A stretch of DNA of 32,039 nucleotides, taken from a virus. Every line of letters starts with the position of its first letter. Within the stretch, counting starts at the first letter, position 1. Both the position numbers and the translations under genes were made by a program. The notes beneath the pieces are model-generated. The model was not told where the DNA came from and ran no database searches. It saw only the letters and a program-made list of their open reading frames with translations. Below, one piece after another: positions 1 to 32,039 of the stretch. The stretch is taken from positions 1 through 32,039 of the IMG/VR virus record IMGVR_UViG_3300028384_000023, one strand, 5' to 3'.

Positions 1-180
1 CAATTGGTCGTTTTCAATATCCGTTTGGATTTTTTCATATAAATCAGTCCCAAGAATTTGTTGAATGTGGATTTCTTGTGCAATCAAAATATATTGAATG
101 AACTTGTCCGTATCAACGTTCCCGTTTAAACTTGTATGACGAACTAAATCGTCGCGTTTTATCATTAATCCCGTCGCCAT
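1..180 (-). CDS. Head completion/connector protein, N-terminal part (DUF6712-like), cut by window edge
   Basis: The reading frame starts at the ATG at 180 and runs off the left edge after 60 codons, with a codon boundary exactly at position 1. The start overlaps the portal stop codon as TAATG, so it is translationally coupled to the portal gene. The N-terminus (KRDDLVRHTSLNGNVD, then a helix ending ILGTDLYEKI) resembles what I know of the DUF6712 family, found after the portal in phages of Bacteroidota and thought to be a gp6-like head-tail connector. The matching C-terminal half appears at the other end of the window (31761-32039), so this is probably one gene interrupted by linearisation. 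The family call is from memory of the pattern; the connector role is inferred from family and position. Confidence 0.8.
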   Translation of the reverse strand, partial: MATGLMIKRDDLVRHTSLNGNVDTDKFIQYILIAQEIHIQQILGTDLYEKIQTDIENDQL

Positions 181-1931
181 TATTTCTTATAATTTGGGTG
201 ATGTCCACGATCTTTTCGATCGATGTTTGCTTCCGATACTTCTTTGGGGTTTTTAGGTAGTTTAAAACCTTCACGAACCGCTTGGTTTACATTGACAAAT
301 TTTGTCCCGGCAAGTGCATCCCCACCCCATTCGGTTCCGTCATTCTTTAATCGTTTTTTATAAATACGACGTTCCCAACGGTGATGACAATTGACCCCGC
401 CTTGGTACTTAAAAATTGAATAATTGCGCCCCTTGTGACCGTGTTGTTTATTTACGCCACGGGCCGACAACATTCCAATGTCTTCTTTGCGATACAATTT
501 ATTTGCGGTCAACATATTTTTGCAAAATGGTCGTGAATCACCTTTTGGTTTTTTGCGTGATCCTTTGACGTATTTGTATCGTACCTTGTATCGTTTGTCG
601 TCTTGTGATGAATCGTCTTTTGCGGACAAATGCAAACCGTTCAAATAATCTTCGACGTCAAAATCGTCGGGTTCATCTTCGGTGTCTTCCACGTCAATCA
701 ATTCGTAATCTTCCAAATTTTCATCTTCACCCAAGTCTTTTATCATTTCCCACAATTCATTGCCTTCGTCGTCGGATAAAAATGGACGTTCGTCTTTTGA
801 CAACTTGACGCCGGTTTCTTCTTCCCTTGATTCTTCCGTGACCGCATTTTCGGCGTCAATGAATGCCAATGGTTGTAATGTTTTGAAATATAATTTTAAG
901 GCAATGTCGTTTTGTGCTAATATTTCATCAACGCATTCAACAATCAAATCTTGGTATGGTTTAATTGTGACGTTGTTGAACAACAATGATGCGGTTTCAA
1001 TTTCATCCGCGTTTGATCCCAAACCGTTGTTTTCGGTTCGAATACCTAACAACAAAGGTGATGTCACCCGGTGGGCGATTATTAATTTGTTTTGACACTC
1101 CCGAGAAAGATATTCATAATGTGTCGCCGCATCCGACAATGAAATGTCATCAATTGTCGTTTTGGTTTCTGAATTATTGTTGAATGATATTATAATTTTT
1201 TCACCACGCGCCCCGGTCAGTTTACGCATCACATCATTTTTGACTTGCAATTGATGTTCTTGATCCGGTATCCCGTTGTTGAAATTTACAACCTTGGTAC
1301 CCGAAAAACCATTCATTACGTCATTGATAAGAAAATCGGAAATTTCGGTTTCCAATTCAGCGTATGCCGTTTCATAATCTTGTGGACAAACATAATCGTA
1401 TCCGGAAACATATCGTTTGATGACTTTGATTTCGGGTTCGGTTCCATTACCAAATCCAAATGCCGCAATTCTTTTTGGCTTGTCGTTTGGTTTTACGTCT
1501 TTCCATTTTGGGTGGTAATAATATCCTTTGATATTTCCATCGTCGTCCATTTTTTCGGGTCGCAATGTTTGTCGTGGAAAATGTTCCGCACGAACAACCT
1601 TGCCGTCCTTGCGTAAAACTTGGAACGAACCTTCGCCCAACATCTTCAAATCCAAAACAACTTTTCGCAAACAATTTTGATTGAATATCGAACGCATTGC
1701 CGCATATTCATCCGGCTTGGCCGCCGAATCCAACGCATCCAATCCGCGTCCATAAATCAAATTTGATATACCATTAATGATTGCGTTGTTTGTTGTTGAG
1801 TTGATATACAAATCAATCAAATATGAATAATAATCGTTGTCGTCACCATAGGCAACCCAGTCTTTGCGTTTATCTTCAACAACCGTCGGTTTTACATACG
1901 ACGATAAATTAATAATGTGGGTGTTGCTCAT
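180..1931 (-). CDS. Portal protein with a C-terminal MuF-like Cys/His extension
   Basis: This 583-residue protein is the likely portal, the dodecameric ring at the capsid vertex through which DNA enters and leaves. The N-terminal half has portal-like features: an early block with YGDDNDYYSYLIDLY and NAIINGISNLIYGRGLD, then a long helical central part containing AHRVTSPLLLGI near residue 290. After an acidic linker (about 400-450) comes a separate basic domain. It holds RPFC (Cys about 470) and a GGVNCHH motif (Cys about 515, followed by two His), a pattern resembling the D-R-R-x-x-H...NCRC signature of MuF-type minor head proteins. The start overlaps the upstream gene as ATGA, and the stop overlaps the connector start as TAATG. 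Portal identity is confident; the role of the tail domain is inference. Confidence 0.88.
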   Translation of the reverse strand: MSNTHIINLSSYVKPTVVEDKRKDWVAYGDDNDYYSYLIDLYINSTTNNAIINGISNLIYGRGLDALDSAAKPDEYAAMRSIFNQNCLRKVVLDLKMLGEGSFQVLRKDGKVVRAEHFPRQTLRPEKMDDDGNIKGYYYHPKWKDVKPNDKPKRIAAFGFGNGTEPEIKVIKRYVSGYDYVCPQDYETAYAELETEISDFLINDVMNGFSGTKVVNFNNGIPDQEHQLQVKNDVMRKLTGARGEKIIISFNNNSETKTTIDDISLSDAATHYEYLSRECQNKLIIAHRVTSPLLLGIRTENNGLGSNADEIETASLLFNNVTIKPYQDLIVECVDEILAQNDIALKLYFKTLQPLAFIDAENAVTEESREEETGVKLSKDERPFLSDDEGNELWEMIKDLGEDENLEDYELIDVEDTEDEPDDFDVEDYLNGLHLSAKDDSSQDDKRYKVRYKYVKGSRKKPKGDSRPFCKNMLTANKLYRKEDIGMLSARGVNKQHGHKGRNYSIFKYQGGVNCHHRWERRIYKKRLKNDGTEWGGDALAGTKFVNVNQAVREGFKLPKNPKEVSEANIDRKDRGHHPNYKK

Positions 1932-2272
1932 ATCGTGATAAATTCATTTGTTGACGAAACGGTATTGAAAAAAGAATTATTGACCGTGTGTGTCGTGACG
2001 TTTTGATTTGTACAAAATATTTTGTCGCGATAAATAACGTCGTTTGACGCGTTCGAAACGGTCAAGGTATATGTGACCCCTTGTTTCAATGAAAACGTCG
2101 CGGAATATTCTTTAAAATACAAATTGGACGATACCCCGGTTGTGTCTGAATCATGCACATTGGTGTTTGTCATTTCGTTTCGAATTTTAAAATTATATGT
2201 CGCCCCGGATGTGAATTCCCTTGGAATAAATTTGATCGTTTGGGACGACGATGTTTCTTGTAAGACAATCAT
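1928..2272 (-). CDS. Small beta-rich virion protein of unknown function
   Basis: This 114-residue protein lies between the tail-tube-like gene and the portal gene in the head module and overlaps the portal start by ATGA. The sequence is rich in Thr, Ser, Asn and Val with alternating hydrophobic residues (for example YTLTVSNASNDVIYRDKIF), which suggests a compact beta-sandwich. No signal peptide or membrane segment is visible. Its leader is TTATTATTATAAT directly before the ATG and it follows a strong terminator, so it may start a separate transcript or be reached by read-through. I do not recognise a named family. A minor structural or neck role is inferred only from position. Confidence 0.75.
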   Translation of the reverse strand: MIVLQETSSSQTIKFIPREFTSGATYNFKIRNEMTNTNVHDSDTTGVSSNLYFKEYSATFSLKQGVTYTLTVSNASNDVIYRDKIFCTNQNVTTHTVNNSFFNTVSSTNEFITI

Positions 2273-2304
2273 ATTATAATAATAAAAAAACCCTTGTTTT
2301 GTTA

Positions 2305-2332
2305 AAATAAAAAAGGGGACGAATTGTCCCCC
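2305..2332 (-). terminator. Rho-independent terminator after the tail-tube-like gene
   Basis: Read on the minus strand, a six-pair GC stem (GGGGAC with GTCCCC) closes a five-base loop and is followed by TTTTTTATTTT. It lies 25 bases beyond the stop codon at 2357 and before the gene starting at 2272. Confidence 0.85.
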
Positions 2333-2356
2333 TTCTTAAAAAAATAAATACAATTA

Positions 2357-2935
2357 TTATGTATTTGTTCCCGCCGTGATTGTTATTGTTCCAACTAATC
2401 CGGCAAAATCCGTCACGCTGAATGGGAAATCCGCGTCAACCGTATCGGAATTCATGAAGTTTGCGGCTTCACGTTCTTGTGCGGCAAACGTCAATGTGTA
2501 CCCACTCAAATCACCCATTGCACCACCGGTCACGATTGTTCCGCCCGTAACCTCTGCACCGTGTTCCAATCCCATCATGAAAACGTTTCCGTTGTAATCT
2601 TCAACGGCGATGTGTGGACGTGCTGACGCCAACAATTTGATTTCTTTGTTGTCTTCTTTTGACAATTTTGTCAATGTCAAATTCAATGTTTGTTCAAAAA
2701 ATGTCGTGCCGTTTTCACGCGACGATGTGATGTTTTGTTCAAACGATGAATTTCCTTTTAATTCATATTTAAATGCGGTAAGGTTATTCGATGAATCCCC
2801 CGTCAAATTGGTGATTTCTTCGTCGGTTTTGGTAACTGTTCCCAAATTTCCAAAATCAACAAAGTAAACGTTTTTCAAACCACCAACGACGTCGGCGCAT
2901 GGAACCGCCCTTCCCCGTGTCAATGTACATGCCAT
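2357..2935 (-). CDS. Probable major tail tube protein (structural, 192 aa)
   Basis: This 192-residue protein directly follows the major capsid gene and is bracketed by two terminators, as expected for a highly expressed structural gene. It begins MACTLTRGRAVPCADVVGG, a start I associate with abundant structural proteins of flavobacterial phages. It continues with KYELKGNSSFEQNITSSREN and EDYNGNVFMMGLEHGAEVTGG, alternating strands that fit a tail-tube or jelly-roll fold. Length and position suit a tail tube subunit, but a head decoration role cannot be excluded from sequence alone. No other gene in the window is a better tail-tube candidate, and a siphovirus with a tape measure needs one. Confidence 0.75.
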   Translation of the reverse strand: MACTLTRGRAVPCADVVGGLKNVYFVDFGNLGTVTKTDEEITNLTGDSSNNLTAFKYELKGNSSFEQNITSSRENGTTFFEQTLNLTLTKLSKEDNKEIKLLASARPHIAVEDYNGNVFMMGLEHGAEVTGGTIVTGGAMGDLSGYTLTFAAQEREAANFMNSDTVDADFPFSVTDFAGLVGTITITAGTNT

Positions 2936-2948
2936 AATTTTATCGTTT

Positions 2949-2990
2949 TAAAAAAAAAGGGCGGGTGAACCGTTTGGATCGCCCACCCCT
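2949..2990 (-). terminator. Strong rho-independent terminator after the major capsid gene
   Basis: On the minus strand a 13-position stem (GGGTGGGCGATCC with GGTTCACCCGCCC, one G-U pair and two mismatches) closes the loop AAAC. It is followed by nine or ten T residues. It lies about 20 bases after the capsid stop and about 15 bases before the next start. Confidence 0.88.
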
Positions 2991-3011
2991 TTTAAATTAT
3001 TTATTTAATTA

Positions 3012-3962
3012 TTAGTTTGCTGAATTTGTCACACCGTATGTCACGATGTCTTCAACAATACCATAATTGACACCACCGGTCAATTTCATTACAATTCGCA
3101 CATTGTCACTTCCGTCAATGTCAGCCATGTCAATCACCTTTACAAGATTATGATCCGCGACTAATCCGGTTCCAAAATAAAGGTTGGATTTTTGTGCGGC
3201 AATCATTTGGTTGTCATTTAATCCTTGTGCCATTACCATTTTAACACCGTCAAATGTCAAGTCACCGCCACCATAAAAAAGTGTCCCTTTGTTGTCAACA
3301 CCATTTGCGCCTAAATTTGTGGCAAAACCACCCAAGGCACGAACGTATTTTCTAATTGCATTTTGTGACGCATATATCAACAAATCTTCTTCACCGTAAA
3401 GGGCGGACGGAATTGCGTCCACAACCTTCCCAATTTCCTCGATGATATTCCCGGACGTAAGGGTCGTTCCGCTCACTTCTTGTCCACTTGGTAAAGCCGC
3501 GTCGGTTGACAATCTTGTTGTAATTCCGTCAAATTCACCCGAATTGGATGAATCACCACGCCAAATGTTTTGTTCGATTTTTTGGGCAACCTTTGCGGAA
3601 ACGTGTCCGATAAGGAAATCCGCAAATGAAGGTGCCAATTGGTCGTGTGCGCTGAATCCCATTTCTTCGGCCATCCAATCGGAACGAAAATCCGCCTTAC
3701 ATAATTGTTTGTTGACTTTCAATTCCGTTGGTTCCAAAGTTCGTTCGGTTAATGTAACCGATCCACTAGGGTCAAAATCACACGATGACGCTTGTAAAAT
3801 ATCACCCGTTGCAACTTTGTGCAATGTTGTTTTAAACTTCACGTTTGGCTTGATTGTAACCAAACCGTCATTTAATGTTTTCCCACTTAATAACGCGGCC
3901 GCGATGTATTCTTTTGCGTCTTGACCCGCGTATGAAGTAGTGATGCTTGTTGTTGTACTCAT
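3012..3962 (-). CDS. Major capsid protein
   Basis: This 316-residue protein sits after the prohead protease, scaffold-like and decoration-like genes and before the portal, where the major capsid gene is expected. It lacks an obvious coiled-coil delta domain, consistent with scaffolding coming from the separate acidic gene at 4405-4968. Features include an N-terminal segment ending NVKFKTTLHKV, a mid-region with EEMGFSAHDQLAPSFADFL and KVAQKIEQNIWRGD, and a C-terminal stretch KLTGGVNYGIVEDIVTYG. The pattern is typical of HK97-fold capsid subunits of phages of Bacteroidota, with a P-domain-like spine helix around residues 115-140. A strong terminator follows. The call rests on position, length and general pattern rather than on a signature motif. 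Confidence 0.85.
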   Translation of the reverse strand: MSTTTSITTSYAGQDAKEYIAAALLSGKTLNDGLVTIKPNVKFKTTLHKVATGDILQASSCDFDPSGSVTLTERTLEPTELKVNKQLCKADFRSDWMAEEMGFSAHDQLAPSFADFLIGHVSAKVAQKIEQNIWRGDSSNSGEFDGITTRLSTDAALPSGQEVSGTTLTSGNIIEEIGKVVDAIPSALYGEEDLLIYASQNAIRKYVRALGGFATNLGANGVDNKGTLFYGGGDLTFDGVKMVMAQGLNDNQMIAAQKSNLYFGTGLVADHNLVKVIDMADIDGSDNVRIVMKLTGGVNYGIVEDIVTYGVTNSAN

Positions 3963-3985
3963 CTTATTTCAGTTTTTATAAATTA

Positions 3986-4399
3986 TTATGATGGGTCTGT
4001 CGCAGTAATTGAACCACTCGCGTCGCCAATTCCTTGAACATACCAATTTGTCCCGTCGCATTCAAATTCAACAAAGTCACCCGACGTTGATGTGTTAGCG
4101 ACAAAATTGATTTGATCTTCGTCCTTCGCGGGAATGACACCGGAATCAACCGCAATCACCCCGTTGATGTTGTCACCCTCAGCCGAATCAATCACCCAAT
4201 CCGTTGTGGGTGCCGTTGCGCCAATGATGAATTTAAAATTCACACCCGCCTTCAATGCCGGAAGTGTAATTGTGCCACCACCGGCGGCATTCAAAATGAT
4301 TCTTTTTCCGGAATCCGCACTTGTAAGTGTTGCCCCGGCCGTTTTTGTTTCGACGTCTTTGAAAATTCTAATTACGTCATTTGAAAATGTTGTTGCCAT
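3986..4399 (-). CDS. Putative capsid decoration or stabilising protein
   Basis: This 137-residue protein lies between the scaffold-like gene (5 bases away) and the capsid gene. It is made of short beta strands with many Gly, Thr and Asp residues (SADSGKRIILNAAGGGTITL) and ends in an EFECDGTNWYVQG element followed by a short disordered tail. The DGTNWYV ending is seen in many trimeric phage surface proteins and is echoed as SDGTEWFIV in the nearby protein at 5006-5455. Decoration of the capsid is inferred from position and composition. No signal peptide or membrane segment is visible. Confidence 0.72.
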   Translation of the reverse strand: MATTFSNDVIRIFKDVETKTAGATLTSADSGKRIILNAAGGGTITLPALKAGVNFKFIIGATAPTTDWVIDSAEGDNINGVIAVDSGVIPAKDEDQINFVANTSTSGDFVEFECDGTNWYVQGIGDASGSITATDPS

Positions 4400-4404
4400 T
4401 TAAA

Positions 4405-4968
4405 TTATTTTTTGATGTTTGCGATTTTAGCCATTACAATATCTTGGGTCGTCATTGGACGATTTGTTCCCAATTTGATTGTTTTCTTTTGTTCAACTTC
4501 CGGGTTGTGTGTAACACGTTCAACCGCCGACAATTCTTCAACGGGTTCGGTCACTTCTTCAACCGGTTGTTCTTCTTCGGACATTTCTTCTTTGTCCTTA
4601 ATCATTGCCTTGATTTCTTCAATCATGTCTTTGACTTCGGCAAGTTCTTGTTTGGTTGCGTATTCCATTTCTTCTTTTTCTTCCTTGTCGTCTTCGGCCA
4701 ATTCTTCTTCCTCGGGTTCATCCGATTTTTTTTCACCAAGGGTTTCGATTTTACCTTCTTCCTTGACTACCAATTGACGTCCGTCTTCCAATTCGTATTC
4801 ACCGACCGGCATGGCGATTTTTTCTTCTTCCGTAACAATGAACACTTCATTGCCGGGTGCCATTTCTTCGGCTTCGATTACCGTTCCGTTTTCCAATTTT
4901 GTTTGGGCAAGTTGTACTTCAACCCCCAACAATGTTTTAATTTGGTTTATCATGTCGTTTGTATTCAT
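4405..4968 (-). CDS. Putative scaffolding protein, highly acidic
   Basis: I place the start at the ATG at 4968 (MNTNDMINQIKTLLGVEV) because it follows an AT-rich leader, whereas the longer frame would run into the upstream gene. The 187-residue product has an N-terminal globular part (about 1-75) containing GEYELEDGRQLVV. A very acidic linker rich in Glu and Asp follows, then helical coiled-coil-like segments (about 95-125) and a Lys-rich end (DIVMAKIANIKK). Small, acidic, helical proteins encoded between a prohead protease and a capsid gene are usually internal scaffolds removed by that protease. The basic C-terminus could contact the capsid shell. The assignment is by position and composition; no family motif is diagnostic. 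Confidence 0.78.
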   Translation of the reverse strand: MNTNDMINQIKTLLGVEVQLAQTKLENGTVIEAEEMAPGNEVFIVTEEEKIAMPVGEYELEDGRQLVVKEEGKIETLGEKKSDEPEEEELAEDDKEEKEEMEYATKQELAEVKDMIEEIKAMIKDKEEMSEEEQPVEEVTEPVEELSAVERVTHNPEVEQKKTIKLGTNRPMTTQDIVMAKIANIKK

Positions 4969-5005
4969 ATTATTAAAATAAAATTTGATTGTTGTTGTTA
5001 CATTT

Positions 5006-5455
5006 TTAGGCCTTTTTTTGAACGATGAACCATTCGGTTCCATCCGACCAAATTGCGATACCTTCGTAAGACTTGTTGATTTCGTAATATGATGACGAAC
5101 CGTCAAGGTTTTGACCCGCCTTCGGTGTCAAATGAACTCTTGTGTTTGTCGTGAATGTTGAATCCGATATGAAACGAATCAAACGATTTGTGTTTGTTGT
5201 TGCATCCGGTAGTGTGTAAACAACCGTTCCGTTTGAACCTGACCATGACAATTTCATTATTTTAAAATTTGCATAATCTGTCCCACCCAAATCAACGGGT
5301 GTTGACGCGTCGGCCGTTTGGGCCTTCGGTATCATCACATTTGCAATGTCGTTGTATGTGGTTTTTTTTGTTGTTGATCCTTGAACCAAAACAAATGTTT
5401 CCGTACCCGAAAACGCGGTGGCGGTTGATAATTCACTAATTTTTTTGTCGGCCAT
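5006..5455 (-). CDS. Head decoration/fibre-like structural protein (ADKKISEL type)
   Basis: This 149-residue protein begins MADKKISELSTATAFSG, followed by ETFVLVQGSTTKKTTY. That N-terminal pattern is common in phage fibre and head-fibre proteins, where it attaches the protein to the virion. The rest is beta-rich and ends with IAIWSDGTEWFIVQ, an element shared in style with the decoration-like protein at 3986-4399. Its start overlaps the stop of the Cys-rich gene as TAATG. Being inside the head module, between protease and scaffold, favours a head-associated surface protein over a tail fibre, but this is inference. Confidence 0.75.
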   Translation of the reverse strand: MADKKISELSTATAFSGTETFVLVQGSTTKKTTYNDIANVMIPKAQTADASTPVDLGGTDYANFKIMKLSWSGSNGTVVYTLPDATTNTNRLIRFISDSTFTTNTRVHLTPKAGQNLDGSSSYYEINKSYEGIAIWSDGTEWFIVQKKA

Positions 5456-5661
5456 TATTGAAATAATTTATGTCCATTTTCTTGGACAATTCTTTGTAGT
5501 TGTTCGGTGTATAATATGAAATGTGTTTGTGTAACACTCCCAATCCCTTGTGCAAAATAATCGTCGGGATTGCAACATTCCCTTGAATATGAACCGTCAC
5601 GACATAGACATGCACGTTGGTCATTGCGTGGAACGTTGTACCGTTGATTTTTATTTCGCAT
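5455..5661 (-). CDS. Small Cys-rich protein with CLC...CC motif, unknown function
   Basis: I choose the ATG at 5661 (MRNKNQRYNVPRN), which overlaps the protease stop by 11 bases; a longer in-frame start at 5706 would overlap it more. The 68-residue product carries RACLCRDGSYSRECCNP, four Cys in about 13 residues, followed by an aromatic segment DYFAQGIGS. Small proteins with a CLC...CC core preceding head genes are familiar to me from flavobacterial phages, but I know no function. The Cys pattern could bind zinc or form disulfides in the virion. The stop overlaps the next gene as TAATG, so it is likely co-translated with the decoration-like gene. Confidence 0.72.
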   Translation of the reverse strand: MRNKNQRYNVPRNDQRACLCRDGSYSRECCNPDDYFAQGIGSVTQTHFILYTEQLQRIVQENGHKLFQ

Positions 5662-7276
5662 TCTTTGGTGATTTTGGGTGTTTGCTTGGTAACAAATCAT
5701 TGTCACCCGTGTATTTTGAATTTTGTGGTCGTCCGTTTTTTACCAAATATAAAAATGCGTTGACACGCGCAAACGACCATTGTGATGCACTTCGGACAAG
5801 CGGTGAACGGGATGTGTTAAACGCACCCAACCCACGTTGGAAAACTGATTTCAACATTCCAACCGTTACACCATAACCCAATTTTTTCTTGTATCGTTCA
5901 TTGAAATCGTCCGATTTTTTCTTCAATGTGGCTTCGTCCTTGGCGGACACCTTTGCACCACGCGTTGTTGATGCGTCCCCTTTTGCCGTTCCCTTCCCCT
6001 TGGGTGATGGATTTGGTGTGTCGGATTTAGGTGCCTTCGGTGATTTTTTTACACCACCACGTTTACCAACTTCCGCAAGTTCTTCTTCCGTTGCCTTGAC
6101 ACAACGATGTTTTTTATAATCTTTTTTGTATCCCGGGGGACATTGGTATTTTTTAAAATCTTCCAAATTGTGTTGACGACATGGCATGAACCATGTTTTG
6201 CCCTCGTATTCGTGTTCGTGATATCCCGCGCATCCAATATCTTCGGCGGCGGAAATCGCAAGTTCTTTTGTTGAATATGCTAAACGGTCGTCAATAATGG
6301 CAAGTGTGTCGTTGACCACTTGTGATTCCATTTCTAATTTTCCCAGTTCCTTCAATTTTGATTCGGCGTATCGTTTTCCGGCCTTGCCACCCCATAATAA
6401 ATAAGATATTGTTCCACATGCTTGTGTGTCGCCTTCGTCATAATATTCTTCGGCGCGTGACAAGAATGAATACATTCGCGTCAATGTTGATTCCGAAATG
6501 GGTTGTTTTTGTGCCAACTGTCGTGCGCGTATTTTACCCACTTGGGTTGCGCATTTATTGTTGACCTTTTTATTCAATTCAATTCCGCGTTTGGCGTTAT
6601 TGGAAACCGCGTCCGGATAATCGGAATATGATTCCATTTCAATTGTTTCGCCTGATTTGTATCGATTATCTTTTTTTACAATCGCGCGGATTTGTGATAA
6701 TATGAATTGTTTTTCTTCTTCTTCAATCCGGGCCATTTCATCTTTAATGGATTTGTCTTGTGGCCGTTCCATCTTGTCGGAAAAATACGCTTCGATTGAA
6801 AATCCTTTGACCTTGCCAGTTTTCACAAATTCATTCCAAACTTCGTCATTGTCAACCTTCATTGACACCATCCAAGTCCCAACCGGAACATTCAGCCCGT
6901 AATGTCGTGACTTGTCTTTTTCCGATTCAACAATCCATGATTCAACAACGGTCATTCCTGAAATTGGTGCGTCGTGTTCTAATGTCGCCCGTGATTGATT
7001 GCCACGTTTAAAAAACAATTGACTTGCCTTCAATACCGTTTGCCGTGAAAAATAAATGTAATATTCTTTTTCCCCTGACTTGCGATAAATTGGTTTATTT
7101 GGAACCAATGCCGCACCCATAAGGATGCGTTTTTCTTTGTCAACTTCGGCAAATTTAAATTCTTGATTTTTTAACGCAATGAATTCTTCTTCAATTGCCG
7201 GTTTTTCGACAACGCTAATCGCGTCGATTCCGGATATTTCATCGTTTTCGTCAATGAATAATTCTACAATGTCCAT
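5651..7276 (-). CDS. Mosaic prohead protease (XkdF-like) with C-terminal DUF5824-like domain
   Basis: This 541-residue protein has an N-terminal XkdF-type serine protease domain (about 1-170). After RILMGAALVPN it shows TLEHDAP (likely catalytic His about 101) and VKGFSIEAYF (likely catalytic Ser about 160), the order seen in herpesvirus/HK97-type prohead proteases. A second helical domain (about 218-312) contains SNNAKRGIELNKKVNNKC and YLLWGGKAG. A short Cys/His-containing stretch (about 349-392) and a Pro/Ser/Lys linker follow. The last 100 residues (VFQRGLGAFNTSRSP, RVNAFLYLVKNGRP, TGDNDLLP) resemble DUF5824. The protease should cleave scaffold and capsid subunits during maturation. Roles of the three added domains are unknown. 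The leader is ATTATTATTAAAAT before the ATG. Confidence 0.87.
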   Translation of the reverse strand: MDIVELFIDENDEISGIDAISVVEKPAIEEEFIALKNQEFKFAEVDKEKRILMGAALVPNKPIYRKSGEKEYYIYFSRQTVLKASQLFFKRGNQSRATLEHDAPISGMTVVESWIVESEKDKSRHYGLNVPVGTWMVSMKVDNDEVWNEFVKTGKVKGFSIEAYFSDKMERPQDKSIKDEMARIEEEEKQFILSQIRAIVKKDNRYKSGETIEMESYSDYPDAVSNNAKRGIELNKKVNNKCATQVGKIRARQLAQKQPISESTLTRMYSFLSRAEEYYDEGDTQACGTISYLLWGGKAGKRYAESKLKELGKLEMESQVVNDTLAIIDDRLAYSTKELAISAAEDIGCAGYHEHEYEGKTWFMPCRQHNLEDFKKYQCPPGYKKDYKKHRCVKATEEELAEVGKRGGVKKSPKAPKSDTPNPSPKGKGTAKGDASTTRGAKVSAKDEATLKKKSDDFNERYKKKLGYGVTVGMLKSVFQRGLGAFNTSRSPLVRSASQWSFARVNAFLYLVKNGRPQNSKYTGDNDLLPSKHPKSPKNAK

Positions 7277-7305
7277 ATTTTAATAATAATTTTTTTCGTT
7301 TTTTG

Positions 7306-9177
7306 TTATCCAATGGACGCCCCTTGAACAATTTTACGGTCAAGTGCTTGGGCGTTTGTCACGTCGTCCGAAACAACATACGCACGGGTCGGTTGTTTGG
7401 ATTGTTCGCCAATGGTTTGTGCCAACTGATTTTCCGGTGATGCACCAACGACATTGAATGCGGGTGCGGCCGCTCCCCGTGGCCCGGCAACGTCAACACT
7501 TGTACCACCTTCCGCACCGGGTGCCTTGGTGGCCGCAATCTTTTTGACCGTAGCAAAACCGGATGCCAATATTGAACCGGCGGAAACAACTTTTTGAATT
7601 GATCCAAATGGTTCGGGTATTGTTGTCGGTGTTTTTAAAACTTCGGTGAAACCTAACAATGAATTGATCGTTGCTTGTGCAATTGCGGCGGCCTTCCCGG
7701 CCTTGGAATTTTCACCAAGAATATTTGCAACAAAACCAAGTGCGTCGGAAACGATTTGTTTCTTTTGATTTTCAACCATTTTTTTTGTGGCCAAATCTTT
7801 TTTGTCGTTGTCTTCTTTTTGTTTTGAAATTTGATTGTCAAGTTCCGCGCCTTCCAATTCCTTTTGTTGACGGAAATCAAACAATGCTTGTTCGGCGTCT
7901 TGTCGTGCTTGGGTGCCAACGGCCAAACGATCGATTTCACCTTGCAATCGTTCATCTTCAATTGCAGTTTCTTCCGCCAATACTTCTTTTAATTTTTCCA
8001 AACGCAAAATGTCGTCTTCAATTTCTTCTGCATTGAATCGTTTCTTTGCAATGGCCCGGGCGTTTTCTGCTTCCAAACGTGTATTCAAAAGGTCTATGGC
8101 TTCCAATTCCAATGCTTCCGCATTGACACGTTGTTCCGATTCAAACCCGGCAATGTTTTCTTTTACATCAAACAAGTTTTTTTCGGCTTCAATAAGTTTT
8201 TCTTTTGCGTCAATCGATTTTGGATTTCCTTGCAATTCTAATTCCGCCAATTCCAATGCCTTGTTTGCATTTGCAATTTGTAAATCAAATTGTTCTTTTA
8301 ACACTTCACCAAGTTGATTGTTTGCCTTGGTTCGATCTTCAATTGATGCGGTGACGTCGTCGCGTATTTGTCGTTGACGTTCGGCCGCAAGTTGAAATTG
8401 GAATTGTAATTTGTCGTTTTCAGCTAATGCCAAACGCGTTTCGTTTCTTAATTGTTGCAAACGTTTTTGGTTTGCCGCCGTTTGTAATACGTCAATTTTA
8501 TTTATCCCTTCCGATACTTCTTCGACAAAACCACCGATTTGTGATCCCGCTTCAATAAATCCTTGTCCGACACCTTTTAAGTTGTCCACGACACCCGTGG
8601 CCGAATCGTACAATTTGTCATTGACTTCTTGAATGTCGCCTTTTAATTGTTCAATTTTGTCGGCATCATTGCCACCAAAGAATGAACCTTCCCACGCTAA
8701 TTGTGCTTGTAATATTCCAGATTGAATTGTAAAGAATGACGTCTTTAAAAGATTGATTGGAATCATGACGGTGTTTTTTAAAATATCACCCAACGACGTA
8801 AATTCCTTACCCGCGTCCACAACAATGCCAACAAGTTTGTTTGTGATTGACGCAACAGTTCCAAATGCCGTGGCCATTGAATCAACAATGACTTGATTTT
8901 GATTTAAGACCGCGAAGAATTGTTCCAATATTTTCCCGCCCAATGCAAACACAAAACCCTTGGCCGCAAGTCCAAGACCCTTGAATCCCTTGGACAAACC
9001 TTTAATTGCGGATGTACCTTTTTTCGTGGATTTACTTACGTCATCCAATGATTTTTTTGTGGCATTTTTAAACGATTCCATTTCGTTTGTGGAACCTTCA
9101 ATTGCCGCCGCAACATTTTTGATTTCATCCAAGGCCTTGTCGGTCTTAGCAATCAATTCAAGTTCAATTTGTTTCAT
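7306..9177 (-). CDS. Tape measure protein
   Basis: This 623-residue protein has the build of a siphovirus tape measure, which fills the tail lumen and sets its length. The N-terminus is helical and basic (KKGTSAIKGLSKGFKGLGLAAKG). A hydrophobic segment follows (about 70-150). A long charged coiled coil covers about 235-480, and a second hydrophobic region lies near 480-545 (ALGFVANILGEN, GFATVKKIAATKAPGAEGG). The C-terminus ends in AYVVSDDVTNAQALDRKI, an ending I associate with tape measures of phages of Bacteroidota. At about 0.15 nm per residue it would specify a tail of roughly 90 nm. It overlaps the small upstream gene by 14 bases. Confidence 0.87.
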   Translation of the reverse strand: MKQIELELIAKTDKALDEIKNVAAAIEGSTNEMESFKNATKKSLDDVSKSTKKGTSAIKGLSKGFKGLGLAAKGFVFALGGKILEQFFAVLNQNQVIVDSMATAFGTVASITNKLVGIVVDAGKEFTSLGDILKNTVMIPINLLKTSFFTIQSGILQAQLAWEGSFFGGNDADKIEQLKGDIQEVNDKLYDSATGVVDNLKGVGQGFIEAGSQIGGFVEEVSEGINKIDVLQTAANQKRLQQLRNETRLALAENDKLQFQFQLAAERQRQIRDDVTASIEDRTKANNQLGEVLKEQFDLQIANANKALELAELELQGNPKSIDAKEKLIEAEKNLFDVKENIAGFESEQRVNAEALELEAIDLLNTRLEAENARAIAKKRFNAEEIEDDILRLEKLKEVLAEETAIEDERLQGEIDRLAVGTQARQDAEQALFDFRQQKELEGAELDNQISKQKEDNDKKDLATKKMVENQKKQIVSDALGFVANILGENSKAGKAAAIAQATINSLLGFTEVLKTPTTIPEPFGSIQKVVSAGSILASGFATVKKIAATKAPGAEGGTSVDVAGPRGAAAPAFNVVGASPENQLAQTIGEQSKQPTRAYVVSDDVTNAQALDRKIVQGASIG

Positions 9178-9313
9178 AATATTTTTGTGTTTGTTTGGTC
9201 ATTTCTTTTAATGTTTCGGGAAATTTATTTTTTCCCAACGCAACATCAATATATTGACCACGCCAATTTTGTTCGTTTGCTATTTTCAGTAAATTCAATA
9301 TGTTATCAATCAT
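9164..9313 (-). CDS. Small protein encoded directly before the tape measure
   Basis: I choose the ATG at 9313, which overlaps the stop of the large tail gene as ATGA; the longer in-frame start at 9358 would lie deep inside that gene. The 49-residue product (MIDNILNLLKIANEQNWRGQ...) is helical and charged and contains KNKFPETLKEMTKQ. It overlaps the tape measure start by 14 bases, so the two are likely translated together. The position recalls small tail-assembly proteins made just before the tape measure, but the sequence gives no diagnostic motif. I do not recognise a family. Confidence 0.68.
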   Translation of the reverse strand: MIDNILNLLKIANEQNWRGQYIDVALGKNKFPETLKEMTKQTQKYYETN

Positions 9314-12300
9314 GATGCAACTATTATTGTATTCATTCGGTTTAATTGTGGTTGACATTGCATAATTGCAAGTGGTGCATAATTGTCGTCGACAATCATT
9401 ATTATTTGATTATTTGCCGCGCTGAATCCGGCACCGCGTGTTGCAAATGTTGTGTCTTGTCTAATACCGTTTTTGGTCACATAGCGCAATCGATTTGACA
9501 ATCCGGGATAAATTCCGCCCGGCCCCGTTCTTGGTGGGATGTTTGTGGTTTGACCCAAATCCGGTGCGAATGCAATTGTGTCACCAATTTGTCCAACGAA
9601 TTGTTCTTGTCGTACACCCAATAAATGAATATATTCACTTGCGGTTCGTCCCGCCGAAGTGAATCCGTATGTGAAACATTTACCCGGAATTAATGTCCCA
9701 AGGAATTTTGGTGCTTCCAATATTTCACTTGTAACCACACCCGTTGAATGATTTACAATCACATATTTTTCGATCGGGCCAATGAATGAATTGTTTACGG
9801 TGTTGACCTTGTCTTGGTCGTGAACCGCCAACGCATAAAACGTCGTCCCAGTTCCGTCCAACAATGGTGTGTTATTATTTCCACCACTATATGTTGCACC
9901 GTCCGTCCATTTAATCATGTCACCAATTTGTGGTGTGGCTTCGGTGCCGTTATGGAAAAATAAAACCGCCGTGTCATCTTGGTCAATGCCGTTTGTGGGG
10001 TATCTTGAATTGTCAAGGATTGTGTCGTAATCCGGGGTTGTGTTGTATCCATAAGTTCCGTATCCCGCAATTTTGGTAAAAAATTGTGTTTGGTTTTGTG
10101 AATCAACTTGTCCATCCCCATCGGTATCACCGGCGTCGGCTCGTATCGTATCGGTATCGTCAGCCGTCAACAATGTTGTGTCGGCGGTTGATACACCCGT
10201 GCAATCGGTTGTTCTTGTAATTACCGAACTTATGTAATCGGATTTTTCAAATTCGTCGGAAATATTTGTTCGAACAAAAAACCTTGCCGACTTCGATTGT
10301 GGGTCGGTTAATCCAGTCAAGCGAACGGATTTGATTCCCACGGTCAATGACGGTTCATTCGTTTCACGAACGACGTTAAAAACGGAAATGTTTCCGTCGG
10401 CCTTTAATGTGTCAATATTATTCGATGCGGTCAAAGTCGATGCGGCATTTGCAATCAACCAACCGTATTCGTCAATGTTTTCTTGATTGCATAAAAATCC
10501 CGCCGAAGTAATTTGTGCGCTGAATTTTAAGAAATCACAACCAACCGTTGAATCGTTGATGACGACATCCGCTTGTGTTACTTCACAAGGTTCCGTTGTG
10601 TTTGATGAAATTATATTGGACAATATTTTATTGTCAATCACCGGATCACCCGGAAATAAAAATCCATCAATTGATAAACTTGTCAAGTCAACCGTGATTT
10701 GTGTTGAATCAACGGTGACATCTTCGGTGGTTGTGTCAACGTCTATATTATCCGAAGCATGAACAAATTTTCTTGGTTGTAATATGTTGACCAATTCGAA
10801 TTCGGTTTTTCCCGTTTCATAATTGGTTGTCATTTTATTGATTCGGTAAAATCTGTCAAATATTATTATGTCGTCGGCCAATGTCATTTTTTGCGCAATG
10901 CTCATTGGTAAATATGCCGACACACTTGTCAACCGTTTACGGATGTCAAACAAGTCCGACAAATATGTTTCGTAATATGTTTTGAATAATGTCGTTTGAT
11001 TTGGACTTCCATCAAATTCATCAAATTCCGGATGGAAGTTTGTTGATTGTGACGTGTCGAATCTGAATATATTATTGACAATAAATTGTGAATTCGACGG
11101 CATGTATGGCAACAACACATTTGCCCGTGTCCCTTCGAATGTTTGAACCGCAATAGACTCAACCGATTTGACCGGATAAAACAACAACGGTTTGCCAACA
11201 AATGAACTTTGATTCTCGTCAACCGACCAACCCCATTGAAGTCCGGTGTCGGCTAATAAATATTTGAAGTGTTCAAATTTCATGTGTTCGAATGGCAACA
11301 TGATATTGTACGCGTCCCCGTCGTATTTTTCTGATGCTTGGTAATTCAGTTCACCCCATTTTTTGTGAAATGATAATTCATGGTTTTTTGCAAGAAATGT
11401 GTCGGTGCCTTTATATCCAAGATTGACTTGACGATACGGTATCACGGCATCAACAATCGAATCGTCCTTGTCTAAATATTTTGTGATGTTCCATTGTGCC
11501 GTTGAATTTTCGTAAAATTCGTCAAGTGTTTGAACAACAATGACACCTTGGTCATTTACAAATGAAGTCAAATTGAACATTTTCCAAAGGCCGGTGATGA
11601 AATCAATCACCTTCATTTTTGGCAATGCGGTGGTAATGTCAATTTTTTCATTAACACCAACGGTCGCGGTTCCGTCGAACTTAATCATTTTTTTTGTACT
11701 GAACCACGAATTTGGATCATGTGCGATTCTTACTTCAACGGCGAATGTTTGTGCGGATGTTGATTCAATGTAAAATGTATATCGACCATTTGGTATGTCG
11801 AAACTGATTCGTTCGGTTGCGTCCGATTGTCCGTTGACCGTGATCCCGGATAATCCGTCAAAACGTTGGAATTCTTTACCGTCAAGTTTTACAACCAAAT
11901 TGTACACACCCGATGTGGATGGATTGACCAACACTTCCATTCGTCGGTCAACCTTATCTTCGACGTAATTATTGACAAACGTTCCCGAACCACCCCCATA
12001 TTGAATGACGTCCACATCACCACGCACATTGGTAAAATTTTCAATTGGATATTGAACTTCGTTTTCTTCAAACAATCCCCCTTGGGTTGAATGTAGCCAC
12101 ATGTACAAATTGAAATACGGCAAGTTGGTTGTATTGAAAAAATCGTTTGAAAACTCAATATTGTATTTTAATTGTATGGCTTCAATGATTGCGTGGATGC
12201 GAATGGCGGGTTTTAATTGGTTTAAATTAACCCCGCGCACGTTTGAGTCACTTCCAACAAAAATGTTGTTTGTACCGGCGTCTGTCGATGCTTCGTTGTA

Positions 12301-12828
12301 CGTTAAACGGTCGGTGTGTGTTATTAATGGAAATATGATTGTTTCGGTTAATTGATCCAACCCCACGTTTGTGTCCAAACCGTTTGTCATGTATGTCGTC
12401 ACATTTGATGTTGTGTAATCAAATGACAAAACATTCAGTTGATTCAATATTGATAAATCGTCATCACCAAGGATGTCTTTCAATGAAACCGATTCACCAA
12501 AGAATGTCAACTTGTACGATTGGGGTTCGTTGTTTTTTAATTGGACACCTTCCAATTTCACCTTCCCCTTCTTGAATGGTTTGTAATTTATATGTAATTC
12601 GGCATTCTTTTTTGTTCGTGCGTCAAATCCATCAATAAAGAAATTGTGGAAATGCTTGAATATTTTGTTGTTTGGTTTGGATGCCGGGACATTGAAGGTT
12701 CGCGAAAATTCGGTAAATACCTTTTCGATGTCGCGGATGTCTTGAATCGATTGTGTTAATGTCACCGATTCATCACGATACAATTCGATTTCCTTGCCTT
12801 CAATATAAAGTTGGATTTCTAATGTCAT
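9310..12828 (-). CDS. Large tail tip/baseplate protein (1172 aa)
   Basis: This is the largest protein in the window. The N-terminal ~130 residues (EIQLYIEGKEIELYRDES, FSRTFNVPASKPNNKIFKHF) match a widespread pattern of tail tip proteins in phages of Bacteroidota. The middle is beta-rich, with a hub-like region containing LPKMKVIDFITGLWKMFNL and FYRINKMTTNYETGKTEF. Residues about 725-1000 look like successive Ig/FN3-type adhesion modules, and an EF-hand-like loop DTDGDGQVDSQN lies at 901-912. The gene overlaps its neighbours by ATGA at both ends. Gene order suggests a distal tail or receptor-contacting component. The exact role is not readable from sequence. Confidence 0.82.
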   Translation of the reverse strand: MTLEIQLYIEGKEIELYRDESVTLTQSIQDIRDIEKVFTEFSRTFNVPASKPNNKIFKHFHNFFIDGFDARTKKNAELHINYKPFKKGKVKLEGVQLKNNEPQSYKLTFFGESVSLKDILGDDDLSILNQLNVLSFDYTTSNVTTYMTNGLDTNVGLDQLTETIIFPLITHTDRLTYNEASTDAGTNNIFVGSDSNVRGVNLNQLKPAIRIHAIIEAIQLKYNIEFSNDFFNTTNLPYFNLYMWLHSTQGGLFEENEVQYPIENFTNVRGDVDVIQYGGGSGTFVNNYVEDKVDRRMEVLVNPSTSGVYNLVVKLDGKEFQRFDGLSGITVNGQSDATERISFDIPNGRYTFYIESTSAQTFAVEVRIAHDPNSWFSTKKMIKFDGTATVGVNEKIDITTALPKMKVIDFITGLWKMFNLTSFVNDQGVIVVQTLDEFYENSTAQWNITKYLDKDDSIVDAVIPYRQVNLGYKGTDTFLAKNHELSFHKKWGELNYQASEKYDGDAYNIMLPFEHMKFEHFKYLLADTGLQWGWSVDENQSSFVGKPLLFYPVKSVESIAVQTFEGTRANVLLPYMPSNSQFIVNNIFRFDTSQSTNFHPEFDEFDGSPNQTTLFKTYYETYLSDLFDIRKRLTSVSAYLPMSIAQKMTLADDIIIFDRFYRINKMTTNYETGKTEFELVNILQPRKFVHASDNIDVDTTTEDVTVDSTQITVDLTSLSIDGFLFPGDPVIDNKILSNIISSNTTEPCEVTQADVVINDSTVGCDFLKFSAQITSAGFLCNQENIDEYGWLIANAASTLTASNNIDTLKADGNISVFNVVRETNEPSLTVGIKSVRLTGLTDPQSKSARFFVRTNISDEFEKSDYISSVITRTTDCTGVSTADTTLLTADDTDTIRADAGDTDGDGQVDSQNQTQFFTKIAGYGTYGYNTTPDYDTILDNSRYPTNGIDQDDTAVLFFHNGTEATPQIGDMIKWTDGATYSGGNNNTPLLDGTGTTFYALAVHDQDKVNTVNNSFIGPIEKYVIVNHSTGVVTSEILEAPKFLGTLIPGKCFTYGFTSAGRTASEYIHLLGVRQEQFVGQIGDTIAFAPDLGQTTNIPPRTGPGGIYPGLSNRLRYVTKNGIRQDTTFATRGAGFSAANNQIIMIVDDNYAPLAIMQCQPQLNRMNTIIVAS

Positions 12829-13811
12829 CGAATGTTGTTTATTTTGTCGAATCCAAATTCGAAATCAATTGTGTAATCCGTCAAACGATCGTTGACCGAT
12901 GTTTTGTATCGCAAGGTTTTTGATACCGGATTGATGGGCAAACAATTCCCCTCGTATATTATCCACGCGTTTTCAGTCAAAAACAATTCTTCAATTGTTG
13001 TATTCATGTCTTCTTCAATGAATCCCGTATTCAATGTCAATCTTGTTTTTGCATTTACATTGTATCGTTGGTTTTGGGTTTCATTTATTGAATACGCAAT
13101 CGTTGTTGGATTGACAATGTTACGTTTGAAAAATTCATCTGTCACCGTCATTTGTTCAATTGATTTTTTGAAAAAATACAAATCTTGGAATGCACCGTAT
13201 TTGTTCACGAAAACAACTTTGTATGCCGTGAACTTTGGTTCGCATATATTATGAACCGTGATTGTTTTTAATAAGGTTGAATCGTTCGTGTCGTACACTT
13301 GGATTGTTGATGAATCCGCCGGAATGGTGATGTATTGTATTTTTTGATTTGTATTTCCATCGTCGGTGATTTGTGTGTCGGATGAATCGATTGTTACCTT
13401 GCCAACACCTTCAGCAAATATTGGAAGTTTTCCCGCCGTGCCTTCCGGTAAATAAATGTTGTTTGATGTGATAAGTGCGTGTCGTTGTAATTCCGGGTTG
13501 ATACCTTCTTCAAAATATCCATACCCATCAAATGCAATGAATGAAAATGTTTCACGACCGTTTGATTCGTAGGCTTCACCTTGGTCATCAAAATATTCTA
13601 CGTCCGCACGAACCCATCGTGTGTGTGATACATAATCGTCGTTGAATGTGATGTCGAGGTAATCACGAACCAATTCACCGATTTCAAATGTGATTTGATT
13701 ATCATTCCCGATGACGTTCTTGTCAATGGTGTAAATAATATTGTTTGATGTGTGATCCGTTTCCGAACCCGTGTACACCTTCAAATTTAGTATTGCCCTT
13801 CCTAATGCCAT
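12825..13811 (-). CDS. Minor tail protein (328 aa)
   Basis: This 328-residue, beta-rich protein is encoded between the Ig-repeat protein and the large tail tip protein and is coupled to the latter by an ATGA overlap. It begins MALGRAILNLKVYTGSE and contains EIGELVRDYLDITFNDDY, YSINETQNQRYNVNAKT, LTLNTGFIEEDMNTTIEELF and ENAWIIYEG. The succession of strands and the phrase TGFIEED...EELFLTENAWI are familiar to me from conserved tail proteins of flavobacterial phages. No enzyme motif is present. It is most likely part of the tail tip assembled with the 1172-residue protein; this is inferred from conserved adjacency and fold type. Confidence 0.8.
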   Translation of the reverse strand: MALGRAILNLKVYTGSETDHTSNNIIYTIDKNVIGNDNQITFEIGELVRDYLDITFNDDYVSHTRWVRADVEYFDDQGEAYESNGRETFSFIAFDGYGYFEEGINPELQRHALITSNNIYLPEGTAGKLPIFAEGVGKVTIDSSDTQITDDGNTNQKIQYITIPADSSTIQVYDTNDSTLLKTITVHNICEPKFTAYKVVFVNKYGAFQDLYFFKKSIEQMTVTDEFFKRNIVNPTTIAYSINETQNQRYNVNAKTRLTLNTGFIEEDMNTTIEELFLTENAWIIYEGNCLPINPVSKTLRYKTSVNDRLTDYTIDFEFGFDKINNIR

Positions 13812-13822
13812 AATATATTTTT

Positions 13823-15304
13823 TTAAACAAATGCAACGTCACGATCTTCGCCCGAGCCTTCACCCTCCGCACGACATTTCAATACAATGACATCCGTCAC
13901 CACTCCCGATGAATTAATTCGCCACATTTGATTCGCGCCGGTATTGTATCCCATGTTTTGACGGTTGTCTTTTTTTACACCATATAAGAAACCACCACCG
14001 TCAAAGACAACACCATTTCGGAAAACACGATTTCCAAGTCCAGTCAATTCACGACTTGCATCCGACGTCACCGCCGTGGCCGCGTAATATGTAGCGTCAC
14101 ACATGTCGGTTGCCGACTGAAATGATTTTGTCAAGAAATAATTGTTTGCACCTGATGTTGGTAATTGTCCGGGTTGTTTTAATGGTACGACACACGCAAA
14201 CGGTGAACTTGCATGATTTGAAAATGTGCTTGGTATTGTAATGTTGAATGTGACGGATTGATTTGCGTCCGCGTCAATTGGGTCGAACTGTAATGGTGAA
14301 TATGATTCAATTGTGTACAATCCGCCATTTGAAACACCAACACGAACGTCCCCATCACTTGAAATTGATTGACCGGTCAAACGTGCCGTGTCACAATCAA
14401 ACAATGGCAATGATGTTGGTTGGTTGAATGTCTTTGGACAAGACAATGTCGAATTGACGTTTGAATATCCGCTTGGAACTGGGATGTCAAAATATAATGT
14501 TACGGGTCGGTCACTTCCCGTGCCGTTTGCTGAATGTGATGTGATGACATTTCCATTCTCTGAATCACGAATGCTTCCCACGGCAACGAATGTTGTTGGT
14601 TTTGTAATTGTGCCGTCTTGTGCAATACTTCCCCCTTGTAATGGTACATCACCACAAACCAATGTTCGTGGATTGCTTACCGGGAAACTTACCGTGACAC
14701 TTACCGATTGCGTGGCTTGACATCCATTGGCGTCCGTAGCTTGGACAATTAATGTGATTGACCCCGCACGTTCGTTTGAACCGATTGTCAATGTCGTTCC
14801 TGAAAACGATGTGTTGACCAATCCCGGGTCAAGGTTTGTCACAACATACGATGTCGGTGACCCCGTGAACTTGGATGCAAAATCAATTGTGGTTGTATTT
14901 CCCCCGGTGGTCAATGCTTGACTTGAAACCGATCCCGATGCGGCCACACCGTTTTCACACGCTTCACCACTCCCAGTATCTTGTGCCGGTTGGTTTATTG
15001 TGAATGGACAATCGATATATGCGTCATTTGTATTTGTGAATCCAATTGGTATCAACACACGCACGTCAAATGTTCGTGGTGTGCTTGTTGACACCGTTGG
15101 GAATTTATTGTTTGAATATGATTGCCCGGTCACTTGGAATGAATCGAATATTCCAAAACTCAATTGTGGTTGTGATATGACGCCTTCCTTTGAAATTGAC
15201 AAACCGGATATTTCGGGTGTCGAACAAGAAAACGTTGGTGTTCCAACGACGGGTTCATCCACGGTCAAATAAAATGGTGACCTGATATTGATTTTTGTTG
15301 CCAT
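13823..15304 (-). CDS. Tail protein with three repeated modules and an Ig-like domain
   Basis: This 493-residue protein contains three related modules at about 27-107, 217-297 and 304-379. Each starts with a Cys segment and a G-x-S-I-x-x-D/E-G-x-I/V pattern (GLSISKEGVISQP, GGSIAQDGTITKP, GQSISSDGDVRV) and ends with a Cys-Pro/Val strand and NQP or KQPG. Between modules one and two (about 115-206) lies a cadherin/Ig-like domain containing ITLIVQATDANGCQATQSV. The C-terminal ~100 residues (FLTKSFQSATDMCDATYYAA, VFRNGVVFDGGGFLYGV) form a separate domain and the protein ends acidic. Such modular proteins usually project from the tail and bind sugars or receptors. Paired Cys may be structural. The adhesion role is inferred. 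Confidence 0.8.
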   Translation of the reverse strand: MATKINIRSPFYLTVDEPVVGTPTFSCSTPEISGLSISKEGVISQPQLSFGIFDSFQVTGQSYSNNKFPTVSTSTPRTFDVRVLIPIGFTNTNDAYIDCPFTINQPAQDTGSGEACENGVAASGSVSSQALTTGGNTTTIDFASKFTGSPTSYVVTNLDPGLVNTSFSGTTLTIGSNERAGSITLIVQATDANGCQATQSVSVTVSFPVSNPRTLVCGDVPLQGGSIAQDGTITKPTTFVAVGSIRDSENGNVITSHSANGTGSDRPVTLYFDIPVPSGYSNVNSTLSCPKTFNQPTSLPLFDCDTARLTGQSISSDGDVRVGVSNGGLYTIESYSPLQFDPIDADANQSVTFNITIPSTFSNHASSPFACVVPLKQPGQLPTSGANNYFLTKSFQSATDMCDATYYAATAVTSDASRELTGLGNRVFRNGVVFDGGGFLYGVKKDNRQNMGYNTGANQMWRINSSGVVTDVIVLKCRAEGEGSGEDRDVAFV

Positions 15305-15305
15305 G

Positions 15306-15827
15306 CTAAACGACTTGTGTTTTTAGTAAGAAATCATTGACATCCAATCCGAATGCTTCAACGACGTCTTGATTTAATTTTTCAAATTCTTCTTTGAATG
15401 TTGGCGTGAAAAATCTACGCGCACGAATTCCCTTTTCATATATCGATTTGCCAATGATAAATTTCAAAGATTTTCTTGTGATGAATTTCCCTTCCTTGTC
15501 CCTTGGTGCCAATTTTTTTCGAACCAACCATTGATCCAATGATTTTGTGTTGATTGTTTTCTTTGCCCCGGTATATTTGAATGGTGAATTTCTTGATTCA
15601 TAATATGTCGATTTTGAACCCTTGACACCTTCGTCAATAAATGGCCCATAGTCTTCCATATAAAATTCCAACGCAAACGAATTGGGATATACCTTTAAAT
15701 TGGATGAAATCGATTCTTTTAATTTACCGGATGCGACGGCGTCTTCACGGTCAAGGTTTCTTTTTGATTGTAATACAACCGCCCTTGCAAATATTTCCAA
15801 CGCCTTTTTTGTTTCTTTAAAATCCAT
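15306..15827 (-). CDS. HK97 gp10-like neck/tail completion protein
   Basis: I choose the ATG at 15827 (MDFKETKKALEIFARAVV), which gives 173 residues and leaves 20 AT-rich bases after the upstream gene; an ATG ten codons earlier overlaps that gene. The N-terminal helix followed by VASGKLKESISSNLKVYPN, EFYMEDYGPFIDEGVKGSKS and later GIRARRFFTPTFKEEFEKL is the classic layout of the HK97 gp10-like family, whose members connect head and tail. A basic insert (TGAKKTINTKSLDQWLVRKK) lies in the middle. The family call is good. In this genome the gene follows the tail terminator-like gene, consistent with neck formation. Confidence 0.83.
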   Translation of the reverse strand: MDFKETKKALEIFARAVVLQSKRNLDREDAVASGKLKESISSNLKVYPNSFALEFYMEDYGPFIDEGVKGSKSTYYESRNSPFKYTGAKKTINTKSLDQWLVRKKLAPRDKEGKFITRKSLKFIIGKSIYEKGIRARRFFTPTFKEEFEKLNQDVVEAFGLDVNDFLLKTQVV

Positions 15828-15847
15828 AATTGAAATAATTTGAATAA

Positions 15848-16306
15848 TCAATCGCAAACGGTCATGTCATTTTGCGCGACGACTTGAAACGTTGCCGACC
15901 ACCCCGCAAGTTTATTTTCGAATCGGTCGACGAAGGCTTCGCACGTCACATTTTCTTCCACTTGATATTTGTCCCGGTACAATGAACCCCGTTGAAGTTT
16001 ATTCAGCACTCGCGTCATCACGGCAAGACATGTGTTTAATACGTCTTGTTCGTTATCGTTACCGGTGAACTTGTCGGTGACTTCGTCTTTTGATATGTCC
16101 ACGATGTCCATGACAATTAAATCAATATTAAATCGAAACACATTATTTGACACGATTGTGCTTGACACATCCAAATGGCCCAATGGGAATATTTCTTGTT
16201 TGTCCAAATCCACTTCCGACAATTGACCGAATGTTACATTGTTTATGAATGGCTCGGCAACAAGGGCGTCTTTTATTTTGGTTGTTATGTCGTAAAATTG
16301 TTTCAT
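15848..16306 (-). CDS. Tail terminator-like protein
   Basis: This 152-residue protein starts MKQFYDITTKIKDAL and contains VDLDKQEIFPLGHLDVSS, FRFNIDLIVMDIVDISKDE, NDNEQDVLNTCLAVMTRVL and FENKLAGWSATFQVV. The alternating helix and strand pattern and the NEQDVLNT...ENKLAGW phrases are those of conserved tail terminator/completion proteins of flavobacterial phages. Its start overlaps by ATGA the stop of the short out-of-frame reading frame that follows the chaperone-like gene, which supports that frame being translated. Located with the gp10-like gene, it should cap the tail tube and join it to the head. The function is by family resemblance. Confidence 0.8.
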   Translation of the reverse strand: MKQFYDITTKIKDALVAEPFINNVTFGQLSEVDLDKQEIFPLGHLDVSSTIVSNNVFRFNIDLIVMDIVDISKDEVTDKFTGNDNEQDVLNTCLAVMTRVLNKLQRGSLYRDKYQVEENVTCEAFVDRFENKLAGWSATFQVVAQNDMTVCD

Positions 16307-16407
16307 TTTTTATTTATCATTTTATGTTCCAATTCGTTCTTTTCTTTTTCGAATGCCAAGAACATCAAACATTTGTGAACGTTCATTTTGGTCACGTCAT
16401 CGAACCG
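16303..16407 (-). CDS. Out-of-frame extension of the chaperone-like gene (possible -1 frameshift product)
   Basis: In the -1 frame relative to the gene ending at 16392, an open frame runs from upstream of 16407 to a TGA at 16303-16305. It contains RFDDVTKMNVHKCLMFLAF followed by EKEKNELEHKM and a Lys-rich end. The amino-acid pattern is protein-like, fills the otherwise empty gap, and its stop overlaps the next start by ATGA. It could be reached by -1 frameshifting near the end of the upstream gene, as in lambda G-GT, or start independently at the ATG at 16386 (27 residues). A G-GGA-ACA string at 16413-16419 is only an imperfect slippery site, so the mechanism is unproven. Confidence 0.6.
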   Translation of the reverse strand, partial: RFDDVTKMNVHKCLMFLAFEKEKNELEHKMINKK

Positions 16408-17042
16408 GGCAATGTTCCCTTGAGATAATCCGTAAATGCTCGAATACCAACCCCACTTTGTTCCAAAATTTGCCGTTGCTGATCCGTGATTTCCCCCGAT
16501 TCCTCCTGTAAATAATTCGGGATATGATTCAACAATTCGATTCCGATATTGTAAAAAAAAACCTTGATTCCAAGAACAACATCCAAGGGGGCATTTTTCA
16601 TGACTTCGGATTGTTCACAACCTTCGTATTCTTCAATTAAATATTTGTGTCCTTTTTTGTATTTGATGGGTCGGTAAAGTATCGTCATTGCCTTGTCCAT
16701 TGTTTCCCAGTCATGGAAGTATTGGTCAAGGTCAATGTATTCACCCAATGACATTTCATCGAAGTTTGGGATCAAACCGTATTCTTGTCCCAATAATTTG
16801 AATGTCGGGATCACCGATTGTTCTTCGTGGAATATTTCTTGGATGTCATTTGCAATTTGATTCATGTCGGCGTATTTAAATGTCGCCACATCTTCGAAAT
16901 CAATTCCACAAAATATTTCAATGATGTTTTTTAAAACTTCCGAATTTGGTGTTTCGTCGTCCATGTCGAATTTCAAAAATCTTTGATACTGATCCAATGA
17001 TATGTCGGACAACGAAGTCGGAACGTTTATTTTTACCTTCAT
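16392..17042 (-). CDS. Tail assembly chaperone-like protein
   Basis: I start this gene at the ATG at 17042 (MKVKINVPTSLSDISLDQYQ), preceded by ATTATTATTAT, giving 216 residues; the earlier in-frame ATG would extend into the terminator. The protein is helical and acidic, with NEVLKNIIEIF-like and YKYADMNQIAND-like stretches and AMTILYRPIKYKKGHKYLIE. It ends RAFTDYLKGTLPGSMT. Position before the tail terminator, length and the overlapping -1 frame at its 3' end are typical of tail assembly chaperones that bind the tape measure. The tape measure gene, however, is about 7 kb downstream rather than adjacent. A terminator and possible promoter lie just upstream. Confidence 0.7.
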   Translation of the reverse strand: MKVKINVPTSLSDISLDQYQRFLKFDMDDETPNSEVLKNIIEIFCGIDFEDVATFKYADMNQIANDIQEIFHEEQSVIPTFKLLGQEYGLIPNFDEMSLGEYIDLDQYFHDWETMDKAMTILYRPIKYKKGHKYLIEEYEGCEQSEVMKNAPLDVVLGIKVFFYNIGIELLNHIPNYLQEESGEITDQQRQILEQSGVGIRAFTDYLKGTLPGSMT

Positions 17043-17078
17043 ATAATAATAATAAAATTGTGTCGTAAATGTATAAAA

Positions 17079-17103
17079 CAAAAGGGGGGCAAAATACCCC
17101 CCC
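17079..17103 (-). terminator. Rho-independent terminator upstream of the tail module
   Basis: On the minus strand a G-run of six or seven pairs with CCCCCC across the loop TATTTTG and is followed by TTTTGTTTTA. It lies about 30 bases after the stop at 17134 and about 37 bases before the chaperone-like start at 17042. Confidence 0.82.
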
Positions 17104-17133
17104 AAAAAACAAACTTTAAAAAATGAAAAAAAA

Positions 17134-17373
17134 TTATTGAATACCTTCTATTAAACCGGCGTATTCATTCCGGTATATTGTTTCCATTGTTTCTTCCAAC
17201 TTCTTTGAATTTTGGTCGTACAAATATTGTCCGTATTGCACAATCATTTTGTTTTTTTCTAAATTAAGATAAACCGGAAACCCGTTCTTCAAATACCCGC
17301 GTTGTGATGGCTTAATTCGCACATAAATGCCGTTTTCCCAACACTTATTCAAAACTTGGTGGTATGGTGTCAT
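17134..17373 (-). CDS. Small basic protein of unknown function (79 aa)
   Basis: The start at 17373 (MTPYHQVLNKCWENGIYVRI) overlaps the stop of the membrane protein gene upstream as ATGA. The product is basic and mixed alpha/beta, with FPVYLNLEKNKMIVQYGQYL followed by a helical C-terminus. No cysteine cluster, membrane segment or enzyme motif is visible. It is the last gene before a strong terminator, at the end of a short operon of three small genes downstream of the terminase. I do not recognise the family; a moron-type accessory role is possible but unproven. Confidence 0.7.
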   Translation of the reverse strand: MTPYHQVLNKCWENGIYVRIKPSQRGYLKNGFPVYLNLEKNKMIVQYGQYLYDQNSKKLEETMETIYRNEYAGLIEGIQ

Positions 17374-17522
17374 TTTAATAAATAAGGGATTGTAAATGCC
17401 GCAAAAAATGTAATGACCATGTAAATAAAAAAACCAAGTCCGAACCAATACAAAAGTTTTTTATTGTTTTGTTTTCGGGTTTGTTCATCAACCTTTTTAA
17501 ATATTAGATACTTCGTTTCCAT
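17370..17522 (-). CDS. Small single-pass membrane protein
   Basis: I choose the ATG at 17522 (METKYLIFKKVDEQTRKQNN), giving 50 residues. It overlaps the upstream gene by 26 bases and the downstream gene by ATGA. A basic N-terminal part of about 22 residues is followed by a single hydrophobic segment (WFGLGFFIYMVITFFAAFTI, about 23-46) ending in LLK. The positive charges before the segment suggest an N-in orientation. The gene is away from the lysis cassette, so a holin role is not favoured; membrane-level superinfection exclusion is one possibility, but nothing in the sequence shows it. Confidence 0.65.
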   Translation of the reverse strand: METKYLIFKKVDEQTRKQNNKKLLYWFGLGFFIYMVITFFAAFTIPYLLK

Positions 17523-17781
17523 ATTGCATTGAATTATAATGTTTCTGTTTTTCGATATACGCGTGGTGAATGTAATCGTCCCACTCCTTTTCGGAGAATA
17601 CCGTGAATGAATTTTCACGTCTTCCGTCTGCAATCACTTCAATGTACCCGGTCACATCGTAACCCGTTTCATCCATGATTGTGAATTTTTCTTCGTGTCC
17701 GGACATTATCACCGTGTAAGGTGATGTTTCCCCGGTTTCTTCGTCGGTGTGTTCCAACCAAATGTAAATGTATTTGTTCAT
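17497..17781 (-). CDS. Acidic protein of unknown function (94 aa)
   Basis: This 94-residue protein begins MNKYIYIWLEHTDEETGETS and is strongly acidic, with strands YTVIMSGHEEKFTIMDETG and YIEVIADGRRENSF, then a C-terminal helix EKEWDDYIHHAYIEKQK. It is the first gene after the terminase stop and the candidate promoter at 17805-17835, suggesting that the three small genes from here to 17134 form a short transcription unit closed by a terminator. I do not recognise the family. An early or accessory function is inferred only from this separate unit. Confidence 0.72.
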   Translation of the reverse strand: MNKYIYIWLEHTDEETGETSPYTVIMSGHEEKFTIMDETGYDVTGYIEVIADGRRENSFTVFSEKEWDDYIHHAYIEKQKHYNSMQYGNEVSNI

Positions 17782-17804
17782 TGTGTTTTAATTATTATTC
17801 AATA

Positions 17805-17835
17805 TAAAGATACAAACATTTTGTTAATAACCAAA
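17805..17835 (-). promoter_or_regulatory. Candidate Bacteroidota-type promoter (TTTG-N19-TATCTTTA)
   Basis: Directly after the terminase stop, the minus strand has TTTG at 17835-17832, a 19-base spacer, and TATCTTTA at 17812-17805. The Bacteroidota vegetative consensus is TTTG at -33 and TAnnTTTG at -7 with a spacer of about 19-21. Only the last base differs. It lies about 24 bases before the ATG at 17781. Confidence 0.45.
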
Positions 17836-19008
17836 TTAATACACAAAATATTTTCCTTTGTGTGGATTTTCAAGTTGCATCATTAACGCATACCGACCCG
17901 CGTCGATTGCGTGATCCCCCGCCAATGGGTTTGGTTTCTGTATTGTTTCACCTGATTTGTCGGTCGCCCACACATATCCGTTGATTTCTTTTATTAGATT
18001 TTTTGACCGTTCGGTCACAAACACTTTGTTTTGATTTATCAAGTTGATTCCGTAAATAATTGAATCGCGTCCCTTGGTCACACCCGTAATTGAATGACCA
18101 TACGATTGCAGTTCGGCAATTGATTTTGGTTCGGCTGAATCAGCATAAATGTGATCGGTGATGTCGTTGTTTTTTAAGAACTGGGAAATGTGTGAATTCA
18201 ACATCCCTTTTTGATACAACACCTCGTCGAATATATACCCCCCGTCAAAATACCAAAGACCCACACATGATGAATTGTCAACGGAATATCCCCAGTCCAA
18301 TCCATAACACAACAAACGTGCATCTTCGGGTATTTCGTCAATGTGTTCGATGTCGGGGAATATTGCCCCGGATAATTGTCCGATTTGACCGTCAAGATAA
18401 ACACGCGTCCAATTACGCCAGTAAGTCGATTTTGCGGCCTTTTCCCGGGCGATTTTAAATTCATTGAGTATTGAATCCGGAATGGTGTCGTTGTCCTTGT
18501 ATGTGACTGTAATGAAGTCCACATCTTCTTGACCAACCAATTCACGGTCGGCCCAAAACAATTGTGATGGATTGTAGTCCAACCAAATGGTTCCGGATGT
18601 TCTTGTGGCCAATTGATTATATGATTCGTGGGAAATCAAATTTGTTTCATTGACAAACAAATCCGAACGACGCGCACCGCGTAAACGGTCGGCATTTTCA
18701 GTTGAAAAAAATTCAATGGTTGACCCATTGGAAAATGTGTATTTTAAATTTGATTTGTTCCAACGTGATTCACGCCACCGTCCAATGCCTTCCATGATTA
18801 ATTTGAAGTCGCGAATACATCCACGACGTAAATGTGGCAACGTGACGGACACGACCGACATTTCACGACCGGGTGTTTTCATGCACTCGTTAATCATGAT
18901 TGTCAAAATGCAAATTGTTTTTCCCGCCGCAGTTCCGCCACGAATTAAACGTTTGCGTTTTGTCAAACGATATATTTTGTCAAATGCTTGTGTTCTTCGG
19001 ATTTCCAA
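17836..19008 (-). CDS. terL: Terminase large subunit
   Basis: This is the packaging motor: an ATPase that drives DNA into the capsid, with a nuclease that cuts concatemers. Walker A is RGGTAAGKT (residues about 23-31) and Walker B with catalytic Glu is DLFVNE (116-121). The RNase H-like nuclease domain shows LDWG (Asp 238), YADSAEP (Asp 290) and GDHAID (Asp 365, 369). The 390 residues are near complete for a short TerL. No in-frame ATG lies before Walker A; translation would begin at the TTG at 19008, after an in-frame TGA at 19017. An ATG at 19018 is one base out of frame, and removing one T from a TTT run would give MTILEIRRTQ. Either a TTG start or a one-base error is likely. Confidence 0.92.
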   Translation of the reverse strand: MEIRRTQAFDKIYRLTKRKRLIRGGTAAGKTICILTIMINECMKTPGREMSVVSVTLPHLRRGCIRDFKLIMEGIGRWRESRWNKSNLKYTFSNGSTIEFFSTENADRLRGARRSDLFVNETNLISHESYNQLATRTSGTIWLDYNPSQLFWADRELVGQEDVDFITVTYKDNDTIPDSILNEFKIAREKAAKSTYWRNWTRVYLDGQIGQLSGAIFPDIEHIDEIPEDARLLCYGLDWGYSVDNSSCVGLWYFDGGYIFDEVLYQKGMLNSHISQFLKNNDITDHIYADSAEPKSIAELQSYGHSITGVTKGRDSIIYGINLINQNKVFVTERSKNLIKEINGYVWATDKSGETIQKPNPLAGDHAIDAGRYALMMQLENPHKGKYFVY

Positions 19009-19033
19009 ATATGGTCATCGGAATGGGTTTTGG

Positions 19034-19282
19034 TTAATCCATTTCAATGATGAATGGCACGTCTTGGTCAACGTTTATGTCTTTGGTTTCACGGGGTCGC
19101 CCGTACCGGTATTCGTAAAATAATTTCAAAAAACGGAAGTCGCCATTTTTTAATCCGTCTTTCAAAACATCGTATGCGGCGTCATCAAGGGGTGACAATT
19201 TTTCAATCAATTGTAGTTCTTCCGCCTTGGGTTTTCGTCCCGCACCTTGACGTGCGCCACCGTTATTTTTACGACCGTCCAT
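19034..19282 (-). CDS. terS: Terminase small subunit (DNA-recognition)
   Basis: This 82-residue protein lies 25 bases before the large terminase. It starts MDGRKNNGGARQGAGRKPKA; the GGARxGAGRK motif is a hallmark of small terminase subunits in many phages of Bacteroidota. A helical core follows (LIEKLSPLDDAAYDVLKDGL), with FLKLFYEYRYGRPRETKDI and a hydrophobic/acidic end FIIEMD. It should form a ring that binds the packaging site and loads the large subunit. It is short compared with the usual 130-170 residues, lacking a large C-terminal part. Its leader is TTATTATTAAGGT before the ATG. Confidence 0.85.
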   Translation of the reverse strand: MDGRKNNGGARQGAGRKPKAEELQLIEKLSPLDDAAYDVLKDGLKNGDFRFLKLFYEYRYGRPRETKDINVDQDVPFIIEMD

Positions 19283-19311
19283 ACCTTAATAATAAAATTT
19301 ACATGATTTTG

Positions 19312-20232
19312 TTAAAATATGCAATATTTGATTCGTTCCATAACCGCTTGGACAACATCAACTGTGACCGCATTGCCACACATTTTGTATCGTTGTGAAT
19401 CACTTATTTCACCGTTGGTGCCGTACTTTGTCCAATTGTCTGGAAACCCTTGAAGTCGTTCACATTCAATTGGTGTCAATCTTCTTATTCTTGGAGTTTT
19501 AAGATATGTCGGATCATTAAGTGTAAGTGTTGGTGATATGTTATTTTGTCGCCAACGAAATCCTTCGTCATATCTGAAGTCACCTATTTGTGCATTGAGT
19601 TTATTTTCAACAATGTACGATCCGACGCCGTCTGCTCGGTATCTTGTTGTAAGGGTGTTTGTTGTTTGTTCTTGTACGACATCAGTCTTTGTGTCGTCTT
19701 TTCCGATAGGAAATATTTGTCGTCCACTTCCGTTTCCAATATATCCGACAAGGTAAATTCGCTCGCGGTTTTGGGGTAAAAACCATTTTGTATTGAGCAA
19801 TTGCCATTCAAGTCGATAACCCCCAAGGTCGGCAAAGGCTTTGATAATTGCCCAAAAATCTGCGCCATTGTTTGTGCTGAATGTTCCTTTAACATTTTCC
19901 CACACAAAAAAACGTGGTCTGCATTCATCGATGAGTCGTATTGCTTCGGTAATAAGGGACGATCGATCTCCGTCCATCCCGGAACGTTTTCCAGCAAGGC
20001 TAAAATCTTGACATGGGCTTCCAAAAGTGATTGCGTCGATTCTTGGTAATTCGTTTCCTCGAACATTTGTAACTGATCCGACATATTTTGATTTTTTAAA
20101 ATTATTTTGATATACTGATATTGCATGTTTGTCAATTTCGGAAAAATACGAATTGACTTTAAATCCTGTCTTGGTCATTCCGAAATGAAATCCGCCAATG
20201 CCACTAAATAAATCCAAAACATTTAAACGCAT
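19312..20232 (-). CDS. DNA cytosine-5 methyltransferase
   Basis: This 306-residue enzyme transfers a methyl group from S-adenosylmethionine to C5 of cytosine. The conserved motifs appear in order: LDLFSGIGG (motif I, 6-14), GSPCQDFS with catalytic Cys 74 (motif IV), WENVKG (VI, 111-116), QNRERIYLVGY (VIII, 154-164), RRLTPIECERLQGFP (IX, 250-264) and GNAV (X, 286-289). The target recognition domain is short (about 175-245), so a short target is likely, but I cannot read it. It overlaps the PD-(D/E)XK-like gene by 10 bases. In phages such enzymes usually protect viral DNA from host restriction. All catalytic residues are present, so it should be active. Confidence 0.95.
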   Translation of the reverse strand: MRLNVLDLFSGIGGFHFGMTKTGFKVNSYFSEIDKHAISVYQNNFKKSKYVGSVTNVRGNELPRIDAITFGSPCQDFSLAGKRSGMDGDRSSLITEAIRLIDECRPRFFVWENVKGTFSTNNGADFWAIIKAFADLGGYRLEWQLLNTKWFLPQNRERIYLVGYIGNGSGRQIFPIGKDDTKTDVVQEQTTNTLTTRYRADGVGSYIVENKLNAQIGDFRYDEGFRWRQNNISPTLTLNDPTYLKTPRIRRLTPIECERLQGFPDNWTKYGTNGEISDSQRYKMCGNAVTVDVVQAVMERIKYCIF

Positions 20233-20741
20233 TTCAATGCATTTCGAATGTTTGTTCCAACGTGTCGGTCACCGGCAATCCAACGACCGAATTGATTGTC
20301 CTTGTCCACATAAACCAAACGACCATTGTCGATGTCCAAAAATTCAATGGGATGTTTTTCTTCACCCGTTGGTTTTAAAAACGGCACGACCGCAACGTAT
20401 GGTTCTTTGACTTCGTGTGCTTCAAATAAATATGTTTTTTGTTGGCGACCAAGGTTGTCGGTCACATCTGTCATTGCCGCGTATTCCCTCGCTTGTAAAA
20501 ATGTCATTCTTGACCCAAGAAATTTGTGACTTGAATTGACGTATTTTATTTCACCAATGATGACGTTTGTGTCGTCTGCAAATTTAAAATCCAAATCACC
20601 AATATAAACGTTTTTCCCTTTGAAGTGTTCCGACACCTTGCCGTCAAAAAACGCGGTTTTGTAATTCTTGGTTTTTGTTTTTGGTTTTACTGAATCCAAT
20701 GTTTTGGATATTATTTCAATTTTGTCTTTTGTTTTTATCAT
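20223..20741 (-). CDS. PD-(D/E)XK-like nuclease candidate (172 aa)
   Basis: This 172-residue protein contains GDLDFKF followed by GEIKYVNS: Asp 49 (or 51), 14 residues, then Glu 64-x-Lys 66, the spacing and context of the PD-(D/E)XK active site. A helix with SRMTFLQAREYAAMTD follows. The second half is beta-rich (KTYLFEAHEVKEPYVAVVPF, GRLVYVDKDNQFGRW). It overlaps the DnaA-like gene upstream by 26 bases and the methyltransferase downstream by 10. It could be a Holliday-junction or flap nuclease for packaging or recombination, or act with the methyltransferase as a restriction-like pair. I recognise no named family and rank a nuclease role as a plausible inference. Confidence 0.72.
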   Translation of the reverse strand: MIKTKDKIEIISKTLDSVKPKTKTKNYKTAFFDGKVSEHFKGKNVYIGDLDFKFADDTNVIIGEIKYVNSSHKFLGSRMTFLQAREYAAMTDVTDNLGRQQKTYLFEAHEVKEPYVAVVPFLKPTGEEKHPIEFLDIDNGRLVYVDKDNQFGRWIAGDRHVGTNIRNALKCV

Positions 20742-21159
20742 GGCATTGTTTCAATTGGTTTGTTAATGATTTATTGTCGCGCATAAGTTGTTCACACCTT
20801 GATTCCAAATCATGCAATCGTGTCAAGGCTTGTGTCAAATCCATGTCGTCTTTTTCACTTAAATCCATAATGTATTGAATTTTAGCTTGAACGTTGACGT
20901 ATTGTTGTCGTAAAACCCGGTCGTGTTCTTGCCAATCATTAAATGATTTAATTGAATGCAAAACCGTTGCATGATTTTTTGATGGGCGCAATGAATTGCC
21001 AATCTTTTGATACGGCATCCCAAGGAATTCACGACACAATTTGTAATACAACATCCTTGCATTTACATAATTTGCTTGTCTTGATTTTGTAGTGTTGGGA
21101 TTGTCCAAGTCAATTTTTGTTTCGTAGCCAACCACTTCTTTAATTGTTTTAATGTCCAT
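20716..21159 (-). CDS. Stand-alone DnaA domain IV-like DNA-binding protein
   Basis: This 147-residue protein lacks the DnaA ATPase but has the C-terminal DNA-binding signature: ARMLYYKLCREFLGMPYQKIG (helices, about 34-54) followed by NHATVLHSI (62-70), matching the R-x-x-H-x-T-V signature that reads DnaA boxes. The last 60 residues are a charged coiled coil (RLHDLESRCEQLMRDNKSL). I infer a sequence-specific binder of host or phage DnaA boxes, which could recruit or block host DnaA, or mark the phage origin. The C-terminus overlaps the PD-(D/E)XK-like gene and the start overlaps the upstream small gene by 11 bases. Confidence 0.8.
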   Translation of the reverse strand: MDIKTIKEVVGYETKIDLDNPNTTKSRQANYVNARMLYYKLCREFLGMPYQKIGNSLRPSKNHATVLHSIKSFNDWQEHDRVLRQQYVNVQAKIQYIMDLSEKDDMDLTQALTRLHDLESRCEQLMRDNKSLTNQLKQCHDKNKRQN

Positions 21160-21343
21160 TGTCTAAATTTATAATTGTTGATTTCTTTGCTTCGTCAATT
21201 GCCTTTTTTATTCCGGCACATGCTTCGTAATTTTCGGTCGTTTCGTAAAATTTAATCGCGGCATGAAGTTCATCCAACGATTCCCCGTTGACAATGTCCC
21301 GCATGGCTAAATGATAATATTTATTTACGACCCCGTCATTCAT
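21149..21343 (-). CDS. Small helical protein of unknown function (64 aa)
   Basis: This 64-residue protein starts MNDGVVNKYYHLAMRDIVNG, with its ATG overlapping the stop of the exonuclease-like gene (ATGA). It appears all-helical: SLDELHAAIKFYETTENYEAC then AGIKKAIDEAKK. The stop overlaps the DnaA-like gene by 11 bases, so it is tightly coupled in the replication operon. The helix-turn-helix spacing of the second half recalls TPR-like hairpins, but one repeat is not enough to call. I do not recognise a family. Confidence 0.7.
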   Translation of the reverse strand: MNDGVVNKYYHLAMRDIVNGESLDELHAAIKFYETTENYEACAGIKKAIDEAKKSTIINLDNGH

Positions 21344-22131
21344 CGTGATTCGCCTTCGTAAATATGTTGTGACAATTTGAATTCAATTTCGTCCAAGGGC
21401 GTGTTGTGATATATTTCAAAATATGCCCGGATAGCCCATTCATATTTTTCTTTACCACGTTCCAAGTGTTCTGACTTGACGGTAATCAATCCCAACGCAC
21501 GGTTCATTTTATTAATACAAATGAATTTAAATTCTTTGCATTGTGGAAATAATTGCATGTAAATGTACGCTTGAAGGTCGTAATCTTCATTGTCCACTTT
21601 CCATTCAAATTGTTGGGGTGATACCATTGTCGTTTTCAAATCGTAAATGACATTGTCTTTAATTAAATCCGCCTTACCGCGAACCGGTATTCCGTCAAGC
21701 ATTTTTACCATTGGCACTTCCACTTCCGCCCCTTTGCGTATTTCATGGATGCGTTCGTTGGTGTCTAGTCGTTGACACAACCATTGAGCAATGCCCCGCC
21801 ATTTGTCTTTAAAAACATTTTGTTCACCGTGTTTGGCAACCAATTCTTTGTATGCATTTGAGTTGGCCCGTAATTCGGTGTATGTATTTTTGTAAAATTT
21901 GTCGGGTTCCAACCAACATTGATGGGTCAATTTACCCAATATCAACGCGTCGGACGACGAACCTGAACCGGTAAGATTTTGTAAATGTCGGTCGGGGTTG
22001 CCAAAAATATTTCGAAGTTCCGACGATCCCACGGCGTTTTTTCCGAGTTCGCCATAATAAAATTCGTCGTCAATCGCCAATGTGTTGATTTCGTCTTGGC
22101 CGTATGTTTGTCCGTTCAATAATGTAATCAT
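21340..22131 (-). CDS. PD-(D/E)XK exonuclease, RecE/YqaJ-like (DUF3799-type)
   Basis: I start at the ATG at 22131 (MITLLNGQTYGQDEINTL), giving 263 residues, because it overlaps by ATGA the small frame just upstream; the longer frame would run into that gene. Motifs of RecE C-terminal/lambda-type exonucleases are present: SSSDALILGKLTHQCWLEP (His 70), GKADLIKD (Asp 155), YDLKTT (Asp 164-x-Lys 166) and YDLQAYIYM (Gln 187). Such enzymes resect 5' ends to make 3' single strands for annealing or recombination. I see no adjacent single-strand annealing protein, but the DUF3127 SSB-like protein could serve that step. The nuclease fold is confident; the pathway is inferred. Confidence 0.85.
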   Translation of the reverse strand: MITLLNGQTYGQDEINTLAIDDEFYYGELGKNAVGSSELRNIFGNPDRHLQNLTGSGSSSDALILGKLTHQCWLEPDKFYKNTYTELRANSNAYKELVAKHGEQNVFKDKWRGIAQWLCQRLDTNERIHEIRKGAEVEVPMVKMLDGIPVRGKADLIKDNVIYDLKTTMVSPQQFEWKVDNEDYDLQAYIYMQLFPQCKEFKFICINKMNRALGLITVKSEHLERGKEKYEWAIRAYFEIYHNTPLDEIEFKLSQHIYEGESR

Positions 22132-22220
22132 GTGTTGTCGTTTATAAAAAAATAATATATGCGTTTGATAAAATATTCCAAAATCCGAAATACAATATAC
22201 CCACAAATTAATTGATTCAT
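22128..22220 (-). CDS. Hidden 30-residue hydrophobic protein, coupled at both ends
   Basis: Between the coiled-coil gene and the exonuclease-like gene an ATG at 22220 overlaps the upstream stop as ATGA, and its own stop at 22128 overlaps the exonuclease ATG as ATGA. The frame encodes MNQLICGYIVFRILEYFIKR followed by an aromatic IYYFF segment and a polar end. One short transmembrane or amphipathic helix is likely. The exact fit into the gap with coupling at both ends is the main support. No family is recognised; it may act mainly as a translational relay. Confidence 0.58.
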   Translation of the reverse strand: MNQLICGYIVFRILEYFIKRIYYFFINDNT

Positions 22221-22510
22221 AACAAGAATTTTTCTTTTAGTTTCTGCAATTCGTCTTCGGCACGACGCGCACGTTCAACCGCACGGTTTTTGTCGGCTCG
22301 GTATTTATCCAAGGCGCGATTGTAAACCCCTTCGTTCAATATCCATTCGTTTGTTTGAAATCCGATTTGTTTCATGGCTGAAACGGCGTTTTTTATTTCT
22401 TTATTTTTTGGATATTTCTTTGACAACTTCAAAATGATTTGTGAAACCAAATTAAAATTTGAAAAAAATTCGTATTCTTTAAATGTGTTTAGGTGTGTAA
22501 TGTGTTCCAT
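22217..22510 (-). CDS. Helical coiled-coil protein of unknown function (97 aa)
   Basis: This 97-residue protein begins MEHITHLNTFKEYEFFSNFN. The first half contains LVSQIILKLSKKYPKNKEIK and EWILNEGVYNRALDKY. The second half is a basic then mixed-charge coiled coil (RAVERARRAEDELQKLKEKF). Similar small coiled-coil proteins are common in replication modules of flavobacterial phages but have no known function. It lies 9 bases after the gene at 22520 and couples by ATGA to the 30-residue frame. Confidence 0.72.
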   Translation of the reverse strand: MEHITHLNTFKEYEFFSNFNLVSQIILKLSKKYPKNKEIKNAVSAMKQIGFQTNEWILNEGVYNRALDKYRADKNRAVERARRAEDELQKLKEKFLL

Positions 22511-22519
22511 TTTTGTTCA

Positions 22520-22984
22520 TTATAAATATGTTTTGTAAACGTTCACCAATTTTTGCCAAACATGTCCTTTGAATGAACATGAAGTGCATTCCGGTCGTTT
22601 GGTTTCTCTAAAAATACGCATAAAAATATCGATTGCCTTTGATGTTTCTTCGGCCGTAAAAACGTTTTGATTGTTTTCAATTCGTTCTTTTACAAATTCA
22701 TATTCATCTTCGGTAAAACATTCTGGTTTATGGTGTGGAAATATTTCATTGATTTTGTCGCGACGCGAATCACATCCGCAATCGGTTCCGAGCTTGTCGA
22801 AAATATAATCAACGGCCTTTTTGATTCCCGTTTTTTTTGTAATCTTTTCAATGTCATCACCGATACCCTTTGATCCCTTTTCGTGGTTTTCTTGCCATTT
22901 TTGATAAGATTTTGACTTTTTATTAATGTTTGGTTTTTTTGATCCGGTCGAAGTCTTTGTTGACGTAGTCTTCCCATTCTTCAT
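22520..22984 (-). CDS. Conserved Cys-containing phage protein, unknown function (154 aa)
   Basis: This 154-residue protein has a Lys/Ser/Thr-rich disordered start (STKTSTGSKKPNINKKSKSY). It then has IEKITKKTGIKKAVDYIFDK, and a CGCDSRRDKINEIFPHHKPEC block (four Cys with the later Cys/His) that may bind a metal. Later come FTEDEYEFVKERI and a CTSCSFKGHVWQKL near the C-terminus (two more Cys). The overall pattern, including IKKAV...DCGCD, is familiar from phages of Bacteroidota. It overlaps the sigma-like gene by 62 bases, and no later ATG gives a sensible start. A DNA- or zinc-binding role is plausible but not shown. Confidence 0.72.
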   Translation of the reverse strand: MKNGKTTSTKTSTGSKKPNINKKSKSYQKWQENHEKGSKGIGDDIEKITKKTGIKKAVDYIFDKLGTDCGCDSRRDKINEIFPHHKPECFTEDEYEFVKERIENNQNVFTAEETSKAIDIFMRIFRETKRPECTSCSFKGHVWQKLVNVYKTYL

Positions 22985-23486
22985 GTAATTGGCTTTTAAT
23001 TTGATTTTTGCATTTTTTTAATGTGTTGAAAATACTGACAAAAGATATTTTGGTTTCGGCGGCGATTTTACGAATTGACATATCGGTGTCCCGGTAAAGT
23101 TCGGTCAACTTGCGATTGTACCATGTCCAGTTTTCCATTTCTTCGTCAACTAATTGACAAATTTGATGGAACGCCTTTTGTTCTTCCATGTTGTCTTCAA
23201 AGATTTTGTCGAATTCATATCGGACGTCATCCAAATAAACTTTTTGTATTTTCTTTTTTTGATTATAAAATTGATATAACATCGTTCGCAATGTGAAAAA
23301 CATATACCCGTCGGACACTTTTCCGTTTTTTATAATCTTGTCCGCACTCGAATATTTGTAAATGGCCAAATAGGATTGTTGCACGATATCTTCGGCGTAA
23401 TCGAATTCACCCATTGACTTGACAATGTTTACCCATTTGTTGTGATCCCGGGCGACTATTCCCAACCACTCGGTTTGCTTGTCCAT
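22923..23486 (-). CDS. Sigma-70 (ECF)-like transcription factor
   Basis: I start at the ATG at 23486 (MDKQTEWLGIVARDHNKWVN), giving 187 residues. The layout is that of a two-domain sigma factor. A region 2-like block (about 25-75) has FDYAEDIVQQSYLAIYKY and ends in TLRTMLYQFYNQKK. A linker follows. A region 4-like helix-turn-helix (about 125-168) contains LTELYRDTDMSIRKIAAETK and VSIFNTLKKCKNQI. It would bind core RNA polymerase and direct it to phage promoters, or be a relic used otherwise. It is divergent, so promoter specificity cannot be read. It overlaps the small membrane protein gene upstream by 31 bases and the next gene downstream by 62. Confidence 0.72.
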   Translation of the reverse strand: MDKQTEWLGIVARDHNKWVNIVKSMGEFDYAEDIVQQSYLAIYKYSSADKIIKNGKVSDGYMFFTLRTMLYQFYNQKKKIQKVYLDDVRYEFDKIFEDNMEEQKAFHQICQLVDEEMENWTWYNRKLTELYRDTDMSIRKIAAETKISFVSIFNTLKKCKNQIKSQLHEEWEDYVNKDFDRIKKTKH

Positions 23487-23671
23487 ACAATTGTGATTGA
23501 TAAAACAAACAAACAAAGTTGAACGGTGTGTTCACGGCCATCTTCGTAATCACTAAATGAATATAACATCCCGGCCATCACACCCAAAATGGGTGCGAAT
23601 GATACGTCTGCATTTTTAAGTTGTTGCAACATAATTAGGCCAATGATGGATGCTAAAATTAAATGAATCAA
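23456..23671 (-). CDS. Small membrane protein (71 aa)
   Basis: This 71-residue protein begins MIHLILASIIGLIMLQQLKN and has three hydrophobic stretches (about 2-18, 24-40 and 50-64), separated by the charged loop YSFSDYEDGREH. Two or three transmembrane helices are likely. Its ATG overlaps the stop of the helicase-like gene as ATGA, and it overlaps the sigma-like gene by 31 bases. Being in the replication block, it might anchor replication proteins to the membrane, but no motif supports any function. I do not recognise a family. Confidence 0.66.
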   Translation of the reverse strand: MIHLILASIIGLIMLQQLKNADVSFAPILGVMAGMLYSFSDYEDGREHTVQLCLFVLSITIVWTSKPSGWE

Positions 23672-24582
23672 AATTCAATTTTGTTTGGTTTCTTTTTTTC
23701 TTCCATAAGATTTAATCCGCCAAATGTGTATCCAACATTATTTGGCATCATTTGAAACTTAACGGGGTTCGATAAACTTGTTGGTCGTCCCCCGGTTTCA
23801 TATTCTTTCACCTTCAAAACATGCATTTCCATCATGTTCCACATGTCCGGTGATTGTGTGTACCGATGTAATGAATAAAAATTTGAACTTCGGTTTCCCC
23901 ATTTCGATCCGCCTTCCACTTGCGACATCGACATTGGCATTGGAAGTCCCGCATATTCATGTGTAATTGGCCACGATTTGCGCAATGCTTCGGTCACCCC
24001 GTGCATGCAAATCATTAATGTGATTTTATTTTGTTCGGCAAAAATTCTAAATTCACTTGCAATAATATAATCCATCTCATGACCGCCAAATGCCTTGAAT
24101 TCTTCTTTTGGTTTTGCAAGTGCGTTGTATGGGTCAATCATTGCGGCATCGATTTTTGACACATTGTGTCGTGCCTTAATCATTGCCAAAACATCTTTGT
24201 ATGTGTACAATTCTTCGATTTTAATCACATAAAAATGTTCAAAGGCCCATTCGGTTGCCTTGTCGATTTCTTCTTCGTTGGCATCGTCAATGGGTTTCGA
24301 CATTTTAAATTCAATTATTTTTCGAATGACTGACACCCCTGAATTTTCTGCTGACCAAACCACATATTTCAAATCGTATTTGACCGCGTACAATGTCATC
24401 AAATACAATACAAACGTAGTTTTTCCCACATTGGCATGGCCCACGTATATATCCATCGAGCCACCCAACTTCATTCTATAATATTCGTCGATCTCGGGAA
24501 TACCTATCTTCAAACCTTGGACAAGTTTACCGTCTTTAATGTCGTTTAATTCTTGTTTGATTTCGTTTTTATCTATCCACAT
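23668..24582 (-). CDS. RecA/DnaB-type ATPase, probable replicative helicase
   Basis: This 304-residue protein has Walker A at GHANVGKT (48-55), a sensor-like ENSG segment near 79-82 following LKYVVWSA, and Walker B at AAMID (146-150), followed by PYNAL. The layout matches the C-terminal ATPase domain of DnaB-type helicases (AAA_25/RecA fold). No N-terminal primase-binding domain is present, so it is shorter than usual. It may use host primase, unwind DNA during replication or act in recombination. The ATG at 24582 directly abuts the U-tract of a hairpin terminator. An ATGA overlap links it to the next gene. Confidence 0.83.
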   Translation of the reverse strand: MWIDKNEIKQELNDIKDGKLVQGLKIGIPEIDEYYRMKLGGSMDIYVGHANVGKTTFVLYLMTLYAVKYDLKYVVWSAENSGVSVIRKIIEFKMSKPIDDANEEEIDKATEWAFEHFYVIKIEELYTYKDVLAMIKARHNVSKIDAAMIDPYNALAKPKEEFKAFGGHEMDYIIASEFRIFAEQNKITLMICMHGVTEALRKSWPITHEYAGLPMPMSMSQVEGGSKWGNRSSNFYSLHRYTQSPDMWNMMEMHVLKVKEYETGGRPTSLSNPVKFQMMPNNVGYTFGGLNLMEEKKKPNKIEF

Positions 24583-24607
24583 AAAAAAAAAGGGGGCAAT
24601 GCCCCCC
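24583..24607 (-). terminator. Terminator abutting the helicase start codon
   Basis: On the minus strand GGGGGC-ATT-GCCCCC (six GC pairs, three-base loop) is followed by nine T residues and then, with no gap, the ATG of the helicase-like gene. It ends the transcript of the SSB-like gene (stop at 24613), or could regulate the helicase by read-through. Confidence 0.82.
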
Positions 24608-24612
24608 GTGTA

Positions 24613-24954
24613 TTAAAATGGTGAATCGTTTGTGGCCGCTTGACGGGTTGGTTGTTGTTGTTGGTTTGTAAGTTCAACACCACTTTTATCAATGGCCCAC
24701 CCTTTCAATGATATGAAATATTTAATTTCATTTTTTGGTGATGTCCATTCACGACCGCGAATATTGATTTTAATATCAACATCGTCACCGATTTTATAAT
24801 CGTTGATCAATTGTATTTTATCATTTACGAATTCGACTTCCAACGTTTGTGGATATTTGTCGTTGGTTTCAATGACCAATGATTTCGATGTATTCGTTCC
24901 AAAGGTTCTTTGTTGTGTGATTGTTTTGATTTTTCCGTTGACTGATTGTGACAT
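24613..24954 (-). CDS. DUF3127 OB-fold protein, probable single-stranded DNA-binding protein
   Basis: This 113-residue protein has the DUF3127 pattern: VNGKIKTITQQRTFG, LVIETNDKYPQTLEVEF, an IQLINDYKIGDDVDIKINI stretch, RGREW (66-70), and EIKYFISLKGW. That is an OB-fold like that of single-stranded DNA-binding proteins. A Gln/Thr-rich linker leads to a C-terminal NDSPF, resembling the acidic-phobic SSB tip (DDxPF) that recruits partner enzymes. I infer an SSB substitute in replication and recombination with the helicase and exonuclease. The family call is strong; the SSB role is inferred from fold and tail. Confidence 0.85.
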   Translation of the reverse strand: MSQSVNGKIKTITQQRTFGTNTSKSLVIETNDKYPQTLEVEFVNDKIQLINDYKIGDDVDIKINIRGREWTSPKNEIKYFISLKGWAIDKSGVELTNQQQQPTRQAATNDSPF

Positions 24955-24995
24955 AATGATTGTTTAATTTAAAGTGAATATATTGATTTTTAATT

Positions 24996-25193
24996 TTACC
25001 CCGCAATGATTTTTTTGAATTCATTTTGAAAATAATTGATTTGTTGTTTTGTCCTTTCGGCGAGTTCCGCCGGTTTCAAATCTTTGTACAAATCCGGAAA
25101 ATTCTTCATGAGATTTCCAACATGATTTGTTGCATTGGTCAATGAGTTTTGCGCAATAATATCAACTTGCGTTTGTGTTCTTGATGTTTGCAT
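24996..25193 (-). CDS. Small helical protein of unknown function (65 aa)
   Basis: This 65-residue protein starts MQTSRTQTQVDIIAQNSLTN and is predicted all-helical, with LMKNFPDLYKDLKPAELAER followed by a helix ending FKKIIAG. Its start lies inside the 3' end of the 48-residue frame upstream (32-base overlap), suggesting coupling. It precedes the SSB-like gene by 41 bases. No motif or family is recognised. Confidence 0.68.
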   Translation of the reverse strand: MQTSRTQTQVDIIAQNSLTNATNHVGNLMKNFPDLYKDLKPAELAERTKQQINYFQNEFKKIIAG

Positions 25194-25308
25194 AATTTAA
25201 TTGTGTTTTTAATTGTTCAATTGTGTGTCGTTGTTCAAGGATTAAACCAATCAATTCCGTTTTAGGAAATGTTGACAATGGTGGTTGTTGTGTTTTTTGT
25301 TCATCCAT
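25162..25308 (-). CDS. Short protein of 48 aa, first gene after a terminator
   Basis: An ATG at 25308 opens a frame of 48 codons to a TGA at 25162. The product starts MDEQKTQQPPLSTFPKTELI and continues GLILEQRHTIEQLKTQL, a helix with coiled-coil character. It overlaps the following gene by 32 bases. It fills a gap otherwise lacking a gene, just after a strong terminator, so it probably heads a new transcript with the SSB-like gene. No family is recognised. Confidence 0.6.
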   Translation of the reverse strand: MDEQKTQQPPLSTFPKTELIGLILEQRHTIEQLKTQLNYANIKNTNAS

Positions 25309-25335
25309 ACGTTTATATTTTTCACTAAGTTATAA

Positions 25336-25371
25336 AAAAAAAATAAAAAAAAAGGGATGTCGAAACATCCC
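25336..25371 (-). terminator. Terminator with a TTCG tetraloop after the NinG-like gene
   Basis: On the minus strand GGGATGT-TTCG-ACATCCC (seven pairs, TTCG loop) is followed by a tract of about nine T, an A and nine more T. It lies about 28 bases after the NinG-like stop at 25399. Confidence 0.88.
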
Positions 25372-25398
25372 CTTTCAAAATGAACAGAAAAAAACACA

Positions 25399-25788
25399 CT
25401 ACATCCGTTTGAGAACGGACGAATATTGTTGAATCATTTCTTCTAATTCAACGTTAGTAAATTTAACAATCGATTGTGACTTGACAAACATTTCATCCGC
25501 AAGTTGTTCACCAAGTTCTTGACCAAATTCGTATGCGCGACCATATTCAAAAACGTTACAACGGGGACATTGGACACGACAATTATTTTCATCCCACCGG
25601 GTTGCATAAAATCTTCGTGAACGAAAATGTCCGCATTGCATTTCCTTCCAATGTTTTTTTGTGTCGCATGTAAAACACTTCACAAACCCCCGCTTGTCTG
25701 CATATTTTCTTCGTATGTATTGAGAAAATACAACGTCAAGTTTTTTAACAAGTTTTGACCGTGTCGGTTTTTTTGAATTCTTCGGCAT
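25399..25788 (-). CDS. NinG/Rap-like HNH-type nuclease
   Basis: I choose the ATG at 25788 (MPKNSKKPTRSKLVKKL), 4 bases after the upstream stop, giving 129 residues; earlier in-frame ATGs lie inside that gene. A basic N-terminus precedes the NinG pattern: KCFTCD (Cys 38, 41), a Trp, MQCGHFRSRRF (His 54), TRWDENNCRVQCPRCN (Cys 74, 77, Asn 78), then EYGRAYEFGQELGEQLADEM. NinG/Rap proteins of lambdoid phages cut recombination intermediates, and the Cys pairs bind zinc in an HNH-like fold. This should be a structure-specific nuclease. A terminator follows, closing this unit. Confidence 0.85.
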   Translation of the reverse strand: MPKNSKKPTRSKLVKKLDVVFSQYIRRKYADKRGFVKCFTCDTKKHWKEMQCGHFRSRRFYATRWDENNCRVQCPRCNVFEYGRAYEFGQELGEQLADEMFVKSQSIVKFTNVELEEMIQQYSSVLKRM

Positions 25789-25792
25789 TGTT

Positions 25793-26032
25793 TTAGTCCA
25801 TTGATGTGAGCAATTGTGATCCAATTTTTTCATCAATGCCCTTGACTTGCTTGTAAATGAATTTCGAATCCGATTTGACCTTCCTTTTTTCGGTCTTGGT
25901 TGAATCGATACCAAGGTTTGTGTATTGAATTGCATCCAATTCCAACAATTGATCCGTACGTTCTTTGATTGATAACGCAAAATCTTTTGCAATTTTTTCG
26001 GCTAAACGCCGAATTGTCAAATCTTCTTCCAT
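25793..26032 (-). CDS. Helical protein before the NinG-like gene, unknown function (79 aa)
   Basis: This 79-residue protein begins MEEDLTIRRLAEKIAKDFAL. It is mainly helical and charged (SIKERTDQLLELDAIQYTNL), then basic (KTEKRKVKSDSKFIYKQVKG) with a final IDEKIGSQLLTSMD. An in-frame TAA lies two codons upstream of the ATG, fixing the start. It ends 4 bases before the NinG-like gene, so it may work with that nuclease, but there is no motif to say how. Confidence 0.7.
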   Translation of the reverse strand: MEEDLTIRRLAEKIAKDFALSIKERTDQLLELDAIQYTNLGIDSTKTEKRKVKSDSKFIYKQVKGIDEKIGSQLLTSMD

Positions 26033-26134
26033 GAATTAAATTTAAAATGTTAATGAATATTTTTCCCACTAACCCACCAAAGTTCGGTGAATTATTTTTT
26101 AATTTCAATAAATTGTTTGGATGTGTTTTTAACA

Positions 26135-26269
26135 TTATCGTCCTTGACCCCGGTATTTCTTTTTGTAATTTTTGGACGATGTCAACAATGATTGTTTGGA
26201 TTTGGCGTGAACGCCGGGTCTTTTTTTCTTGGGTTTAAATGTATGTTGATAAGTGTTGTTTTTGGCCAT
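26135..26269 (-). CDS. Conserved small basic protein (RPGVHAK type, 44 aa)
   Basis: The ATG at 26269 overlaps the holin-like stop as TAATG and the frame ends at the TAA at 26135. The product starts MAKNNTYQHTFKPKKKRPGV and continues HAKSKQSLLTSSKNYKKKY, ending RGQGR. The KKRPGVHAK...SKNYKKxYRGQG pattern is one I know from small proteins of many phages of Bacteroidota, which makes this short frame credible. It is very basic, with no membrane segment, and could bind nucleic acid. The function is unknown. Confidence 0.78.
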   Translation of the reverse strand: MAKNNTYQHTFKPKKKRPGVHAKSKQSLLTSSKNYKKKYRGQGR

Positions 26270-26685
26270 TATTTGTGTTTATTGTTTCCGAATACCTTTT
26301 CAACACCACGCGAACCGAAATATGATGACACGATTACCATTAACAACCCGGACGTTGCCGACGTGTCAAGTCCCCAAAACCAACCGCCCATGTATCCAAT
26401 AGAAAAGAATGCCAAACATAATGGACGGACATTTTTGGCCAACCAAGAATCCGATCTTGAATCCGCAACCCAACGCCTTGTTGTACCATCGATTTCAGCG
26501 CGTTCGATTCTTAATTTTTCAAGTGCGATTTCTTTGTCGGCTTCCGACATTTCGGATGAACCAATAATTGATTCAATGACACTTCCAATGGGTGTCGATT
26601 CTGCAAGTCCCGAAACAACCTTCGGTATTTTATTCAATAAAAACTTCCCGACGGCCGTTTGTTTAAATGGTTTTTTCTTACTCAT
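26269..26685 (-). CDS. Holin-like protein (3TM holin family type)
   Basis: This 138-residue protein begins with a basic segment, then SSEMSEADKEIALEKLRIER, then DGTTRRWVADSRSDSWLAKN and VRPLCLAFFSIGYMGGWFWG. The R-x-W-x-x-D...DSWL-x-K-x-x-RP pattern is that of the 3TM holin family first described for gene-transfer-agent release. Two hydrophobic segments (about 88-104 and 109-125) precede a charged end GVEKVFGNNKHK. It lies 26 bases after the endolysin gene. It should form the membrane lesion that releases or activates the endolysin. Confidence 0.8.
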   Translation of the reverse strand: MSKKKPFKQTAVGKFLLNKIPKVVSGLAESTPIGSVIESIIGSSEMSEADKEIALEKLRIERAEIDGTTRRWVADSRSDSWLAKNVRPLCLAFFSIGYMGGWFWGLDTSATSGLLMVIVSSYFGSRGVEKVFGNNKHK

Positions 26686-26711
26686 AAGTTATTGTTGACC
26701 CACTTGTGTTG

Positions 26712-27077
26712 CTAATACAACCAAGTAACGTTGGACGATTTTTGTTGATCGATGTCCACATGGATGAATTTATCGTGTATCCCCATTCGCGTAATTCCAA
26801 CGGAAATAATTGCTTGTAATAAATCGTGTCGGTCGCGCGAATTGTCACAACCAAGGTCGGCGGCGACGCCGTACAAATGTGAACTTCGTTCCGCTCCCCC
26901 CACAAGTCGGTTTCGTTCGATTGAACGATATCCGGAATTGATTCGAATTGGTCGTCCGTATATTTCCCGCACCTTGTCAAGAATACGAACAAAATCATGA
27001 TCCATGTTGGCAATACCCGAACCTTCGATGTCCGGTGAATCGAATTCCGACCAACTGAAAAATTTTGGTTCATACAT
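26712..27077 (-). CDS. M15-family peptidoglycan peptidase (endolysin)
   Basis: This 121-residue protein matches peptidase M15A: FFSWSEFDSP at the start, INSGYRSIERN (47-56), the zinc motif SSHLYGVAADL (His 67, Asp 74) and KFIHVDID (His 106, Asp 108). These are the metal ligands and catalytic residues. It should cleave peptide cross-links of peptidoglycan. No signal peptide is present, so a holin must release it. It lies between two membrane proteins (a 45-residue one 3 bases upstream and the 3TM holin-like one downstream). It is a bare catalytic domain without a cell-wall-binding part. Confidence 0.92.
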   Translation of the reverse strand: MYEPKFFSWSEFDSPDIEGSGIANMDHDFVRILDKVREIYGRPIRINSGYRSIERNRLVGGAERSSHLYGVAADLGCDNSRDRHDLLQAIISVGITRMGIHDKFIHVDIDQQKSSNVTWLY

Positions 27078-27080
27078 GAT

Positions 27081-27218
27081 TTAAAATAATAGTAATGACA
27101 ATAAAATAATTAAAACCAAACCGGTGACTCCGATTAAAAATTGGTCGTACACGTCCCCATGAATTTTATCCATAATCCATTCCCGTGCAATCAAATAATA
27201 AATTTTTAATTTTTTCAT
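27081..27218 (-). CDS. Small single-pass membrane protein of the lysis cassette (45 aa)
   Basis: An ATG at 27218, one base after the upstream stop, opens a frame ending at 27081, 3 bases before the endolysin ATG. The product has a polar basic N-terminal half (MKKLKIYYLIAREWIMDKIH) and a strongly hydrophobic C-terminal segment (FLIGVTGLVLIILLSLLLF, about 27-45). It is a likely tail-anchored or inner-membrane spanin/holin-type peptide. The position immediately before the endolysin supports a lysis role. No family is recognised. Confidence 0.7.
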   Translation of the reverse strand: MKKLKIYYLIAREWIMDKIHGDVYDQFLIGVTGLVLIILLSLLLF

Positions 27219-27219
27219 G

Positions 27220-27627
27220 TTAATCTTTTTTTGATGGGTGATATTTTTCGTCGAAATCAATGGCCGCCTTCAATATTACCTTGTCAACGACATGGTCAAG
27301 ATTTTCCAACATTTGTTTTTGTAAATTAATCACCATTGATTCCAAATCGTCTTTGGCCTTAACCAAGAATTCAATTTGTTGTTCTTTTTTTTCTATTGTT
27401 GATTTCAATGCGTCAACATCGTGTGGATCGCGCCCGGTCAAAGTTGAAATGACCATTGACAATGATGCGGCCAATGTACCGACCAACATCATGACAACTT
27501 CTTTATTTGTGTCTAAAACTGGGAATTGAATAAATGCAATTATAATCCCAATAATAAAAAAGAAAATAATCAATGAACCAAAATATGAACGCAATTGTTT
27601 GGCCACGCCGTTTGTTGGTAATTTCAT
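27220..27627 (-). CDS. Membrane protein with coiled-coil tail, lysis cassette
   Basis: This 135-residue protein has two transmembrane segments (about 17-36, SLIIFFFIIGIIIAFIQF, and 44-63, MMLVGTLAASLSMVISTLT), then GRDPHDVDALKSTIEKKEQQ and a coiled coil to about 115. The C-terminus is mixed-charge (AIDFDEKYHPSKKD). Such proteins occur next to endolysins in phages of Bacteroidota and may be holin/antiholin or spanin-like parts that pass force or signal through the envelope. Its ATG overlaps the stop of the small holin-like gene as ATGA. Confidence 0.75.
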   Translation of the reverse strand: MKLPTNGVAKQLRSYFGSLIIFFFIIGIIIAFIQFPVLDTNKEVVMMLVGTLAASLSMVISTLTGRDPHDVDALKSTIEKKEQQIEFLVKAKDDLESMVINLQKQMLENLDHVVDKVILKAAIDFDEKYHPSKKD

Positions 27628-27779
27628 TTTTTTTGTTTTTTAAGTTTTTCAAATATTTGTAATCCGGTGTATGATATTAGTAGCACCAAGGATATAAATT
27701 GCAATGGTGGGTTCCAATCTGTGAACGCCGACACCGTCAATCCAATTCCATTCAATATATATAATTTAAAATTGTCCAT
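27624..27779 (-). CDS. Small holin-like membrane protein (51 aa)
   Basis: I choose the ATG at 27779 (MDNFKLYILNGIGLTVSAFT), 4 bases after the upstream stop, giving 51 residues; longer in-frame starts lie inside the upstream gene. Two hydrophobic segments (about 6-20 and 26-42) are joined by the loop FTDWNPPLQ, and the C-terminus is basic (FEKLKKQKK). Small two-helix proteins with a Lys-rich tail are typical of class II holins. It opens the lysis cassette. Confidence 0.7.
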   Translation of the reverse strand: MDNFKLYILNGIGLTVSAFTDWNPPLQFISLVLLISYTGLQIFEKLKKQKK

Positions 27780-27783
27780 GATT

Positions 27784-28146
27784 TTATTTTTGTGTCCATT
27801 CTTGGTCAACTTCATTCCAATAATAATCAAAAGGCGTATAATCGTCCGGTCGTTCAACCGGGGGTTGCCAATCATTATTTGAATCCAATGTCCATGAATT
27901 GAACGGTTGGGGTTTTATGAATACATTTTTTGTTGAATCAAAGGTGTACCCGATACCGGCAAATTGTTTTCTTAAATTTCCATTGTATGATGTTTGTTTC
28001 CATGTCGCATTTCCAAAAATATTGTTCAAAAAATCAACACCAATTGATTCTTGTTCGACGTTGTTGTCATCTAACAATATATCATTAGCAATTGCAACCA
28101 CTTCGGTGACAATATTGTTTGAATCTATTTTTGCAAAATGTGCCAT
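27784..28146 (-). CDS. Conserved marine-phage fibre-associated protein (MAHFAKID type)
   Basis: This 120-residue protein begins MAHFAKIDSNNIVTEVVAIA. It contains NIFGNATWKQTSYNGNLRKQ, FAGIGYTFDSTKNVFIKPQP and NSWTLDSNNDWQPPVERPDD. This block is a widespread short module in marine cyanophages and pelagiphages, found near fibre genes, but no function is known. No membrane or signal segment is seen. It ends the fibre module and is the last gene before the lysis cassette. The call as a virion or fibre-associated protein is by family occurrence and position. Confidence 0.78.
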   Translation of the reverse strand: MAHFAKIDSNNIVTEVVAIANDILLDDNNVEQESIGVDFLNNIFGNATWKQTSYNGNLRKQFAGIGYTFDSTKNVFIKPQPFNSWTLDSNNDWQPPVERPDDYTPFDYYWNEVDQEWTQK

Positions 28147-28147
28147 T

Positions 28148-28957
28148 TTAAACTGTATATGTTCCCGATCCCGTGAATTTTATTACTGTATTTGAACCAC
28201 TTGTCGTGATTGTAGGTGAACCCGTAGTTGTTCCCGTATATGATGCGGTTGGAACGCTTAATATTACAACACCCGAACCACCGGCCGAATTTGATGCACC
28301 GCCGCCACCACCGGTGTTTGCAGTTCCCGCCGTACCGGTGTTAAAATAAACGGCACCCGCACCGCCGCCACCCGAACCACCTGATCCCGGTGTCAATTGC
28401 CTTGCGGTTCCACCACCACCCCCGGCATAATATGTGTTTGTCCCGGTAATATTTGATTGAACACCAACACCACCGTTTCCACTTTGATCCGCAGTCGCAC
28501 CGGCCGCACCGGCACCACCTCCGCCACCACCACGAAATGGTGTCAAATTGTATTCACCAAAACCACCATTATTTCCTTGACCGGCCGTACCAGTTCCGCC
28601 GGCTTGTGATTGACCGACAACCCCGGTATTGAGACCTCCACCACCACCAGAACCACCATTTTGACCGGTTGGTGATGTTGATTCGGAATTACCACCACCC
28701 CCACCGCCAACAGACGTGACCGATGTGATACCCGTAATTGTTGTATTTGTTCCTTGATTGCGACCCGCCGCACCACCTCCGCCAACGGTGATTGTCAAAG
28801 TTGTTCCGGGTGTTGCTTGGCTAAATGTTCCCGATAATAAACCACCGGCACCACCACCACCAAACGTACCCCCGCCACCTCCACCGGCGACACTTAAATA
28901 TGAAATGTCGTATGGTTGTGCGGAAACTTGAAATGATATAAATCGTCGGTTAAACAT
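28148..28957 (-). CDS. Glycine-rich adhesin / fibre tip protein
   Basis: This 269-residue protein is dominated by Gly-rich segments (GGGGGGTFGGGGAGGLLSG, GGSGGGGGLNTG, GGGGGGAGAAGAT), separated by short strands such as LTITVGGGGAAG. The ending GSGVVILSVPTASYTG and IKFTGSGTYTV is typical of the Gly-rich domain found in marine phage fibres. Poly-Gly segments of such adhesins fold into bundles of polyglycine-II helices with variable tip loops that bind receptors. The start overlaps the upstream fibre gene as TAATG. A receptor-binding role is inferred. The low-complexity GGN-rich coding DNA invites slippage and recombination. Confidence 0.83.
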   Translation of the reverse strand: MFNRRFISFQVSAQPYDISYLSVAGGGGGGTFGGGGAGGLLSGTFSQATPGTTLTITVGGGGAAGRNQGTNTTITGITSVTSVGGGGGGNSESTSPTGQNGGSGGGGGLNTGVVGQSQAGGTGTAGQGNNGGFGEYNLTPFRGGGGGGAGAAGATADQSGNGGVGVQSNITGTNTYYAGGGGGTARQLTPGSGGSGGGGAGAVYFNTGTAGTANTGGGGGASNSAGGSGVVILSVPTASYTGTTTGSPTITTSGSNTVIKFTGSGTYTV

Positions 28958-29520
28958 TAGATATCAGTAGAATCGGATGAATATGTTGATATCGAATAAA
29001 AAAAGACCGGGTCGGTCGCTGAATCGTCAACACATTCAATTTGGATTATATTGTAATCCGTTCCGTTGTCCTCGTAATCCGCGCCAATTTTATTAAATGT
29101 GTTTGTTGATGAACCTTGTCCACCCAAATTAAGTGTTTGATTTCCGCGCAATCCGTAGATTGTAATAATTTGACCAAGTTTGTAATTTGACAAATTAATT
29201 GTATATGCACCTGTTAAATCACCACTCAATTTAAATACCGAACCGTTGGCACAATTAAATGTGACCGAACCGGTTAATGTTGATATTGTTTGTGTGACGG
29301 TGTATCGTGTCGCAAGTTCATCATGATCAATTGAATCATTTGCGATTGTTACCGCACCACCCGACACACTTATATCACCCGTAATCGACAAATTAGTTCC
29401 GTCACCTAATAATGTATAAATTTCATCGGTGTTGTCTTGTATTTTGTCCATGGCCACACGAAGTTTGTCCCCCGTGCCGTCGTTGCTTGATGTTCCTAGA
29501 AATACCGTTTGTTTTGCCAT
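28957..29520 (-). CDS. Fibre protein, paralogue of 31049-31486 (NDGTGD type)
   Basis: This 187-residue protein starts MAKQTVFLGTSSNDGTGDKL, with RVAMDKIQDNTDEIYTLL following. The NDGTGDxLR...DKIxxNxxEIY motif is common at the N-terminus of tail or neck fibre proteins and likely docks them to the virion. The C-terminal half (DLTGAYTINLSNYKLGQI, NTFNKIGADYEDNGTDYN, CVDDSATDPVFFYSIS) aligns with the protein at 31049-31486, whose own middle is shorter. An inserted beta segment (about 50-85) separates the two conserved ends here. The two genes look like a tandem duplication that has diverged. It is coupled to the Gly-rich gene downstream by TAATG. Confidence 0.8.
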   Translation of the reverse strand: MAKQTVFLGTSSNDGTGDKLRVAMDKIQDNTDEIYTLLGDGTNLSITGDISVSGGAVTIANDSIDHDELATRYTVTQTISTLTGSVTFNCANGSVFKLSGDLTGAYTINLSNYKLGQIITIYGLRGNQTLNLGGQGSSTNTFNKIGADYEDNGTDYNIIQIECVDDSATDPVFFYSISTYSSDSTDI

Positions 29521-29523
29521 GAT

Positions 29524-30573
29524 TTATGCGATTGCCAAATATATGTATGTACTTCCATTAACGTTGGTATTTCCACCCGCTTGGGCCACACTAAATCCAT
29601 TTGACGTAAATGCAGTTGGGCCAAACGCACTTTCGTCCGATTCTGTTCCATTGCTTAAATTTGCAAATACATTAATTCCCGCACCCCTTACAGAATCCGA
29701 AACAACCCAAGAATTTGAATTTCCCCCGGTGGCGCGTTTAATAATTACAAACCTTGGTTGAAATCCCACATTGATTGTTTGTGAACTTCCCGAACCATTA
29801 TATGAATCAATCTTTTGATATCCATCCACGTTGTGGAACGCATAAACAAGATAGTCCGCTCCTGAACTGTTTACATTATTAACTGAACTACTTCCCGCAC
29901 CAAAACCTAAAGTCGTACTTGTTGCTTTATTTGTCCCCAATATACCATTATTTCCACCACTTGTTCCATCTGCACCTGCGTTTGTTAAATTTAAAAATAA
30001 CTTTTTATCTGTTGGTACATGATAAACACCCCACAATGGATCATTACCATCATTATTAATATCTTTGTGAATATATAAATCAGGTGTTTGGTTAAGTCCG
30101 TGACCAAAAGTGGATGAACTATTACCATCTCCTGTGTATTTTATGATGCTAAATCCAGCGTCCGTGTTCGCCGAAACTTGGGACGTAATTGAACCGTCGG
30201 TGTTCGATACGGCAGTCCCGCCGGCCTTCCAACTATACGAAACAAAATTAAATCCACCATACGAATTTCCCCAGTTTCCACCGATAGTGTATCCGTCGGA
30301 ATTAAATGAAGTGACACCCGCCGCGTCAGTTGCTTGTGCCGCCGTTAAATCCGAATAGATTTCTTTTGTTGTACCACGAACTGAATCAACTAACCTTCTT
30401 GATGTTGCAGTTGATGCGTTTCTCGGAAAAGTCCAAATAAAATCCGGTTGGAACGCCATTCCAGTAATCGAATGCGCACTTGTACCGGCCGGATCTGTGT
30501 ATGTTGCAATATGAAAATGTTCCGAAGGTGTTATGTCACCGGCTTGTTCAAAAAACTTTTTTTTGTTTGACAT
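29524..30573 (-). CDS. Tail fibre protein (DUF7483-like repeats)
   Basis: This 349-residue protein begins MSNKKKFFEQAGDITPSEHF. It contains FQPDFIWTFPRNAS...RLVDSVRGTTKEIYSDL, an SFNSDGYTIGGNWGNSYGGF segment, a second FGHGLNQTPDLYIHKD block, and a third FQPRFVIIKRATGGNSNSWV...DSVRGAG. It ends AFTSNGFSVAQAGGNTN. The repeated pattern P-(D/R)-F/L-x-(W/I)...DSVRG...F-x-S-x-G-(Y/F) is the DUF7483-type fibre fold common in marine phages. It is likely a trimeric fibre for host binding. Its start is 1 base after the stop of the gene at 30575. Confidence 0.82.
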   Translation of the reverse strand: MSNKKKFFEQAGDITPSEHFHIATYTDPAGTSAHSITGMAFQPDFIWTFPRNASTATSRRLVDSVRGTTKEIYSDLTAAQATDAAGVTSFNSDGYTIGGNWGNSYGGFNFVSYSWKAGGTAVSNTDGSITSQVSANTDAGFSIIKYTGDGNSSSTFGHGLNQTPDLYIHKDINNDGNDPLWGVYHVPTDKKLFLNLTNAGADGTSGGNNGILGTNKATSTTLGFGAGSSSVNNVNSSGADYLVYAFHNVDGYQKIDSYNGSGSSQTINVGFQPRFVIIKRATGGNSNSWVVSDSVRGAGINVFANLSNGTESDESAFGPTAFTSNGFSVAQAGGNTNVNGSTYIYLAIA

Positions 30574-30574
30574 A

Positions 30575-31045
30575 TTATATCATTAATGACGGCAAATCGT
30601 AATTTGCCACGGCACTTTTTGTTGTTTTTGCATTGATGCTTGATTCGTGTGTCGCGCAATCTGTTCTTAATTGGTCGCGTTCGGTTTGAACATCACTTGG
30701 AATTGCCGTTCCTTTTTCTGATTTACGGGTCACATACCAATCAGTTTCGGCCAACTTATAATTGTAAATTGATTTTAATTGTGCAATTTTTGCGGTTTTC
30801 ATTTGTGCGACCGTTTGTGAAAACGTTTTTGAATTTACCGGGTATGTAAATTGATTGTTTGCGGAATCAAAATAAATGTCGCCCAATTCTTGGGTGTTTG
30901 AATTATATGTCGGTGTCACGACATCATAAAACCCATGTGATTCCAAATCGGAATCCGATAAATATTGGAAACCAATTATGTTGTTGTAACTTTTGGGAAC
31001 TTGATCGTATGTCTTGATTGTTCCATTAAAATCTTTTGCCTTCAT
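30575..31045 (-). CDS. Fibre-associated protein with DUF4376-like C-terminus
   Basis: This 156-residue protein starts MKAKDFNGTIKTYDQVPKSY. Its C-terminal half contains QLKSIYNYKLAETDWYVTRK, SEKGTAIPSDVQTERDQLR and a closing ANYDLPSLMI. The L-x-x-TDW-x-V-x-R-x-x-E...IP-x-x-V-x-x-x-R-x-x-LR pattern is frequent in proteins encoded with tail fibres and resembles DUF4376/fibre-chaperone C-terminal regions. It could be a fibre assembly chaperone or a structural collar between two fibre genes. The spacing (3 bases before, 1 base after) shows tight co-translation. Confidence 0.72.
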   Translation of the reverse strand: MKAKDFNGTIKTYDQVPKSYNNIIGFQYLSDSDLESHGFYDVVTPTYNSNTQELGDIYFDSANNQFTYPVNSKTFSQTVAQMKTAKIAQLKSIYNYKLAETDWYVTRKSEKGTAIPSDVQTERDQLRTDCATHESSINAKTTKSAVANYDLPSLMI

Positions 31046-31048
31046 ATT

Positions 31049-31486
31049 TTATGGTGTTGTGTCGGATGTAAATGTTGCAACTGAATAATTATAAATTGCG
31101 GCGGAATCAATATCGTCGACACACAAAACTTGAATGTGATTGTCCGACGCGCCGTCGTAATCGTTTGATCCTACTTTGTTAAAAGTTTCGGTTGTGTCGT
31201 CACTTGTAAATGTGATTGTTTGTGATCCCGAAACAATGATATCAATCATTTGCCCCGCCCGCATATTTTGAATGTTGAATGTCGTTGCCCCAGTCAAATC
31301 TGAAGTCAATCGAAAAACATCATTTGCGGATGCGTCCAAGTTAATTGTCCCGGTCGTGGCGGTGATTGTTGATTCACCACCATACAATTCATTGAAATTG
31401 TCATTTACTTTATCAAAAGAATCACGAATTGTGTCGCCCGTTCCGTCGTTTGCCGTGCTTCCAATGCCAATTGCTTGTTTTGCCAT
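31049..31486 (-). CDS. Fibre protein, shorter paralogue of 28957-29520
   Basis: This 145-residue protein starts MAKQAIGIGSTANDGTGDTI, then RDSFDKVNDNFNELYGG, the same fibre-docking pattern as the protein at 28957-29520. The rest, with DLTGATTFNIQNMRAGQMID, ETFNKVGSNDYDGASDNH, IQVLCVDDIDSAAIYNYSVA, aligns with that paralogue. This copy lacks the extra middle segment. It probably forms a short virion-attached fibre or decoration. It is the second gene after the connector, joined by a 12-base gap to the 55-residue gene upstream. Confidence 0.8.
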   Translation of the reverse strand: MAKQAIGIGSTANDGTGDTIRDSFDKVNDNFNELYGGESTITATTGTINLDASANDVFRLTSDLTGATTFNIQNMRAGQMIDIIVSGSQTITFTSDDTTETFNKVGSNDYDGASDNHIQVLCVDDIDSAAIYNYSVATFTSDTTP

Positions 31487-31498
31487 TTTTTATTTTTT

Positions 31499-31666
31499 TT
31501 AATATTCCGTTGCGTCTGCCTTGAATTCAGTTGAATCTGCCGTAACTAATGTTGTCGATGCTAAAAACAACGACCCGTCGGCGTCAAATGGATATATTGA
31601 ACCCCAACCATTTGTTTCGTTCGTATTACCGAACCAAGACACCGCATATATTGAACCGAATCCCAT
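31499..31666 (-). CDS. Short TAD-repeat protein (55 aa), fibre module
   Basis: An ATG at 31666, preceded by TTATTATTTAAATA, opens a frame to the TAA at 31499. The product begins MGFGSIYAVSWFGNTNETNG, then WGSIYPFDADGSLFLAS, and ends with a T-A-D-S-T-x-F-K-A-D-A-T repeat. The MGFGSIYAVSWFG...WGxIYPxDADGS pattern is familiar from short structural proteins of marine phages. The two short TAD-like repeats suggest a small beta-solenoid or spacer. It opens the fibre module after the connector gene. Confidence 0.72.
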   Translation of the reverse strand: MGFGSIYAVSWFGNTNETNGWGSIYPFDADGSLFLASTTLVTADSTEFKADATEY

Positions 31667-31760
31667 TATTTAAATAATAATTTTTTTGTCTTATTGTTAT
31701 ATAACGCCGTCAAATATGTTTGCAATTTTCGAACGTTTTTTTGTTTTGGTTTATAGGTTT

Positions 31761-32039
31761 TTACAACACCCATCCTTCATAGTTTTGTCCATATAACGGT
31801 TTGACATCTTCATTGTTGTTGGTGTAATATTCGGGAAACTTGGAAGGGGCGTGAAAATTTAAAAAATCAGTTAAACGGTCAACATAAAATTGCATGATGT
31901 CGCGTTCTTTTTCGACTAAATAATCCACTTCGTTTTTCGACGCCGTTTCGCCGTTTTCCGTTGTGTGTTTGAATATTCCCTTGTTGCCAATAGTAAACGC
32001 CGCAAATGGCAAATATTGCACCATGGCGGCATGAATCAA
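31761..32039 (-). CDS. Head completion/connector protein, C-terminal part (DUF6712-like), cut by window edge
   Basis: The frame enters from the right edge with a codon boundary at 32039 (the first codon is an internal TTG, not a start) and ends at 31761 after 92 residues. It contains HAAMVQYLPFAAFTIGNKGI, HTTENGETASKNEVDYLVEK and a helix with FYVDRLTDFLNFHAPSKFPE. These fit the second half of DUF6712-like connectors (the NKGI...ENxE...RLxDFL pattern). Together with the N-terminal 60 residues at 1-180 it would make about 152 residues in one frame. From memory of the family I would expect some 10-20 more residues at the join, so a few tens of bases may be missing. Confidence 0.8.
   Translation of the reverse strand: MIHAAMVQYLPFAAFTIGNKGIFKHTTENGETASKNEVDYLVEKERDIMQFYVDRLTDFLNFHAPSKFPEYYTNNNEDVKPLYGQNYEGWVL

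Follow-up and report, generated by a model that had tools for sequence, protein, structure and literature searches.

The window, i.e., the whole stretch of viral DNA analysed here (IMG/VR record IMGVR_UViG_3300028384_000023), comprises 32,039 bases, and every recognised gene in it is located on the minus strand (Table 1). The recognised structural and lysis genes are those for terminase, portal, probable capsid, protease, tail, holin, endolysin and fibres, and the recognised DNA genes encode a C5 methylase, a DnaA-C-like protein, an exonuclease, a helicase, SSB and NinG. An open frame runs off each edge of the window, as the original prediction had described together with the overlap between portal stop and connector start, and all three features were found. 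No match to Phage_integrase, Resolvase or DNA_pol_A was obtained in the six frames of the window using searches with working controls, in agreement with the predicted absence of integrase and polymerase genes, DNA_pol_A (PolA) being the sole polymerase family searched.

The protein encoded at 20716-21159 (-) has a coiled-coil-like tail in addition to a DNA-binding domain of the DnaA C-terminal type (Bac_DnaA_C), and its Pfam matches include no AAA domain. Two genes, at 28957-29520 and 31049-31486 (both -), have related fibre-base N-termini, both assigned to phrog_677, and are apparently paralogues within one fibre cluster. The short conserved ORF preceding the fibre genes has two adjacent matches in locus L052.

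Table 1 Coordinates of the main features in the window.
Feature	Position	Strand	Remarks
N-terminal 60 codons of the phrog_35048/DUF6712 gene (putative head-tail connector)	1..180	-	Open at base 1
TAATG overlap of portal stop and connector start	178..182	-	
Portal protein (phrog_33693)	180..1931	-	Directly upstream of the connector
Probable major capsid protein (phrog_11320; weak phrog_1623/212)	3012..3962	-	
Terminase large subunit (Terminase_3 / Terminase_3C)	17836..19008	-	
Tail fibre / virion protein (DUF7483)	29524..30573	-	
Fibre-base-like gene (phrog_677)	31049..31486	-	First listed ORF of at least 60 aa after the connector
Short conserved ORF, 55 aa (MGFGSIYAVSW...)	31499..31666	-	Located between connector and fibres; 45 fetched loci have a match
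C-terminal 92 codons and stop of the same phrog_35048/DUF6712 gene	31761..32039	-	Open at base 32039

One gene split across both window ends

In profile searches with each half alone, the N-terminal half aligned to positions 5-56 of the 184 in phrog_35048 and the C-terminal half to positions 81-159, while the joined protein gave a single match to this family spanning positions 5-159 across a gap of 15 amino acids, with 56.0 bits as compared to 36.8 and 23.2 for the separate halves. The Pfam family DUF6712 (PF20459) was likewise matched by the C-terminal half (55.7 bits), the joined protein (62.3 bits) and the homologue L003 (87.9 bits), using the Pfam gathering cut-off of 25 bits as the threshold for membership, and full-length homologues match it at E about 1e-24. 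The N-terminal half alone fell below this cut-off, as it lies mostly upstream of the Pfam model. The window's copy thus belongs to both families, differing from them in the 15 residues absent at the join. The name DUF6712 does not occur in any of 5.39 million papers searched.

To measure the distance between the two halves, 71 IMG/VR relatives were used that had been found via the portal and that carry both parts in one open frame. The spacing is 15 residues (45 nt) in 57 of these, 17 residues in one and 19 in the other 13 (a distant clade). In addition, each of nine relatives has only one DUF6712 gene, which in record G001 is broken into two pieces by a frameshift. Here, one additional base (TTTCGGG) shifts the frame of the connector of locus L084 near G001:9222-9247, reflecting either a sequencing error or a broken gene. 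Given the single-family match, the relatives in which both parts are in frame and the one copy of the gene, the two edge frames are the halves of one phrog_35048/DUF6712 gene. The original prediction of one connector gene at both ends therefore holds, its halves covering complementary, non-overlapping parts of the family, and the check it had proposed, aligning the concatenated protein to the family profile, returned one continuous match for phrog_35048 and a score above the cut-off for DUF6712.

The gene was also predicted to lie after the portal and before the fibre genes, and this position recurs in the relatives, where a fibre-base-like gene is likewise found just downstream. The order is that expected of a connector, i.e., directly after the portal in the window and its relatives, and phage P12024S also has the portal and then a gene of the connector family, apart from a small gene on the opposite strand. 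An AlphaFold2 model (pLDDT 72) is mostly helical with a beta hairpin. Foldseek found no PDB match to this model below E 1, and a sequence search for the connector fold (HK97 gp6 / SPP1 gp15-like) gave no match of note. Among viral predicted structures, Foldseek returned 16 matches at E <= 0.001, all uncharacterized or without a name, as well as a protein of Cellulophaga phage phiST annotated only as 'structural protein' (E 7e-3). Such a fold, encoded next to the portal, would presumably suit a gp6/gp15-type head-tail adaptor. The split gene thus probably encodes an adaptor of this kind beneath the portal, the name 'connector' being taken from gene order.

Cyclic gene order and genome completeness

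Comparing the two window ends revealed no terminal repeat or end overlap, and exact 22-mers from both ends, searched across all viral contigs, retrieved no other record. As complete genomes have been recognised by near-identical 5' and 3' ends (>94% over >=50 bp; PMC5332604), the window does not qualify on terminal overlap, and the proposed closure of its genome is based on its relatives and on gene order. Full-length sequences were obtained for nine relatives (29,862-33,191 nt), and in all of them the shared genes lie on one strand in the cyclic order of the window, e.g., in IMGVR_UViG_3300021185_000008 (31,616 nt, with an exact end overlap of 127 nt) and IMGVR_UViG_3300046167_000309 (30,468 nt). 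Leaving out the two fibre-base paralogues, each relative shows one descent in gene order, while shuffled orders gave means of 9.5-17.5; only G020 shows two, because the connector gene itself spans its ends. The breaks fall at g9/tailbig, g41/g42, g26/g27, g36/g37, g17/TerL, TMP/tailbig, tailbig/g13 (twice) and the connector.

End overlaps are present in six of the nine relatives. Those of G011 (127 nt) and G020 (119 nt) are exact and those of G009 (141 nt) and G016 (106 nt) contain two mismatches each, and all four relatives represent circular assemblies with sizes of about 30-33 kb. The overlaps of G013 (557 nt at 88.7%) and G018 (395 nt at 86.8%) look like overlaps between strain variants. 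The uncultured relatives resemble the window in having the shared genes on one strand and the portal followed by the DUF6712 gene and the fibres, but differ in being opened at other genes, in the end overlaps of several of them and in their accessory genes. For example, nine ORFs of at least 80 aa in the closed relative G011 are unmatched in the window, including asparagine-synthase-like, thymidylate-synthase-like and ERF genes, differences that look like accessory variation and not a missing block. In the locus L091 of a closed relative, asparagine-synthase-like and thymidylate-synthase-like genes are adjacent (L091:2604-3896 and L091:3877-4593, both -) and have no match in the window; this pair might have a role in nucleotide or base modification.

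Since its cyclic order is shared with relatives that are opened differently, the window very probably covers nearly all of the genome of an uncultured tailed phage, opened in the middle of a gene with about 45 nt lost, and its cut point is arbitrary. The packaged DNA could be circularly permuted, or, alternatively, a terminally redundant or concatemeric replicating form may close the assembly graph. The assembler would then have opened the circular map within the gene of 167 codons that follows the portal, losing about 45 nt. It could be argued that virions contain a linear genome whose physical (cos-like) ends lie inside the connector gene, as two assemblies, the window and G020, were opened there, the latter with ends overlapping within that gene. 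Yet other relatives hold the connector whole and are opened elsewhere, and of the 67 contig ends that lie up to 5 kb past the portal, five fall in the connector as compared to ~6.8 expected from an even spread (hand count), making such ends highly improbable; just as improbable is a lineage whose virion DNA is cut within the connector, so that the gene is restored only by circularisation in the host. As L007, L053, L058, L078 and L080 end in the connector, a hotspot for breaks was considered there and rejected, the count agreeing with chance. The lack of a terminal overlap would also fit a larger genome that carries the connector gene twice and of which the window would be a part, but the relatives have a single copy and circular maps of 30-33 kb, and for two copies to yield complementary halves would be highly coincidental; the chance of this is negligible.

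The bases probably missing at the join

With the 15 residues restored, the gene encodes 167 amino acids, the same as the near homologues L003 and L009, and the full genome would be ~32,084 bp. The original prediction had estimated that roughly 10-20 residues were missing and that the genome was about 32 kb, and both figures agree with the range of 15-19 residues seen in the relatives and with the ~32.1 kb derived from the gap size and these relatives. The codon boundaries at both window edges, by comparison, are little evidence, as one edge falls on a boundary by chance in one of three cases and a 45-nt gap forces the boundary at the second edge once the first one fits.

We infer that the missing bases are present in this virus and that the gap more likely reflects an ordinary assembly gap due to strain variation or low coverage. 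The original prediction instead ascribed it to over-trimming, i.e., to a terminal assembly overlap having been removed from both ends. An overlap of ~45 nt lost in this way is compatible with a near-complete genome, fits in order of size and would account for a small clean gap. Yet the sister records retain overlaps of 127, 119, 141 and 106 nt, showing that trimming is not general practice in the collection, and 45 nt matches none of these lengths (106-141 nt). Over-trimming is therefore unlikely and this part of the prediction is unsupported; its probability overlaps with that of an almost complete genome, as it concerns the cause of the gap only. The window ends might also abut as they are, with 45 nt of the gene truly deleted in frame in this virus, as the join is in frame and removal of exactly one copy of an overlap from a contig would give the same picture. 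However, 15-19 residues are retained at this position in each of the 71 relatives measured, and the lost stretch, whose start precedes the predicted helix 63-89 by two residues, includes the nearly invariant Y64. A true deletion is very unlikely, because the helix would lose its first half and no measured relative is without the stretch. The cause aside, the original interpretation stands as regards the single gene, the genome size, the gene order and the absences from the inventory, while its over-trimming at both ends does not.

Cultured relatives and significance

By portal, the nearest cultured phages are the Nonlabens (Persicivirga) phages P12024S and P12024L of the genus Inhavirus (34% identity over 98%). 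In these phages, the next same-strand gene after the portal encodes a 184-aa phrog_35048 relative with 35% identity to the L003 homologue, and homologues from the window's relatives share 30-35% identity with the P12024S/L connector family protein. Unlike the window, P12024S and P12024L have genomes of 35.7 kb and a small opposite-strand gene annotated between portal and connector, and identity to them is much lower. Judged from the shared portal and connector genes, the window represents a new uncultured relative of P12024S/L; genus membership is not claimed at such distance. The portal was also sought in bacterial genomes, where none of ten pattern matches encodes a relative.

While these results bring no general change to phage biology, the window can be read as a near-complete genome, and the lack of integrase and polymerase functions in it can thus largely be regarded as real. 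The gene order of relatives can in this way show completeness where a terminal repeat is lacking.

Follow-up and report, generated by a model that had tools for sequence, protein, structure and literature searches.

A conserved run of at least nine thymines links two reading frames of a chaperone-like phage gene pair, possibly through slippage of RNA polymerase

Two reading frames are open across the 3' end of a gene, here called X, in IMG/VR virus record IMGVR_UViG_3300028384_000023, and the locus raises the question of how the second of these frames is reached. The stretch of DNA analysed (the window; 32,039 nt) carries all genes relevant here on the minus strand. Gene X is an ORF of 216 aa at 16392-17042 (start ATG 17042-17040, stop TGA 16394-16392) and belongs to phrog_32199, a family of unknown function (PHROG E 1e-10), which was matched by all 68 X sequences scanned. 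The gene is preceded by a TerL gene at 17836-19008, and a DNA methyltransferase gene (19312-20232, minus strand) lies directly upstream of the terminase genes. Downstream of X, an ORF of 152 aa assigned to phrog_30964 occupies 15848-16306. The window gave no matches to Rfam and no tRNAs, and no similarity was found between gene Y and its neighbour-position counterpart in Flavobacterium phage 23T.

The sequence-only reading of this DNA had described a -1 frame that stays open past the end of X, a peptide encoded there and an ATGA overlap with the next gene, and all three were borne out on the minus strand. Relative to gene X, the -1 frame is open from 16614 down to a TGA at 16305-16303, and this stop overlaps the ATG of the next gene (16306-16304) as ATGA; the same -1 offset of the stop over the next ATG was observed in 166 of the loci counted. 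That reading had also found no canonical slippery heptamer; however, T_TTT_TTT is present in the zero frame at 16560-16554, about 135 nt farther upstream than it had looked, within a tract of nine Ts (T9) at 16553-16561 (codons GTT TTT TTT TAC, 16562-16551). The tail that had been noticed beyond the X stop exists, but the -1 segment, hereafter T, is larger than had been supposed and covers 16554-16303, with 83 codons followed by the TGA. Read in the -1 frame of the window from the slip point, the T peptide is LQYRNRIVESYPELFTGGIGGNHGSATANFGTKWGWYSSIYGLSQGNIARFDDVTKMNVHKCLMFLAFEKEKNELEHKMINKK, and the predicted X-T fusion consists of residues 1-163 of X followed by the 83-aa T, for a total of 246 aa. 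T9 is rarer in the window than expected (6 matches, against a mean of 15.5 in shuffles). The minus-strand tracts of nine or more Ts at 2950-2958, 24583-24591 and 25334-25353 all lie between listed ORFs (of at least 80 aa), and 16553-16561 is the only such tract inside one.

A search with the T peptide found 47 viral contigs with 43-84% identity, and a T profile matched at least 599 stretches in the collection. No Pfam or PHROG family covered T in the window, and no relatives were found with the divergent T domain of L221 as query. Loci with both X and T were gathered in successive sets of 214, then 310 (208 unique) and then 270 unique loci, the last set with distant relatives added. Comparison of homologous loci, which the sequence-only reading had proposed as a check, revealed a conserved -1 extension, with T in the -1 relation to X in 270 of the 270 unique loci. 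The conserved slip sequence sought in the same check was found as a run of Ts at every junction (T9 in 241 loci, T10 in 27 and T11 in 2, with none shorter); however, the slip point that had been suggested, GGGAACA at 16413-16419, was not kept, and was found in the corresponding region of only one of the 270 loci. Every locus had T_TTT_TTT in the zero frame. Furthermore, within 765 kb around the junctions, runs of nine or more Ts were counted 270 times at the junctions and only 24 times elsewhere. We judge recoding at the T9 tract to be almost certain.

Substitutions were compared in 60 disjoint, ungapped sister pairs with 70-97% identity to assess the region in which both frames are read (16392-16554, about 160 nt); zero-frame position 2 corresponds to the third position of the -1 frame. 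Changes at zero-frame positions 1, 2 and 3 amounted to 0.097, 0.057 and 0.274 upstream of the slip, 0.055, 0.109 and 0.108 in the overlap, and 0.045, 0.184 and 0.077 in the tail that is read in the -1 frame only, and the codon periodicity of the 60 pairs switches frame at the T9 tract. In the overlap, third-position changes of the zero frame were 0.39 times those upstream (95% interval 0.35-0.44), and third-position changes of the -1 frame were 0.59 times those of the single-coded tail (95% interval 0.49-0.71). Third-position changes are lowered in both frames, and both frames of the overlap are therefore constrained; a second substitution analysis gave a similar result for the overlap. These substitution patterns indicate that the overlap of about 160 nt is under selection in the zero and -1 frames.

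It appears very improbable that T is instead a separately started protein, made by re-initiation or internal initiation at 16386 or at another -1 start, although an ATG is present at 16386 in the window and phages P12024L and P12024S are annotated with a small separate gene whose start overlaps the X stop. The -1 frame offers no ATG, GTG or TTG from the upstream stop as far as the core W motif in 192 of 264 loci, and conserved residues of T begin directly after the slip, where R6 is invariant and Y11 and F15 are near-invariant. The independent start at 16386 entertained by the earlier reading fared poorly, as the residue at this position, among 68 aligned sequences, is Leu in 58 and Met in 3. 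Additionally, 24 loci have a -1 stop no more than two codons before the tract.

Every T9 run holds an in-frame T_TTT_TTT, and phase therefore cannot separate slippage of the ribosome from slippage of the polymerase, but length can. The heptamer requires seven Ts, yet runs of seven or eight were absent among the 270 loci. In the 246 loci in which the following codon does not start with TT, the codon before the two TTT codons was always NTT. Among the 24 loci in which the following codon does start with TT, five had lost one upstream T (AAT, GGT, AGT, GGT and ACT); all five have TTG after the TTT TTT, so nine Ts are kept. The association of register with length was strong in a Fisher test that ignores phylogeny (p=3.7e-6), and the five exceptional loci are 24-45% identical to one another. 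The loss of an upstream T was always compensated by a downstream TTG, and the run length itself, at nine or more Ts, therefore appears to be under selection. It should be noted that protein-level covariation could mimic a length constraint, as the five exceptions all come from the class in which Phe-Phe is followed by a Leu codon. The conserved -1 domain, the invariant junction, the dual coding and the constraint on run length are all read from comparisons of sequence.

A run of more than eight Ts is the published threshold for transcriptional realignment on T runs (PMC3711429), and slippage has been reported on runs of nine As or Ts (PMC5009743). Single-base insertions increase with the length of an A/T run, and the RNA:DNA hybrid has been reconstructed as nine long (both PMC5574713). 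Programmed -1 ribosomal frameshifting at U_UUU_UUU, in which two tRNA-Phe would slip back by one base in the manner of the heptamer sites in lambda- and P2-type tail chaperone genes, agrees with the zero-frame heptamer of every locus and with the published G/GT cases, which are ribosomal (PMC5009743); however, seven Ts would suffice for it, neither seven nor eight Ts were seen at any junction, and the shifted registers are compensated to nine. U_UUU_UUU is also less shift-prone than A_AAA_AAG in E. coli (PMC5009743). RNA folding of 79 and 132 non-redundant loci, a test limited to nested structures, detected no excess structure downstream of the tract (mean z -0.29, compared with -0.27 to -0.70 in upstream controls) and none upstream of it, and Shine-Dalgarno-like motifs upstream of the tract were few. 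Ribosomal frameshifting as the main step is accordingly considered rather unlikely. Conservation of length, together with the lack of detected RNA structure, favours transcriptional over ribosomal slippage by about two to one, and the step is probably transcriptional.

In the explanation that we prefer, to which a probability of about 0.6 is given, the X/X-T pair arises from the T9 tract mainly by slippage of RNA polymerase, and the two proteins are probably chaperones. X and X-T would be the short and long proteins of one gene, and most of the product would be the 216-aa X. RNA polymerase would slip back on the U9:dA9 hybrid and add one U, and on the resulting U10 mRNA the ribosome would continue in the -1 frame and produce a minority of 246-aa X-T, composed of 163 shared residues and the helical T. 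A -1 slip of the ribosome on U_UUU_UUU would yield an identical protein and may play a part. X and X-T are probably tail assembly chaperones, as lambda G/GT suggests by analogy; we infer this role, as well as slippage at the RNA level and the ratio of the products.

Structures of both parts were predicted with AlphaFold. Mean pLDDT values were 80.6 for X and 78.2 for T (moderate confidence), and the T model was all-helical. X had no match in the PDB by sequence or by fold, and a fold search of the PDB with T returned only matches with Z below 3, to ribosomal proteins, none of them credible. Pfam and NCBIfam gave no useful match for X and its neighbours; one of 68 members weakly matched Pfam Phage_TAC_7 (E 0.04), and a chaperone in BFVD was matched weakly (E 0.06, probability 0.91). 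Several single viral proteins in BFVD matched both models, among them A0A516L5A8 (E 2.5e-8 for X and 3e-3 for T) and A0A6J5N0W0 (E 2.8e-10 for X and 0.07 for T), and these matches, for which Foldseek gives no residue ranges, suggest in-frame fusions of the two parts in other phages.

The G/GT-like arrangement proposed by the sequence-only reading held in part. A -1 ORF pair with a slip site at its junction is conserved across relatives (270 of 270 loci, together with the dual coding), which strongly supports the conserved extension; the chaperone label is plausible by analogy, but the gene position is atypical and the family matches are weak. X does not lie between the genes for the major tail protein and the tape measure, as a tape-measure-like gene, called by reading the sequence and backed by no profile, is located at 7306-9177, about 7 kb downstream of X and after several tail genes. 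The earlier observation is real but mis-centred, and its interpretation is partly right. The product of 7306-9177 (minus strand) is a coiled-coil-rich protein of 623 aa with the look of a short tape measure, and its gene comes after structural genes of 1172 and 328 aa, an unusual tail gene order. Nearby, 5651-7276 (minus strand) encodes 541 aa with an XkdF-like S78 protease domain, DUF3721 and a near-threshold match to DUF5824, and seems to be a protease joined to additional domains.

The recoded pair could be real but serve near the terminase or neck, in head completion for example, and not in tail assembly. X follows the terminase gene in both the window and P12024L, and no named family matches strongly; however, short and long products with a helical extension are a hallmark of tail chaperones, the Phage_TAC_7 and BFVD matches point weakly in the same direction, and a relative of X in phage 6H lies six genes upstream of an annotated tape measure gene. 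A non-tail role is regarded as improbable, and action of X and X-T as tail assembly chaperones as quite likely. Because X adjoins a terminase gene and the named families match weakly, the pair is not filed among proven chaperone members.

The same T9 site is carried by the Nonlabens isolate phages P12024L and P12024S (L051 3001-3695; L052 3001-3695), whose annotations give the predicted fusion as two hypothetical genes (gp40/gp41 and gp38/gp39). The zero frame stops early in these phages, and the zero-frame C-terminus therefore tolerates truncation. The site was also present in copies from Bacteroidota assemblies, among them a Winogradskyella MAG and, from the family of that MAG, a 3.9-Mb contig of a sampled genome. 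Few copies were found in bacterial genomes, with 3 in 397 for the family and 1 in 395 at the phylum level.

Recoding of tail chaperones is a textbook case of ribosomal frameshifting. The odds are about even that a widespread marine group of Bacteroidota phages instead makes a tail-chaperone-like pair by programmed slippage of RNA polymerase on T9, with about 160 nt selected in two frames. We know of no earlier chaperone-like pair set by transcription, and this one, if true, would be the first; searches of a set of open-access papers yielded no account of transcriptional slippage at a tail chaperone gene. If the proposal is true, selection preserves the ratio of short to long product and not the decoding step. 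It also predicts an overlooked fusion protein in the cultured phages P12024L and P12024S. Furthermore, the dual-coded overlap of 160 nt is a good natural case for the study of overlapping genes, and length and heptamer can be set against each other clearly at this site.

Like lambda gpG/gpGT and its counterparts in long-tailed phages, X and X-T share an N-terminus and comprise a short product and a -1-extended product, and as in lambda the slip site lies in the 3' part of the gene and the extension is helical. Unlike lambda, which uses a heptamer, X has a poly-T site of at least nine, an overlap of about 160 nt selected in both frames and a position next to the terminase gene and not the tape measure gene; no sequence similarity of gpG/gpGT to X/T was detectable. 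Flavobacterium phage 23T encodes a 293-aa protein (phrog_25418) with an X-like N-terminal part (hhalign E 8.7e-5), but in one continuous frame; it is probably a fusion of both parts, although a single-sequence comparison detected no T similarity in its C-terminus. The X relative that is one ORF in 23T (L312 10000-10927) is split in 6H (L313 3074-3955) by small indels, which could be genuine or stem from sequencing errors.

The E/E+E' chaperone of phage P2, the system of Pfam Phage_TAC_7, has a T-rich slip site, and it resembles X/T in this respect and in its -1 extension. It differs in being a translational frameshift, according to the title of a 2002 paper by Christie et al. that PMC5009743 cites, and in belonging to a family matched only weakly here (1 of 68 sequences, E 0.04). 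A zero-frame heptamer of the X_XXY_YYZ form expected of ribosomal sites is present at the junction in all loci, as T_TTT_TTT. Transcriptional realignment in Thermus dnaX, Shigella mxiE and spa13 and some IS transposases concerns cellular or IS genes and not a phage tail-type pair; however, these sites share with X/T an A/T homopolymer of about nine or more, at which insertion of a single base gives the required frame, and at the X/T junction such a run is kept in length whatever its register, at T9-T11 in 270 of 270 loci and at nine in the five shifted registers.
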